Below are positions 1 through 64,000 of a stretch of DNA of 64,000 nt, piece after piece; the first letter of the stretch is position 1, and the number at the start of each line of letters is the position of its first letter. Source of the stretch: Hyphomicrobiales bacterium. GTDB lineage: Bacteria > Pseudomonadota > Alphaproteobacteria > Rhizobiales > Devosiaceae. A program made the position numbers and the translations under genes. The DNA lies in contig SEEL01000005.1 in assembly GCA_004144345.1 (NCBI GenBank), positions 62,001 to 126,000 of the forward strand, given 5' to 3'. The notes beneath the pieces were generated by a model. The model worked only from the letters and a program-made list of their open reading frames with translations. It was not told where the DNA came from and searched no databases.

Positions 1-140
1 AGCAGGGCAACAGCGGTCCGGAGAAACGTTTGGAAAGCCTTCCCGGTCATGTTATTGCCCGAATTCGCCCATTGAAGGGCTGCAAATCGCCAAGGTGGCC
101 GCAGAGCCACCGGATCGCTCGGGAACCCCAAGGAAATTCG

Positions 141-827
141 ATGTCTCTGAAATCGCTTCTTGCTACCGGCCTGACCTTTGTCGCGTTGGCGCTTCCGATG
201 AGCGCCTTTGCGCAGGACGCAGCGGCCCCGGCCGGCACCAGCGAGCAGCCGGTCGTTTCGCCGTCCGGCGAGGCCGGCACGCCGACCGCCGCCGGCACGC
301 AGCAGAACTGGCTGAAGATCTGCGACCCGCTCCAGGACGGCAAGCGCGCCTGCATCATGCGCCAGGTCGTGGTGACCTCGAACAACCAGTTCCTCGCCTC
401 GTTCCTGCTGCGTGACGATCCGGGCCAGGAGAGCCGCCTGCTCGCCGTCGCCGCGGTACCGCTCGGCGTGCTGCTGCCCTTCGGCGTGACTTGGCAGATC
501 GACGGCGGCAAGCCGATCCGCGTGCCCTACATGCTGTGCGATCCCCAGTCCTGCGCCACGCAGCTGGTGATCAACGAAGCCTATGTGAACAGCCTCAAGA
601 AGGGCGGCAAGCTCACCCTCACCGCCAAGAACCGCAAGAACGAAGATCTGACGATCACCATCAACCTCGCCGGCTTCACCGCCGTCTATGATGGCGAAGC
701 GGCGCTCACCTTCGACGAATTCGCCAAGAACGCCTCGGGCGAAGCGGCCCTCGAAAAGATCCTGCAGGATCGCGCCGAAGCGACCCGCCAGAAGCTCGGC
801 GGCGAAGCGGCCCCGGCGACGCCGTAA
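141..827 (+). CDS. Invasion-associated locus B (IalB) family periplasmic protein
   Basis: ORF 30..827; internal ATG at 141 gives MSLKSLLATGLTFVALALPMSAFAQ signal peptide; conserved WxxxCDPLQDGKRACIMRQ, GVTWQIDGGKPIRVPYMLCDPQSC pattern typical of IalB family. Confidence 0.85.
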   Translation: MSLKSLLATGLTFVALALPMSAFAQDAAAPAGTSEQPVVSPSGEAGTPTAAGTQQNWLKICDPLQDGKRACIMRQVVVTSNNQFLASFLLRDDPGQESRLLAVAAVPLGVLLPFGVTWQIDGGKPIRVPYMLCDPQSCATQLVINEAYVNSLKKGGKLTLTAKNRKNEDLTITINLAGFTAVYDGEAALTFDEFAKNASGEAALEKILQDRAEATRQKLGGEAAPATP

Positions 828-851
828 GGCGCTCGACCGATGTGAAATGCG

Positions 852-880
852 AAGGGCGCCCTCGGGCGCCCTTTCTTTTT
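852..880 (+). terminator. Rho-independent terminator downstream of IalB-family gene
   Basis: AAGGGCGCC-CTCG-GGCGCCCTT 9-bp stem followed by TCTTTTTG. Confidence 0.85.
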
Positions 881-884
881 GTGT

Positions 885-2036
885 TCAGCGGACGCCCATG
901 CCGACGTCGAAGGCGGCCTTGCGTAGCGGTGGCAGAAGCTTGAGCGCCCACAGCCCCCCGGCGCGCATCGCCTGGGCCGGCAGGAAATCGGCCAGCAGCG
1001 AGCGGAACAGCGTATCGACGACAACGCCGGTGCGGGCGAGGTCGCCGGCGCGGCGGCGTGCATAATCCTCCGACACCCGCCGGGCAAAGCCGGGCTGGCC
1101 CAGATCGGTCGCCGCGAGCGAGGCAGCGAGGTCGGCCACGTCGCGGAGCCCGAGATTGAGGCCCTGTGCGCCGATGGGCGGGAAGGCGTGGGCGGATTCG
1201 CCCACCAGCACGACGCCGTCCTTGCCCGCGATATCAACGCTGAGCGTCGAGAGCAGGAACATATGCGCGGGCGTCAGCAGTTCGATGGCGCCGAACAGGC
1301 GCTGCGATTTCTCGCGGAACAGCGCGGCCATCTGTTCCTTGCTGCCCTCCTGCACGGCCTTCAGCGTATCGCGCTCGTCGATCCAGACGAGATTGGCGCG
1401 GTTGCCCCCGGCCGGGACCAGCGTGAACGGGCCATTCTCATAGTGGAACTCGATCGAGGCACCGCCGATGGGGCGCTCGAGCCCGAGGTCACAGACCAGC
1501 GCCGCCTGCGTAAAACCGTTCTCGCGCGCCCGGAAGCCGGCGCTTTCGCGGACGCGGGATTTCTTGCCGTCGGCGCCCACGACCAAGGCGGCGGTAAGCG
1601 TCTCGCCATTGCCCAGCTTCAGCGTCGAGCTGTCGTCGCCGATGCTGAGATCATCGAGCGTCGTCTCGATGGTGCGCAGCCTGGGCAGGCCCGAGCGGGC
1701 CGCCTCGAAGGCTTCCGCCAGCTTCACATTGGGGAAATTCCAGCCGAACGCCGAGAGGCCGATCTCGGCACTGTCGAACAGCGTTTCGGGCGCCCGGATC
1801 AGCCGCGGCGTCATGTCGATGATGCGGATCTGCGTCAGCGGATGGCCGATCGAGGCCGGTTCGGTCACCAGCCCCGCCGATTGCAGATATTCCACCGAGG
1901 GCAGCATCAGCGCCGAGGTGCGACGGTCCGGTGGCCCCTTGGGCACGAGATGGATGGTGTCGAGCCCCGCCCGGGCGACGGCGACGGCCGCCGCGAGACC
2001 GGCGAGGCCGCCGCCGACAATTACTGCATCAGTCAC
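885..2036 (-). CDS. UbiH/UbiF/VisC-family FAD-dependent monooxygenase (ubiquinone biosynthesis type)
   Basis: N-terminal DAVIVGGGLAGLAAAVAVARAG dinucleotide-binding motif; C-terminal VVLVGESAHAFPPIGAQGLNLGLRDVADLA (GD-like motif of PHBH-type hydroxylases). Confidence 0.88.
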   Translation of the reverse strand: MTDAVIVGGGLAGLAAAVAVARAGLDTIHLVPKGPPDRRTSALMLPSVEYLQSAGLVTEPASIGHPLTQIRIIDMTPRLIRAPETLFDSAEIGLSAFGWNFPNVKLAEAFEAARSGLPRLRTIETTLDDLSIGDDSSTLKLGNGETLTAALVVGADGKKSRVRESAGFRARENGFTQAALVCDLGLERPIGGASIEFHYENGPFTLVPAGGNRANLVWIDERDTLKAVQEGSKEQMAALFREKSQRLFGAIELLTPAHMFLLSTLSVDIAGKDGVVLVGESAHAFPPIGAQGLNLGLRDVADLAASLAATDLGQPGFARRVSEDYARRRAGDLARTGVVVDTLFRSLLADFLPAQAMRAGGLWALKLLPPLRKAAFDVGMGVR

Positions 2037-2505
2037 TTGCTACCGCCAGCCGCCTGTCGCGGCCACTTGGGATGATGAAGGAGCCGCCATAGGACCCCAC
2101 GAACAACGCAAGCAGGTAGATAGCAAGATTCTGCGGCCAGAAGGCGATCAGCGAAATGCCCGGTCCCGGGCAGATTCCCGACATGCCCCAGCCAATACCG
2201 AAGAGGGCGGCGCCCAGCACCAGCGGGGCGTCGATCTTCTTGAACTCAGGCTCGTGGAACTGCACATCGAGCGCCGGCTTCTGCCGCGTCCGCCCGATGC
2301 GGACGGCAATGAACATCACGATAAGGCCAGCGCCCATCACGAAGGCGAGGCTCGGATCCCAGCCGCCGCTCGGGATGGCGGCGAAATCGAGGAAATGCAG
2401 CACCTTGAGCGGATCGACCATCTGCGAGACGTAGAGGCCGAAACCGAACAGCCCACCCGAGAGGGCGGCGACGGCGAGATAGGGCAGGCCGAGTTCCTTG
2501 GCCAT
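2029..2505 (-). CDS. YeeE/YedE family (DUF6691-like) membrane protein, second half of split transporter
   Basis: Start MAKELGLPYLAV at 2505; hydrophobic; GIGWGMSGICPGPGI cysteine motif. Confidence 0.82.
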   Translation of the reverse strand: MAKELGLPYLAVAALSGGLFGFGLYVSQMVDPLKVLHFLDFAAIPSGGWDPSLAFVMGAGLIVMFIAVRIGRTRQKPALDVQFHEPEFKKIDAPLVLGAALFGIGWGMSGICPGPGISLIAFWPQNLAIYLLALFVGSYGGSFIIPSGRDRRLAVASD

Positions 2506-2945
2506 CACACGATCCCCGTAACGATGACGGTGAGCACGGCGACGGCGAAGAACACGCCGACCGCGACGAAGGAGCGCTTGCTGAGCCGCGCCAGCCCGAC
2601 AATGCCGTGACCCGAGGTGCAGCCGTTGCCGATCTTGGTGCCAAAGCCGGTCAGGAGACCCGAGACGGCGATCCACACGGGCGCGCCAAGGGTGAACCAG
2701 TTCGGCGGAGCAACCAGCTGCGGCGCATTGCCGAGGGCCGGGAACAGGAACGCGGCCAGGAAGGTGCCGCCAACGAGGGACACGAGGAACACCAGCCGCC
2801 AGACCACCGTGCGCGCTGGTGGCAGCAACTGTCCGAAGATACCCGAAATGCCGGCGATGCGACCATTGCCCAGCCAGAGCACGGCGGCCGACAGCCCGAT
2901 CAGCGCACCACCAATGGTCGCCGAAATGGGAGAGAAGTGTTCCAT
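2505..2945 (-). CDS. YeeE/YedE family membrane protein, first half
   Basis: Start MEHFSPISATIGGALIG at 2945; GNGCTSGHGIVGLARLSKRS cysteine motif; overlaps next gene start (TGATG). Confidence 0.85.
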   Translation of the reverse strand: MEHFSPISATIGGALIGLSAAVLWLGNGRIAGISGIFGQLLPPARTVVWRLVFLVSLVGGTFLAAFLFPALGNAPQLVAPPNWFTLGAPVWIAVSGLLTGFGTKIGNGCTSGHGIVGLARLSKRSFVAVGVFFAVAVLTVIVTGIV

Positions 2946-3170
2946 TAGTCGCTCCAGGGAGATTTGCCGAAGTCTAGCATCGGCGGAATCAGGCAACCAG
3001 CGGACGACAAAGGCATTTATTCCGCTACGCGGCGTCGCGGTGAAATTGCCATGTGAAGTTTGCCCGAGCGGCGACACTTATGACCCGAATGTCGATTTCG
3101 TCGCTCGTGACCCTTCCAACGGGCCGGTCGCGCCCCTAGATTGCCCGCCAAATCACCCCAGGAGCCCTGA

Positions 3171-4090
<920 letters not shown>

Positions 4091-4094
<4 letters not shown>

Positions 4095-5059
4095 GCCGCG
4101 CGATCATCGTTCGCGAGACCGGTGGTCCCGACGTCCTGAAGCTCGAGGACCGTCCGGCCCTCGCGCCGAAGGTCGGACAGGTGATCGTCCGCAACGAGGC
4201 GATCGGGCTCAACTTCATCGACGTCTACCAGCGCACCGGGCTCTACAAGGAAAACCTGCCCTTCACGCCCGGCGGCGAGGGGGCCGGGATCGTCAGCGCG
4301 GTAGGTGAGGGCGTCAGCGAGTTCAAGGCCGGCGACCGCGTGCTCTATTCGGGCGGCGGCGCCTATGCCGACGAGGTAGCGGTCAACGCCGACAAGGTGG
4401 TGAAGCTCCCCGACGATATCGGCACCGACCTCGCTGCTACTCTCGTCACCAAGGGCACCACGGCCCAGTATCTGCTGTTCGACACTTTTGCCGTGAAGCC
4501 CGGCGACACCATCCTGGTCCACGCCGCGGCCGGTGGCACCGGTACGCTGCTGGTGCAATGGGGCGCCGCGCTCGGCGCGACCGTCATCGCGCTCGCCGGT
4601 TCGGAAGAGAAACTGGCGATCGCCAAGGCCAATGGCGCCACCTATGCCTTCAATGCGCGCGAGGACGGCTGGCCGGCCAAAGTGCGCGAGGCGACCGGGG
4701 GCAGGGGCGTCGATGTAGTCTATGACGGCGTCGGCAAGGCGACCTTTGAGGGCTCGCTTGATACGCTGAGGCCGCGCGGCCTGATGGTGAGCTTCGGCAA
4801 TGCCTCCGGTCCGGTGACCGGCGTCAGCCTGGGCATGCTGCAATCGCGCGGCTCGCTCTATGTCACGCGGCCGACCGGCGGTGCCTATGTCGGCGCCCGG
4901 GACGCGTTCCGCAAATCCGTCGCTGCCGTACTCGATGCGGTGGCGAGCGGCACGATCCGCCCGACCATCAGCCAGCGGTTCCGGCTGGACCAGGTAGTGG
5001 ACGCCCACAAGGCACTCGAAGGGCGGGAAACGACGGGCGCCACGATCCTTATTCCATAG
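4091..5059 (+). CDS. NAD(P)H:quinone oxidoreductase (MDR superfamily, zinc-independent)
   Basis: GLNFIDVYQRTGLY, TPGGEGAGIV, VHAAAGGTGTLLVQW, FGNASGPV motifs. Confidence 0.92.
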
Positions 5060-5100
5060 CAATAGAGCCGCGTTTCAAGCGGCGGTCATTTGGGGGAAGC

Positions 5101-5556
5101 ATGCAGAAGATCACATTTGAAGCCGGCGATACGATTCTGACCGAGGGCGAGGACGGCGACACCGCCTTCCTCATCGTCAGCGGCAAGGTCGAGGTCGTCG
5201 TTGGCAGCGGCGCCAAGTCCAAAACCGTCGCGACCCTGCGCGGTGGCGACGTGTTCGGCGAAATGAGCCTCTTGGAGCCGGGCCCGCGTTCGGCGACCGT
5301 GAAGGCGCTCGACCGCACCGTCTGCACGGTCACCTCCTATGCCGATTTCATGTCGGCCATCCAGGACGACCCGGCGCAGGCCGTACTGTTCATGCGCACG
5401 CTGGTCACCCGCCTGCGCCAGACCAACGACATGCTGGCCAAGCTCGATCCGCGCAAGCGCGGCATCCGCGAACTGCTCGCCGATATGCAGAAGAACGTGG
5501 CGCTCGACGGCGCCGCGCTCGGCAAACCCGACTGGTATGACTGGAACTCCGTGTAA
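5101..5556 (+). CDS. Cyclic-nucleotide-binding (cNMP) domain protein without HTH
   Basis: GDTILTEGEDGDTAFLIVSGKVEVV, GGDVFGEMSLLEPGPRSATVKA; no C-terminal HTH visible in 151 aa. Confidence 0.88.
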   Translation: MQKITFEAGDTILTEGEDGDTAFLIVSGKVEVVVGSGAKSKTVATLRGGDVFGEMSLLEPGPRSATVKALDRTVCTVTSYADFMSAIQDDPAQAVLFMRTLVTRLRQTNDMLAKLDPRKRGIRELLADMQKNVALDGAALGKPDWYDWNSV

Positions 5557-6735
5557 GTGACTGACCAACGACCCACTCCGCAGAGCATCGACGACTTCAT
5601 CGCGCTACGCCGCGGCATCCACGCGGCGCCTGAACTGGGTTTCAAGGAATTTGGCACCAGCGACCTCGTCGCGCGCCTGCTTGAAGGCTGGGGCTACGAG
5701 GTGGAGCGGGGCGTCGGCCGTACCGGTGTCGTTGGCACGTTGAAGCTCGGTGCGGGGGAGCGGTCGATTGGCCTCCGCGCGGATATGGATGCGCTGCCCA
5801 TCGTCGAGGCGACGGGGCTGCCCTATGCCAGCGCCAACCCCGGCGTGATGCATGCGTGCGGCCATGATGGCCACACCACCATCCTCCTCGCGGCGGCCCG
5901 CGATCTCGCTGAGCGCCGCAATTTCTCCGGCACTGTCCGGCTGATCTTCCAGCCGGCCGAGGAAATGGAAGGCGGCGCGGTCAAGATGATCGAGGAAGGG
6001 CTGTTCGAGCGCTTCCCGGTCGATGCCGTGTTCGGCATGCACAACTGGCCCAATTTGCCCGCCGGCGAATTCCGCTTCATCAACGGCCCGACCATGGCCT
6101 CGGTGGACTGGATCGTCATTTCGATGGAAGGCAAGGGCGGCCACGGCGCCAAGCCACACGAAACGGTCGACCCCGTGGTGGCCGCCGCGTCGCTGGTGAT
6201 GGCGCTGCAATCGGTGGTGTCGCGCAATGTCGACCCCAAGGACCCGGCGGTGCTCACCGTCGGCATGATCCATGGCGGCGCGGCGCCCAATGTCATCCCT
6301 GACAAGGTGGAGCTGCAGATCACCGTGCGTGCCTTCCGGCGCGAGGTGGCGGCACTGATCGGCGAGCGTGTGCGGGTGCTGGCCGAGGCGCAGGCCGCGA
6401 GCTTTGGCGCAAAGGTGGTCATACGGCATCCGACGGGCTATCCGGCGCTCACCAATCACGACGCCGAGACGGATTTCGCCCGCGACGTGGCGCAGCGCCA
6501 TTTCGGCAGCGACCGCGTCGGCGAACTGGCGCCGCAGATGGTCAGCGAAGATTTCGCCTTCATGCTCGAGCAACGGCCAGGCAGCTATCTGTTCGTCGGC
6601 AACGGGCCGAGCGCGGACCTCCACAGCCCGCACTACAATTTCAACGACGACGTCATCGAGCCGGCGGCGCGCTATTGGGTGGCGCTCGCCGAAGACTACC
6701 TCGCCGCCAATGCGCCGGCGGGCGGCAAAGCTTAG
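5557..6735 (+). CDS. M20 family amidohydrolase (hippurate hydrolase-like)
   Basis: GTG start; ALRRGIHAAPELGFKEF, MHACGHDGHTTILL, IFQPAEEMEGGAVKMIEEG. Confidence 0.93.
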   Translation: MTDQRPTPQSIDDFIALRRGIHAAPELGFKEFGTSDLVARLLEGWGYEVERGVGRTGVVGTLKLGAGERSIGLRADMDALPIVEATGLPYASANPGVMHACGHDGHTTILLAAARDLAERRNFSGTVRLIFQPAEEMEGGAVKMIEEGLFERFPVDAVFGMHNWPNLPAGEFRFINGPTMASVDWIVISMEGKGGHGAKPHETVDPVVAAASLVMALQSVVSRNVDPKDPAVLTVGMIHGGAAPNVIPDKVELQITVRAFRREVAALIGERVRVLAEAQAASFGAKVVIRHPTGYPALTNHDAETDFARDVAQRHFGSDRVGELAPQMVSEDFAFMLEQRPGSYLFVGNGPSADLHSPHYNFNDDVIEPAARYWVALAEDYLAANAPAGGKA

Positions 6736-7490
6736 CCCGCCGCCTGCAGCCGCCCGGCGGCGACGATGCGCTCGAGGAATTTCTGCGTGCGCGCATGCTG
6801 CGGATTGCCAAACAGCATGTGCGGCTCGCCCTGCTCGACGATCCGCCCGCCATCGAGGAAGCACACCCGGTCGGCCACGTCGCGGGCAAAGCCCATCTCG
6901 TGCGTGACGATGACCATGGTCATGCCCTGCGTCTTGAGGTCCCGGATGATCTTGAGTACTTCGCCGATCAGTTCGGGGTCGAGCGCCGCGGTGACTTCGT
7001 CGAGCAACAGCACTTCCGGCTCGGTGGCGAGCGAGCGCACGATGGCGACGCGCTGTTGCTGGCCGCCCGACAATTGCTCGGGATAGGCCTTGGCGTATTG
7101 GCCGAGCCCGAACAGCTCGAGCAGCTTCATCGCTGCGGCTTCCGCTTCGGCCCGCTGCCGGCCATGCACGCGGACCGGTGCCAGCGTGACGTTGTCGAGC
7201 ACCGTCATGTGCGGAAACAGGTTGTAGGCCTGGAACACGATGCCGACGCGCTTGTAGAGCCCGGTGCGCCCAAAACTCTCGTCATAGATGTCGACGCCGT
7301 CGAGCTTGACGCTTCCTTCGTCGAACTCCGTGAGCCCGTTGATGCAGCGCAGCAGGGTCGACTTGCCCGATCCCGAAGCGCCGATGAGGCAGACCACCTC
7401 ATGCGGCGTGACCGCGAGGTCCACCGCGTCCAGCACGAGCCTATCGCCGTAATATTTGGTCAGTCCTTCGATCTCGATGATACTGGTCAT
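6732..7490 (-). CDS. Polar amino acid ABC transporter ATP-binding protein
   Basis: MTSIIEIEGLTKYYGD; Walker A GASGSGKSTLLRCINGL; signature LSGGQQQRVAIVRSLA; Walker B EVLLLDEVTAALDPEL. Confidence 0.95.
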   Translation of the reverse strand: MTSIIEIEGLTKYYGDRLVLDAVDLAVTPHEVVCLIGASGSGKSTLLRCINGLTEFDEGSVKLDGVDIYDESFGRTGLYKRVGIVFQAYNLFPHMTVLDNVTLAPVRVHGRQRAEAEAAAMKLLELFGLGQYAKAYPEQLSGGQQQRVAIVRSLATEPEVLLLDEVTAALDPELIGEVLKIIRDLKTQGMTMVIVTHEMGFARDVADRVCFLDGGRIVEQGEPHMLFGNPQHARTQKFLERIVAAGRLQAAG

Positions 7491-8326
7491 CACAACACCC
7501 CCTGCAGGCGCCGCTGGCGGTCGCGGCGCGCGAGGTGATCGGTGAGGCGCGCCAAGGGAATGGTGGCGAGCAGGAACAGGATCGCGGCAACGACCAGCGA
7601 GGAGTAGTTGAAGGTACGGGCGGTATAGATCTGTGCCTCGCGCACCGCATCGCGGACGCCCAGCACCGAGAGCAGGGCCACGTCCTTTTGCAGCGCCACG
7701 ACTAGGTTGAGCATCGCCGGCACGACATTGCGCAGGGCCTGCGGCAGGATGGCGAAGCGCAGCGTCTGCCATTGCGACAGGCCGAGCGCCTTGGCGGCCA
7801 TGCTCTGGCCCTCATGCACGGCCTCGATGCCCGACCGATAGACCTCGGTGGCATAGGCCGAATAGCTGAGCACCAGCGCCACGCCGCCCCAGAACAGGCC
7901 GCTCGTGGGCAGGCCCGGCAGATTGAGCGCCGGAATGCCGAAGCCGAACAGCAGCACCATCAGCAGCGCCGGCAGGCCGCGAAACAGATCGACATAGACG
8001 ATGGCGAAGACGCGTAGCGGCGCGAACCACGGACCGTGCATGGCGCGGAAGATGGCCAGCATCAGTGCCCAGACGCCGATGCAGACGAGGCTGATCAGCC
8101 AGATCTGCATGGAAACGAGGAAGCCGCGGGCAACGCCCGGCGCTGCCTCGATCATCGCCTCGACACTGAAGAACTGCAGCTGGATGCGCGGCCATTGCGG
8201 CGCCGAGCCGACGAAATAGGCGATGCCGCCGAACACCACTATGACGCTGACCAAACTAATAAGGACCGGCGCGAGCCGGTCCTTGAGTGCGATCGTCCGG
8301 CGTCCCTTGCCGGGTCGTCGTGTCAT
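7490..8326 (-). CDS. Polar amino acid ABC transporter permease
   Basis: GFLVSMQIWLISLV, YVDLFRGLPALLMVLLFGFGIPAL, SAYATEVYRSGIEAVHEGQSMAAKALGLS (EAA loop). Confidence 0.92.
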   Translation of the reverse strand: MTRRPGKGRRTIALKDRLAPVLISLVSVIVVFGGIAYFVGSAPQWPRIQLQFFSVEAMIEAAPGVARGFLVSMQIWLISLVCIGVWALMLAIFRAMHGPWFAPLRVFAIVYVDLFRGLPALLMVLLFGFGIPALNLPGLPTSGLFWGGVALVLSYSAYATEVYRSGIEAVHEGQSMAAKALGLSQWQTLRFAILPQALRNVVPAMLNLVVALQKDVALLSVLGVRDAVREAQIYTARTFNYSSLVVAAILFLLATIPLARLTDHLARRDRQRRLQGVL

Positions 8327-9147
8327 TCGCTGATCACCGGAATGTTCGGGTCGGCGACGAGGTACTTGGTCACGAGTTCTTCGATGGTGCCCTTGGCCTT
8401 GACGGCCGCGAGGCCCTCATTGATCCACGACACGATCGGGTTCTCATAGGCGAACAGCAGGCCGAGACCCTCGTCCTTGGGATCCTTGGGCAGGAGCGCC
8501 GTGATCTTGCCTTCCGGCACCTGGCAGCAGGTCGCGTAGAGCGCCGTCGGCAAGGCCGCGACGGTGGCGTCGATCTGGCCGCCCTGGAGCGCCTGGAACA
8601 CGCCGGCCTGGTCGTCATAGACGGCGGCGTTGTCGATGCCGAGGACGTTGGTCACGTAGTCGAAGTCGGTGGTGCCGACGGCAACGCCCCAGCGGGCGGC
8701 CTTGAGGTCGGCGAACGACTTGGCAGTCGCCACAGCCGAGGTCGGCAGCGCGATCACGGCCTTGTCGGACTGGTAGTAGACGTCCGAGAAGGTGGCGACC
8801 TTAGCGCGGTCGGGCGTGACCGAGATCTGCTGGATGGAGAAATCATAGTTCTTGGCGCCGGGGGCGATGGCGCCGTCAAAGGTCACGTCGACCCAGACCA
8901 CGTCTTCCTTGGCGAAGCCGAGTTCGGCGGCGAGCGCATAGACGAGGGCCGCTTCGAAGCCTTCACCAGCTTCAGGATTGTTGTCGAGCACCCACGGCGG
9001 ATAGCTCGGCTCGGAGGTGCTGACGGTCAGCTTGCCCGGCGTGAACAGGCGCGGGTCGTTGGGCGTCTTTTCCTGCGCGGCGGCCGTGCCGACCATGGCG
9101 GTCAGCGCGAGCAGCAGCATCGCAGACAGAGTGTGCTTGATGGCCAT
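8323..9147 (-). CDS. Polar amino acid ABC transporter substrate-binding protein (family 3)
   Basis: Start MAIKHTLSAMLLLALTAMVGTAAAQEK signal peptide; GKLTVSTSEPSYPPW, DFSIQQISVTPDRAKVATFSDVYY. Confidence 0.9.
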   Translation of the reverse strand: MAIKHTLSAMLLLALTAMVGTAAAQEKTPNDPRLFTPGKLTVSTSEPSYPPWVLDNNPEAGEGFEAALVYALAAELGFAKEDVVWVDVTFDGAIAPGAKNYDFSIQQISVTPDRAKVATFSDVYYQSDKAVIALPTSAVATAKSFADLKAARWGVAVGTTDFDYVTNVLGIDNAAVYDDQAGVFQALQGGQIDATVAALPTALYATCCQVPEGKITALLPKDPKDEGLGLLFAYENPIVSWINEGLAAVKAKGTIEELVTKYLVADPNIPVISE

Positions 9148-9374
9148 TCTTCTTCTCACGGTTTGTCTTCCGCCCGAAGAAGCAGCCAATGCCTTACCCC
9201 CCGAGCCCTCTGTGCAATTTAGACACAATTGGTCGTGGCGCGGAGTCAAAGAATTGCGAAAAAACGCCGCGCTATGAAATCTTTGCACAGGCAAAGGGTT
9301 AGACTGAGGACGCGGGGCGTCGGGACGGGCAAAACGGCGGACGGGGAGTGGGCCTCGCGCCGCCACAAAACGCC

Positions 9375-10169
9375 TCAGCGGGCTTCGAGGATGAAGTCGT
9401 CGATCATGACATTCATGCCAGCGGTCAATCCGCCATCGACGTTCAGCACCGCGCCGGAAATGTAGGCTGCTTCGGGGGCACCGAGAAACGCGACGGCTGC
9501 CGCTACATCGCTCGGCTCGGCAACGCGGCCCACCGGATACCAGCGCGCCAGCTTTTTGAAGACATCGGGATCCTTCTGCTGACGGATCGTCCATGTGACG
9601 TTGTCGGTGCGCACCGATCCGGGACAGACGGCATTGCAGCGAATGCCTGCGGCGCCATACTCGGTGGCGACCGATTGGGTGAGGCTGATGATGCCGGCCT
9701 TGGCGGCGCTGTAGCTTGGATTGCCGAAATAGCGCAGCGCGTTGACCGAGGCGATATTGACGATGCTGCCGCCGCCCGCGGCCCGCATCGCCGGCACGAT
9801 GGCGCGGATGCAATGATAAGTGCCATTGAGATTGATATTGACCTCGCGGTGCCAGCCGTCGAGCGAGATGGTCTCGAGGCTTCCGGCGTCGCTGAAGGCG
9901 GCATTGTTGACCAGCAGCGTGACGGCGCCAAGCTTTGCTGCAATGTCGGCGAACGCGGCTTCCACTGCGGCGAAATCGGTGATGTCGGCCCCCACGAAAT
10001 GCGCCTTCGCACCGCCGTCGATGAGCAGCTCGACGGTAGCCTTGCCACCGGCCGCATCAATGTCGACCACGCCGACGGCAGCGCCCTCGCGCGCCAACTG
10101 TGCCGCGATCGCTTTGCCAATGCCATGGCCTGCGCCAGTGACAATGGCGACGGTCTTTTCGTGTCGCAT
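9375..10169 (-). CDS. SDR family oxidoreductase
   Basis: VTGAGHGIGKAIAAQLA; NNAAFSD; YSAAKAGIISLTQSVATEYGA; C-terminal NVDGGLTAGM. Confidence 0.93.
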   Translation of the reverse strand: MRHEKTVAIVTGAGHGIGKAIAAQLAREGAAVGVVDIDAAGGKATVELLIDGGAKAHFVGADITDFAAVEAAFADIAAKLGAVTLLVNNAAFSDAGSLETISLDGWHREVNINLNGTYHCIRAIVPAMRAAGGGSIVNIASVNALRYFGNPSYSAAKAGIISLTQSVATEYGAAGIRCNAVCPGSVRTDNVTWTIRQQKDPDVFKKLARWYPVGRVAEPSDVAAAVAFLGAPEAAYISGAVLNVDGGLTAGMNVMIDDFILEAR

Positions 10170-10183
10170 GTGAGCCCCTCCTG

Positions 10184-11323
10184 TTAAGCGAGCGCGGCGG
10201 CGATCCAGTCGAGCGAACTGAGGCGCATGTGGCCGTAATTATAGAAGGCGAGTCCATTGGCTCCCGCCGCTTCGAGCCCCTTTACGGCGCTACGCACGTC
10301 AGCCGCGCTCAGCAGATGCGGGTAAGTGGGACGCAGAATATAGCCGATCGTTGCCTCCGCTCCGGCTGCTGCGCGAACCTCCGCCGCATCCGCGAGGATC
10401 GCCGCGACGCCGAGCTGGTAGGCCGGCACTTCCAGCCGGCAGAGTTTCGCCAGTGCCGCGAGATCGCTGCCTTCGATCCAGCACAGGGAATTTGGCGACT
10501 GCGTCGATGGCACGACGGCCAGACCTACAGCCTGCGGCATCGCCGCTCTGACTTCTGTCACCAGCGAGGTGACCGTCGCGGCGCGCAGGGCGTGGAAAGC
10601 GCGCCAGTCAGCGTCGGTTCCAGGATCGGTTGCCGGCTCGGTGCCGTCGGTAAAGAACTGTTCGAGCTCAACAACGGTGCGACGGCGCAACGCATCGCCT
10701 TCGATGCCTGCAGCCGAGGCAGCGGCGAGGCAGGAATCACAGAAGCACATGCCGAGCAGGATCTGCGCCCGCGGCGTCAGATCGATCAACTCGAACTCGT
10801 GGTGATGGCCGTGGCGAAACGCCTGCCAGCCCGGCGTCTCGATGGCGATTTCAGCGAGCGGCTGATTAGCCGCGAGATCGGCACAAAGGGCGACAAGGTA
10901 GGCGCGGACATCGGGCGCCGACGGGCAGAGTGAGTTCCACAGCGGGTCGCCGAAGCAATTGCGCACGACGAGCGACGGGTGCGCGACGCCGAGGGGGGTG
11001 TTGTGGAGGCCGACGGTCCAGGCCGTAACGCGGAAATCGCTACCGTGACGAGCAAGCTCGCGCAGTGGATCGTAGACGCCGACACGACTGTTGGGCAGCG
11101 GCTTGATCAGGCCATAGCGCGACATGTCCGGCGGGAAGTAGATCGTCCCATCCTCGGGGAAGTAGACGCGGCGTTGCGGCGCGTGCGGCCGCACGAACTT
11201 GCCGGCGTGGTAGCTGACGGCCAGCGAGATGGCGTCGATGCCGATGTCCCTGAGCCGCGGGAGGACGGCCGAAGCACCTTCCTCCTCGAGGTCCCAGGGA
11301 TAGACATACATGCCATGGGTCAT
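10184..11323 (-). CDS. Putative TIM-barrel glycoside-hydrolase-like protein of unknown specificity
   Basis: 379 aa; MYVYPWDLEEEG..., CFCDSC motif, ALRAATVTSLVTEVRAAMPQAVGLAV; overlaps 11320 gene start (operonic). Confidence 0.55.
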   Translation of the reverse strand: MTHGMYVYPWDLEEEGASAVLPRLRDIGIDAISLAVSYHAGKFVRPHAPQRRVYFPEDGTIYFPPDMSRYGLIKPLPNSRVGVYDPLRELARHGSDFRVTAWTVGLHNTPLGVAHPSLVVRNCFGDPLWNSLCPSAPDVRAYLVALCADLAANQPLAEIAIETPGWQAFRHGHHHEFELIDLTPRAQILLGMCFCDSCLAAASAAGIEGDALRRRTVVELEQFFTDGTEPATDPGTDADWRAFHALRAATVTSLVTEVRAAMPQAVGLAVVPSTQSPNSLCWIEGSDLAALAKLCRLEVPAYQLGVAAILADAAEVRAAAGAEATIGYILRPTYPHLLSAADVRSAVKGLEAAGANGLAFYNYGHMRLSSLDWIAAALA

Positions 11324-12468
11324 GCGGGTTGCGGTCCCTTGTCCCAGAGCTTGCCGCCGATGATGGTGCCGGCGAGCGCCAGGCGCTGATTGCCGGTCAC
11401 CATGGCCCCAAGCACGTCGTGATACTCCCAGGTGCCGGTTTCGAGCCGTACCAGCGTCGCATCGCCAATTGTGCCTTCGGCGAGGCTGCCCAGTTCCGGG
11501 CGGCGCAACGAGGCCGCCGGCGTTTCCGTCACGGCCCGCACCACTTCCGTGAGGCTCATGCCGACGGCCCAGAACTTGTTCATGATGTGGAGGATGTCAT
11601 AGGCCGGGCCATCCTTGCTCAACACATGCACGTCGCTCGACAGGATGTCGGGCATGATGCCCTGGTCCATCGCCGCCTTGCCCGGCTCGAAGGCAAAGCC
11701 GCCATAGCCATGGCCGATGTCGAACAGCACGCCGCGTTCATGCGCCTTGCGGATGGTGTCACGCACCTTGCGCTTGCCGTCGATCGGCGCGTTGGGGAAC
11801 GGGCGGAAGCAGTGGGTGAGGATGTCGCCCGGGCGCAGGCGCGCCAGCACTTCGTCCCGGCTCGGCGGCGGAAAGTCGATATGCGCCATGACCGGCAGGT
11901 CGAGTTCGTCGGCGATCTCGATGGCGATATCGAGCGGCGCGATGCCGGAGGCTCCACCGGCGTTGAAGCCGATGCGCGCCTTCACGCCGACGATGGTGTC
12001 GCGGAACTCGCGCGCGACGCGGACGCATTCGCGCGCACTGAGCAGGCGGAGATCGCTGTTCTCGCCGACCATGACCGCCTTGCTGAAGCCGAAGATGCCG
12101 GGGAAGGACACGTTGATGAAAGCGAGGATGCGCGGATCGCTGTGCTCGATCACATGCTTGACGAAGCCGGCCATGTTGCCGGCCCCGGCACTGCCGGCAT
12201 CGACAAAGGTGGTGGTGCCGCTGCGCATCGCCATCTCCTCGGCATCGACGCCGAGAGAGGTGCCGCCCCAATAGACATGGGTGTGGAAGTCGATGAGTCC
12301 GGGCAGCACCAGCAGGCCAGTGCCGTCGACCGTGCGCATTGCGCCGTCTCCGATGGCAGGCGCGACTTTCGCCACCTTGCCGTCGCTGAAGGCGATGTCG
12401 AGCGTCGCATCGATGCCCTGCGCCGGGTCCACCATCCGGCCGGCTTTGATGATGAGATCATAGGTCAT
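11320..12468 (-). CDS. Amidohydrolase/deacetylase family metallohydrolase
   Basis: Start MTYDLIIKAGRMVDPAQGIDATLDIAF; LLVLPGLIDFHTHVYWG; metal ligands HID, DILSSDVHVLS. Confidence 0.88.
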   Translation of the reverse strand: MTYDLIIKAGRMVDPAQGIDATLDIAFSDGKVAKVAPAIGDGAMRTVDGTGLLVLPGLIDFHTHVYWGGTSLGVDAEEMAMRSGTTTFVDAGSAGAGNMAGFVKHVIEHSDPRILAFINVSFPGIFGFSKAVMVGENSDLRLLSARECVRVAREFRDTIVGVKARIGFNAGGASGIAPLDIAIEIADELDLPVMAHIDFPPPSRDEVLARLRPGDILTHCFRPFPNAPIDGKRKVRDTIRKAHERGVLFDIGHGYGGFAFEPGKAAMDQGIMPDILSSDVHVLSKDGPAYDILHIMNKFWAVGMSLTEVVRAVTETPAASLRRPELGSLAEGTIGDATLVRLETGTWEYHDVLGAMVTGNQRLALAGTIIGGKLWDKGPQPA

Positions 12469-12511
12469 GGCAGGTGTCGGGCTCCCCGGCTCGGCGGCTT
12501 CAAGGTCATTT

Positions 12512-13486
12512 TCACAGGCGCCTCTCCAACTGCAAGACGTCCGTGTAACCGTGACGCAGTCGCAGATGGCCCGGCAGGGTTGCAATTGGCTCAAAGCCGG
12601 CGCGAGACAGCACCTCCAGCTTGGAACGGTCCGTCTCCGCGATCAATGTCTCGATGATCGAGACCTCCCGGCTAGCGGCGTCGGCGAGGAGCCGGGCCAG
12701 CAATTCGTCGAGCCGCGGGGCGTAGTTCTCGTGCGTGGCGAAGTCGATTTTGGCCCGGTGGGCGCCGGCTCCTTTGGGGCCGGGTGTCACGGTGCCGACA
12801 CCGAGGACGCGGTTGCCGGCGGCCAGAACGAGCATCGCCCCATTGCGACGGGCCGCATCGTCGTGCAGCACGGCGAACGCGGAGACGCAGCGGAGCGGCT
12901 CGGCATGGGCCATGGCGATGAGACCGTGCTCATAGTCGATGACGACGGTCGCTTGTGGTTCGGTCAGAAAGCGGACGAAGCCCGGCATGTCTCCCCAGAC
13001 CGCCGGTCTGATCCCAGCGGGCTGTCCGGTTTCGAACTCTGCGCCCGTCTCCACATAGCCGGGCGCGGGACGACGCATGATGGAACCGGCGAGCCGCGAA
13101 AAGCCGCAGCGCTCATAGACATTGCCCTCGTGCTGCGATGAGCCGAGGAATGCAGCCGTGCAGCCGGCCCGGAACCCCAGCTCCACAGCAGCTTCCGTCA
13201 CGCCTCTGGCGAGGCCATGGCCGCGAAACGCAGCGAGGGTAACCACATTGCCGATGAGACACGTCTCGGGCGCGTGCTTGGCAAAGCTCACGGTCGCCGT
13301 GGCGACTGGCCGGCCATCGATCCGCGCCACCACGGAAATGGTCTCAAGCGTCTCGCTGTAGTCGCCGTTGAGCGCTTCCAGCCAGTCATAGTCGGTGCGC
13401 GACCATTCGCTGCGCCACAGGCCGATGAGTTCGAACTGCTCGGCAGGTGGCAGCGGATAGGGATGCTCGGTGAGCGTGATGGTCAC
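12512..13486 (-). CDS. GNAT family N-acetyltransferase
   Basis: GTG start at 13486 (VTITLTEHPYPLP) overlapping the upstream stop; NVVTLAAFRGHGLARGVTEAAVELGFRAGCTAAFLGSSQHEGNVYERCGF. Confidence 0.8.
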   Translation of the reverse strand: MTITLTEHPYPLPPAEQFELIGLWRSEWSRTDYDWLEALNGDYSETLETISVVARIDGRPVATATVSFAKHAPETCLIGNVVTLAAFRGHGLARGVTEAAVELGFRAGCTAAFLGSSQHEGNVYERCGFSRLAGSIMRRPAPGYVETGAEFETGQPAGIRPAVWGDMPGFVRFLTEPQATVVIDYEHGLIAMAHAEPLRCVSAFAVLHDDAARRNGAMLVLAAGNRVLGVGTVTPGPKGAGAHRAKIDFATHENYAPRLDELLARLLADAASREVSIIETLIAETDRSKLEVLSRAGFEPIATLPGHLRLRHGYTDVLQLERRL

Positions 13487-14661
13487 CGCAGCACCCAGTT
13501 CACGTCGGGGCGGCTGACCGAATCCACCGGCCGCGGCCAGGCGAAGGCAGAGAGGTCGACCTCGCTGGTGCCGCCGAGAATGCGCGTGGCGAGATGGCGG
13601 CCGGAGGCCGGGGCGCTGGCAAAGCCATTGCCGCTCCAGCCGCAATCACACCAGAAGCCATCGACATCGCCGATGCGGCCGATGATGGGGTGCCCGTCGG
13701 GCGTCATGTCGTAGATGGCGGAGAAGCCGCCGACCGAGGGCGTGCGGCGCATTTCGGGGACGCGGCGTTCGACGAGGCGGCGCACCTCGTCATGATGGTC
13801 GCGGCCGATGGTTTCGTCATAGGTGTCGGGATCGACCCGGTCGGCCACCCAGCCGAAGCGGGCGGCGCGGAAATAGGATTCACCGGCGTCGCGCAGATAG
13901 ACCTGGTTGACGCCATCCGAGACGATGGGACCGGCGACGCGCATGCTCTGCGGCTTGCGGTAGAGCGCGGTTGGCACGCGGTGGATCTCGATGGGCAGGG
14001 TGACGCCGACCATGGCGGCGACGCGATCGCCCCAGGCGCCGGCGCAGTTGACGACGAGGCCGGTGGCGATGCGGCCGGTGGCGGTGGTGACCGCCTGGAC
14101 GCGGCCGCCGCTGGTTTCGATGCCGGTGACGAGCGCATCCTCGATGAAGCGCACGCCGAGGCGGCGCGCGGCGGCCACCAGCGTTTCGGTGGTCTTGATG
14201 GCATCGGCAAAGCCGCCATCGCCGAGCAGCACGCCGGATTCATTGCCCTCGAACACGCAGGCCGGGGCGATGCGCGCCAGATCGGCATTGGCGATGAGCT
14301 CGAAGGGCACGCCGAGCTGGCGCATCAGGTCGAGATCGCCGCCGAGGCGGTCGGTGTCGAGGCTGTCGGTGATGCGGAAGAAGCCGTTCTTGACGAAGCC
14401 GGCATCGCCGCCGACGATATCGTCCCATTGCTCGAACATGGCGGTGGCCTCGAGCACGAGGCGGATATAGGTGGCATCGGAGAACAGCGGCCGGATCATG
14501 GCGCCGGACTTGGCCGTCGGCCCTGCCGCGATGTGGCGCTTTTCGAGTACGACGATGTTCTTGGCGCCGGCCCGGGCCAGATGATAGGCGAGCGCGGCAC
14601 CATGCAGGCCCGCGCCGACGATGACGATGTCGGCACTGGTCTTGAAGTCGAGATTGGTCAC
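13483..14661 (-). CDS. FAD-dependent oxidoreductase, DAO family (glycine/sarcosine oxidase-like)
   Basis: ADIVIVGAGLHGAALAYHLARAGAKNIVVLEK; GMTPDGHPIIGRIGDVDGFWCDCGWSGNGFASAPASG-type C-terminus. Confidence 0.9.
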   Translation of the reverse strand: MTNLDFKTSADIVIVGAGLHGAALAYHLARAGAKNIVVLEKRHIAAGPTAKSGAMIRPLFSDATYIRLVLEATAMFEQWDDIVGGDAGFVKNGFFRITDSLDTDRLGGDLDLMRQLGVPFELIANADLARIAPACVFEGNESGVLLGDGGFADAIKTTETLVAAARRLGVRFIEDALVTGIETSGGRVQAVTTATGRIATGLVVNCAGAWGDRVAAMVGVTLPIEIHRVPTALYRKPQSMRVAGPIVSDGVNQVYLRDAGESYFRAARFGWVADRVDPDTYDETIGRDHHDEVRRLVERRVPEMRRTPSVGGFSAIYDMTPDGHPIIGRIGDVDGFWCDCGWSGNGFASAPASGRHLATRILGGTSEVDLSAFAWPRPVDSVSRPDVNWVLR

Positions 14662-14670
14662 AAAACTTCC

Positions 14671-15582
14671 TTAATTAATCTGGGCGCGCGCCTGCGCCAC
14701 AATATCCATGCCCACCAGTTCGCTCCACGCTTCCAGCAGGCGCTGCGTGATGGGACCGACCTTGCCGTCGCCCACCTGCAGATTGTTGAACTTCGTCGAC
14801 GGCATGATGCAGTAAGGTGTCGAGGTGAAGAACATCTCGTCCGCCGTGGCGAGGTCATAGGGCAGCAGCACGGTCTCCTCGGTGGGGATGCCGAGCTTTC
14901 GAGCTAGGTCCAGTGCGGTGGCGCGGCTGATGCCGGCGAGGCAGTTGACCGTGGTGGGCGTCCGCAGCACACCCTTGGTGACGCAGAAAATGTTGCCGCC
15001 CTTGTTTTCGGACACGTGGCCATCGAGATCGAGGATGACGCTTTGCGCCATCGGATCGACCTGCTTGGCCTCCATCTCGGCGAGCGTATAGGCAAGACGG
15101 CTGCGGTTCTTGATGCGCGGATCGAGCGACTGGCTGGGGACAGCCCGGCTCATCGGCGTCACCCCGTGGCAACCCTCGCTGTAGAAGCGGGCCCACGGCT
15201 TGAGGTCCATGAACTGCGTGAAGATCATCACCGTTGCCGCGCCGGCCTGCACCGTCGGGTCGGCACCCGCGATCGCGATACCGCGCGAGATATTGTGGAC
15301 GATCCAGCAATCGTCGTCCGGACCGTAATTGTCGAGGTTTGCCTCGTACACATCGAGCGTCGTGCGCAGCATTTGTTCAGCGCTCATGCCCGGGTCGATG
15401 CGGACGAGCTTCAGCGATTGGTAAAGTCGCTCGATATGCTCTTCGAGCTTGAACGGCTTGTGGCGGAAGGTGCGGGTCGACTCCGTTACGGTATCGGCCA
15501 GCATCACGGCGCTGTCGAAGATCGAAATTCGCGCTTCGGTCTCAGGAAGCATGCGGCCTGAGATGTAGACCTTGCGGACCAT
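14671..15582 (-). CDS. Class IV aminotransferase (branched-chain/D-amino-acid transaminase-like)
   Basis: RISIFDSAVMLADTVTESTRTF; KNRSRLAYTLAEMEA; LDLDGHVSENKGGNIFCV. Confidence 0.88.
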   Translation of the reverse strand: MVRKVYISGRMLPETEARISIFDSAVMLADTVTESTRTFRHKPFKLEEHIERLYQSLKLVRIDPGMSAEQMLRTTLDVYEANLDNYGPDDDCWIVHNISRGIAIAGADPTVQAGAATVMIFTQFMDLKPWARFYSEGCHGVTPMSRAVPSQSLDPRIKNRSRLAYTLAEMEAKQVDPMAQSVILDLDGHVSENKGGNIFCVTKGVLRTPTTVNCLAGISRATALDLARKLGIPTEETVLLPYDLATADEMFFTSTPYCIMPSTKFNNLQVGDGKVGPITQRLLEAWSELVGMDIVAQARAQIN

Positions 15583-15601
15583 GGTGATCTCCTGTGCGGG
15601 C

Positions 15602-16069
15602 CTAGTCGATGCTGAGGGTCAGTGGCGTTTCGAGCGTGTGCACGATGCCGTCGTCGCCGGCATCAGCGCGCCACATCATCATGGCAAATTCGGCCGGGCC
15701 GTCGAGTACGGTGAGCCCGGCATGCCAGACATTGCGCCCGATGCAGATGGCGTCCTCCGGACCGGCGAGATAGGCGCGGGCATTGGCCATGTCGGGCAGG
15801 CCATCAGGCAGGGTGGGCGCCAGCACCACCAGCCAGCGGCCCGCGCGGATGGGCACGAAACTCTGCGTCGAGTGCGGGTGGCGTTCGAGCGTTGCGATAC
15901 TAACGGTCGATCCGGCCACCGGCTGCGGACAGAGGATGGCGAAGCCGTGCTTGCCGGGCGTGTCGCCCGCCTCAAGCACGGCGGGAATGTCGGTGTATTT
16001 GCCGTCACGCGCGGCAAGCCGCGTCGCCAGCGGTTCAAGCGAGGCGGATGCAAAGGAGGGGAGGGCCAT
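15602..16069 (-). CDS. Ureidoglycolate lyase (AllA)-like cupin protein
   Basis: TLERHPHSTQSFVPI, YLAGPEDAICIGRNVWHAGLTVLDGPAEFAMMMW typical of AllA family. Confidence 0.8.
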   Translation of the reverse strand: MALPSFASASLEPLATRLAARDGKYTDIPAVLEAGDTPGKHGFAILCPQPVAGSTVSIATLERHPHSTQSFVPIRAGRWLVVLAPTLPDGLPDMANARAYLAGPEDAICIGRNVWHAGLTVLDGPAEFAMMMWRADAGDDGIVHTLETPLTLSID

Positions 16070-16077
16070 GGTCTACC

Positions 16078-17382
16078 TCAGTTGAGACGGGTGAAGCCGG
16101 CATGCGCCACCGGCCCCTTGAGCAGGCTCATGACGTCGCGCCCATCCTCGCAGTCGCGGATCAGTGCGAAGATGGGATCGAGCGCGTCAAAATAGCCGTC
16201 GACGATGTCGGGCGTGTGGGCTGTGCAGGTGTAGACCGCGGTGGCGGCAAGGTAGCCTTTCGCCAGCATCTCCTGCGTGATCAGCGTGCGATAGGCCTGT
16301 GCCTTGGGCAGTTTCAGGGCGAAGCTGGTGAGGGCAGGGACCCCCGCGGTAGTGAGCGGCAAACCGTGCTTGGCGCCGAGCGCCTGCCAGCGTGCCGTAA
16401 TATCGCGGCCTGTCGCTGTGATCGTCTCCCACGATTTTTCGCGGGCCATGACGCCGAGCGTCGCTACCCCGGCGACCGAACCGATGCGCTCGGTCCAAAA
16501 GGTCGATGAGATGAAGGTGTTCTGCGCCGCCTGCATGATGTCGCGCTTACCGAGCACGCCGGTGACCGCATAGCCATTGCCGAGCGCCTTGCCGAACACG
16601 GCCATGTCGGGGTCGACGCCATAGACCTTGTGCAGGCCGCCAAGCGCCTGGCGGAAGCCCGAGGTGCACTCGTCGAAGATCAGGACGATGCCATGTTCGT
16701 CGGCGAGCTGACGCACGCGGACGAGGAAGTCACCCGAAGGTTCGTAATTGCGCGACACTTCCATCTTGATGACGCCGATGTCCTGGTTGCGCACCAGATC
16801 CTCGAGGCCTTCATAGTCGTTGTAGGCGAAGGGGAAGACCGAACCCCGCAGCGATTTCGGCACGCCGTTTGGACTGAGGCCGGGCAGCAGATGACCCGCC
16901 AGCGTTTCCTCATTGCCCAGATTAGCGGCAAGGTACCAATCGTGCCAGCCGTGATAGCCGCACAGCGCCACGCCGTCGCGGCCGGTCGCGGCGCGGGCGA
17001 TGCGGATCGAGATGGCATTGGCTTCGCCACCGGTACGGGCGAAGCGCGCCATGTCGGCCCAGGGGTGAAGGGCGATCAGCCTTTCGGCGAGCTCGACTTC
17101 TTCGGGAGCATTGAGCGAGGACATGACGCCGTTGCTGACAGCGCCGCGCACGGCGTCGTCGATCTCGTCATTGCCATAGCCCAGCGTATTGCAGCCGATG
17201 CCCATGATCGACATGTCGATATATTCGCGGCCGTCGAGATCCCAGATACGGCAGCCCTTCGCCTTGGAATAGTAGGCGGGCCATTGGTCGGGGAGGAACT
17301 GCTCGGGGCGCTTGGAGAGAAGCATGTTGCCCCCTGGAATAACGGTCTTTGCCGTCTTCCAAAGATCCTGCCCCTTGCCCAT
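16078..17382 (-). CDS. Class III PLP aminotransferase (glutamate-1-semialdehyde 2,1-aminomutase-like)
   Basis: VIPGGNMLLSKRPEQFLPDQWPAYYSKAKGCRIWDLDGREYIDMSIMGIG; FARTGGEANAISIRIARAATGRDGVALCGYHGWHDWYLA; LIFDECTSGFR; GKALGNGYAVTGVLGK. Confidence 0.92.
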   Translation of the reverse strand: MGKGQDLWKTAKTVIPGGNMLLSKRPEQFLPDQWPAYYSKAKGCRIWDLDGREYIDMSIMGIGCNTLGYGNDEIDDAVRGAVSNGVMSSLNAPEEVELAERLIALHPWADMARFARTGGEANAISIRIARAATGRDGVALCGYHGWHDWYLAANLGNEETLAGHLLPGLSPNGVPKSLRGSVFPFAYNDYEGLEDLVRNQDIGVIKMEVSRNYEPSGDFLVRVRQLADEHGIVLIFDECTSGFRQALGGLHKVYGVDPDMAVFGKALGNGYAVTGVLGKRDIMQAAQNTFISSTFWTERIGSVAGVATLGVMAREKSWETITATGRDITARWQALGAKHGLPLTTAGVPALTSFALKLPKAQAYRTLITQEMLAKGYLAATAVYTCTAHTPDIVDGYFDALDPIFALIRDCEDGRDVMSLLKGPVAHAGFTRLN

Positions 17383-17433
17383 CCCGTCTGTCCTCCAAGA
17401 CCGGTCAACAGCGCGTTGACCACATGCTATATT

Positions 17434-17447
17434 GTTATAAGGATAAC
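17434..17447. promoter_or_regulatory. Operator site A (GTTATAAGGATAAC), divergent promoter region
   Basis: Perfect GTTAT-N4-ATAAC inverted repeat between 17382(-) and 17477(+); TTGACC at 17416 and TTGACG (reverse) flank it. Confidence 0.75.
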
Positions 17448-17476
17448 CCGATAGCCGTCAAGCGGAGCAGAGTGGA

Positions 17477-18493
17477 ATGACATTGCCGCAACGCTGGGTG
17501 AAGGAGCCGGGAGCGCGCGTCGAAGGATCGCGCGATCTCGATCGCTCCAAGGTGCAGGCGCCCTGTGTGGTGCGCGCGCCCGGCGGCGGCTTTCGACTGT
17601 TCTACACCGCCGTGGGGCCGGGTAAACCCTTCGCCAATTGCCAGGGCTACATCCTCAGCGCGGCATCGACCGATGGGCTGTATTTCACTGCCGAGCCGGG
17701 CATTCGTATCGCGCCCGATCCCGCGGTCATGCAGATGTCCTTGCGTGCCCTCGCACCCAGCATCGCAGCGTTGCCCGAAGGCGGATGGCGGCTCTATTTC
17801 GAGGCGCGCGGCCCGGCGGATATGCCGACCGCAATCATGAGCGCGGTATCGAGCGACCAGCTCGACTGGCGTATCGAACCGGGCGTCCGGTTCACGGCGC
17901 CAGGCGGGACGGGTGCGCCGCGGTTCCTGCCGCTGGACGGCGGCGGCGGACGGCTGTTCTGCTTCGAGTCCGTTTATGCGGGGGGTGATCCGAAGAGCGG
18001 GCCCCGGCTCGGGACGCGGGTCATCAGCGCCAGCACCGGCGACGGTCTCGCCTTTCTGCGCGAGCCCGGCGTCAGGCTGGCCGACAAGTATGACGTCATC
18101 GACAGCGCCGGGATCACGGCAGCTGAAGTTGTTCCCGGCGCGCCGTGGCGGATGGTGTTTTCGGCCTGGCAGGATGTTCCCGAGGGAGCAGTCGTTCCGT
18201 CGCATCCGAGCGTCGATGTTGGAGCGGCGACTACCGACTTCGCGGTAGCGTCTATCGCGGCCGACATGGCCGGCTATCGCTCGCGTATTCTGATGGCCTC
18301 GTCCAATGAGGGTCTCAACTGGACGCGCGACCGGATCATCATCGAGGGCGAGGGCTATGGTGGCGGCGGTATCGATGCCGTGCACGCCGAAGATATGTCG
18401 TTGATCGAGCTCGATGACGGCCGCTGGCGCATGTACTACGCCGCGTGCGACGCGCATGGGGTGTGGCGCGTCGCCAGTGCGATCAGCGCCTAG
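17477..18493 (+). CDS. Five-bladed beta-propeller glycosidase-like protein (GH43/GH32-like), no signal peptide
   Basis: KVQAPCVVRAPGGGFRLFYTAVGPG; repeated RLYFEARG / SSDQLDWRIEPGV / SSNEGLNWTRD / WRMYYAACDAHG blade motifs. Confidence 0.7.
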   Translation: MTLPQRWVKEPGARVEGSRDLDRSKVQAPCVVRAPGGGFRLFYTAVGPGKPFANCQGYILSAASTDGLYFTAEPGIRIAPDPAVMQMSLRALAPSIAALPEGGWRLYFEARGPADMPTAIMSAVSSDQLDWRIEPGVRFTAPGGTGAPRFLPLDGGGGRLFCFESVYAGGDPKSGPRLGTRVISASTGDGLAFLREPGVRLADKYDVIDSAGITAAEVVPGAPWRMVFSAWQDVPEGAVVPSHPSVDVGAATTDFAVASIAADMAGYRSRILMASSNEGLNWTRDRIIIEGEGYGGGGIDAVHAEDMSLIELDDGRWRMYYAACDAHGVWRVASAISA

Positions 18494-19406
18494 GCGGCAG
18501 CCAGTCCGGAAATTTTGCAGCCAGTGTGTCGCGGTAGCGCTCAAACGCCGCCTCGGTGGTGGTCTCGTAGGGCGGCAGCAGGCGCAGCGGAAAGTCCGGT
18601 TCGGTCAGCCGGTGGATCGCCTTGTCATAGGCGCCATCGGCGAAGCTCGTCCCTGTCGCGTCGAGCAAGGCATGCAGCACGCCGCTGAGTTCGCGATAAA
18701 GCTGCGTGAACCGCACCGCATCGCCGCTCGCCCCGGCCCGCAGGTACTCATGCGCCCGTGCCGGATTGCTCGACGAGATCGAGGTCAGCAGGGCGCATTC
18801 GCCGAGCGGAGCGCCGAGATAGTAGCCCTGCTCGGTGAGGAAGTGGCGCAGCTGCGGCGCGTGCTTCATCAGGCCCGAAATCATGAACGGGTCACCGCCG
18901 CCATATTTGGTCGCGACGAGATTGGGGTGGCGGTCGGCCAGTTCCGCGTAGTGAGCGGGGCTGACCAAACGGCCCGACCGCATCAGATTATAGTGCAGGA
19001 ACTTCGCCTCCGGGAACCGGCCGCAGAGTTCGGCGAAGACCCGCTTCATTTCGACGTCGGAAGTGACCGCCCAGTTTGGCAGCGAGAACTGGAAGGTGTT
19101 GATGCCGTTGGCGAGGCCGAACTCGGCACGTTCGATCAGCGTCGCCAGCGACTGGCTGACGAGACCAACCATCGGCGCCGAGCCACCGGCCTCTCGCATG
19201 GTCTCGCTGAACACCAGGGCGACGCGGCGGAACATAGTGTCGGTCATGGCGTAGCCTTCGCCGGCCGTGCCAAAGACATAGAGGTCGGGCAGGCCGCCCT
19301 TCACCAGATTGGTGATGGTGCGCCGGAACAGGGCCTCGTCGAGCGAGCCATCCTCGGCCCAGGGCAGGCACACTGTACCGAGTACGGTGCGCGGGAAGCG
19401 GCTCAT
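18483..19406 (-). CDS. Dihydrodipicolinate synthase/N-acetylneuraminate lyase family protein
   Basis: TVCLPWAEDGSLDEALFRRTITNLVKGGLPDLYVFGTAGEGYAMTD; VATKYGGGDPFMISG. Confidence 0.85.
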   Translation of the reverse strand: MSRFPRTVLGTVCLPWAEDGSLDEALFRRTITNLVKGGLPDLYVFGTAGEGYAMTDTMFRRVALVFSETMREAGGSAPMVGLVSQSLATLIERAEFGLANGINTFQFSLPNWAVTSDVEMKRVFAELCGRFPEAKFLHYNLMRSGRLVSPAHYAELADRHPNLVATKYGGGDPFMISGLMKHAPQLRHFLTEQGYYLGAPLGECALLTSISSSNPARAHEYLRAGASGDAVRFTQLYRELSGVLHALLDATGTSFADGAYDKAIHRLTEPDFPLRLLPPYETTTEAAFERYRDTLAAKFPDWLPPRR

Positions 19407-20098
19407 TTCGCGAACTCGATGGCGATGCGATCGATCTCGACATAGCCCTGCGCGATGCTGGACGGCCAGATCGGGTAGTCGCGTCCGGCACGTAGAATGT
19501 GCGGATCGCCATCTATCCTGCCCATGGGGCGCGGCTTCACCGGGAACATGATGAGATGCATGTTGATGTTGACGTTGCCGAGCACGCTCAGCAGCGGCTT
19601 CTCACCATAGGTGTCGGTGCGGTCATGGCGCGAACCGATGCTGGTCCATTGCGTTTGATCCGGGGCCAATGTGACCGTCTGTTCGCTCCAGTCGGGTGTC
19701 ACGGCGAAGGTCTGCCCAGTGAGTACCCATCCCGAGCAGATGCCGTCGACGCCGCCCTGGATCAGCACTGAGAATTCCGTTCCAGCGGCCTCGAGCTCGC
19801 CGCGGAGGCGCAGCGAGATGCGCGCATTGGTGAAGTCGGTCGGATAATTGCCCTTGGTAAAGCGGTTCTCGCCGGCGACATCGCGCAATTGCTCGCCCGC
19901 GACGCCGCGCGTCACGAGACACATCAGCAGTTGCAGATAGCCGCCGCCCGGTGGCGCATGGTTGTAGTCGACCCACCACGGTCCCTGGCAGCGAACCACG
20001 CCGTCCTTCACCGGCAGCGCGCCAATCGGCGAATAATTGTCGACGACGCGCATCCAGCCGCCCGGCCCATTGTCGAAATCCTCAACATAAGTCGTCAC
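19403..20098 (-). CDS. Hypothetical protein, predicted beta-sandwich/lectin-like
   Basis: GTG start VTTYVEDFDNGPGGWMRVVDNYSP chosen because the upstream ATG (20131) would abut the operator; 4-bp overlap with the dapA-like gene. Confidence 0.6.
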   Translation of the reverse strand: MTTYVEDFDNGPGGWMRVVDNYSPIGALPVKDGVVRCQGPWWVDYNHAPPGGGYLQLLMCLVTRGVAGEQLRDVAGENRFTKGNYPTDFTNARISLRLRGELEAAGTEFSVLIQGGVDGICSGWVLTGQTFAVTPDWSEQTVTLAPDQTQWTSIGSRHDRTDTYGEKPLLSVLGNVNINMHLIMFPVKPRPMGRIDGDPHILRAGRDYPIWPSSIAQGYVEIDRIAIEFAK

Positions 20099-20131
20099 GG
20101 CCGCCCCTCGCCTGCTTGAACTAAATATCAT

Positions 20132-20145
20132 CTTATCATTATAAC
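20132..20145. promoter_or_regulatory. Operator site B (CTTATCATTATAAC)
   Basis: Reverse complement GTTATAATGATAAG; TTGAAC-N17-TTATAA promoter reading towards 20173(+); coordinates +/-1. Confidence 0.7.
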
Positions 20146-20172
20146 AGATAAGCAGGTCAAGCGGGGGGATGG

Positions 20173-21372
20173 ATGGCCAACAGGCACGCGATCATCGTCG
20201 GGGGAGGCGTCACCGGCCTGTCGACGGCCTATCACCTGAAACGCCTCGGCTATGGCGACGTTACGATCTTTGAGAAGGACACGATCGGCGCCGGCTCCAG
20301 CAGTCGCGCCGCAGGGATCTCGACGGGCCTCTTGTGGTCGAAGACCGGCATTCTAGCCCGCAAGACCGCGCTTCGCCGCTTCCGTGAAATGAGCCGGGAG
20401 CTCGATGGCTATGTCTTTCATAATGAACAGGGCTGTCTCGGGCTGTTCAGCCCGGAACTGTGGCCGGGTCGCGAGGCGTTGCTGCCGCTCTATGACGAGT
20501 ATGATGTGCCCTATCAGGTGCTGTCCGCTGCCGAGATCAGGCGGCGATGGCCAATGCTCAACCCGCTGGACGACCATCTCGGCGTGCTCGATCCGCTCGG
20601 CGGCTACAGCGAGCCGCCGGAATATCTGGCGGCGCTCACGGCCAAGCTGAAGCAGCTCGAGGTGCGGATCGTGACGGGCGCGACCGTCGACGGCATCGAG
20701 ACGAAGAATGGCCGCGCCATCGGTGTCCGGACCGAGGGCAGGGTAGTGCAAGGCGATGCCGTGGTCGTCGCCAACTATGCCTGGGTGCTGCCGCTGCTGA
20801 AGACCGTCGACATCTCGATCCCGGCCAAGACGTTTCTCCACCGCCGCTATGTCAGCGCGCCGATGCTCGCGCCATTCGTGGCCCCGCCCGTCAATGCCGA
20901 TCCGTATTTCGGCTATGTCCGTCCCGCCGACGGCAACCGTATCCTTGTGGGCGCGGAAACGCCCGATCTCGACGACATCAAGCTCACCGATTTCCGCGCG
21001 CGCTACGATCAGCTTGAGGACGATCCGAAGCTGCGCGACGAGGTGGTTGGCCGCTTCATCGACTTCGTGCCGGCGATGCGCGGGCTCGACTGGGAGACGC
21101 GCAAGGTCGGGTTGCTGTCCTTCTCGATGGATGGCGAACCGATCCTCGGCCCGTTCGGCGGCATGGAAGGGCTGTTCGTCGGCGTCTGTTTCCACTCGGG
21201 CGGCTTCAGCTACAATCCGGCGTCCGGCTATTACCTCGCTGAGTTCGTCGCGCGCGGCGAGACGTCCATCGACCTCACCGCCTTCTCGCCCGACCGTTTC
21301 GCTGCCGACGAGACGGCTGCCTACGTCGCATCCACCGTACCGCAGCGCAATGCGGCGCGGCGGCGCCACTGA
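20173..21372 (+). CDS. FAD-dependent oxidoreductase, DAO family
   Basis: HAIIVGGGVTGLSTAYHLKRLGYGDVTIFEK; GEPILGPFGGMEGLFVGVCFHSGGFSYNPASGYYLAEFV. Confidence 0.9.
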   Translation: MANRHAIIVGGGVTGLSTAYHLKRLGYGDVTIFEKDTIGAGSSSRAAGISTGLLWSKTGILARKTALRRFREMSRELDGYVFHNEQGCLGLFSPELWPGREALLPLYDEYDVPYQVLSAAEIRRRWPMLNPLDDHLGVLDPLGGYSEPPEYLAALTAKLKQLEVRIVTGATVDGIETKNGRAIGVRTEGRVVQGDAVVVANYAWVLPLLKTVDISIPAKTFLHRRYVSAPMLAPFVAPPVNADPYFGYVRPADGNRILVGAETPDLDDIKLTDFRARYDQLEDDPKLRDEVVGRFIDFVPAMRGLDWETRKVGLLSFSMDGEPILGPFGGMEGLFVGVCFHSGGFSYNPASGYYLAEFVARGETSIDLTAFSPDRFAADETAAYVASTVPQRNAARRRH

Positions 21373-21398
21373 CCCATCGACCTGCCGGAGGATTTGCC

Positions 21399-22427
21399 TT
21401 GAGCGAATATGAGATCAACAGCCTCGATACCCGCATCTGGCAGGAGGAACTCGACGACTTCGTGCCGCAAAAAGTGTTCGATGCGCATGTGCATATCTAT
21501 CGCTGGGCCTTCGACCTCGATCCGAGCAAGGCCACCGGCCCGTTCGCTAATGGCATTGGCGCGATGTTTCCAGAGGTCACTTGGGAGATCGCCGACGAGG
21601 TCGATGCGGCGTTGATGCCGGACCGCGAGATCGAGCGGCTGTCGTTTCCCTTCCCTTTTCCCAACCCCTGCGACTTCGACGGCTCGAACAGCTATGTCGC
21701 GCAGGAGACGTCAAAGGGCGCCGGCAAGAGCCGCTCGCTGATGCTGGTCAATCCCGGCATGAATGCCGCTCAGGTCGAGGCCGCCGCACGCCGTCACGGC
21801 CATATCGGCTTCAAACCCTATCGCTGGTACGCCGATGACCCCGTCGATGGCCGGCTGACCGACTTCATGCCGGAGCACCAGATCGCCGTGGCCGACAAGC
21901 TCGGCCTCGCCATCATGATGCATCTGAGCAAGCGCGACGCCATCGCCGACCCGGCCAATGTCGAGGACATGCTTCGGCTCAGCGACAAATATCCCAACGC
22001 CAAATGGATACTCGCGCATTGCGCCCGCAGCTATTCGGCCTGGGCCATCGAGGCGTCGGCGGCCAAGCTCCGCGGGCTGCCCAATGTCTGGTACGACACC
22101 TCGACCGTCTGCGACTCCGATGCGCTCGATGCGCTCTACACCGGCGTCGGCGTCGATCGCGTGATGTATGGCTCCGACGACATGATCGGGCCGATGCGCG
22201 GCAAGTACATCACCTTCGGCAGGGCCTGGACCGCCCTGTCACCGACCAATCACTCCATGAGCCTTGCCCATTGCGATCCGCGGATGACATTCATCCGCTA
22301 TGAGCAGTTGCGGGCGATGAAGCGGGGCGGCCGGCAGATCGGCCTGACCGCCGCGCATCGGCAGGCACTGTTCTACGACACAGCGCGGGCGCTGGTGGAC
22401 TCGATCCCGGTGCCGCTGCCTCAGTAG
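21399..22427 (+). CDS. Amidohydrolase family protein (amidohydrolase_2 TIM barrel)
   Basis: TTG start; KVFDAHVHIYRW; IMMHLSKRDA; WILAHCARSYSAWAIEA; VMYGSDDM. Confidence 0.85.
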   Translation: MSEYEINSLDTRIWQEELDDFVPQKVFDAHVHIYRWAFDLDPSKATGPFANGIGAMFPEVTWEIADEVDAALMPDREIERLSFPFPFPNPCDFDGSNSYVAQETSKGAGKSRSLMLVNPGMNAAQVEAAARRHGHIGFKPYRWYADDPVDGRLTDFMPEHQIAVADKLGLAIMMHLSKRDAIADPANVEDMLRLSDKYPNAKWILAHCARSYSAWAIEASAAKLRGLPNVWYDTSTVCDSDALDALYTGVGVDRVMYGSDDMIGPMRGKYITFGRAWTALSPTNHSMSLAHCDPRMTFIRYEQLRAMKRGGRQIGLTAAHRQALFYDTARALVDSIPVPLPQ

Positions 22428-23104
22428 CGTTCGGGCCAGTCCGCCGGCCAGTCGAGGGCGCCCGGATGGTTCGCCTCCGGGTGCCAGAGGTCGTGCTGCT
22501 GCTCCCACAGATGCGGGCTGTTCTCGCGGTCGAGCTCAGGCGGCAGCGGTTCGGCGCGACCGGGGTGCCCCTTCACGAAGCTGCCGGCCGGGATGTCCTT
22601 GGTCACCAGCGTACCGGCGGCAATGAAGCTGCGGGCGCCGATGGTGATGCCGGGCAGGATCGTGCAGCCACCGCCAATCATCACGTCGTCTTCCACGGTC
22701 GCGCCGCGTGGTGTCGGCCCATGATCGACGCGGCCCGGGATCCGCTCGTTGAGGAACGCGGTGCCTGGTCCAACAAAGACGCGGTCGCCCAGCCAGGTGC
22801 GCGACGGGATGTAGACATGGGACATGACGCGGACGCCGTCGCCGAAACGGATCAGCCCTTCGAGCGTCGACTGGTTGGTGACCGTGCAATAGTCGCCCAT
22901 CCGCACCTTGGCGCGGATGACCGTGTTGTGGCCGCTCTGGAAATAATCGCCGATGGTGACATCGCCATAGATCAGCGTGCCATGCCGCAATATCCCATTG
23001 GCGCCGATGCGGGCCGGGGCGCAGTCGGGATGATAGCGGAAGCCGACGACCACACCGGGTTCGACGATCGTCCCGGCGCCGATAGTGGCGTTGTCAGTGT
23101 CCAC
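22421..23104 (-). CDS. Left-handed beta-helix (hexapeptide repeat) acyltransferase
   Basis: Repeated I-G-G-x(4) hexapeptides: NATIGAGTIVEPGVVVG..., TVEDDVMIGGGCTILPGITIGARSFIAAGTLVTKDIPAGSFVKGHPGR. Confidence 0.9.
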   Translation of the reverse strand: MDTDNATIGAGTIVEPGVVVGFRYHPDCAPARIGANGILRHGTLIYGDVTIGDYFQSGHNTVIRAKVRMGDYCTVTNQSTLEGLIRFGDGVRVMSHVYIPSRTWLGDRVFVGPGTAFLNERIPGRVDHGPTPRGATVEDDVMIGGGCTILPGITIGARSFIAAGTLVTKDIPAGSFVKGHPGRAEPLPPELDRENSPHLWEQQHDLWHPEANHPGALDWPADWPERY

Positions 23105-24263
23105 GGGGCGTCACGAGATCGTTGGATTCGATATGCGCCGCGCCCAGCGTCGTGATGTCATTGACGCCCATCAGCCCCAGCGCGCTGTCGGCTTCGGCGC
23201 GCAGGATTTCGAACAACCGGGACACGCCCGCCTCGCCGGCGGCGCCCAGCGCGTAGAGGAACGGCCGGCCGATGAACACGGCGCGGGCGCCAAGGGCCAC
23301 GGCCTTGATCATGTCCTGGCCGGAGCGCACGCCGCTATCGAGATAGATCTCACAGCGCCCACCGACGGCGTCGACGATGCGCGGCAGCACGCGGATAGTC
23401 GAGGGCGCGCCGTCGAGCTGACGCCCACCGTGGTTGGAAACGATGATCGCGTCGGCGCCGTGCGCCACCGCCTCGCGTGCATCGTCTGGATGGAGCACGC
23501 CCTTGACCACCAGCGGGCCACCGAAGCGCTGCTTGATCCAGCGCAGATCGCTCCAGTTGAGCGTGAGATCGTCCTGCTGGCCCATCCATTCGGCGAGCGC
23601 TGCAGCGCTCGAGGCGCCCGGCACGTGACCAGCGAAATTGCCAAAAGTCCGCCGCGTCGTGCGCAGCATGGCCAGCGACCAGCGCGGTTTGATCGCCAGT
23701 TCGGCAATGAAGCGCGGCGTGAATTTGAGCGGCACGGTGAGGCCGTTGCGCACGTCCTTGTGCCGCTGGCCGTAATGCTGGCAATCCATGGTGACGACCA
23801 GCGCCGCGCAGCCGGCTGCCTTGGCACGGTCGATCAGCCGGCCGGTAAACTCGCGATCCTTGCGGACATAGAGCTGGAACCAGAACGGCGCCTTGGTCGC
23901 GGCAGCGATATCCTCCATCGAGCAGATGCTGACGGTGGAGAGCGTGAACGGCACGCCGAATGTCTCGGCAGCGCGGGCCGCCTTTATCTCGCCATCGGCA
24001 CTCTGCATGCCGGCGGCGCCAGTGGGCGCGAGGCCGAGCGGCATCGTCACCTTGCGCCCGAGGATCGTCGTTTCGAGGCTGCGTCTGGTGATGTCGACGC
24101 CGATCCGCTGGTGCAGCCGGATCTGCGCGAAGTCATCGCTGTTGGCGCGATAGGTGCCTTCGGTGTAGGCGCCGGAATCCGCGTACTGGAAGAACATGCG
24201 CGGCACCCGCTTCTCGGCGACGCGTTTGAAGTCATCTACCGTCAGATACTGCTTGAGCCGCAT
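23094..24263 (-). CDS. FMN-dependent alpha-hydroxy-acid oxidase/dehydrogenase (LldD-like)
   Basis: MPLGLAPTGAAGMQSADGEIKAARAAETFGVPFTLSTVSICSMEDIA; IIVSNHGGRQLDGAPSTIRVLPRIVDAVGGRCEIYLDSGVRSGQDMIKAVALGARAVFIGRPFLYAL. Confidence 0.95.
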   Translation of the reverse strand: MRLKQYLTVDDFKRVAEKRVPRMFFQYADSGAYTEGTYRANSDDFAQIRLHQRIGVDITRRSLETTILGRKVTMPLGLAPTGAAGMQSADGEIKAARAAETFGVPFTLSTVSICSMEDIAAATKAPFWFQLYVRKDREFTGRLIDRAKAAGCAALVVTMDCQHYGQRHKDVRNGLTVPLKFTPRFIAELAIKPRWSLAMLRTTRRTFGNFAGHVPGASSAAALAEWMGQQDDLTLNWSDLRWIKQRFGGPLVVKGVLHPDDAREAVAHGADAIIVSNHGGRQLDGAPSTIRVLPRIVDAVGGRCEIYLDSGVRSGQDMIKAVALGARAVFIGRPFLYALGAAGEAGVSRLFEILRAEADSALGLMGVNDITTLGAAHIESNDLVTPRGH

Positions 24264-24264
24264 C

Positions 24265-25173
24265 TTAGTCCCTCAGAACGAACCAGCGCATGTCGTAGCG
24301 ATGCGTACTGCGATCGAACTGCAGCGTATAGGGATCGCAGCGCCAGCGCTCCACCTGGCCATCGGTCCGCGCCACCAGCCAGGAGAAGTCCCACCCCTTC
24401 GTGCCGTAGCGGAGCGGGATGGCCGGCTTGACACGAACCGCCGGGTGCGTGCCGGTGATGAACAGCTTGCGGTCGGTGTAGTAATAGGCCGAGCCGCAAT
24501 GGATGAAGGCTTCATGCTCGGGCCCGCTCTCGCCCGGCGCCAGCAGCCCGACGCAGAACTTGCTGATCGCGACTTTCACCGGCGAGCCGCGCAGGAACGC
24601 TTCGGTCAGCGCCTCGATCGAGCCGGATTTCGGTCGTCCCTCATAGTCATGCGCCAAGACTTCCTGCCAGCGATCGTTGACGAGGAAGCGGTAGCTGTCG
24701 AAATCGTAGACGAAATTGTGCGACGGCGCGTTGGTGCCGGCGTCAAAGGAATCATACTGGTGGTATTTCGGCATGTCGCTCGTGTCGTCGAGCGGCGAGG
24801 GGCCAAGCGACCCGGTCGGCACCTGTCCGTCGAGATAGGGCCGCGCGATCGCCTGTGTGCCGTCCTGGTTGTAGAGGAAGAACGACATCGACGGCCGCGG
24901 GCCAAACCCCTCCGGCAGATCAACCGGCATGCGCAACGTCATGATCCCCGCGGCCCAGCTGTCGTCGAGGAGCAGCGTCTGGCGGAACTCCGCCACCTCC
25001 TCGATCAGCTCATTGCTGGGCGAGGAGGTGTCGATGTGCTCATTGTGCCGGAAGGCAGTGCCGATGCGAAGGTCGGCGCCGCGCCTGATGGCGTCGACCA
25101 GATCGGTCGTGCTGCCGCTACGGACCGAGCGATCCGAGTTCAGCGTCAGGACGTTGCGGAGCCCCTGTGCCAT
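24265..25173 (-). CDS. Hypothetical conserved-looking protein of unknown function
   Basis: Start MAQGLRNVLTLNSDRSVRSGSTTDLVDAIRRGADLRIGTAFRHNEHID; in-frame, tightly packed in operon; no family recognised. Confidence 0.7.
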   Translation of the reverse strand: MAQGLRNVLTLNSDRSVRSGSTTDLVDAIRRGADLRIGTAFRHNEHIDTSSPSNELIEEVAEFRQTLLLDDSWAAGIMTLRMPVDLPEGFGPRPSMSFFLYNQDGTQAIARPYLDGQVPTGSLGPSPLDDTSDMPKYHQYDSFDAGTNAPSHNFVYDFDSYRFLVNDRWQEVLAHDYEGRPKSGSIEALTEAFLRGSPVKVAISKFCVGLLAPGESGPEHEAFIHCGSAYYYTDRKLFITGTHPAVRVKPAIPLRYGTKGWDFSWLVARTDGQVERWRCDPYTLQFDRSTHRYDMRWFVLRD

Positions 25174-25186
25174 CGTCCGGACCCGA

Positions 25187-26107
25187 TCAGAGCGCGTCGA
25201 GGAAGGCGACGCCGGTGAGCTTGCGCTCATCGCGCAGTTGCCGGAACTCGGCCCTGAGCTTGTCCTCGGCCGCCTGGTCGATGTAGCTGCCGAGCGGCCG
25301 GCGGACATAGCCGGGGTCGCAGCCCTGCCAGGCCATGGCGCGCTTGATGCAGGACACGCCGCCACGCGGCAGCGAGAAGAAGATCACGGCATTGCCGATC
25401 TCCTGCAGGCGCTTGGCCTCGTGCATGTCGCCGCGGGCCACGGCGTCGCGCAGCGCCAGCCAGATTTCCGGCATCGAATTGTAGAACGAACCGATGACGC
25501 CATCGGCGCCGAAGGAGAGGCCGGACATTGCCATCTCGTCGGCGCCCGAGAAGACGACGAAATCTTTGCCGATCTCTTCCTTGATGCGGATGATCTCGTG
25601 ATGTGTGGTCGCCGTGTATTTGACGCCGATCATCCCATCGATGCTCGCGAGGCGCTTGATGATGTCGAAGCCGAGCGCTGCCATCGGCACGTTGTAGGCC
25701 AGCATGGGGAGCGAGGTGGAGGCGGTGATATCGGCGTAGTAGCCGTGGATCTGATCGCCCGAGAACCCCCAGTAGAAGGGCGGGACCGATGAGATGGCGT
25801 CGACGCCGGCCTTCTCGGCGTGCTTGGCGAGATCGATCGACGTATGCGTGCCGATGGCGCCGATATGGGCAATGATCGGAATGCGGCCCTTCACTTCGTC
25901 GACGGTGATTTCGACGACGCGCTTGCGCTCGTCGGACGTCATCAGGAAGGACTCCCCGGTCGAGCCGGTGATGTAGAGCCCCTCGAGCTTGCGCTCGATC
26001 AGGAAATTGATGAGCGCGCGCAGGCGCTTTTCGTCGAGCTGTTCATTCTCGTCAAAAGGCGTGACCATCGCGGGGTAGACACCCGAGAAGGACGTGAACT
26101 TCGGCAT
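25187..26107 (-). CDS. Dihydrodipicolinate synthase/N-acetylneuraminate lyase family protein
   Basis: FSGVYPAMVTPFDENEQLDEKRLRALINFLIERKLEGLYITGSTGESFLMT; LAYNVPMAALGFDI; GVKYTATTHHEIIRI. Confidence 0.92.
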   Translation of the reverse strand: MPKFTSFSGVYPAMVTPFDENEQLDEKRLRALINFLIERKLEGLYITGSTGESFLMTSDERKRVVEITVDEVKGRIPIIAHIGAIGTHTSIDLAKHAEKAGVDAISSVPPFYWGFSGDQIHGYYADITASTSLPMLAYNVPMAALGFDIIKRLASIDGMIGVKYTATTHHEIIRIKEEIGKDFVVFSGADEMAMSGLSFGADGVIGSFYNSMPEIWLALRDAVARGDMHEAKRLQEIGNAVIFFSLPRGGVSCIKRAMAWQGCDPGYVRRPLGSYIDQAAEDKLRAEFRQLRDERKLTGVAFLDAL

Positions 26108-26136
26108 TTTGGCTCCGTTGGAGAATGCGGCCTGCG

Positions 26137-27171
26137 TTATGCGGCGGCTGCGGCTTCGGGTGCGTCGATGAGGTGGCAGGCGGCGTAGTGGTCGTTACGC
26201 CCGTCGATGGAATACCGCTTCAGCGGCGGCGTGACGGTCTTGCAGATGTCCTGCCGCAGATGGCAGCGTGGATGGAACGGGCAGCCCGACGGCGGGTTGA
26301 CCGGGCTCGGCACGTCTCCTTCGAGGACGACGCGTTTCGACCGCCTGTCGAGATCGGCTACCGGAATGGCCGAGAGCAGGGCCTGGGTGTAGGGGTGCAG
26401 GCGACGGGCGTAGAGATCTTCGGAGCGGCACAGCTCGACGATGCGCCCAAGATACATCACCGCGATGCGGTCGCAGAGGTACTCGGTAACGCTGAGGTTG
26501 TGGGTGATGAAGATGTAGGTGAGGTTCTTCTCCCGCTTCAGCTTCATCAGGAGCTGCAGCACCTGCGCCTGGATCGAAACGTCGAGCGCGCTTACGGCCT
26601 CGTCGCAAACGATGAGTTCGGGGCCGATGGACAAGGCGCGCGCAATGCCGATGCGCTGGCGCTGACCGCCCGAAAACTCGTGCGGATAGCGGTCCATGTA
26701 TTCGCGGCGGAGATTCACGGCCTCGAGCAGGTCGCCGATGATCTTGCGCCGCGCCTCGCGCGTCCTCACGCCATACTTCTTCAGCGGATCTTCGAGCGAC
26801 CCGAAGATCGTGAAGGCCGGGTTCAGCGAGGAATGCGGATCCTGGAACACGATCTGCAATTTGCGGCGATAGGGATCGAGCTCTTTCGCCGACAGGCCGG
26901 TGAGCTCGGCCTCCTCGGTCGGCGATGAATAGGAGATCGTGCCCTCGCTGGCTTTCACCAGCTGCATGATGGTCTTGCCCAGCGTGGTCTTGCCACAGCC
27001 GCTCTCGCCGACGAGGCCGAGGACTTCGCCGCGATAGACATCAAGATCGATGCCATCGACGGCCTTCACATGCCCGACGGTCTGCCGCAGCACACCGGAC
27101 TTGACCGGGAAGTAGGTTTTGACGCCGCGCAGCTTCAGGATGATTTCGGCTTCATGTGGCATTGGCGGCAA
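26137..27171 (-). CDS. Oligopeptide/dipeptide-type ABC transporter ATP-binding protein (OppF/DppF-like)
   Basis: [47 protein letters not shown]-terminal oligo_HPY motif. Confidence 0.95.
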   Translation of the reverse strand: MPPMPHEAEIILKLRGVKTYFPVKSGVLRQTVGHVKAVDGIDLDVYRGEVLGLVGESGCGKTTLGKTIMQLVKASEGTISYSSPTEEAELTGLSAKELDPYRRKLQIVFQDPHSSLNPAFTIFGSLEDPLKKYGVRTREARRKIIGDLLEAVNLRREYMDRYPHEFSGGQRQRIGIARALSIGPELIVCDEAVSALDVSIQAQVLQLLMKLKREKNLTYIFITHNLSVTEYLCDRIAVMYLGRIVELCRSEDLYARRLHPYTQALLSAIPVADLDRRSKRVVLEGDVPSPVNPPSGCPFHPRCHLRQDICKTVTPPLKRYSIDGRNDHYAACHLIDAPEAAAAA

Positions 27172-28156
27172 ACTCCTCGTAGCGCCAGCACATCACACGA
27201 TGGGTCGGGGTCGTGTGGGTCTCGGCGGGCATCTGCTCGCAGGCGTCGATCTTGTAGGGGCAGCGCGGCGCGAACTGGCAGCCCTTGGGGCGGTCGAAAG
27301 GATCGGGGGTCGAGCCGGGAATGGCCTCGATGTTCTGGCCCCTGCCGCGGCCGAGCACCGGCATCGAGGCGAGCAGCGCGCGCGTGTACGGATGGACCGG
27401 CCGGCGCAGCACGTCTTCGACGGTACCGGCTTCGACGATGTTGCCCATGTACATGACGGCCACGTCGTCGGCGAGTTCGGCCACCACGCCCATGTCATGG
27501 GTGATGAGCATGATGGCCGTGCCGTGCTCCTGCTTCAGCACCGTCATCAGTTCGAAGATCTGCGCCTGGATGGTGACGTCGAGCGCCGTGGTCGGCTCGT
27601 CAGCGATCAGGATTTTCGGGTTGCAGGCCATCGCCATGGCGATCATGGCGCGCTGCCGCATGCCGCCCGAGAACTGGTGCGGATATTCGTTGATGCGGCG
27701 CTCGGGCAGGGGAATGCCCATGGTGCGCAGCAGATCCACAACCTTCGCCGCCAGCAGATGGCCGCGCAGTTTCGTGTGGTACCGCAAATTCTCGGCGATC
27801 TGAAAGCCAATGGTGAAGACCGGATTGAGCGCCGTCATCGGGTCCTGGAAGATCATGCTGATCTCGGCGCCGCGGATCGAGCGCATCGGCTTGCCGTTAC
27901 GCTCGAGCTTCTCGATGTGAATGTCGCCGCGCTCGCTGTGATAGGTGATCGAGCCTTCCTCGATGCGCGACAGCCGCGGCAGCAATTGCATGATGGCGGC
28001 GGCCGTCACCGACTTGCCGCAGCCGCTCTCGCCCACCACGCACAGCGTCTTGCCTTTCTTGATGTCGAAGGAAACGCCGTTCACTGCCTTGTTGCAGCGC
28101 TGGTTGGTGTAGAAGAAGGTCTTGAGGTTGCGGACGCTGAGAGCGACGTCGGACAT
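27152..28156 (-). CDS. Oligopeptide/dipeptide-type ABC transporter ATP-binding protein (OppD/DppD-like)
   Basis: [72 protein letters not shown]. Confidence 0.95.
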
Positions 28157-28159
28157 GGG

Positions 28160-29095
28160 TCAGCCCTGCTGGGTCGGGTCGGAGGCGTCGCGCAAGCCGT
28201 CGCCGATGAAATTCACGCTGAGCACGAACAGCGATATGAAGATGCCCACCGGCAGCCACAGCCACCAGCTATTCTGAAGCACCGTCAGGTCCTGGGCAAC
28301 GTTGAGGATGTTGCCCCAGGTGGGGATGTTCAGCGGCACGCCAAGGCCGAGGAAGCTGAGGCCGGCTTCCTGGAGGATGAAGGCAGCGGTCGACAGCGTG
28401 ATGTTGACCATCACCGGGCCCAGCGCGTTGGGCAGCATATGCTTGAAGCTGATCAGTCCCCGGTTGAGGCCAAAGCTGCGCAGCGCCTGCACATATTCCT
28501 CTTCGCGCAGGGACAGCATCTGAGCGCGCACGAGACGATAGATGCCGCACCAGCCGCCCAGGATGAAGATCGCCATGATGTTGAACAGCGACTGCCCGAG
28601 GATCGAGACCAGCACCAGCACCAGAATGAGCTCGGGGAAGGCCATGATGGCTTCCGAGACGCGCATGGCGACGGTATCGACCCAGCCGCCGACATAGCCG
28701 GCATAGCAGCCGATGATCACGCCAATGAGGGCTGACACTAGGGCGCTGCCGAGGCCGACAAGGATCGAGATGCGGCCGCCATAGAGAACGCGCGCAAACA
28801 CGTCGCGGCCGGTCTTGTCGGTGCCGAACCAATGTTCCCATGAGGGCGGCTGGTTGATGGCGCGCAGATTGATCTTCGTCGGGTCCCAAGGGGTGAGGAG
28901 AGGGGCGAAGATCGAGGCCAGGAGGATGATGGTGAAGACAACGAGGCCGATCACCGCGAGCCGGTTGTTAATGAATTTCCGCACGAAGCGGCTGCCGGTT
29001 ACGTGCTTGAGCTGGCCGGCCTCCTCGCGACGGCGCAGTTCGTCGAACTGACGATCCAGGCGGCTGCGGCGGCTGACGATATCCACGAGCGCCAT
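28160..29095 (-). CDS. Oligopeptide-type ABC transporter permease (OppC/DppC-like)
   Basis: Start MALVDIVSRRSRLDRQ; HWFGTDKTGRDVFARVLYGGRISILVGL; EAGLSFLGLGVPLNIPTWGNIL. Confidence 0.93.
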   Translation of the reverse strand: MALVDIVSRRSRLDRQFDELRRREEAGQLKHVTGSRFVRKFINNRLAVIGLVVFTIILLASIFAPLLTPWDPTKINLRAINQPPSWEHWFGTDKTGRDVFARVLYGGRISILVGLGSALVSALIGVIIGCYAGYVGGWVDTVAMRVSEAIMAFPELILVLVLVSILGQSLFNIMAIFILGGWCGIYRLVRAQMLSLREEEYVQALRSFGLNRGLISFKHMLPNALGPVMVNITLSTAAFILQEAGLSFLGLGVPLNIPTWGNILNVAQDLTVLQNSWWLWLPVGIFISLFVLSVNFIGDGLRDASDPTQQG

Positions 29096-29097
29096 GA

Positions 29098-30057
29098 CTA
29101 TTCTCCACCCAGCCGGACGCGCGGATCGATAATCGCGGTCAATATGTCGATCACCAGGCTCACGACGAGAACGAGCACGACAGTAAGCAGAGCGACAGTC
29201 ATCACGACGGGAAGATCTTTTGCACGTACGGCCATGACGAACCACTGGCCAATGCCGGGCCACTGGAACACCTGCTCGATGATGACCGAGCCACCGATGA
29301 GCATGGGCAGGCGGAAGCCGATAAGCACGATGACCGGGGTGAGGGCCACGCGGAAGCCGTGGAGCAGGTTCACTCGCCACTCGGGCAGGCCCTTGGAACG
29401 GGCGGTCTTGATGAACTCACGGCTGAGGGCATCAAGCATCGCCGAGCGGGCATAGCGCATTACACCGGCCGTCATCATGATCGACAGCACCAGCGCCGGC
29501 ATGAGCAGGTTTGGAATGTGATCCCAGTAACTCGTGTAGCTGGGAAGCAGTCGCCCGCCCACGGGCAACCATTGCAGGTTGAGCGCGAAGATAACGATGG
29601 CGACGAGGCCGAAGAAGAATTCGGGGATCGACACGCCGATCATGCCCGCGACAGTCAACGCGTTGTCGGTCGCGGTGCCGCGCTTGAGGGCGCTGATGGT
29701 GCCGAGGATGGCGCCGAAGATGCTCGAGAGCAGCAAGGCCACGGCCGAGAGCTCAAGCGTGGCGGGAAGCCTCTCGAGCAGGGTGCGCGTGATGGGTACG
29801 CCGCCGGTCAGCGTGCGCCCAAAATTGCCCTGCAGGACATTGCTGAGCCAGATCCAGTAGCGGACGATCATCGGAGCATCGAGGCCGAGAGCCCGCCGGA
29901 GTTCTTCGATGCGGTCCGGATCAACCGACTGCATCGGGTTGAGCATTCGAGTGACGGCGTCGCCTGGGGACAGGTCGAGGGCGAGGAAAATGAGGAAACT
30001 GATGCCGATCGCCATGGGTACGATGATCAGGAGACGTCGGATAATATAGGTCAGCAT
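29098..30057 (-). CDS. Oligopeptide-type ABC transporter permease (OppB/DppB-like)
   Basis: Start MLTYIIRRLLIIVPMAIGISFLIFLALDLSPGDA; GNFGRTLTGGVPITRTLLERLPATLEL; YARSAMLDALSREFIKTARSKGLPEW. Confidence 0.93.
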   Translation of the reverse strand: MLTYIIRRLLIIVPMAIGISFLIFLALDLSPGDAVTRMLNPMQSVDPDRIEELRRALGLDAPMIVRYWIWLSNVLQGNFGRTLTGGVPITRTLLERLPATLELSAVALLLSSIFGAILGTISALKRGTATDNALTVAGMIGVSIPEFFFGLVAIVIFALNLQWLPVGGRLLPSYTSYWDHIPNLLMPALVLSIMMTAGVMRYARSAMLDALSREFIKTARSKGLPEWRVNLLHGFRVALTPVIVLIGFRLPMLIGGSVIIEQVFQWPGIGQWFVMAVRAKDLPVVMTVALLTVVLVLVVSLVIDILTAIIDPRVRLGGE

Positions 30058-30131
30058 GCAGTTGTCCCGACACTCGGCGATGGGAGAAGGGCGCCGCAAC
30101 CGCGGCCGCGGCGCCCGAAGGAGAAAACTCC

Positions 30132-31754
30132 TTACTGGTCGTACATCTGGAACCAGAGCATGCGGGTGTAGGGGATATCGAGCGGCGTCATGCGCATGTG
30201 CGGCAGCGCCTTGATGGCCTCGATATCGCTGACCACCTTGGTCACCGCGAAGTCGATGCGGTTGGCGGCAGCGTTCTTGACCATGTTGACGTCGCCGTCG
30301 GCGCTCGCCCAGGCGATGATCTGGTCGATCTTCGGCTTGCCTTCATAATAGTCGTCGAACGGCACGAAGGAGGAGAAGTCACCGAACTTGGCTTCCTCGA
30401 CCTTGAACGGACCCGAGCCGACCGGCTTCTGCCAGAACTCGGACTGCTGGACGAGGGTCGGATCGACGTTCTCGAAGTACTTCTTGGGGAACGGACCCCA
30501 CTGGGTGAAGGCAATCAGGGTGTTCGCGTTCGGAGCCGTGAACTTGAGGGTGATCTTGTTGCCTTCCGAGCTGATGCCCGAGACGCTGGTTGCCGCACCC
30601 GAGACGTAATCGGCGGCGCCTTCCATGCCGTTGAGCACGCTGGCCACGATACCGTGCAGGTTCGGGGTCTTGAGCGCATACGCGAGAGAGAAGGTGACGT
30701 CGTCGACGGTGATCGGTTCGCCGTCGTGCCACTTCATGCCCTCACGCAGGGTGAAGGTGAGCGTCTTGCCGTCTTCGCTCATCTCGTAGGCCTCCGCGAT
30801 GTCACCGCTGGTGATGCCATCGAGGAAGGGCTTCGCTCCGAGCATATGCGCCCAGATGAACTTGTTGCCGGCCCACAGGCCCAGGTTCACCCACGGGTTC
30901 TCAAAATAGTCGAACGGTGCGCCGTTGGTGTAGAGGATGTGCTTGCCATTGGCGTCGGGCGTGACGGTCCAGGCATGGACGTCCCAGTCGTAGTTGAACT
31001 GGTCGTTGCCATAGGGCCCACCGTTGCGGTTGAGCCGGTCGCTCTCAACGGACATGAGCTGCTGGTAGTAGAGCGGCAGCGTCAGCATGTTGGCGTTGAT
31101 GTACTCGTCGATCTTCATCAACGTCGCCTTGGCGACTTCCGGATCGGTCGCCGTGTTCGACTCGAGGATCAGGGCGTCCAGTTCCGGCGAGCCGGGGAAG
31201 CCGTCGGCGCTCGCCTTGCCGGTTGCGTAGTCGTTGAAATACTCCTGCATGACCATGGCCGCGCGGGCGCCGTAGGCCATATCCCAGTTCACCACGGACT
31301 TGCCCTTGGGATCCGCGGGGATCGAATTGAGCGTCTTGGCGACGTCGCCCACGATCAGATTGTAGGTCATGTTGATGCCGACATCGCCGAGCTGGGCCTG
31401 GATCACGGACATCAGATCTGCGGTGATCTGGTCGTCGTAGTAGTAAACGAACTCAAGGCTGTCGCCGTTCTTCCAGCCGGCTTCCGCAAGCAGGGCCCGC
31501 GCCTTGTCCGGATCGTACTCATAGGCATTCAGGTTCGGACTTTTGAACGGTCCGTTGGGGAGCATGCCGATCGCGGGCACCGCATAGCCGCCGAAAACAG
31601 ATTCAACGATCAGGTTGCGGTCGATGGCGTGGGCAATGGCTTGGCGGACACGAATGTCCGAAAGCGGGTTGTTGTTGAGCGCCTGGGCTTGCGCCACTGT
31701 GCTGATGCCGGTCTGCAGAAGAAGTGCCACTGCAGCGGCCGTCAAAATCTTCAT
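30132..31754 (-). CDS. Family 5 extracellular solute-binding protein with circularly permuted motif order
   Basis: 540 aa with signal peptide MKILTAAAVALLLQTGISTVAQAQA. PLSDIRVRQAIAHAIDR (normally late-middle) comes first at about residue 30; AEAYEMSEDGKTLTFTLREGMKWHDGEPITVDDVTFSL (normally N-terminal) comes later; protein ends RMLWFQMYDQ. Confidence 0.85.
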   Translation of the reverse strand: MKILTAAAVALLLQTGISTVAQAQALNNNPLSDIRVRQAIAHAIDRNLIVESVFGGYAVPAIGMLPNGPFKSPNLNAYEYDPDKARALLAEAGWKNGDSLEFVYYYDDQITADLMSVIQAQLGDVGINMTYNLIVGDVAKTLNSIPADPKGKSVVNWDMAYGARAAMVMQEYFNDYATGKASADGFPGSPELDALILESNTATDPEVAKATLMKIDEYINANMLTLPLYYQQLMSVESDRLNRNGGPYGNDQFNYDWDVHAWTVTPDANGKHILYTNGAPFDYFENPWVNLGLWAGNKFIWAHMLGAKPFLDGITSGDIAEAYEMSEDGKTLTFTLREGMKWHDGEPITVDDVTFSLAYALKTPNLHGIVASVLNGMEGAADYVSGAATSVSGISSEGNKITLKFTAPNANTLIAFTQWGPFPKKYFENVDPTLVQQSEFWQKPVGSGPFKVEEAKFGDFSSFVPFDDYYEGKPKIDQIIAWASADGDVNMVKNAAANRIDFAVTKVVSDIEAIKALPHMRMTPLDIPYTRMLWFQMYDQ

Positions 31755-31896
31755 TCACGTCTCTCCTGGGTTTGCTACTGCCGATACGGACCTGAAGCCT
31801 TTTGTCTTGAATCCCCGTTGTGCTTTCAGTCCTCTCCACTGCGATGGTGTGTCCCCGAAGGATAGAACTCCCGCTATCCCTCGATGGCCAGCCATG

Positions 31897-32571
31897 TCAC
31901 AGAATTCCGTGTCGATCGAAGATGTCGACGAGACTATGTCCGGCGCGGATCTCGTCGCGCACGACGTTTTCCGCCGCGACCTTCTCCAGCGCCTTGCCCA
32001 GCGCTTCGTGCATGATCGTCTGCGGCACGATCACCGTGCCGTCGACGTCGCCGAAGACGAGGTCGCCGCTCTCGACGTGCACCCCGCACAGCTCGCCGGG
32101 CACATCGTAGAGCATCAGCTTGCCGCGGTACTTGGTGTCCATCGGATTGGTGCCACCGGAATAGACCGGGAACTTCATCTCGCGGATCCGGCTCGTGTCG
32201 CGCACGCTGCCATCGGTGAGGCAACCGGCGGCGCCCAGATAGCGCGAGCGCTCGGAGAGCAATTCACCCCAGGGCGAGGTGCGCAGGATGCCGTGGCAGC
32301 ACAGCACCACGACCTCGTCGCGCTTCAGGCTGTCGACTAGCGCGATCTCGTGCTCATAGACCTTGGTGTCTTCATCGTCGTGATAGAGCGGCATGTAGAT
32401 GCCGACGCGGGCGAGGCCGCAGAGCACGACGCTGGGATCGACGGCCTTGATGCCGGGCGCCAGCACCTGCTTGTGATAGCCGAAGCTGTCGAGCGAATCC
32501 GCAATGGCAGCGGAGTTGAGACGCGCGCGGCATTCCTGCACCAGAGCGGCGATGTCGACCTTAGCGTCCAA
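31897..32571 (-). CDS. RraA family protein (4-hydroxy-4-methyl-2-oxoglutarate aldolase-like)
   Basis: AAGCLTDGSVRDTSRIREMKFPVYSGGTNPMDTKYRGKLMLYDVPGELCGVHVESGDLVFGDVDGTVIVPQ. Confidence 0.9.
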   Translation of the reverse strand: MDAKVDIAALVQECRARLNSAAIADSLDSFGYHKQVLAPGIKAVDPSVVLCGLARVGIYMPLYHDDEDTKVYEHEIALVDSLKRDEVVVLCCHGILRTSPWGELLSERSRYLGAAGCLTDGSVRDTSRIREMKFPVYSGGTNPMDTKYRGKLMLYDVPGELCGVHVESGDLVFGDVDGTVIVPQTIMHEALGKALEKVAAENVVRDEIRAGHSLVDIFDRHGIL

Positions 32572-32599
32572 ATCCTCGTCCCTTTCAGTCAGCTATGTC

Positions 32600-32613
32600 G
32601 TTAACATGACAAC
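32600..32613. promoter_or_regulatory. Operator site C (GTTAACATGACAAC)
   Basis: 29 bp upstream of RraA start; reverse strand CGCTTGACA -35-like box at about 32622-32635. Confidence 0.7.
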
Positions 32614-32776
32614 ATTACTAGTGGGGGGTGTCAAGCGTGCAGTGTAAGGTAATTCCACAGGCTGAAAGCCCTGCAATGCAAGGACTTTTTGTCGTGCTGT
32701 GATGTGACGAACGCCGTTCTACCGGAAGCGGCTCGCGGCCGCTCCGGCAGGTCGGTTTAGCGATGCCTTCCTCGCG

Positions 32777-33565
32777 CTAGACGGCGAGGGTCTTCGGATC
32801 ATAATTGTCCGCGGAACCGGTCGGCTTCCAGCCGAGCAGCTCCTTGGCATGGCTCGTATCGCGCCAGCGGCGCGAGTTCTCCGATATCGCGTCGAAGATA
32901 TCGAAGCGAATACTGTCGGGTGCCCCAAGGCACTTGTCGACCATCTGCACCGCGTCCGCTTGGGCGAGGTAGCCAGGGAAGTGTCGCACCATTTCCGGCT
33001 TGTCGCTAGCGAGAACCGCGCCGAGGCGAATACACAATACCGACATGCCGTATTTGTCGGAGAACAGCCGCCCGGTGTTCTCGCCAAACAGCTTGCCGAC
33101 GCCATAGAAACTGTCGGGGCGCGGTGGGTCGAGATAGTTGAGCATCTTGGCGCCCGCCGGCAGGCGGTCATACTCATTGGCGGCGAGGGCGCCGTAGGGC
33201 GAGCCCTCGAACCACTCATAGCCGCACATCGTGCTGCCGGTGCTCATGAACACGACGCGTTTGACGCCGGCTTCCTGCGCGGCGCGATACATCGCGATCG
33301 TCCCGCCAATGGTGATGTCCATCACGCGGTCCCAATCGTCATAGTCCTGCGTTTCGGCCGCCAGATGCAGCACCATGTCCATGCCTTTGGCGGCACGGCG
33401 CAGCGCATCGATATCGGTGATGTCGGCTTGCGTGTGCGGGATGCCCGCCACGGGCCGGCGGCTGAAGCCGCTGAATTCGTATTTGTCGGAGAGGTCGCGG
33501 ATCACGAGCCCGCCGATCAGGCCGCTGGCTCCGGTGATCAACACCTTAGGTCTGGTTGCCGTCAC
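32777..33565 (-). CDS. NAD-dependent epimerase/dehydratase (uronate dehydrogenase-like)
   Basis: KVLITGASGLIGGLVIRDL; HLAAETQDYDDWDRVMDITIGGTIAMYRAAQEAGVKRVVFMSTGS; YGVGKLFGENTGRLFSDKYG. Confidence 0.9.
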   Translation of the reverse strand: MTATRPKVLITGASGLIGGLVIRDLSDKYEFSGFSRRPVAGIPHTQADITDIDALRRAAKGMDMVLHLAAETQDYDDWDRVMDITIGGTIAMYRAAQEAGVKRVVFMSTGSTMCGYEWFEGSPYGALAANEYDRLPAGAKMLNYLDPPRPDSFYGVGKLFGENTGRLFSDKYGMSVLCIRLGAVLASDKPEMVRHFPGYLAQADAVQMVDKCLGAPDSIRFDIFDAISENSRRWRDTSHAKELLGWKPTGSADNYDPKTLAV

Positions 33566-33600
33566 GTCGCTCCCCCGCTCATTGACAGATCAGATATACG

Positions 33601-33614
33601 ATTAACATAATAAC
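33601..33614. promoter_or_regulatory. Operator site D (ATTAACATAATAAC), divergent promoters
   Basis: Flanked on both sides by TTGACA: forward TTGACA-N18-CATAAT, reverse TTGACA-N17-TTATGT. Confidence 0.75.
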
Positions 33615-33678
33615 ATGCTTGAATATGTGTCAAGCGGGGATGTCCGGGCGTCCAATGCGCCATTGGGAGGGTATTCTA

Positions 33679-34761
33679 GTGAAGCGCCTGTCATCGTTCT
33701 CGCTGTTTGCCAATCCGGCGCCGCTGCTGGTCAGCCGCCAGGCATTGTTCCCGGGTGTGATCCGGCTCGCCGATGGCCGGTTGCTGGCCTTGTTCTCCAT
33801 CGGGCAGGCGTTCGATGCCGCCGACATGCGCAGTTTTGTCAGCACCAGCGAGGATGACGGTCATAGCTGGTCCGAGCCGCGACGGCTGAATAGCCGCGAG
33901 GCGGTGCCTGAGGAGCAGGAGAGCTTCAAGCCGATCCTTTTGCGCGACGGCCGGCTGCTCGCCACCGGCTATGTGTTCGAGCGGCCCGATCCGTTGCAGC
34001 CGATCGTCGATCCGGTGACCCTGGCGCTGCCCAGGCTCGTGCCCAAGATGGCCGTGTCGGGCGATGGCGGGGAGAGCTGGTCGGTGCCGCAGCCGATCCG
34101 GCTGGACGGCGAGCCACCGCTCGAGATGTCCGGTCCGGCAACGCAGTTGCCGAGCGGCCGCATCATCGCTGCCACATCGCCATTTCACCTGCAACCATCA
34201 GGACATAGCGGCTGGATCGTCGCCAGCGACGACGGCGGCCGCCGCTGGTTCAAGCTGTCCGAATTCTTCCGCGCCCCCGGCGAGGACATCCATGCCTGGG
34301 AATGCCGGCTGGTGGCATGGGGCGAGGGCAGGGTGGCCGTACTTTGGTGGGCCTACGATCACACCAGGGGTGTCAATCTCAACAACCACATCGCCTTCTC
34401 CGCCGATGGCGGCGAGACTTTTGGCCCGGCGATCGACACCGGCGTGCCCGGCCAGTCATCCAGCCTTATCCATCTCGAGGGCGAGACACTGCTGACGATC
34501 CACGCCCAGCGCGACAAGGATGCCGGGCTTTTCGTCCGGCGCGTCGATGTGACAGGCGATCGGTTCGACATCCGCGACGAACTCGAACTGTTCGCCGATG
34601 GCGCGATGGGCAGTACGACCGCCGACATGAAGCAGCAGTTCGGCGATCTGAAATTCGGCCAGCCGTCCCTGCTCCGTCTCAACGAAACCGAGCTGCTCGC
34701 CTATTGCTGGGCCGTCGAAGCCCACCAATACATCATCAAGGCGTTCCGGCTGTCGCTCTAG
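33679..34761 (+). CDS. BNR/Asp-box sialidase-like protein, no signal peptide
   Basis: GTG start (VKRLSSFSLFANPAPLLVSR) preceded by GGGAGGG; ORF track starts at 33619; Asp boxes SEDDGHSWSEP, SGDGGESWSVP, SDDGGRRWFK, SADGGETFG. Confidence 0.85.
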   Translation: MKRLSSFSLFANPAPLLVSRQALFPGVIRLADGRLLALFSIGQAFDAADMRSFVSTSEDDGHSWSEPRRLNSREAVPEEQESFKPILLRDGRLLATGYVFERPDPLQPIVDPVTLALPRLVPKMAVSGDGGESWSVPQPIRLDGEPPLEMSGPATQLPSGRIIAATSPFHLQPSGHSGWIVASDDGGRRWFKLSEFFRAPGEDIHAWECRLVAWGEGRVAVLWWAYDHTRGVNLNNHIAFSADGGETFGPAIDTGVPGQSSSLIHLEGETLLTIHAQRDKDAGLFVRRVDVTGDRFDIRDELELFADGAMGSTTADMKQQFGDLKFGQPSLLRLNETELLAYCWAVEAHQYIIKAFRLSL

Positions 34762-35540
34762 CCGAGCGTTTCTGGATCGAACGCGTCCGAGGAATCGAGC
34801 GGCTCCCAGCCCAGCAGTTTGCGCGAATGGTCGATGTCGCGCCAGCGCCGGGCATTGTCCGATACGGCATGGAAGATGTCGTAGCGGAGGCTTTCCGGCG
34901 CGCTCAGCGTCTTGTCGATGATCGAGACGAGATCGCGGTGCGATAGATAGCCCGGCAGCTCGCGTGCAATCGTCGGCCTGTCGTCGGGCAGCACGGCGCC
35001 GACGCGGATCACCAGCACCGACATGCCGTATCTGTCGGCGAACAGCCGCCCCGTATGCTCGCCGAACAGTTTGCCAACACTGTAGAAATCGGCCGGCCGG
35101 GCCGGGTCGGTGTGCAGCACCATATGCGCATCGTCAGGCATACGCTGCAGCTTGTTGTCTGCCAGTTGCGCATAGACCGAGGCCGGATCGAACTGATAGC
35201 CGAGCATGGTGCTACCAGCACTGGCGAAGACGACGCGCTTGACGCCCGCCTCCTGCGCCGCGCGGAACACATTGAGCGTGCCACCCATTGTCGTGTCGAC
35301 GACCTTGTCCCAATCATCATAGTCCTGCGTCTCGGCAGCCAGATGCAGGACCATGTCCATGCCGGTGCAGGCAGCGCGAACGGCCACGGCGTCGGTCACG
35401 CTGGCTTGGGTGTAGGGGATGCCGTCGAGGGGGCGCCGGCTCAGGCCGCTGAAGTCGTAGCGATCGCCGAGGCGGTTGATCACGAGCTGCCCGATCAGGC
35501 CGCTCGCGCCGGTGACAAGAACCTTCGGCTTCACTGTCAT
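34758..35540 (-). CDS. NAD-dependent epimerase/dehydratase, paralog of 32777..33565
   Basis: KVLVTGASGLIGQLVINRL; HLAAETQDYDDWDKVVDTTMGGTLNVFRAAQEAGVKRVVFASAGS; YSVGKLFGEHTGRLFADRYG. Confidence 0.9.
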   Translation of the reverse strand: MTVKPKVLVTGASGLIGQLVINRLGDRYDFSGLSRRPLDGIPYTQASVTDAVAVRAACTGMDMVLHLAAETQDYDDWDKVVDTTMGGTLNVFRAAQEAGVKRVVFASAGSTMLGYQFDPASVYAQLADNKLQRMPDDAHMVLHTDPARPADFYSVGKLFGEHTGRLFADRYGMSVLVIRVGAVLPDDRPTIARELPGYLSHRDLVSIIDKTLSAPESLRYDIFHAVSDNARRWRDIDHSRKLLGWEPLDSSDAFDPETLG

Positions 35541-35578
35541 TTTGGCGTAGCCTTGCGATTGACAGGCTTAGATATGCC

Positions 35579-35592
35579 GTTAACATAACAAC
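35579..35592. promoter_or_regulatory. Operator site E (GTTAACATAACAAC), divergent promoters
   Basis: Forward TTGACA upstream, reverse TTGACT-N18-TTATGT; extended similarity to site C. Confidence 0.75.
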
Positions 35593-35652
35593 ATAGTCAC
35601 TTGCGGAGTCAATCGGCGTTCCAGTCGGTATCCGCGGACGAGGGGCGGGTCG

Positions 35653-36654
35653 TTGAAGCGGGTTCTCATCGTCGGCAGCGGGGGCATCGGCCGCCGCCAT
35701 CTCAAGGGCTACAGCCTTACCGGCCGGGCGGAACTGGCCATCGTCGAGCCCGATGCAGGACGGCGCAAGGAAGCCGCCGATCTGTTTGGCATCACCGAAG
35801 CCTATACCGATATCGCCGAAGCGGATCTGTCGAGTTTCGATCTCGCGGTGATCTGCGCTCCGGCCAATTATCATGTGCAGCTAATGCGCAAATGCGCCGC
35901 CGCGCGGCTCGCCTTCATGGTGGAGAAGCCGCTCAGCGTCACCATGGACGAAGTCGATCTGGCGCTCATGGAAGTGCAGGCGGCGGGCGTCGAGGCGCGC
36001 GTCGGCTATGTGCGGCGCGTCGCCGAGGAAGTCGTGGCGCTGCGGGAGAAAATCGTCGGCGGCAAGATCGGGCGGTTGCGGCTCGCCTATCTCAATTCCT
36101 CGCAGGAATTCCCGAAATACCGGCCGGACTTCCAGCGCACCTATTATGCCCGGCCCGAAATGGGTGGCGGCGCCATCCTCGATGCGGCGAGCCATCTGTT
36201 CGACATGCTGATCTGGATCATGGGCAAGCCGACCGACGTATCGTGCATGTTCGACCGGCTGGTGCTCGAGGGCACCAAGGTCGAGGATACCTGCCTCGTC
36301 AATATCCGCTTCGACAGCGGCGCGATGGCCAACGTAACCATCAATCAGTTCCAGAAACCCAACATCTCGACCTTCGAGTTCATCGGCGATGCCGGCAATC
36401 TGATGATCGAGCACTCGACGCTGAAATTCGCCGATGACGACAGCGGCCAGTGGAAGGAACAGCGCAACTACATGGACGGTCTTGTGCCGACCGAGGCGCA
36501 CCAGGCCCGCTTCAAGCTGCAGGCCGACGCCATGCTCGATGCGATCGAGGGCAAGCCGTGCTGGCTGGCCACGCTCGACGAGGCGCGCGACAATCTCCGC
36601 GTCGCGTTAGCCGCCAAGCAGTCGTGGACAGAAAAGCGGATCATCTCGCTATGA
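35653..36654 (+). CDS. Gfo/Idh/MocA family oxidoreductase
   Basis: TTG start; KRVLIVGSGGIGRRHLKGY; FDLAVICAPANYHVQLMRKCAAARLAFMVEKPLS. Confidence 0.92.
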   Translation: MKRVLIVGSGGIGRRHLKGYSLTGRAELAIVEPDAGRRKEAADLFGITEAYTDIAEADLSSFDLAVICAPANYHVQLMRKCAAARLAFMVEKPLSVTMDEVDLALMEVQAAGVEARVGYVRRVAEEVVALREKIVGGKIGRLRLAYLNSSQEFPKYRPDFQRTYYARPEMGGGAILDAASHLFDMLIWIMGKPTDVSCMFDRLVLEGTKVEDTCLVNIRFDSGAMANVTINQFQKPNISTFEFIGDAGNLMIEHSTLKFADDDSGQWKEQRNYMDGLVPTEAHQARFKLQADAMLDAIEGKPCWLATLDEARDNLRVALAAKQSWTEKRIISL

Positions 36655-37424
36655 GCGATTTCGCCGGCCGCACCATCCTCGTCGCTGGCGGCGCCGGCTA
36701 TCTCGCGCTGCCGGCCGTCGAACTGATGGCGGGGCAGGGCGCCAACATCGTGCTTGCCGACATCAATGCCGAGCGGCTCGCCGCCGCCGCAGCATCGGCG
36801 AAGGCAGCGGGCGCGCCGGCCGTGCTCGCCCTGCCGCTCGACTTCGGCGACGAAGTCTCGATCCTCGATTGCGTTCGTACCGCGGCCGATCGCTTCGGCA
36901 CGCTGTGGGGCGTCGTCAACGCCACTTTCGGTTCCACTGGCAAACGCTTCGACGATCTGACCGTCGAGGATTTCGACCGCGCCAACCGGCTCAACCTCAC
37001 CGGCACGTTCGTTCTGGCCCGCGAGGCGGCGCGACACATGCCGGATGGCGGCAGCATGGTGATGTACGCCTCGATGTATGGCGTCGTCGCGCCAAACCCC
37101 GCCAACTATCCGCCGCCGATGGCGCCCAACCCGATCGAGTATGGAGCAGGCAAAGCCGGCATCATCCAGATGGTGCGCTATATGGCCGGCCATTTCGGGC
37201 CGCAGAACATCCGCGTCAACGCCGTCGCCCCTGGACCGTTTCCGCATCAGGCGACGCAGGACGGCTCCAGCGAGTTCATGACCAATCTGGCGCGCTCGAC
37301 CATGCTCGGCCGTATCGGCCGCCGCGACGAACTGGCGGGGCCGACGGCGTTCCTGCTGAGCGATGCCTCCAGCTACGTCACCGGCCAGTGCCTCAACATC
37401 GATGGCGGCTGGACCGCCTGGTAA
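36651..37424 (+). CDS. SDR family oxidoreductase
   Basis: Start MSDFAGRTILVAGGAGYLALPAVELM; GAGKAGIIQMVRYMAGHFGPQNIRVNAVAPGPFP; NIDGGWTAW. Confidence 0.92.
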   Translation: MSDFAGRTILVAGGAGYLALPAVELMAGQGANIVLADINAERLAAAAASAKAAGAPAVLALPLDFGDEVSILDCVRTAADRFGTLWGVVNATFGSTGKRFDDLTVEDFDRANRLNLTGTFVLAREAARHMPDGGSMVMYASMYGVVAPNPANYPPPMAPNPIEYGAGKAGIIQMVRYMAGHFGPQNIRVNAVAPGPFPHQATQDGSSEFMTNLARSTMLGRIGRRDELAGPTAFLLSDASSYVTGQCLNIDGGWTAW

Positions 37425-37428
37425 GGAT

Positions 37429-38400
37429 ATGTCGATGAGCGTTCTCCCATTGGGCAACAAGGAACTGCGGCTGGCCATGCTGGGCATGGTCGAGGGCAAC
37501 GGCCATCCCTATTCGTGGAGCATCATCTTCAATGGCGGCTATGACCGCGCCGCGCTCGACAAATGCCCTTACCCCGGCATTCGGGACTACATCGTCAAGC
37601 AGCCCGCCGGCACGCTCGGCATCGCTGGCGCCAAGGTCACGCATGTGTGGACCGACAATCCGGCTGACGCCGAGGATGTCGCCCGCGTCGCCCTCGTGCC
37701 CAATGTCGCGAGGCGCGCCGAGGATGTGATCGGCCATGTCGATGCCGTGCTCGTCGCCACCGACAAGGGCTTTGAGCACGTCGAGCGGGCCCGGCCTTTC
37801 ATTGAGGCGGGCATCCCCGTCTTCGTCGACAAGCCGCTCTGCGACAACCGCGCCGACCTCGCGACGTTCGATCGCTGGGTCAGCGAGGGCAAGCCGATCC
37901 TCTCCTCATCGGCCATGCGCTACGCCAAGGAATACGTACCCTATCACCGCGCTACCCATGCGCTCGGCCAGTTGCGCCATATCGGCGTGACCATGGCCAA
38001 GTCGTGGGAGGCCTACGGCATCCACGCGCTCGAGTCGGTCTATCCGATCACTGGTCCTGGCTTCGTCTCGGTGCAGAACCTTGGCGACGATACCAACAAC
38101 ATCCTCCACCTTCGCCACCGCGACAATGTCGATCTGCTGATCCAGGTGACCAAGGACATGCTGGGCGGCTTCGGCATGGTGACGCTGGCCGGCACCTCCG
38201 GCAATCTGCAGTTGCGTTTCGCCGACACCTACCACGCATTCAGGACGCAGCTCCTCGGCTTCGTCAGCTATCTGCGAACCGGCGAGCCCCCCGTGCCCTG
38301 GGCCGAAACGCGCGAACTGATGCAACTCGTCATCGCCGGCATCGAAAGCCGCGAGCAGGGCGGACGCAAAATCTATATGAGCGAACTGGAGACGGTCTGA
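37429..38400 (+). CDS. Gfo/Idh/MocA-like oxidoreductase (divergent)
   Basis: GMVEGNGHPYSWSIIFNGGYDR; HVDAVLVATDKGFEHVERARPFIEAGIPVFVDKPLCDN. Confidence 0.82.
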   Translation: MSMSVLPLGNKELRLAMLGMVEGNGHPYSWSIIFNGGYDRAALDKCPYPGIRDYIVKQPAGTLGIAGAKVTHVWTDNPADAEDVARVALVPNVARRAEDVIGHVDAVLVATDKGFEHVERARPFIEAGIPVFVDKPLCDNRADLATFDRWVSEGKPILSSSAMRYAKEYVPYHRATHALGQLRHIGVTMAKSWEAYGIHALESVYPITGPGFVSVQNLGDDTNNILHLRHRDNVDLLIQVTKDMLGGFGMVTLAGTSGNLQLRFADTYHAFRTQLLGFVSYLRTGEPPVPWAETRELMQLVIAGIESREQGGRKIYMSELETV

Positions 38401-39185
38401 TGCATGTGCTGGAAAGCTTCTCGCTCAAGGGCAGGGTGGCGCTGGTGACCGGCGGCGCCGGCCTCTATGGCCGGCAGATCGTCGAGGCACTGGCCGAGGC
38501 CGGAGCGAAGACCTTCCTCGCGGCCCGCAGCCTCGACAAGCTCGAAGCCGTAGCCGAGGAGGAGCGGGCGCGCGGCCATGACGTGACCGCGCTGCACCTC
38601 GATCTGAGCCAGGACGAGTCGATCGAGAAACTGCACAAGACCGTCATCGAGCGGGCCGGCCGCTGCGACGTGCTGGTCAACAATGCCGTCACGCGCTCCG
38701 CGCTCAATGGCTGGAAGCACGAGCTCGATGAGTTCGACGCCAGCCTCCGCGTCAACGCCTCGGCGCTATTCAAGATCACCGAACTGTTCGGCGCCACGAT
38801 GCGTGCTAACAAATATGGCTCGGTCATCAACATCGGCTCCATGATGGGCATGGTCGGGCTCGAGCTCGGCAATTATGTCGGCACCGACATGATGCCCAAC
38901 CCGTCGCCGATCTACCATTTCGAGAAGGGCGGCATGATCAGCTTCACGCGCTGGGCCGCGAGCATCCTCGGCGTCGACGGGGTGCGGGTGAACTGCCTGT
39001 CGCCGGGCGGCTTTTACAACGGCCAGCCGGCGCCCTTCGTCAAGAACTACTCCGACCGCACGCAGTTGGGCCGCATGGCCAACACCACCGACATGAAGGG
39101 CGCCATCATCTTCCTCGCGTCCGATGCGTCGCTCTACATCACCGGGACCAACCTGGCGGTGGATGGCGGCTACACCGCCAAATAG
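38401..39185 (+). CDS. SDR family oxidoreductase
   Basis: Start MHVLESFSLKGRVALVTGGAGLYGRQIVEALA; VLVNNAVTRSAL; AVDGGYTAK C-terminus. Confidence 0.92.
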
Positions 39186-39209
39186 CGCACTCGAACAGGA
39201 GCACCGAGC

Positions 39210-40031
39210 GTGTCCGACAAGCAACCCTATGCCGCGTCCCTCAGCGCCTACAAGATGCGCAGCAGCCGCGTCCTGCGCAAGATCCGCGAGGGCAAGGTGG
39301 CGCGGGTTCTGAAGCTCAACACCAATGACGCCAAGGTCGCCGAGATCTTCGCCGCGTCGCAGCCCGACGCCCTGTGGACCTGCCAGGAGCATGTCTCGGG
39401 CTCGATCGAATCCATCGAGCACCAGATCCGCGCCGCCAAGCTGTACGATGTCGACACCATCGTCCGCGTCGCCCGCGGCAGCTACAGCGACTACATCCGT
39501 GCCTTCGAGGCCGATGCCACGGCGCTGATGGTGCCGCACATCATGAATGCCGACGATGCCCGCAAAGTCCGCGACATGACCAAGTTCGCGCCGGTTGGCA
39601 AGCGCGCCCTCGATGGCGGCAACAATGACGCGATGTTCACCCGCGTCGGGCTCGCCGACTATCTCGAAACCGCCAATCGCGAGCGTTTTGCGCTCTACCA
39701 GATCGAGGATCCCGAGGCGATGGATCACCTCGAGGCGATCGCCGAGATGGACGGCGTCGACTGTCTGTTCTTCGGTCCCGGCGACTATTCCCTGGCGCTG
39801 GGCATCCCCGGTCAGCTGCAGCATCCCGACATCAAGGCGGTGCGCCAGCGCATCGCCGAAATGGCCCGCAAGCATGGCAAGATCGCCGCGACCGTCTGCG
39901 GCCGCGACCAGATCAGGGACTATGCCGACATGGGATACAATCTGCTATCGGTGGGCGCCGATGTCGTGGCGCTCGCGCAATATGCCGATGCGTCGATGGA
40001 GGCTTTCGACAAGCAGCTCGGGGCCGCCTGA
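39210..40031 (+). CDS. HpcH/HpaI aldolase family protein
   Basis: LWTCQEHVSGSIESIEHQIRAAKLYDVDTIVRVARGSYSDYIRAFEADATALMVPHI; VDCLFFGPGDYSLALGIPGQ. Confidence 0.88.
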   Translation: MSDKQPYAASLSAYKMRSSRVLRKIREGKVARVLKLNTNDAKVAEIFAASQPDALWTCQEHVSGSIESIEHQIRAAKLYDVDTIVRVARGSYSDYIRAFEADATALMVPHIMNADDARKVRDMTKFAPVGKRALDGGNNDAMFTRVGLADYLETANRERFALYQIEDPEAMDHLEAIAEMDGVDCLFFGPGDYSLALGIPGQLQHPDIKAVRQRIAEMARKHGKIAATVCGRDQIRDYADMGYNLLSVGADVVALAQYADASMEAFDKQLGAA

Positions 40032-40032
40032 C

Positions 40033-41313
40033 ATGACTCTCGACGATATCCGCGCGACCATTCTCGACGGGCGCACCAAGGGCATTCCGGCTGCCAGCAC
40101 GCCCTTCGCCCTCAAGGACATCGCGGCCAAGCGCTGGAACGTGCTGCGCGAGGACCTGCCGCTGCCGCTGATGGTGCTGAAGCGCACGGCGCTCGACCAC
40201 AATGCAGCAGTGTTCGGCGACTACATCGCCGAGAGTGGCCTGTCGCTCGCGCCGCATGGCAAGACGACCATGAGCCCGCAGATTTTCGCCGAGCAATTGA
40301 GCCACGGCGCCTGGGGCATCACCGCGGCCACCGCCAGCCAGGTGCAGGTAATGCATGCCTATGGCGTCAAGCGCGTCGTCATGGCCAACCAGCTCCTGGG
40401 CAAGGCCAATGTCGAGGCCATCGCGCAGATCCTCGCCGCCGATCCAGAATTCGACTTCTACTGCTATGTCGACTCCGTCGCGCAGTTGGACAACCTCGCC
40501 CGCCATCTCGGCCGGCCCGCGCGTCCGATCAAGCTGTTGCTCGAAGTCGGCGCCCTCGGCGGCCGCACCGGCGTGCGTACGCTCGAGGCCGCAAGTCAGG
40601 TGGCCGAGGCGCTCGCCGCTGCCGATCCCGCCTGCTTCCGTTTCGCTGGTGTCGCGGCCTTCGAAGGCTCAGTTCCGGGCCTCGACAAGGGCACGTCCCC
40701 GATCAATGACTTCGCGCGCTTCGTCGTCGAGGTGGCACGGTCATTGCCGCCGTCGCTTTATGCAGGTCTCGACGAGTTTGTCCTGTCGGGCGGCGGGTCG
40801 AGCTACTTCGACATCATGGCGGAGACGTTCAAGACGCTCGAGCTCAAGCTGCCGGTGCGCATCCTTCTGCGCTCAGGCTGCTATGTGACGCATGATTCAG
40901 GCGCCTATCACGCGGCGCAGGAAGAGGCGAAGACCGACCCGCATCGGCACGACCACCACCCCGCCGATCTCATGCCGGCGCTCGAAGCCTGGGCTTATGT
41001 GCAGTCGCTGCCCGAACCGGGGCTGGCGTTCCTTGCCATGGGCAAGCGCGACATTCCCTACGACGCCGGGCTGCCGGTGCCGGTCAAGCTCTACCGTCCG
41101 GGCGTCGGCTTCCTGCCGGTCGGTCAGGCGACGGTGTTTGCCACCAACGACCAGCATGCCTTCGTGCGGCTGGGCGAGGGGGCGTCGTGGCAAGTGGGCG
41201 ATCTTGTCGCCTCGGGCATCTCGCACCCGTGCACCGCCTTCGATAAATGGCGGTTCATCCCCATCGTCAATGACGCTTACGACGTCATCGACGGCGTGCT
41301 GACCTTCTTCTGA
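40033..41313 (+). CDS. D-threonine aldolase / amino-acid deaminase-like PLP protein (fold type III)
   Basis: LMVLKRTALDHNAAVFGDYIAESGLSLAPHGKTTMSPQIFAEQLSHGAWGITAATASQVQVMHAYGVKRVVMANQ. Confidence 0.83.
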   Translation: MTLDDIRATILDGRTKGIPAASTPFALKDIAAKRWNVLREDLPLPLMVLKRTALDHNAAVFGDYIAESGLSLAPHGKTTMSPQIFAEQLSHGAWGITAATASQVQVMHAYGVKRVVMANQLLGKANVEAIAQILAADPEFDFYCYVDSVAQLDNLARHLGRPARPIKLLLEVGALGGRTGVRTLEAASQVAEALAAADPACFRFAGVAAFEGSVPGLDKGTSPINDFARFVVEVARSLPPSLYAGLDEFVLSGGGSSYFDIMAETFKTLELKLPVRILLRSGCYVTHDSGAYHAAQEEAKTDPHRHDHHPADLMPALEAWAYVQSLPEPGLAFLAMGKRDIPYDAGLPVPVKLYRPGVGFLPVGQATVFATNDQHAFVRLGEGASWQVGDLVASGISHPCTAFDKWRFIPIVNDAYDVIDGVLTFF

Positions 41314-41712
41314 TCAGTCCGCCTGCTGGCGGGTCTTGGGCACGAAGGCGACGCAGTCGAGCTCGAATTTGAGCTTGGTGCCGAGCACCCCGACAATGGT
41401 GCTGCGCGTCGGGGCAGGGGCCGTGAAATAGTCGCGATAGATGGCGTTGTACTGGGCGAGGTCGGCCTCGTCGGCCACATACGACTTCACATTGATGACG
41501 TGGTCGAGGCTCAGGCCCGCCGCTTCGAGGATCGCCTTGAGATTGGCGATCGAGCGGCGCACTTCGCCCTCGAAACTGTCGGTGATGATGGCGCCCGTCT
41601 CCGCGTCTACCGAGGCCTGCCCCGACACATACATGAAGTCACCCGCGATGATGCCAGGCGAAAAGGGCAGGTGCGAGCGCGCACCGTCATTGATGATCTT
41701 GAGCTGGGCCAT
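41314..41712 (-). CDS. RidA family protein (enamine/imine deaminase-like)
   Basis: FSPGIIAGDFMYVSGQASVDAETGAIITDSFEGEVRRSIANLKAILEAAGLSLDHVINVKSYV; APTRSTIVGVLG. Confidence 0.93.
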   Translation of the reverse strand: MAQLKIINDGARSHLPFSPGIIAGDFMYVSGQASVDAETGAIITDSFEGEVRRSIANLKAILEAAGLSLDHVINVKSYVADEADLAQYNAIYRDYFTAPAPTRSTIVGVLGTKLKFELDCVAFVPKTRQQAD

Positions 41713-41724
41713 GGTCTTTCGCGC

Positions 41725-42720
41725 TTAGGGGCGGAACGTCGCGGGGAAGCTGAGGATTTTGGCGCCCGGCCGGCGCTCCTCAAGGTTGGCATAAAGGTCG
41801 GAGAGCACGTACTGCATCCACTCCGACGAGTTGACGTTGAAGCTCGATTTGTTGCCGTCCAGCGCATAGGGATAGACCTTGGCGCCGGTGCCATTGATCA
41901 TCGGCATCCAGCTGTAATGCATGTAGCCGGCTACGACGTCCGGCTTGAACGAGGCGAGCACGGATTCAAGCTTGTCGGCGTCGCCGGATTCCTGGTTCAC
42001 CGTGATGACGCGCAAATTCTGGGCCGTGCTGCACGACTCGCAGGCGCGCTTGAAGGCGGCGAGGCGCGCGGCCTGCTCGCTCGAGGTGATGGCCGAGTTC
42101 AGATAGAGATATTTGAGCTTCGACGGTTCGTTCTTGCGGAACATCGCCTGGAACGCCGGTTCGAAATTGATGCGATAGGCATGGTAGGGAAGGCCGTCGA
42201 GGACCAGATCCATGATGGCGATCTGGCTCGATGTCTCGGCCAGTATCTCCGTGTTGGTCTGCGGCGTGATGCCGGTCAGCACCACGACGTCGAGTGCGTC
42301 CCACAGGTGGATCGGCATCGATTTGTTGGTGAAGCTGCCCATGATGAACTCGTGACCGTCGGACACGACGCCCTTTTCGAAGGCCACCACGAGCTTGGTG
42401 TAGAAGTCGTTGTTGAAGATGCCGCCGCCGACGATGTCGCGGTTGTAAAAGAAGCCGATGCGGTGATGCGCCTCGGTCCACGGCGCCTTCATCAGGAACG
42501 AGCCCTTGCCGACCTGGCGGCGGATCACGCCCTCGGACTCGAGGTCCTTGAGTGTCTTGATCACAGTAATCAGCGAGAAGTCGCAGAACTTCACGATCTC
42601 GTTTTGCGACTCGATCTTGTCACCGATCTTGACGCCATTAGTCTTCCAGCGCCGAAACAGTGTATCCCGCAATTGCAGGTGCCTTGGCGACAGCTCGATG
42701 TTCAAGTCCGGACTTCCCAT
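41725..42720 (-). CDS. GntR-type HTH regulator with LacI/periplasmic-binding-like sensor domain
   Basis: N-term LQLRDTLFRRWKTNGVKIGDKIESQNEIVKFCDFSLITVIKTLKDLESEGVIRRQVGKGSFLM (wHTH GntR); about 260-aa C-terminal PBP-like region RIGFFYNRDIVGGGIFNNDFYTKLVVAFEKGVVSDG. Confidence 0.85.
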   Translation of the reverse strand: MGSPDLNIELSPRHLQLRDTLFRRWKTNGVKIGDKIESQNEIVKFCDFSLITVIKTLKDLESEGVIRRQVGKGSFLMKAPWTEAHHRIGFFYNRDIVGGGIFNNDFYTKLVVAFEKGVVSDGHEFIMGSFTNKSMPIHLWDALDVVVLTGITPQTNTEILAETSSQIAIMDLVLDGLPYHAYRINFEPAFQAMFRKNEPSKLKYLYLNSAITSSEQAARLAAFKRACESCSTAQNLRVITVNQESGDADKLESVLASFKPDVVAGYMHYSWMPMINGTGAKVYPYALDGNKSSFNVNSSEWMQYVLSDLYANLEERRPGAKILSFPATFRP

Positions 42721-43463
42721 GTCATCTGATTGGCGAGGATACCGCCGTCTATATATAGCATCTGGCCGGTGATATAGCCTGCCCCGGGCGAGGCAAGAAA
42801 TACTGCGGCGCCCCCGATATCCACAGGCTGGCCGATTCTGCCGAGCGGAATCTGAGACTTCAGTGCTTCCTCCACCCCTGGTGCCGAAAGGCCACTGGCC
42901 GTCAGCGGCGTGTGGACGATTCCCGGTCCGATGCCGTTCACCCGGATACCGCGCGGGGCGAGGGTGACCGCCAGCGAGCGGATCAGCATCAGCACGGCGC
43001 CCTTGGACGCATCGTATACGACGCTGTTCTTTTCGGCCGCCAGCGAGTTGGTCGAGCCGACGCAGACGATGCTGGCGCCGGCCTGGTCCGGCTGCACCAG
43101 TTCGGCAAATGTCTGGGCGGCGAACAAATAGCCGCGGACATTGAGATTGAACGTATCGTCGAAGCGCTTCTGATCGAGGTCGGCAAAGTCGGAATCGCGG
43201 AAGCTGCCGGCATTGTTGACCAGCGTATCAAGCCGGCCGAGCCGGGCGTGGGCCTCGCGAACGAAATGCCGCGCCCCATCGACGGTCGAGAGGTCGGCCT
43301 GGACAAAATGGCATTCCGTAAGCTCGGAAAGCTCGCGCGCCGCGCTGTCGTCGGGCAGGTGCGAATTGATGACGAGGCGCGCACCCGAACGCGCGAATGC
43401 CTCGGCGATACCGCGCCCGATGCCATGCGTTGAACCGCTGATGCAAACGCAGGCACGCTCCAT
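42702..43463 (-). CDS. SDR family oxidoreductase
   Basis: ACVCISGSTHGIGRGIAEAFARSGARLVINSH; VYDASKGAVLMLIRSLAVTLAPRGIRVNGIGPGIV; YIDGGILAN. Confidence 0.92.
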   Translation of the reverse strand: MERACVCISGSTHGIGRGIAEAFARSGARLVINSHLPDDSAARELSELTECHFVQADLSTVDGARHFVREAHARLGRLDTLVNNAGSFRDSDFADLDQKRFDDTFNLNVRGYLFAAQTFAELVQPDQAGASIVCVGSTNSLAAEKNSVVYDASKGAVLMLIRSLAVTLAPRGIRVNGIGPGIVHTPLTASGLSAPGVEEALKSQIPLGRIGQPVDIGGAAVFLASPGAGYITGQMLYIDGGILANQMTWEVRT

Positions 43464-43491
43464 TTTTCCGCTTGAAGTCCTATGTTAAGTG

Positions 43492-43505
43492 GTTATCATA
43501 TTAAT
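43492..43505. promoter_or_regulatory. Operator site F (GTTATCATATTAAT), divergent promoters
   Basis: 29 bp from SDR start (-) and 27 bp from deacetylase start (+); reverse TTGAAG-N17-TATATT promoter. Confidence 0.72.
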
Positions 43506-43531
43506 ATACCATAAGGGTACAGGCTCTTCAA

Positions 43532-44707
43532 GTGAAGCAGAGATGGCGGAACGCCACGCTGATCACTCCCCAGGGGGAGGCAGCGCGTGACCTGCTGGTC
43601 GAAGATGGTCGGTTCGCCGCCATAGTCGAGCGGGATTCCAGCACTTCCGAGGACTTCCAGTCCATCGACGTTGCGGGCAAGCTCGTCTTTCCGGGCATGC
43701 TCGATCTGCTGCAACACGGACTCGACGTTAACCTTTACAACGACACCGCCGACGGGGCGGTAGCGCACAGTTCGCAATTGCTGCTGGCGCGTGGCGTGAC
43801 GGGCTTCCTGCCGTCGATCTCCTGCCTGCCGCGCGGCACGCTGGAAGCAACGCTGGAACGGCTTTCTGCCCAGATCGAGCAGGCAGCAGGCGCACGCGCC
43901 CTCGGCGTCCATAGCGAGGGACCGTGCTTTGCCTCGCCCGGCGCCCACAACGTCCAGAACATCCTTCCACCCAGCGTCGAGCTGGCCGAGGCCATGCTGG
44001 CGGCCAGCAATGGCCGGCTGCGAGCGGTGACCGTGGCGCCGGAACTGCCCAATGCCGAAGCCTTCATTGGCGTCCTGAAGAAGGCGGGCGCGTCCATCCA
44101 TCTCGGCCATTCGCGGGCCCGGGCGGAGCATGTGCCGCGCTATGTGAGCTGGGGCATCGACGCCGTCACCCACATGTACAATGTAATGCCGACGGAGCCG
44201 CCGGGGCAAATGGGCCTCCACATCGTATCGCTGACCGATGCGCTGCTGGCCGAGCGAGACCTGGCCCTCGGCCTCATCTGCGATGGCATTCACGTCGACC
44301 CGATGCTGATGAAAATCCTGGCGCAGCTGCCTGAGGGCCGCGTGTTCCTCGAAACTGACGCCAACAAATTTGCGGGCAGCGCCCGGGCGCAGGAGTTTGA
44401 GTTCTACCCCGGCTATTGGGTCACCTCCGCACCGGGCAAGGCAGTCGTCGATCGCGATGGCGGCCTCTGTGGCTCGTCCCTCACCTCCGATGAGGCGATG
44501 CGCAACTATGTCGGCATGGTCGGGGCGGACTTGACCCGCGCCGCGCATGCGACCAGCCTCGTGCCTGCCCGTGTGCTGGGCCTCGAGAACGAGATGGGCA
44601 GCATCGAAACAGGTAAGCTTGCCGATTTCGCCGTGCTCGACCCGGCCGATCTGTCGGTCGAGCAGACCATCGTCGGTGGCAAGACGCTCTACAGGCGCCC
44701 CGCATGA
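43532..44707 (+). CDS. N-acetylglucosamine-6-phosphate deacetylase (NagA)-like amidohydrolase
   Basis: GTG start; LVFPGMLDLLQHGLDVNLYNDTADGAVAHSSQLLLARGVTGFLPSISCLPRGTLEATL; GVHSEGPCFASPGAHN; IHLGHSRARAE; VTHMYNVM. Confidence 0.82.
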   Translation: MKQRWRNATLITPQGEAARDLLVEDGRFAAIVERDSSTSEDFQSIDVAGKLVFPGMLDLLQHGLDVNLYNDTADGAVAHSSQLLLARGVTGFLPSISCLPRGTLEATLERLSAQIEQAAGARALGVHSEGPCFASPGAHNVQNILPPSVELAEAMLAASNGRLRAVTVAPELPNAEAFIGVLKKAGASIHLGHSRARAEHVPRYVSWGIDAVTHMYNVMPTEPPGQMGLHIVSLTDALLAERDLALGLICDGIHVDPMLMKILAQLPEGRVFLETDANKFAGSARAQEFEFYPGYWVTSAPGKAVVDRDGGLCGSSLTSDEAMRNYVGMVGADLTRAAHATSLVPARVLGLENEMGSIETGKLADFAVLDPADLSVEQTIVGGKTLYRRPA

Positions 44708-45162
44708 GCGATGATCGCGCCCCACTGCGGTATGAGGAGGACGGCAACGTCCATCTTGATTTCCATGGCGCGGTGAACACGACCATCGATTTCATCGTCC
44801 GGCGCTACGGCGTCGACGTGCTGCACGAGATCTTCCGCCGCGTCGGTACCGACGTCTACCAGGACCTCCGCGGCCATCTCGTCGCCGGCGACAGCAATGA
44901 ACTGGTCCGGCACTGGCAACATTTCTTCACCCGCGAGGGCGCCGATTACGAGATTGCTGTCGGCAGCGACGAGATCGTGCTGACCGTCCGCCGCTGCTCC
45001 GCCTGGCACCACGTGCACAAAATCCATGGCGCCGTCTCGGCGCAGTTCTGCGACCAGACCACCATCGTCAATAACGCCCTGGCGGAGGGCACGCCGTTCC
45101 GCATCGACACGATCATCGACGGTCCCGGCGCCTGCCGTCAGGTGATCAGGAGGCGCGCATGA
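44704..45162 (+). CDS. Small hypothetical protein 1 of an overlapping pair
   Basis: 152 aa; 4-bp overlaps with both neighbours; DVLHEIFRRVGTDVYQDLRGHLVAGDSNELVRHWQHFFTREG. Confidence 0.65.
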   Translation: MSDDRAPLRYEEDGNVHLDFHGAVNTTIDFIVRRYGVDVLHEIFRRVGTDVYQDLRGHLVAGDSNELVRHWQHFFTREGADYEIAVGSDEIVLTVRRCSAWHHVHKIHGAVSAQFCDQTTIVNNALAEGTPFRIDTIIDGPGACRQVIRRRA

Positions 45163-45647
45163 TCCCGTCCGATCACTTCACCCGCTTCTACAACGAGGTG
45201 TTCAAATACCTCGAAGGTCTGGGCGAGAAAGAAATCGACGACTATTTTCTCGAGATCAGCAAGAACCAGGAAAACCACATCCTCCACCTCATTCGCGAGA
45301 AGGGGTTCGAGGGCATGATGCAGTACTGGAGTGTGATCCGCGACGAGGAGAATTGCGAGCTGGACCTCGGCTATGACGAGGACAAGTTCGAGATCAAGAT
45401 GCATCTCTGCCCCAGCCTCACCAAGGCCAAGGACAATGATGCCGAGCGCTGGGAGCGCTATTGCGACCATTGTGCCGGCTGGATCGGGCCGATCATGGAC
45501 AAGACCGGCTACCACCTCGTCTATGACGTGATCGACCGCGACCAGCCGCAGTGCCACATGCGTGTCTTCAAGGATGAGGCGAAGGCGCGCGAAGCCGAAA
45601 TGGACGTGCGCCTGCTGATGGGATGGCCCGGCCGCAAGCAAGACTGA
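45159..45647 (+). CDS. Small hypothetical protein 2 (possible ATC-hydrolase-like, CDHC motif)
   Basis: 162 aa; HLCPSLTKAKDNDAERWERYCDHCAGWIGPIMDKTGYHLVYDVIDRDQPQCHMRVF. Confidence 0.6.
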   Translation: MIPSDHFTRFYNEVFKYLEGLGEKEIDDYFLEISKNQENHILHLIREKGFEGMMQYWSVIRDEENCELDLGYDEDKFEIKMHLCPSLTKAKDNDAERWERYCDHCAGWIGPIMDKTGYHLVYDVIDRDQPQCHMRVFKDEAKAREAEMDVRLLMGWPGRKQD

Positions 45648-45669
45648 CGCCTAGGTTCTGGGGGAGACG

Positions 45670-46689
45670 ATGGCCGAACTGCGCCTTGCCATACTCGGCT
45701 CTGGCTATATGGGGCGAACCCATGCCGAGTGCATCACCAAACACGTGACGCGAACGCGTCTCGTCGCCATCGCCGGTGGACGCCGCGCACCGGCGCTCGC
45801 TGCCGACTATGGCGCTGCTTTCGAGCCGAGCTTCGACGCGCTGCTCGCCCGCAGCGATGTCGACGCCGTACTGATCGCGACGCCCCACGCGGACCACTGC
45901 ACGCAGGTCGTCGCCGCCGCGGCCGCCGGCAAGCATGTGCTGGTTGAAAAGCCGATGGCGACCAGCGTCGCCGATTGCACGACCATGATCGAGGCTTGCG
46001 CGCGGGCCGGTGTGCGGCTCGAAGTGATCCAGACGCAGCGCTTTCGCGGCGCCATCTCGCGCACCCGCGATCTGGTCGCCAGCGGCGCCATCGGCCGCGT
46101 CCGCATGTTCGAGGGCCGCTCGCTGTTCACCGATTATGTCGTCGACCAGAGCCCATGGGCCGGTGAAGCGGAGCAGGGCGGGGCCTTCCTCGATACCGGC
46201 GTCCATTTCTACGATCTGATGCGCTTCGTGCTTGGCGCTGAAGCGGAGAGCATCTTCGCCACAGTGCGCACCTTCGGCGATGTCCCCTATCCGGGCCTCA
46301 ACGCCATGAGCCAGATCCGCTTTGCGGGCGGCATCATCGCCCAGCACTGGATGAGCTACCAGATGCCCTCGCCGAGCCTGCCCAATTCGCAGCACCGCTA
46401 CGTCATCGTCGGCGAGACCGGCACGATCGATGTCGATGCCTATGGCAAGGTGCAAATGGCGAGGGACGGCGAGTGGCAGACCGTCTGGGAGCAGCCGCCC
46501 ATCGACTACATCAACCGGCCGCTCGATCCGGTGCGGCTGGCGGCGTTCTTCGGCCAGACGCAGGCTTTCGTCGACGACGTGCTCGATGGACGGCCCGACA
46601 CGGTGTCGGGCGCTGACGGCCGCGCCGCCGTCGCGCTGGTGATGGGCGCCTGGGCGTCGTCGCGCTCCGGCTTGCCGGTCAAGCTCTAG
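45670..46689 (+). CDS. Gfo/Idh/MocA family oxidoreductase
   Basis: RLAILGSGYMGRTHAECITKHV; DVDAVLIATPHADHCTQVVAAAAAGKHVLVEKPMATSVAD. Confidence 0.94.
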   Translation: MAELRLAILGSGYMGRTHAECITKHVTRTRLVAIAGGRRAPALAADYGAAFEPSFDALLARSDVDAVLIATPHADHCTQVVAAAAAGKHVLVEKPMATSVADCTTMIEACARAGVRLEVIQTQRFRGAISRTRDLVASGAIGRVRMFEGRSLFTDYVVDQSPWAGEAEQGGAFLDTGVHFYDLMRFVLGAEAESIFATVRTFGDVPYPGLNAMSQIRFAGGIIAQHWMSYQMPSPSLPNSQHRYVIVGETGTIDVDAYGKVQMARDGEWQTVWEQPPIDYINRPLDPVRLAAFFGQTQAFVDDVLDGRPDTVSGADGRAAVALVMGAWASSRSGLPVKL

Positions 46690-46698
46690 GGGATAGAC

Positions 46699-47814
46699 AT
46701 GCGAATTGTTGCGTCGGGCTATCTGGGCCGCGCCGAACCGGGCACCGGCCGGGCCAATCTCACCTTCCCGATGGCCCTGAGCCTCGCCGATGGCACATTG
46801 ATCGCGACGCTGCGTTCCGGCCCGGACAAGGATTCTGCCGCCGATAGCATCGAACTCTATCGCTCCACCGACAATGGCGCGACCTGGACCGGTCCCGACT
46901 ACCCGTTCGTCGCGCCCGATTTGGACGGCGTCGGCGGCTCGCTCAAGATCTGTTACCTGACCGAACTCCGCCCCGGCCGGCTGATCGCCGCCGCCATGTG
47001 GATCGACCGCACCACCTATCCCGGCCAGCCGCTGTTCAATGCCGAGACCGAAGGCTGCCTGCCGATGTCGATCCTCGTTGCCGACTCCGTCGACAATGGC
47101 GCGAGCTGGAGCGACTGGCGCCACATTCCGATGCCCGACTGGATCGGGCCTGCGAGCCTGACCAGCCCGCTGCTCAAGCTCAGCGATGGCCGCCTCGCGA
47201 TGAGCATCGAAACCAACAAGCCCTATCTTGACCGCTCGAAATGGCAGCAGCGCGCCGTCTATTTCCATTCGTCCGACGACGGGCAGAGCTGGTCGGCGCC
47301 GGTCACGGTGGCCGAGGATTCGACGGGCCGTATCTTCAACTGGGATCTGCGCGCCGCCGTCGCCCCCGATGGGCGGGTCGCCTCCTTCGCCTGGACCTAT
47401 GACAGCCAGACCAGCACCTATCTCGATATCCACCGCCGTATCAGCAGTGATGGCGGTATGAGCTGGACCTCGCCGGAACCCATCGGCGTGTCCGACCAGG
47501 CGGCGCGCCCGGCGATCCGCAAGGATGGCAGCATGGTCCTCGCCTGGGTCGACCGCTTCGGCACCAAATCGATCCGCGCCCGCTACGCCCCGGCCATCGA
47601 CGCGCCGTTCGATCCCGCCAGTGAAGTGGTGATCTACACCCATGGCGCCGGCGAAGCGGCGAGCGCCGATACCGGCGATATGCTCGCCAGCATGGACCTC
47701 TGGAGTTTCGGACTGCCCTTCGCCGAAGTGCTGCCCAATGGCGAGGTGCTCGTCTTCTACTATGCCGGCGAACCCAAGGCGCTCGACGTCCGCTGGGCGC
47801 GGCTCGCCGTCTAG
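46699..47814 (+). CDS. BNR/Asp-box sialidase-like protein, no signal peptide
   Basis: Asp boxes STDNGATWTGP, SVDNGASWSDW, SSDDGQSWSAP, SSDGGMSWTSP. Confidence 0.88.
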   Translation: MRIVASGYLGRAEPGTGRANLTFPMALSLADGTLIATLRSGPDKDSAADSIELYRSTDNGATWTGPDYPFVAPDLDGVGGSLKICYLTELRPGRLIAAAMWIDRTTYPGQPLFNAETEGCLPMSILVADSVDNGASWSDWRHIPMPDWIGPASLTSPLLKLSDGRLAMSIETNKPYLDRSKWQQRAVYFHSSDDGQSWSAPVTVAEDSTGRIFNWDLRAAVAPDGRVASFAWTYDSQTSTYLDIHRRISSDGGMSWTSPEPIGVSDQAARPAIRKDGSMVLAWVDRFGTKSIRARYAPAIDAPFDPASEVVIYTHGAGEAASADTGDMLASMDLWSFGLPFAEVLPNGEVLVFYYAGEPKALDVRWARLAV

Positions 47815-50072
47815 CGCCGCGTCAGCAGCACCTTGCGCACCGACAGGGCCAGCAGCACGAGCAGCGCGCGATGCGGCTTTTCGATCTGTCTCGTGCCCTG
47901 CAGTAGTTGCAGGACCAGCGCCGCATCGGCATGGCCGGCTGTCTCGATCCGCGGCGCCAGCGCCTGTATCGCCGTGAACGCCTCATGCGTCTCGCCGGTA
48001 CTGGCGCCAAGCGCCGAGCCCTTGATCAGCGCGCTGAGTTCCGCCGATTGCTTGCCGGGCATGCGCCGTACCGTCCAGGCCAACCGCTCGATCAGTCTCG
48101 GTAGCCGTTGCCCGAGGATGCGCTCCTCGAGCCGCCACTCGCGCGAGAAGCCCTCCTCGAGCCCGAGGATCTTGGCCAGCGCCAGCAGCACCACCTTGCT
48201 GCGCGGCTCATCCGATGCGCTGGTGTCGTCGGCGGCCAACTGCGCATAGATCGCCACGAGATCGCCAACGCTCGGCGTATCGCCATATTTGCCGAGCGCC
48301 GACACCGCGGCCAGCCGGCAATTGATCTCGGAATCGTCACGCAGCATCTGCCGGATGCGCGGCAGGTAAGTCTCGTTGCGGATTTCGCCGAGCGAGCGGA
48401 TGGCGCGGGCGCGGAGCAGGGCGCTCGGGCTGTCGAGGAAGCTGGCGATCTTGCCGCTGCTCTCCTTGGCCCGGAGCCGGCCCAGCGAGGTCAGTGCCGC
48501 ATATTGTAGCTCCTCGAGTCCGTCATAGGTCAGCATCGACTCGAGCGCCCGGATCACTGCTGGCCCGGGGGGCAGGCGGCCGAGCGACTGGATGGCTTCA
48601 TGCCGGACATCGAAGCTCGGATCGGAGAGCGCGGCGATCAGCTCTTCCTTGACCAGCGCACTGCGGGTGCCGCCGAAGCCATAGGTCAGTTCCTGCCGCC
48701 GCTCCTCGGAGGTCAGCGCGCCATAGCGCGGAATGGCAAGCAGCGCGCGGATGGCGCTGCCGCTGCCGAAATTGGCGAAGAAGGCGCGCACGCCCGTCGC
48801 CCCGTCTTCCTTGAGGGCCGCGAAGGCGAGCGCCGAGGTGGCGACGACCACGGCGCACAGCGTGAACAGTGCCTCGTAGCTGTCGATGGTCACGCCCATG
48901 ATGGTAGGCGTGTTGGCGTCGAGGAACTGCAGCAGGAAGCCGGCAAGGAACGTGGCGCCGCCGCCGATGATGCCGTCGCTGGCATAGGCCAGCGTCATGT
49001 AGTTTTCCTTGTGGGCCGGCGGCACGTAGTTGAGCATGTAGATGCTGCCCACAGTGATACTGGACTGGAACAGCATCCCCGTCAGGAAGAAGATCGAGCC
49101 GGCGACGATCTCTGGGAAGGCGACGCCCGGATGGACCAGCAACAGGCTCAGCAGCAGCACCACCTGCCAGCTTTGCAGCGTGACGCGGATGGCGCGGGTG
49201 CCGTAGCGATCGACGAACCAGCCGGCGACGAGGGCGCCGACGGCGCCGCCCACCGGCACCAGCGCGATCAGCATCACGAGCTGGCCGGAACTGAGGCCCA
49301 GCCGGTCGCGGAAGAACAGCACGAGGAACAGATTCATCGCCGTGTAGGCGAAATACTGCGTGCCCGAGGAATAGAGGAACAGCCAGAAATTGCCGTCGCG
49401 CATCGGCGTGCGCATGGCGCGGATGGCGCGCAGTCCGCGCGGCGAATCCGGCCGCGGATTGCCACCCCGCAAGCCGATCAGGCTGAGCACGCTGGTGAGG
49501 CCGAACAGCGCGCCGATGACGAAGACGGGGAAGTAGCGCTCGATGCCGGCGCTGCTGTCGAGCCAGAGCTGGATCAGCACCGAGCCGCCCAGTGCCACGG
49601 GCAGGATGGCGAGCGAGACGATGCCATTGATGCGGCCGCGCATCTGCCGGGGCATGTATTCCTGCGCCCACGGATAGATGGCGGTTTCGGCGAGGGTGCG
49701 GGCGATGGAGAAGCCGATCATGCTGCCAAAGAGCAGCCAGAACGCCCCGTCGGGCGAACCCATCATGGGCGCCAGCAGCCAGGGCAGCACAAAGAAGTAG
49801 CGGGCGGCATAGGCCGCGCCGGTGATGAAGCGCTGGCTGTAGGCCATGATCAGCGGCAGGAAGGCGATACACAGCACCTGCGCGAAGGGCATGATGCCGG
49901 CGAGCATGCCGATGCGGCCCTTCTCGATGCCCAACTCGGCGGCGTAGAGCGCGAGCGGTGAGTTCACCGTGCACACCAGCGCCGCCATGTTGAGCACGTT
50001 GAAGGCGTAGAGATAGGGAACGCGGCGCAGTTTGTCGTAGTCCGACTGCACGCCCGCCGCCTGCCTGTTCAT
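47811..50072 (-). CDS. MFS transporter fused to C-terminal HEAT-repeat domain
   Basis: 753 aa; N-terminal about 430 aa strongly hydrophobic MFS-like (VGGAVGALVAGWFVDRYGTRAIRVTL); C-terminus with repeats ALSDPSFDVRHEAIQSLGRL, LEELQYAALTSLGRLRA, SPSALLRARAIRSLGEI, DSEINCRLAAVSALGKYGD. Confidence 0.85.
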   Translation of the reverse strand: MNRQAAGVQSDYDKLRRVPYLYAFNVLNMAALVCTVNSPLALYAAELGIEKGRIGMLAGIMPFAQVLCIAFLPLIMAYSQRFITGAAYAARYFFVLPWLLAPMMGSPDGAFWLLFGSMIGFSIARTLAETAIYPWAQEYMPRQMRGRINGIVSLAILPVALGGSVLIQLWLDSSAGIERYFPVFVIGALFGLTSVLSLIGLRGGNPRPDSPRGLRAIRAMRTPMRDGNFWLFLYSSGTQYFAYTAMNLFLVLFFRDRLGLSSGQLVMLIALVPVGGAVGALVAGWFVDRYGTRAIRVTLQSWQVVLLLSLLLVHPGVAFPEIVAGSIFFLTGMLFQSSITVGSIYMLNYVPPAHKENYMTLAYASDGIIGGGATFLAGFLLQFLDANTPTIMGVTIDSYEALFTLCAVVVATSALAFAALKEDGATGVRAFFANFGSGSAIRALLAIPRYGALTSEERRQELTYGFGGTRSALVKEELIAALSDPSFDVRHEAIQSLGRLPPGPAVIRALESMLTYDGLEELQYAALTSLGRLRAKESSGKIASFLDSPSALLRARAIRSLGEIRNETYLPRIRQMLRDDSEINCRLAAVSALGKYGDTPSVGDLVAIYAQLAADDTSASDEPRSKVVLLALAKILGLEEGFSREWRLEERILGQRLPRLIERLAWTVRRMPGKQSAELSALIKGSALGASTGETHEAFTAIQALAPRIETAGHADAALVLQLLQGTRQIEKPHRALLVLLALSVRKVLLTRR

Positions 50073-50109
50073 CTTCTACCCCCGCGACCTTGTCAGCCGC
50101 CCATTCGCT

Positions 50110-51186
50110 CTAGAGTTGTAGCCGGTAAGTCTTGATGACGTATTGGCTGTTCTCGAAACTCCAGCACGCCGCAAGAATCTCGCCGCTCGCCAGCCGCAGT
50201 AGCGAGGGCTGGCCGAATTTGAGGCTGGCGAACTGCTTCCTAATGTCGGCGCTGTCGCTGGCCATGTCCGTCTTGCCGAGCAGGTCGAGTTCCTCTTCCA
50301 CCCTGAAGCTGCCACCGCTCAGATCGACCCGGCGTACCACCAGCCCGATCGGCGCTTCGCGATGCGCGTGGATGGTCAGCACTCTGTCGCCGCCAAGCGG
50401 CAGGACGTTCGAGGCCTGTCCGTGGACACCCGTCTCGATGCTGCGGAAGGTCTCGCCGCCATCGTCGGACAGTGCGAGGATATTGTCGCGATTGGCGCCG
50501 GTCGCATTGTCATAGGCCCAGGCGATCACCGCGACCTTGCCCGGGGACATCTCGCACAGCCGGCATTCCCAGGTCGCGACATTGGTCTCTGCCGAGCGGT
50601 AGAACTCCGACAGCTTGAACCAGCTGCGGCCCTTGTCGTCGCTGGCGATGATCCAGCCGGCATGGCCGGTCTTCTTGAGATGGAAAGGCGCCGTTGCGCC
50701 GAGCAGCCGCCCCGATGCCAGCTCGATGCAGGGGCCGGACAGTTCAAGCGGTTCGCCCTCGACGCTGAAGTACTCGGGCTCGCTCCAGCTCTTCCCGCCA
50801 TCCGACGAGAAGGCGACTTTGTTGCGCAGCTTCAGCAGTTCGAAGCTGTCTGGATCGACCACCGGCGTCGTCGGCGTTGGCCGCACGAACACATAGCCGG
50901 TGGCGACCATGCTGCCGTCGCGCAGCAGCAGCGGCTTGAAGCTCTCCGACTCCTCCGGCACCGCTTCCTTGTGCGACAGCCGGTACGGCTCGCTCCAGCT
51001 TTTCCCCTCATCGCTGCTGCGGCTCACATAGGCACGCGTGTCGGCGGCGTCGAAGGCCTGCCCGATCGTGAACAGCGCCACCAGTTCGCCATCGGCCAAT
51101 TGCACGATGCCGGGAAAGATCGCCTGCCGGCTGACCAGCAGCGGCGCGGGGTTCTGGTAGAGGGTGGTTTCGTCCAGCTTCTTCAT
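50110..51186 (-). CDS. BNR/Asp-box sialidase-like protein, close paralog of 33679..34761
   Basis: LYQNPAPLLVSRQAIFPGIVQLADGELVALFTIGQAFDAADTRAYVSRSSDEGKSWSEP; SSDGGKSWSEP; LSDDGGETF. Confidence 0.87.
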   Translation of the reverse strand: MKKLDETTLYQNPAPLLVSRQAIFPGIVQLADGELVALFTIGQAFDAADTRAYVSRSSDEGKSWSEPYRLSHKEAVPEESESFKPLLLRDGSMVATGYVFVRPTPTTPVVDPDSFELLKLRNKVAFSSDGGKSWSEPEYFSVEGEPLELSGPCIELASGRLLGATAPFHLKKTGHAGWIIASDDKGRSWFKLSEFYRSAETNVATWECRLCEMSPGKVAVIAWAYDNATGANRDNILALSDDGGETFRSIETGVHGQASNVLPLGGDRVLTIHAHREAPIGLVVRRVDLSGGSFRVEEELDLLGKTDMASDSADIRKQFASLKFGQPSLLRLASGEILAACWSFENSQYVIKTYRLQL

Positions 51187-51196
51187 GTCTGTCCTC

Positions 51197-52042
51197 TCAG
51201 GCGAAGGGGTTGGACCAGCGGCGATACTCGCCGGGTGTCTTGCCGCGCCGGTCGCGGAACGCGGCGCTCAGCGTCGCCGCATGGCGGTAGCCGACGGCCT
51301 CGGCGATCTCGACCAGCGTCTTGTCTGTACCGACGATCAGTTCCTCGGCCCGCGTCAGCCGGAGTTCGCGCAGATGCTCGCCGGCCGATGTGTGCCAAGC
51401 CAGCCGGTGCATGGCGCGCAGCGTGCTCTCCGACACGCCGAGCAGCGCCGCCACATCCGACAGCGTGCGCATCCGATGCAGATTTTGCCCGGCCTGCCGC
51501 CACGCCGCCGCCAGCCGGCCATCGACTGTGCTGGCCGCTGCCGGTGCTGCCGGCGCAAAGCCATCGAGCAGCGACAGCAGTAGCCGCTTCCGCCGCGCCA
51601 GATCGTCCGCCCGGTCGTGCCGCGCCAGCTCCATGGCGAGCTTTAGCATGTTCTGGACATGCAGCGCCTCGCCCGGTCGCGGCAACAGCCAGCCCGGCCC
51701 CTCGTGATACCCCGCCAGTTCGAAGTGACAGATCGAGGCCGTCGCGAAGGCTCCCGATGTCTCGCCCCGGAACAGCGTTCCGGGCAGGATCAGCACGCCG
51801 GCGGGCGCCACCAGATCGAGCGCCGCATCGTGCTCGGGAAAGCTCAGCCGCGCCCCGCCCTCGTGCAGCCAGAACAGGTCGTGGAAAGGCCATCGCACGG
51901 GTCCGATCGGCATCCGCCGGTTGATACGCCCGAAGCGGTGGTCGCCGAGCGTAACGTCTTCCAGCTGTGCGTCATGCGGCATGGCGGCGACAAGCCTCGG
52001 CAGGGCAGGGGCAATCGGAATTCCTAACAAGCCGCCAATCAC
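51197..52042 (-). CDS. AraC family transcriptional regulator
   Basis: C-terminal LRELRLTRAEELIVGTDKTLVEIAEAVGYRHAATLSAAFRDRRGKTPGEYRR (HTH_AraC). Confidence 0.92.
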   Translation of the reverse strand: MIGGLLGIPIAPALPRLVAAMPHDAQLEDVTLGDHRFGRINRRMPIGPVRWPFHDLFWLHEGGARLSFPEHDAALDLVAPAGVLILPGTLFRGETSGAFATASICHFELAGYHEGPGWLLPRPGEALHVQNMLKLAMELARHDRADDLARRKRLLLSLLDGFAPAAPAAASTVDGRLAAAWRQAGQNLHRMRTLSDVAALLGVSESTLRAMHRLAWHTSAGEHLRELRLTRAEELIVGTDKTLVEIAEAVGYRHAATLSAAFRDRRGKTPGEYRRWSNPFA

Positions 52043-52115
52043 CGATGGTGACGGCGGGGCGGCGAAGGCGTCTCATGCCCCTTGGAAGTGTCATTCCAGC
52101 ACGAGGGAGTTGCCG

Positions 52116-52898
52116 ATGAGCCTTGCCAAGAGCGCGCCGAACGATGCCGCGGCGCTGAAACGGGACTTCGACCGCGACGGCTACATCGCCATCCGGCCGC
52201 TGTTCGATGCCGCCAAGATGGCCGAGATCAACCGCGAGCTCGACCGCTATTTGCGCGATGCGGTGCCCCGCATGAAGGACACCGAGGTCTATTACGAGGA
52301 CAAGGCCGACCGCACCTCGGTCAAGCAGATGATGTATCTCGAAAAATACGACGACTATTTCGCCGAGCTGCTGCAGTCGGGCGTCGTCTACGATCTCGCC
52401 GAGACGGTGCTCGGCGAGCGCGCCATCCCGCAGAACATGGAATATTTCAACAAGCCGCCGGGCATCGGCAAGCCGACGCCGCCGCATCAGGACGGCTATT
52501 ACTTCAAGATCGCGCCGCCCCAGGCCATCACCGGCTGGCTCGCGCTCGAGCCCGTCGATGACGAGAATGGCTGCCTCAACTACGTGCGCGGCTCGCACCG
52601 CGGCGAGGGCTGGCGGCCGCATGGCCGGTCCAACATCCTCGGCTTCTCGCAGGGTGTCACCGATTTCGGCACGCCCGACGATGTCGCCAACACCGTCCCC
52701 CAGCCGGGCAGCGCCGGCATGATGCTGATGCATCATTGCAAGACCGTGCATTGGGCCAGCCCCAACCGCTCGCCGACGCGCTCCCGCCGCGCCTTGGGCT
52801 TCGTGTTCTTCGGCGAAAGCGCCCGTCCCGACGAAGAAGCCAAGCGCGCCTACCAGGCAAAGCTCGACGCCGAGCTGGCCGCGGCCGGCAAGATCTAG
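52116..52898 (+). CDS. Phytanoyl-CoA dioxygenase (PhyH) family protein
   Basis: Start MSLAKSAPNDAAALKRDFDRDGYIAIRPLFD; PPHQDGYYFKIAPPQAITGWLALEPVDDENGCLNYVRGSHR; HHCKTVHWASPNRS. Confidence 0.9.
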   Translation: MSLAKSAPNDAAALKRDFDRDGYIAIRPLFDAAKMAEINRELDRYLRDAVPRMKDTEVYYEDKADRTSVKQMMYLEKYDDYFAELLQSGVVYDLAETVLGERAIPQNMEYFNKPPGIGKPTPPHQDGYYFKIAPPQAITGWLALEPVDDENGCLNYVRGSHRGEGWRPHGRSNILGFSQGVTDFGTPDDVANTVPQPGSAGMMLMHHCKTVHWASPNRSPTRSRRALGFVFFGESARPDEEAKRAYQAKLDAELAAAGKI

Positions 52899-52959
52899 AG
52901 CATCAGAACGGCGGCGGTGCCCCCGGAAGGGCGCCGCCGTCCTGCGCGCCGCCACTGCG

Positions 52960-54456
52960 TCAGGCCAGCGCAATGGTCTTCCCCTTGAGCTTGCGATAGG
53001 GCAGGCGAGGGAGATTGCTCGTGCACAGGCCCGCGCTGTCGACATTGAAGCTGGCGCGCGCGATCGGCCCATAGGCGTCGCGATGCGACACCGCCGCTTT
53101 CACCACCACATAGATCGCGTCTTCGGGGCGGATGCCTTGCGAATGCAACTGGCCCAGATCCATCGGCGGCATCTTGCGGCTCGACAGCAGGATTTTCGCC
53201 TGCTCGTTCTCGATCACGGCACAGGGACCCATCTCGGCATGGGTGCCGAGCATCGAGGCCAGATGCGAGGTCTTGAGCTCAAGCTCGAAGCTGCCATCGG
53301 TCAGATTGACGACGCGCCCGCTGAACGCAACCGGGCTGCCGTGATGCGCGTCCGTCTTGCCCCCAATCTCCAGCGACACGCTGGCGCCGAGCCCGGCTGC
53401 CACGCATTGCGCCACCGCCGCGGGATCGGCGAGCGCCGCGACGATGCCGCGCCGTCCGCTGGCGAGCAGCGGCCCGAGCAGATCCGTCGCATCGCCCGGC
53501 GTGCCGCCGCCGATATTGTCCGCCGGCTCGACCAGCAGCACCGGCCCCGTGCCCGGCGGCAAGGCGTCGATCGCGGCCAGCACCTCGTCCAGCGCCGCAT
53601 CGCGCGGATAGCCCTTGGCGATGTTCTGCTTCAGCACCCCGGCGAGGTCATGCAGATAGGCCCGCGCCCGCTCGGGGTCGCCCCGCGTCGAGGCGCTCAG
53701 GCTGAAGCCGCAATCGGGCACGTCGGCATAGGCATAGCCCGCCATCACGTTGATATTGACGATCTCGGAATCCGCCGCTTCGATGGCGCGAGCCGCCGCC
53801 AGCACCGCCCTCATCGGATCGTCGGCCGACCCGACCCCGGTCGGCGGCAGCACATAGGGCGTCGGCAGATGCACCTGCGCGACGCCCGGGCGCTCCATCA
53901 ACTCGCCCAGGATGCGCGCCGCGCGCACCGCCGCGTCATGCGCGTCGCGGTGCGGGTTCTCCCGATAGGCGACAGCGACGCTGCAATTGTCGATGAGCTT
54001 CTGCGGCACGTTGGCATGCAGGTCGAGCACGCAGACCACTGGCACGTCGATCCGCGCCTTGGCGAGCAACGTCTGGATGTCGGCGAGGATGTCCGCTTCG
54101 GGATGGTTCGAGCTGGCGCTTACCCCCGCGCCATGCAGCACGAGGTAGATGCCGTCGAGACCCCCTGCCTCCTGTTCCAGCGCCGGAAAGAAATGCCGGC
54201 GGAAGAGCTCGACCGCCGCGTCCTCGACTACGCCGCCCGGCATCGCCGCCATCTGGATGGTGGGCACGATCTCCCAGCCGGCCGCCTCGGCCACGCTGAT
54301 AAAGCCGGCGCTCGGCGAGCCATTGCCGCGATTGCGGGAAACTGCCGCGTCGCCGACATGCAGCGCCATCGACTCGAAATCGGCAACCGTCGTGTGCTGA
54401 CTGAGGAACGTGTGCGTCTCGTGGAAGAAGCCGCCGAACAGCACCCGCTTAGTCAT
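52960..54456 (-). CDS. M81 family metallopeptidase (MlrC/microcystinase C-like)
   Basis: MTKRVLFGGFFHETHTFLSQHTTVADFE; VCVLDLHANVPQKLIDNCSVAVAYRENPHRDAHDAAVRA; DNIGGGTPGDATDLL. Confidence 0.9.
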   Translation of the reverse strand: MTKRVLFGGFFHETHTFLSQHTTVADFESMALHVGDAAVSRNRGNGSPSAGFISVAEAAGWEIVPTIQMAAMPGGVVEDAAVELFRRHFFPALEQEAGGLDGIYLVLHGAGVSASSNHPEADILADIQTLLAKARIDVPVVCVLDLHANVPQKLIDNCSVAVAYRENPHRDAHDAAVRAARILGELMERPGVAQVHLPTPYVLPPTGVGSADDPMRAVLAAARAIEAADSEIVNINVMAGYAYADVPDCGFSLSASTRGDPERARAYLHDLAGVLKQNIAKGYPRDAALDEVLAAIDALPPGTGPVLLVEPADNIGGGTPGDATDLLGPLLASGRRGIVAALADPAAVAQCVAAGLGASVSLEIGGKTDAHHGSPVAFSGRVVNLTDGSFELELKTSHLASMLGTHAEMGPCAVIENEQAKILLSSRKMPPMDLGQLHSQGIRPEDAIYVVVKAAVSHRDAYGPIARASFNVDSAGLCTSNLPRLPYRKLKGKTIALA

Positions 54457-54476
54457 CTGCATCTCCACCCTGTTAT

Positions 54477-54490
54477 GTGATTATGATAAC
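54477..54490. promoter_or_regulatory. Operator site G (GTGATTATGATAAC)
   Basis: 21 bp upstream of M81 start; reverse TTGACG-N17-TAATCA promoter spans it. Confidence 0.7.
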
Positions 54491-54535
54491 CAGCTACCGA
54501 CGTCAAACGGCTCGGTCCGTGTCCGCTGACTTCAA

Positions 54536-55690
54536 TCAGGGGCTCGCCGCGGCAGCGATCTCCAGCCGGTTCCACGCCAGATAACGCGCCCCGTCGGGTT
54601 GGCAGCTGTAGAAGAAGGCGAGCCACGTCCCGCCTGGCTCGGCCGCAAACGCCGGATAGCCGCATTGGTACTCGCCGGTCAGCTTCGTCCCATGCGGATC
54701 GACCAGCGTCACGGGCGCGCTCCACTGCCTGGCATCCGCCGCGCCGACGCGGATTTCGACGCCGGGCTCGACGCTCGCATCGGCCACGAAGCGCCGCGAT
54801 CCGAGCAGCAATCGGCCGTCCGCCGTCCGGACCACCACCGGCGACATCCCCGAAAAGCCGATCCGCGCATAGGCGGTCCAGCTCGCGCCCTCATCGGCCG
54901 AGTACGCCACAAACAGCGCCAGTTCCTGGTCGCCATCGACGCCCTGCTGCCGGAGCACCGCGAGGAGCCGGCCATCGCCGAGTTGCACCACCGAGGTTTC
55001 GTTGAATCCGTCCGTCGCATTGTGCGGCCGGAAGTCCGGATCGTCATGGCGCGAGAAATCGGCGACCCCGTGGTCCGTCTGGCCCGTATCGCCGTTCTCG
55101 ACATATTTGCCGGTCATCCGCGCCTCAGGGTCGAAGGCGATGGTGCTCTTCACCGTCCAGTTCCGCCCGCCGTCGCGCGACGCCAGCAGGGCCGAGCGCC
55201 AGCGCTCACCGGAACGATATTCGCCCCACACCGGCCAGAGCAGCTCGCCGCTCGCCAGTTCGAGCATGTCGCCGTAGACGGCAGGGCGGTCGAAATCGAT
55301 CGCGACCTTTATCGGCTCAGACCAGCGCGCGCCGTCATCCGTCGATTCGACCAGCCGCAGCGCCAACAGGCACCCCTCGATGCCGCGACCCTTCTGCCAG
55401 GTGACCGTATTGTAGGGCAGCAGCAGCCGGCCATCGCGAAGTCGCGTCAGCCCGATCGCCCCGAGCGCCGCATCTTCGCCGGGCGCCGGCCGCGCGACGA
55501 TCTGCGCCGCCTCCCAGCTCCTGCCGCCATCGGCCGTACGCCGCACACCAACCGTCCCCCCGGGCCATCCGTCGGGGACGGTGGAATAGGCGATCACGAT
55601 GCCTGACGGCGTTACGGCGCAACCGGGAAACATCGATGGCGACCCCATCGCCACCCCCGAACCGATAACGCGAACCGCCGCCTGCCCCAT
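54536..55690 (-). CDS. BNR/Asp-box sialidase-like protein, no signal peptide
   Basis: Start MGQAAVRVIGSGVAMGSPSMFPGC after GAGGGAT RBS; Asp boxes TADGGRSWEAA, STDDGARWSEP, SRDGGRNWTVK, SADEGASWTAY. Confidence 0.88.
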   Translation of the reverse strand: MGQAAVRVIGSGVAMGSPSMFPGCAVTPSGIVIAYSTVPDGWPGGTVGVRRTADGGRSWEAAQIVARPAPGEDAALGAIGLTRLRDGRLLLPYNTVTWQKGRGIEGCLLALRLVESTDDGARWSEPIKVAIDFDRPAVYGDMLELASGELLWPVWGEYRSGERWRSALLASRDGGRNWTVKSTIAFDPEARMTGKYVENGDTGQTDHGVADFSRHDDPDFRPHNATDGFNETSVVQLGDGRLLAVLRQQGVDGDQELALFVAYSADEGASWTAYARIGFSGMSPVVVRTADGRLLLGSRRFVADASVEPGVEIRVGAADARQWSAPVTLVDPHGTKLTGEYQCGYPAFAAEPGGTWLAFFYSCQPDGARYLAWNRLEIAAAASP

Positions 55691-55718
55691 GAAACATCCC
55701 TCAATGAACAATTATATG

Positions 55719-55732
55719 GTTATAAGGATAAC
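55719..55732. promoter_or_regulatory. Operator site H (GTTATAAGGATAAC within ATGGTTATAAGGATAACCAT)
   Basis: 8-bp arms of a perfect inverted repeat at 55716..55735; core identical to site A; reverse TTGACC just upstream. Confidence 0.78.
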
Positions 55733-55804
55733 CATGTACCGGTCAATGAGAGAGGCTGGCTCCGTCCAGCGACGCCGACGGTCAACAATATCGAGGCTGG
55801 TGGA

Positions 55805-55894
55805 TGGCGGGCAGGGAGGGATTCGAACCCCCGGAAGGCTTGCACCTTCGCCGGTTTTCAAGACCGGAGCAATCAACCGCTCTGCCACCTGCCC
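55805..55894 (-). tRNA. tRNA-Ser (anticodon TGA), CCA encoded
   Basis: Reverse strand GGGCAGGTGGCAGAGCGGTTGATTGCTCCGGTCTTGAAAACCGGCGAAGGTGCAAGCCTTCCGGGGGTTCGAATCCCTCCCTGCCCGCCA; long variable arm; 7-bp acceptor stem. Confidence 0.97.
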
Positions 55895-55971
55895 GACAGC
55901 GCGGCTTTAGCCCGGTGACGTTGTAAAATCCAGTGCTTGTCCCCCGGCCGGTGATCGGCTTAGCAAGAGGC

Positions 55972-56616
55972 ATGACCGGCGAGCTCAAGCCCACTTTGCT
56001 GCCCCTTGGCGACCGCGCGCTGCTGGTGCGCTACGCCGACAGCCTGTCGGAAGCAGCCAATCGCGCCGCCATCATTGCCGCGCGGCGGCTGGAGGAAAGC
56101 CCGCCTGCCGGAGTCGAGGAGATCGCCCCGGGACTGGTGTCGGTGCTGCTGCGCTATGGCGCGGGCACCGATTTCCGCCGGCTGAGCGGCGAGGTGGCGC
56201 TGCTGCTGGCAACGCCCGGCGCCGAACGGCAGGGGCAGGCCCGCGACATCGCCATCCGCTTCGACGGCGAGGATGTGCCAGACGTGGCGCAGCGGCTGGG
56301 GCTCCAGCCCGCCGACTTCGTCACGCGCCACAACGCCGCGCCACTGCGGATCCTCGCCACCGGCTTTGCCCCCGGCTTTGTCTATTGCGGCTTCCATCCG
56401 GCCGAACTCGTCGTGCCGCGGCGCGAGCAGGTGCGCCCCATGGTGCCGGCTGGAACGGTGCTCTTTGCCGCCGGGCAGACGGCCATCGCCGCAACGCCCA
56501 TCCGCACCGGCTGGCACATCATCGGTACCACCGCGTTCCAGAATTTCGATCCGCTGGGCAACCCGCCTACCGGGCTGAGCGCCGGTGACACCGTCCGCTT
56601 CACGGTGGCGCCATGA
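55972..56616 (+). CDS. pxpB: 5-oxoprolinase subunit PxpB (KipI-like)
   Basis: MTGELKPTLLPLGDRALLVRYAD; FAPGFVYCGFHPAELVVPRREQVRPMVPAGTVLFAAGQTAIAA. Confidence 0.92.
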   Translation: MTGELKPTLLPLGDRALLVRYADSLSEAANRAAIIAARRLEESPPAGVEEIAPGLVSVLLRYGAGTDFRRLSGEVALLLATPGAERQGQARDIAIRFDGEDVPDVAQRLGLQPADFVTRHNAAPLRILATGFAPGFVYCGFHPAELVVPRREQVRPMVPAGTVLFAAGQTAIAATPIRTGWHIIGTTAFQNFDPLGNPPTGLSAGDTVRFTVAP

Positions 56617-57416
56617 CAGAGATCACCATCCTCCGCGCCGGCCCGCTCACCACGCTGCAGGATCGTGGCCGCTTCGGCATGCTGAAGCACGGCATCAGCG
56701 CCTCCGGTCCGATGGATCGCACGGCCTTCGCGGCGGCCGGCGCCGCGCTCGAACGGGCGGGCAGCACGGCGATCGAATACACGCAGGGGCTGTCGATAGA
56801 GACCGATGGCGAGGTGATCGTATCCGCCGGCGAGAAGCGCCGATTGCGCGCCGGCGAGCGGCTCGATCTGCCGCCCGCTTCCGGGAACTACGGCTATCTG
56901 CGCTTCGAGCGCGAGATCGACGTCCCGCTGCTGCTGGGCAGCCGCTCGACCAATGTCACGGTCGGGCTTGGCGGCCACAAGGGCAGGGCGCTCAAACCCG
57001 GCGACCGGCTGGTGCTGGGCGAGCCGGGCATCGCAGCGCCCGCGCCAGGCGGCACGCCGGGCGCCGGACCGATCCGCATCATCTGGGGCCTCCACGCCGA
57101 TCTGTTCGATGCGGCCCTGCGCCGCCACCTGACCGAACAGCCTTTCACCATCTCCGCCAGCCTCGACCGCATGGGTGTCCGCCTGACCGAGCCGTCAAAC
57201 CTCTTCGCCAGCCAGCGGCGCCTCAGCCTCGTCTCCGACGCGATCGTCCCCGGCGATATCCAGATCCTCGGCGACGGCACGCCCATCGTCTTGATGCGCG
57301 ACCACCAGCCGACCGGCGGCTATCCGCGCATCGCGACAGTGGTCAGCGACGATCTCGACCGCTTCGCCCAGCTGCGCCCGGGGACGTCAGTTACCTTCCG
57401 CCCGGTGGCGCTATGA
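56613..57416 (+). CDS. pxpC: 5-oxoprolinase subunit PxpC (KipA-like)
   Basis: ILRAGPLTTLQDRGRFGMLKHGISASGPMDRTAFAAAGAAL; SDAIVPGDIQILGDGTPIVLMRDHQPTGGYPRIA. Confidence 0.93.
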   Translation: MTEITILRAGPLTTLQDRGRFGMLKHGISASGPMDRTAFAAAGAALERAGSTAIEYTQGLSIETDGEVIVSAGEKRRLRAGERLDLPPASGNYGYLRFEREIDVPLLLGSRSTNVTVGLGGHKGRALKPGDRLVLGEPGIAAPAPGGTPGAGPIRIIWGLHADLFDAALRRHLTEQPFTISASLDRMGVRLTEPSNLFASQRRLSLVSDAIVPGDIQILGDGTPIVLMRDHQPTGGYPRIATVVSDDLDRFAQLRPGTSVTFRPVAL

Positions 57417-58156
57417 GCTGGCTCGATCTCAATGCCGATCTCGGCGAGGGCGTCGGCGACGACGAGGCCATGCTCGATATCGTCTCCTCGGCCAGCATCG
57501 CCTGCGGCGGCCATGCCGGCGACGAGGACACGATGCGGGCGGCGCTGCGGGCGGCAAAGGCGCGAGGCGTCGTGGTCGGCGCCCATCCCTCCTTTCCGGA
57601 TCGGGAGAATTTCGGGCGCAAGCGCATGATGCTGCCGCCCGAAGACCTCGACGCCAGCCTGCGGGCGCAGGTCCGCACCCTGGTCGAACTGGGCGAGGAT
57701 GAGGGCTGGCCGGTCCGCTATGTGAAGCTGCACGGCGCCCTCGCCAACATGGCGGCCGAGGAGCCGGCGATTGCCGCGCTCTGCTTTGCCGCCGTCGAGG
57801 GACTGGTGCGCGACATGGCGATCCTTGCCATCGATCATTCGGCGCAGGAGGAAGTCGCCGAGGGGCTGGCCTTTCCGACGATCCGCGAGGCCTATGCCGA
57901 CCGCGCCTACCAGCCCAATGGCCTGCTGCTGCCGCGCCAGATGCCCGGCGCCGTCCTGCATGACCCGGCGATGGTCGCCGACCGCGCCGTGCGTCTGGCG
58001 CAGACGGGTGAGCTGATCGCCGCCGACGGCAGCACGCTGCGCCTCGGCGCCCGCTCGCTCTGCATCCACGGCGACACGCCCGATGCCGTGGCCATTGCCC
58101 GCGCTGTCAGGGCAGCCCTGACGGCTGCAGGGGTTGAGATACGCGCCGCACTGTGA
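57413..58156 (+). CDS. pxpA: 5-oxoprolinase subunit PxpA (LamB/YcsF family)
   Basis: MSWLDLNADLGEGVGDDEAMLDIVSSASIACGGHAGDEDTM; VKLHGALANMA; SLCIHGDTPDAVAIAR. Confidence 0.95.
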   Translation: MSWLDLNADLGEGVGDDEAMLDIVSSASIACGGHAGDEDTMRAALRAAKARGVVVGAHPSFPDRENFGRKRMMLPPEDLDASLRAQVRTLVELGEDEGWPVRYVKLHGALANMAAEEPAIAALCFAAVEGLVRDMAILAIDHSAQEEVAEGLAFPTIREAYADRAYQPNGLLLPRQMPGAVLHDPAMVADRAVRLAQTGELIAADGSTLRLGARSLCIHGDTPDAVAIARAVRAALTAAGVEIRAAL

Positions 58157-58186
58157 AATTAGGGCCGCCAGACAGCGAGGTGGCCC

Positions 58187-59101
58187 ATGACTTCCCAGAC
58201 CGGTGCGCAGATCATCGACGGAAAAGCCTATGCCGAGGGGCTGCGCGGCCGCATCGCCGGTCATGTCGCCCGGCTTAAGACGGAGCACGGCATCACCCCC
58301 GGCCTCGCCGTGGTCATCGTCGGGCACGACCCCGCCAGCCAGATTTATGTGACCAACAAGGCCAAGCAGACCGTCGAAGTCGGCATGCACTCGGAGAAAT
58401 ACGAGCTGCCGGCCGACGTGCCGGAAGCCGAGGTGCTGGCGCTCATCGAAAAGCTCAATGCCGACCCGGCCATCCACGGCATCCTCGTGCAGTTGCCGGT
58501 GCCCCGGCACATCGACCCCAACAAGATCATCGCGACGATCGCCCCGGCCAAGGACGTCGACTGCTTTACCCCGGAAAGCGTCGGCAGGCTGCAGATCGGC
58601 TTGCCGGGCCCCGTCAGTTGCACGCCGCTCGGCTGCCTGATGCTGCTGCGCGATTTCGTCGGCGACCTCGCCGGCAAGCATGCCGTGATCGTCGGCCGCT
58701 CCAATCTCGTGGGCAAGCCGATGGCCCAGCTGCTCTTGCGCGAAAATTGCACCGTCACCGTCGCCCATTCGCGCACGGCCGACCTGCCGGGAATCGTCCG
58801 CCAGGCCGATATCGTCGTCGCCGCCGTCGGCCGGCCGTTGATGATCAAGGGCGACTGGATCAAGCCGGGGGCCGCCGTCATCGACGTTGGCATCAACCGT
58901 GTCCCGGCGCCCGACAAGGGCGAGGGCAAGACCCGCACCGTCGGCGACGTCGACTATGCGAGCGCGCTGCCCGTCGCCGGTTGGATCACCCCGGTGCCCG
59001 GCGGCGTCGGCCCGATGACCATCGCCTGCCTCCTCGCCAACACGGTCACCACCGCCAGCCTCATCAACGGCCTCGTGCCGCCAAAAGACCTGACGCCGTA
59101 A
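58187..59101 (+). CDS. folD: Bifunctional methylenetetrahydrofolate dehydrogenase/cyclohydrolase
   Basis: [88 protein letters not shown]-type C-terminus. Confidence 0.97.
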
Positions 59102-59160
59102 GCTGTTCTAAACCGGTTCTCGGCTAAAGCTCTGGCGGGAGAGTCACCGAGGGTCGGGCC

Positions 59161-60174
59161 GTGCCTAGGGCCGCATTCGATTTGAGTAGCAGCCAGGGCG
59201 CCGCCGTGCTGGGGCTCCTGGAGCGCGCCCGTGTGCCGCCGCACCCCGATTTCTACCGCCTGCTTTTCGATTATGTCTCGGGCGTGCAGGGCGTTTCCGC
59301 CGGCCGCATCGGCAGCATCATGACCGAGCGCGACGGCACTGCGCAGGGGCGCCTCTACGACGAATTCATCGCGCCCTATCAGCAGACCGAAGTGATCGAG
59401 CGGGCCATCGCCCGCATGGTCGCGCGCCTCGATACGCTCGACCAGTTGATCGTCCAGAGCAGCGACGCCGCCAGCGACCATTCGCGCTCGCTCGCCGAGG
59501 CCAGCGGCCATTTCGAGGCAGAGACCATCGATCCGGTCATCCTCCGCGAACTGGTCGAACGCCTCACTGCCGCGCACGACACCGTCGAGCGCGCCAACCG
59601 CACCCTGCTTGCCGAACTCGCCGACGCGCATCGCGAACTGGCCGCCACACAGGCCGAGATCGGCCGCTCGCGCGAAAGCGCCCTGCGCGATCCGCTGACG
59701 GGCATCGCCAACCGCGCCGGCGTCGACCTCGCGCTGAGCCGGCTGACGCATGAAGCGCCCGGCCAGCCGCTCTGCGTCGCCCTCATCGATGTCGATCATT
59801 TCAAGACCCTCAACGACACCTATGGCCATCCGGTCGGCGACCAGGTGCTGCTCGTCGTCACCCGCGCGCTGCTGGCCTCGGCGCGCGCAAGCGACATCGT
59901 GGCCCGCACCGGTGGCGACGAGTTCGCCGTCGTTCTCGCCGGAACGACGCTCTACCAGGCCCACAATATCGCCAACGGCATGCGCAACGCCGTGGCCGCG
60001 GGCGATCTCCGCCGCGCTCTCGGTGGCGCCGTGCTTGGGGGGTTAACCGTCTCGATCGGGGTTGCCGAATACCGGCCCGGCGAGTCCGTCGCCCAATTGC
60101 TCGACCGCGCCGATAGGGGCCTCTACCGGGCCAAGGAAAGCGGCCGCAATCGCGTCGACAGCGACGCCGCCTAG
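59161..60174 (+). CDS. GGDEF domain protein (diguanylate cyclase)
   Basis: GTG start; DPLTGIANRAGVDLALSRL; VALIDVDHFKTLNDTYGHPVGDQVL; RTGGDEFAVVL. Confidence 0.93.
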   Translation: MPRAAFDLSSSQGAAVLGLLERARVPPHPDFYRLLFDYVSGVQGVSAGRIGSIMTERDGTAQGRLYDEFIAPYQQTEVIERAIARMVARLDTLDQLIVQSSDAASDHSRSLAEASGHFEAETIDPVILRELVERLTAAHDTVERANRTLLAELADAHRELAATQAEIGRSRESALRDPLTGIANRAGVDLALSRLTHEAPGQPLCVALIDVDHFKTLNDTYGHPVGDQVLLVVTRALLASARASDIVARTGGDEFAVVLAGTTLYQAHNIANGMRNAVAAGDLRRALGGAVLGGLTVSIGVAEYRPGESVAQLLDRADRGLYRAKESGRNRVDSDAA

Positions 60175-60532
60175 AGCACGCGGCTCAAATGGAAACTGCG
60201 CGCCACCGTATGGTCGCGCAGCCCGAAGGCTGGCACCACGCCGCGTTCCAGCCGGTCGATGATCGGCTGCGCATCGGCGAGGGCCGAGGCATCGACGACC
60301 ACCGACACCACGGGGTTCTCGCCCGGCTGCCGCGACCGCTGCAGCAGGTCGAACAGCAGCGCGCGTACATCGCCGCGCGCCGCGCAGGCCACGCATTCGC
60401 TGCCCGGCGAATGCTCATGCAGGGCCGGCTCCAGCGTCAGCCGTGTCGCGCCCGGCTCGGTATGGCGCAGGGCCTCGGCATGCGTCACCACCGTCACCGG
60501 GATCGACGAACTGGCTTTGTCGAACGGCGTCG

Positions 60533-60536
<4 letters not shown>
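60171..60536 (-). CDS. Small CobW-like domain protein lacking P-loop
   Basis: GTG start [23 protein letters not shown] overlapping metH stop; [50 protein letters not shown] resembles the GCxCC-RGDL...ETSGLADPxP segment of CobW/COG0523. Confidence 0.5.

Positions 60537-64000
<3,464 letters not shown>

Follow-up and report, generated by a model that had tools for sequence, protein, structure and literature searches.

The window, the whole stretch of 64,000 nucleotides analysed here, contains a 46-kb catabolic cluster of a Devosia soil bacterium, and this cluster is very probably switched as one unit, because near-identical and near-unique sites head nearly every gene group and track one repressor. 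We consider it highly likely that the eight sites listed below are operators of a dedicated repressor encoded at 41725-42720, which would be released by a ligand, de-repressing 13 of the approximately 15 transcription units. The features on which this reading of the sequence is based are as follows:

9375-55711, catabolic cluster of ~ 15 transcription units, 13 of them site-headed (delimited from ORFs and Pfam)
17434-17447, forward strand, site A, GTTATAAGGATAAC; leftward unit from 17382 to 9375, rightward gene 17477-18493
20132-20145, reverse strand, site B, GTTATAATGATAAG; leftward unit from 20131 to 18483, rightward unit 20173-22427
32600-32613, reverse strand, site C, GTTGTCATGTTAAC; heads the leftward unit from 32571 to 22421
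33601-33614, reverse strand, site D, GTTATTATGTTAAT; NAD-epimerase 32777-33565 (reverse), BNR propeller 33619-34761 (forward)
35579-35592, reverse strand, site E, GTTGTTATGTTAAC; NAD-epimerase 34758-35540 (reverse), rightward unit 35653-41313
41725-42720, reverse strand, proposed repressor of 331 aa, a GntR-type winged helix-turn-helix joined to a sensor domain of LacI/AraR type
43492-43505, forward strand, site F, GTTATCATATTAAT; regulator unit from 43463 to 41314, rightward unit 43532-47814
51200-51982, reverse strand, second regulator of the AraC family (Pfam HTH_18)
52110-52898, forward strand, PhyH (phytanoyl-CoA dioxygenase-like), divergent from the AraC-type gene
54477-54490, reverse strand, site G, GTTATCATAATCAC; heads the MlrC-like M81 metallopeptidase 52960-54468 (reverse)
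55719-55732, forward strand, site H, GTTATAAGGATAAC; heads the BNR propeller 54536-55711 (reverse)

All eight 14-mers claimed in an earlier note on this DNA were found, exactly at these coordinates and in these orientations, and sites A and H share one identical sequence. In a leave-one-out position weight matrix analysis, every site was among the top eight of the window (scores of 20.8-22.5, all else <= 11.3), and 17 matches with <= 2 mismatches were present in the window versus 1.5 +/- 1.4 in shuffled sequence. Genome-wide counts were obtained by pattern searches of the 4.1-Mb genome. The exact pattern GTTAT-N4-ATAAC occurs twice, at A and H, while GTTRTNATRWTAAY with <= 1 mismatch recovers the eight sites and two further matches, one within a diguanylate-cyclase ORF (L007) and the other within a methyl-accepting-chemotaxis-protein frame (L010). 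A similar motif density elsewhere is refuted by this count of two matches, both coding, in the ~ 4.05 Mb outside the cluster; the motif is confined to the cluster and conserved along with it, as in a local regulon.

Judging from the aligned flanks, the operator is longer than the 5-4-5 format in which it had been described: the 14-mers stand, but the full extent is a ~ 30-bp palindrome of four half-sites with an 8-bp period. TA boxes at columns -6/-5, which played no part in site selection, are conserved on both flanks (T in 86/120, A in 104/120). The approximate consensus is RHTAT-NAT-GTTAT-CAT-GATAAC-ATN-ATADY; its core, GTTAT-N4-ATAAC, places GT and AC 10 bases apart, and the four half-sites are AT-rich.

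Another question is how the operators are placed relative to promoters. The -35-like boxes quoted earlier are present, with TTGA[CA] at -26 to -14 on 13/13 gene-bearing site sides and on 0/3 window sides without a gene; site A is flanked by such boxes on either side, and sites C and G have one on the expected side only. TTGA[CA] boxes peak 20 bp ahead of the palindrome (29/120 strands). In the relatives, strict TTGA[CA] was found on 43/83 gene sides versus 1/5 gene-less sides, a difference that is not significant (Fisher 0.36), and with this weak contrast the good support for the promoter geometry comes from the window and the -20 peak. Most likely, the operators overlie the -10 region of the promoters they are proposed to control. 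The distance of 21-65 bp to start codons, previously given for every site, does not apply to B, G and H unless internal starts are used, since the longest ORFs begin 1-8 bp from these sites.

The candidate repressor had been described as a GntR-family protein, which is correct for its DNA-binding part but misses the LacI-type sensor; on the structure model, it is a chimera in which a GntR-type winged helix is joined to a LacI-type sensor. The Pfam PF00392 (GntR) match (E 8.9e-5) scores 22.5, under the gathering cutoff of 27, and NCBIfam HutC/PhnR matches span the helix-turn-helix. The AF2 model (pLDDT 83) places helices and wing at residues 13-76; its best Foldseek matches are LacI-family proteins, with the effector domain of AraR (3tb6) ranking 27th. 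The helix-turn-helix is nearly invariant among 22 orthologues, which fits an operator that scarcely varies, and its recognition helix is without the usual arginines, Q39 and L50 being invariant in these orthologues and I54 nearly so.

Among known systems, AraR of Bacillus subtilis, whose DNA contacts and regulon have been described (PMC4218819, PMC4494728), has the matching domain order, a GntR winged helix followed by a LacI/GalR-type sensor, and shares the LacI-type sensor fold (Foldseek 3tb6), several palindromic operators at catabolic promoters and a local sugar-type regulon. However, AraR residues E30, R41 and R45, which make or support base contacts (PMC4218819), align with Q39, L50 and I54 here, the operators differ in sequence and in spacing, similarity at the sequence level was detected in the helix-turn-helix only (E 0.06), and no arabinose pathway genes were recognised among the cluster genes. 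GntR-family operators follow NyGTNxACNy, with GT and AC boxes at short spacing, and additional half-sites 7-12 nt away have been reported for the family (PMC4494728). The FadR, HutC and YtrA regulons resemble the present one in having a palindrome about the middle of the divergent gap and neighbouring extra half-sites, and the regulator's helix-turn-helix is nearest in sequence to PDB 3by6, a GntR-type regulator. Unlike theirs, the operator here has a 10-base gap around an AT core instead of a GT-(short)-AC core, and the sensor is LacI-type; in addition, sites in divergent gaps are highly exceptional among YtrA-type regulators (PMC4494728), whereas operators here do sit in such gaps. Because the operator is without the usual GntR GT...AC boxes, the link between regulator and operator rests on co-occurrence and position rather than on established contacts.

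We infer repressor binding, repression, an inducer and autoregulation as follows. The repressor would occupy operators over the -10 regions, blocking the promoters; in divergent gaps, where the -10 regions of the two promoters overlap, a single operator would span the pair and one bound protein would block both promoters. Since site F heads the regulator's own unit (SDR, the GntR-type regulator and RidA, from 43463 to 41314), negative autoregulation is predicted. A cluster substrate or intermediate would bind the sensor and release the repressor, and the 13 of ~ 15 units would then be de-repressed together. That the GntR-type protein acts on these sites as an activator or dual regulator is improbable: some regulators with LacI-type sensors are able to activate, but an operator over the -10 region, shared by both promoters in divergent gaps, would block polymerase, and AraR, the nearest architecture, is a repressor.

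The sites had been said to cover almost all transcription units, and this is the case for 13 of ~ 15, the exceptions being the AraC-type/BNR/MFS unit and the PhyH gene. The AraC-type gene, a second regulator overlooked when the sites were first described, heads a unit with BNR 50110-51186 and MFS-HEAT 47811-50072, and no palindrome was found upstream of it or upstream of the PhyH gene. The count of 13 follows from the relatives, which show an AraC-type gene and an opposite PhyH gene inside 47811-54468; this pair is conserved in 12 relatives. As the two site-less units adjoin the AraC-type regulator, a second layer of control is suggested.

Orthologous clusters retain the sites: G006 keeps all eight positions, site A included, with 95% identity at sites versus 75% in flanks (the counterpart of H is a weaker GTTATGAGCATAAC), and sites recur at equivalent promoters of 17 further genomes, spanning three families. 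In 19 regions, one per genome, the 476 kb of cluster sequence contain 68 sites and the 1,188 kb of flanking sequence 4. A site E equivalent precedes the Gfo/Idh unit in most relatives, and site F is retained by all fetched relatives, including the Kaistia-group genomes, which retain just the regulator divergon (SDR4-GntR on one side, NagA-like 44704-45159 on the other) and a single operator. Within the genus, the motif occurs in every genome that carries the GntR-type gene of the cluster (10/10) and in none that lacks it (0/9; Fisher 1.1e-5), and within the family in 27/27 with the gene versus 28/109 without it, the latter including several AT-rich background matches (Fisher 1.6e-13), although both P values overstate independence because the genomes are related. 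This co-occurrence and the lone Kaistia-group divergon support the earlier assignment of the sites to the GntR-type gene. That the AraC-type protein binds them instead is very unlikely: its gene lies in the same cluster and is conserved in most relatives, but its own divergent gap with PhyH carries no site, and the AraC-type gene is missing from the fetched regions of six genomes (G116, G117 and four of the Kaistia group) in which both the sites and the GntR-type gene are present, for which reason it was dropped as the binder; AraC-type proteins, moreover, are usually direct-repeat binders. Slimmer still is the chance that the palindromes are mere back-to-back -10 elements serving no dedicated regulator, which would suit a core reading TATNAT on both strands 16-18 bp past TTGAC boxes, but which was dropped on genome-wide rarity, where ordinary promoters should be widespread, and on outer GTT/AAC and TA boxes (-6/-5) conserved where promoter elements are not expected, the one-directional sites C, G and H also being palindromic and the motif tracking the regulator gene across genomes.

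Returning to the GntR-type protein as repressor, cluster content bears on its possible inducer. The unit headed by site C encodes an RraA-like protein, SBP5, an Opp ABC transporter, a NanA-like lyase, an FMN dehydrogenase and a hexapeptide transferase; the solute-binding protein was modelled too poorly for the structure to be used (pLDDT 55), and a literature search on naturally permuted family-5 binding proteins yielded nothing relevant. With its NanA-like lyase, NagA-like deacetylase and sialidase-like BNR propellers, the cluster resembles the NanR and NagR/YvoA regulons for the catabolism of sialic acid and N-acetylglucosamine. The lyase retains equivalents of K165, Y137, D191, E192 and S208, but its similarity to NanA is under the curated family cutoffs, and the present regulator and its sites differ from NanR and NagR in both sensor domain and operator. 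The proposed inducer is probably an amino-sugar derivative or a sugar-like acid, and perhaps a sialic-acid-like amino-sugar acid.

A literature search for a comparable described regulon in Devosia found nothing relevant. We tentatively suggest, as a possibility somewhat short of even, that the GntR/LacI chimeric repressors include a branch not yet described, in which a nearly invariant, arginine-free recognition helix reads a 30-bp four-half-site operator. The regulon would range from a single autoregulated divergon in the Kaistia group to eight operators in Devosia, which over 46 kb would jointly control an uncharacterised sialic-acid-like catabolic pathway. Such an operator would probably be read by two dimers or via helix-plus-wing contacts, and with recognition helix and operator both unusual, the regulator group is useful for GntR-family DNA-recognition rules. 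Approximately 45 poorly annotated genes could be treated as a single functional unit whose inducer can be tested for, and the substrate of a large cluster common to many Devosia relatives could be searched for with a single reporter. Operator number varies across related genomes (one, two, three, seven or eight), a series that offers natural material on regulon growth or shrinkage.

All eight 14-mer palindromes (sites A-H, window positions 17434-55732) that the earlier note described as operator-like are present in the sequence exactly as written there. With a leave-one-out position weight matrix, each of them was among the eight best-scoring positions of the 64 kb, at 20.8-22.5 versus 11.3 for the next best position, and GTTRTNATRWTAAY at ≤2 mismatches gave 17 strand-matches in the window (GC content 65%) versus 1.5 ± 1.4 in shuffles. 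The motif is indeed rare away from the catabolic cluster (9375-55711). GTTAT-N4-ATAAC occurs twice in the 4.1-Mb genome, at sites A and H, and the degenerate consensus at ≤1 mismatch matched outside the cluster only in a diguanylate-cyclase gene and a chemotaxis-receptor gene; since both matches lie within genes, no intergenic copy was found beyond the cluster at this threshold. An eight-site local regulon, new but of a known general kind, is well supported, while binding, repression and inducer are predicted. A tRNA-Ser (TGA) gene (55805-55894, -) lies ~70 bp past site H at the right cluster edge and is a possible island boundary.

The sites are conserved in orthologous clusters, as was revealed by mapping the cluster proteins to 20-100 kb around the gene of the proposed repressor (GntR-type, 41725-42720, -) in another 18 genomes, which belong to three families. 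The best matches of the regulator were in Devosia, with Kaistia more distant. G006, whose regulator shares 88% identity, is the nearest relative; there, a site is found at all eight positions, although H is weak, and site identity is 95% versus 75% for the 60-bp flanks. In other relatives, where genes have moved and been inverted, sites still occupy divergent gaps and heads of units. At a score cut-off of ≥16.5, cluster DNA contained 68 sites in 476 kb, versus 4 in the 1,188 kb of DNA around it. Genomes of the Kaistia group retain the cluster only as a single divergon (SDR and regulator genes opposite a NagA-like amidohydrolase and two small proteins) with its sole strong operator in the middle. 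In the window, the two small adjacent proteins are encoded at 44704-45162 and 45159-45647 (both +); Pfam gave no match for either, even with the E-value threshold relaxed to 5, and the pair stays beside the regulator divergon in most relatives, the Kaistia group included. The tail of the site-A unit (9375-14661, with SDR, hypothetical, amidohydrolase, GNAT and DAO oxidase genes) has no equivalent in the G006 cluster, which is otherwise collinear, and therefore looks like a lineage-specific extension.

The single-regulon reading of the earlier note was mostly right, with corrections to operator length, unit coverage and a second, AraC-type regulator. The 5-4-5 format captures only part of the operator. 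When 60 non-redundant sites were pooled in both orientations (120 strands), T was found at -6 in 86/120 and A at -5 in 104/120, position -2 further favours A or T and position -1 favours T, all in columns that played no part in site selection. The full operator, approximately RHTAT-NAT-GTTAT-CAT-GATAAC-ATN-ATADY, comprises four half-sites with an 8-bp period over ~30 bp. TTGA[CA] boxes peaked with their first base 20 bp ahead of the palindrome (29/120 strands), so the -10 hexamer falls inside it, and a single bound protein would thus cover both -10 regions of a divergent gap; this geometry supports, but does not prove, occlusion. The -35-like boxes noted beside the sites were present in the window on 13/13 site sides with a gene downstream and 0/3 without, whereas the same strict test in relatives gave a non-significant difference (43/83 versus 1/5). 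Coverage is not complete: 13 of ~15 units, defined by strand and gap, start at a site, including the regulator's own (site F), while the PhyH and AraC-BNR-MFS units have none.

A further question is which protein goes with the sites. Besides the GntR-type regulator, the cluster encodes an AraC-type protein that the earlier note had missed:

51200-51982, -, AraC-type second regulator, divergent from the PhyH-type gene
52110-52898, +, PhyH-type dioxygenase, divergent from the AraC-type gene

The AraC-type protein was rejected as the binder: the gap between these two genes contains no palindrome, and no AraC-type gene turned up in six of the mapped regions of relatives that carry sites. The GntR-type gene is present in 10/19 genomes of the genus (a weak 28% partial match in one genome, G009, being scored as absence), and these 10 also have the exact motif, versus 0/9 of the others (Fisher 1.1e-5). 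In the family, the motif matched in 27/27 genomes with the gene versus 28/109 without; several of these 28 are AT-rich, and a reversed control pattern matches them as often or more. Relatedness among the genomes inflates the significance of both comparisons. Given this co-occurrence and the evidence on the AraC-type protein, the GntR-type regulator is the best candidate. The AraC-type/PhyH-type pair, conserved without a palindrome, is possibly a second control layer.

The GntR helix-turn-helix of the regulator scored just below the Pfam cutoff. Its AlphaFold2 model (pLDDT 83) contains a winged helix (residues 13-76) followed by an alpha/beta domain; among solved structures, the latter best matches sensor domains of the LacI family, including that of AraR. 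The modelled protein thus has the architecture of AraR, a regulator described as a chimera (PMC4494728). In AraR, base contacts are made or supported by E30, R41 and R45 (PMC4218819); the aligned residues here are Q39, L50 and I54, fixed or nearly so in 22 orthologues. The helix-turn-helix is near-invariant among them, which fits the small variation of the operator. The GT-(short)-AC core typical of GntR-family operators is absent from this one; additional neighbouring half-sites at 7-12 nt have been reported for the family (PMC4494728). The regulator-operator pair is unusual.

The gene content suggests that the substrate may be a sialic-acid-like or amino-sugar acid:

25187-26107, -, NanA-like lyase
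43532-44707, +, NagA-like deacetylase, adjoining the regulator

In the lyase, the N-acetylneuraminate lyase specificity residues Y137, K165, D191, E192 and S208 are conserved by alignment. Sialidase-like BNR proteins, epimerases, Gfo/Idh oxidoreductases, aminotransferases and a peptide/opine-type ABC transporter complete this evidence. The cluster's solute-binding protein (30132-31754, -) seems to be a circular permutation of family-5 proteins of the DppA/OppA/NikA type, whose C-terminal half corresponds to its residues 26-241 and N-terminal half to 318-536. Orthologues in clusters of 13 genomes align almost full-length in the same order, and other family-5 genes nearby match in the opposite order; the quality of the AF2 model is too low for it to confirm the permutation. 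The cluster also encodes an MFS transporter fused to HEAT repeats (47811-50072, -, 753 aa).
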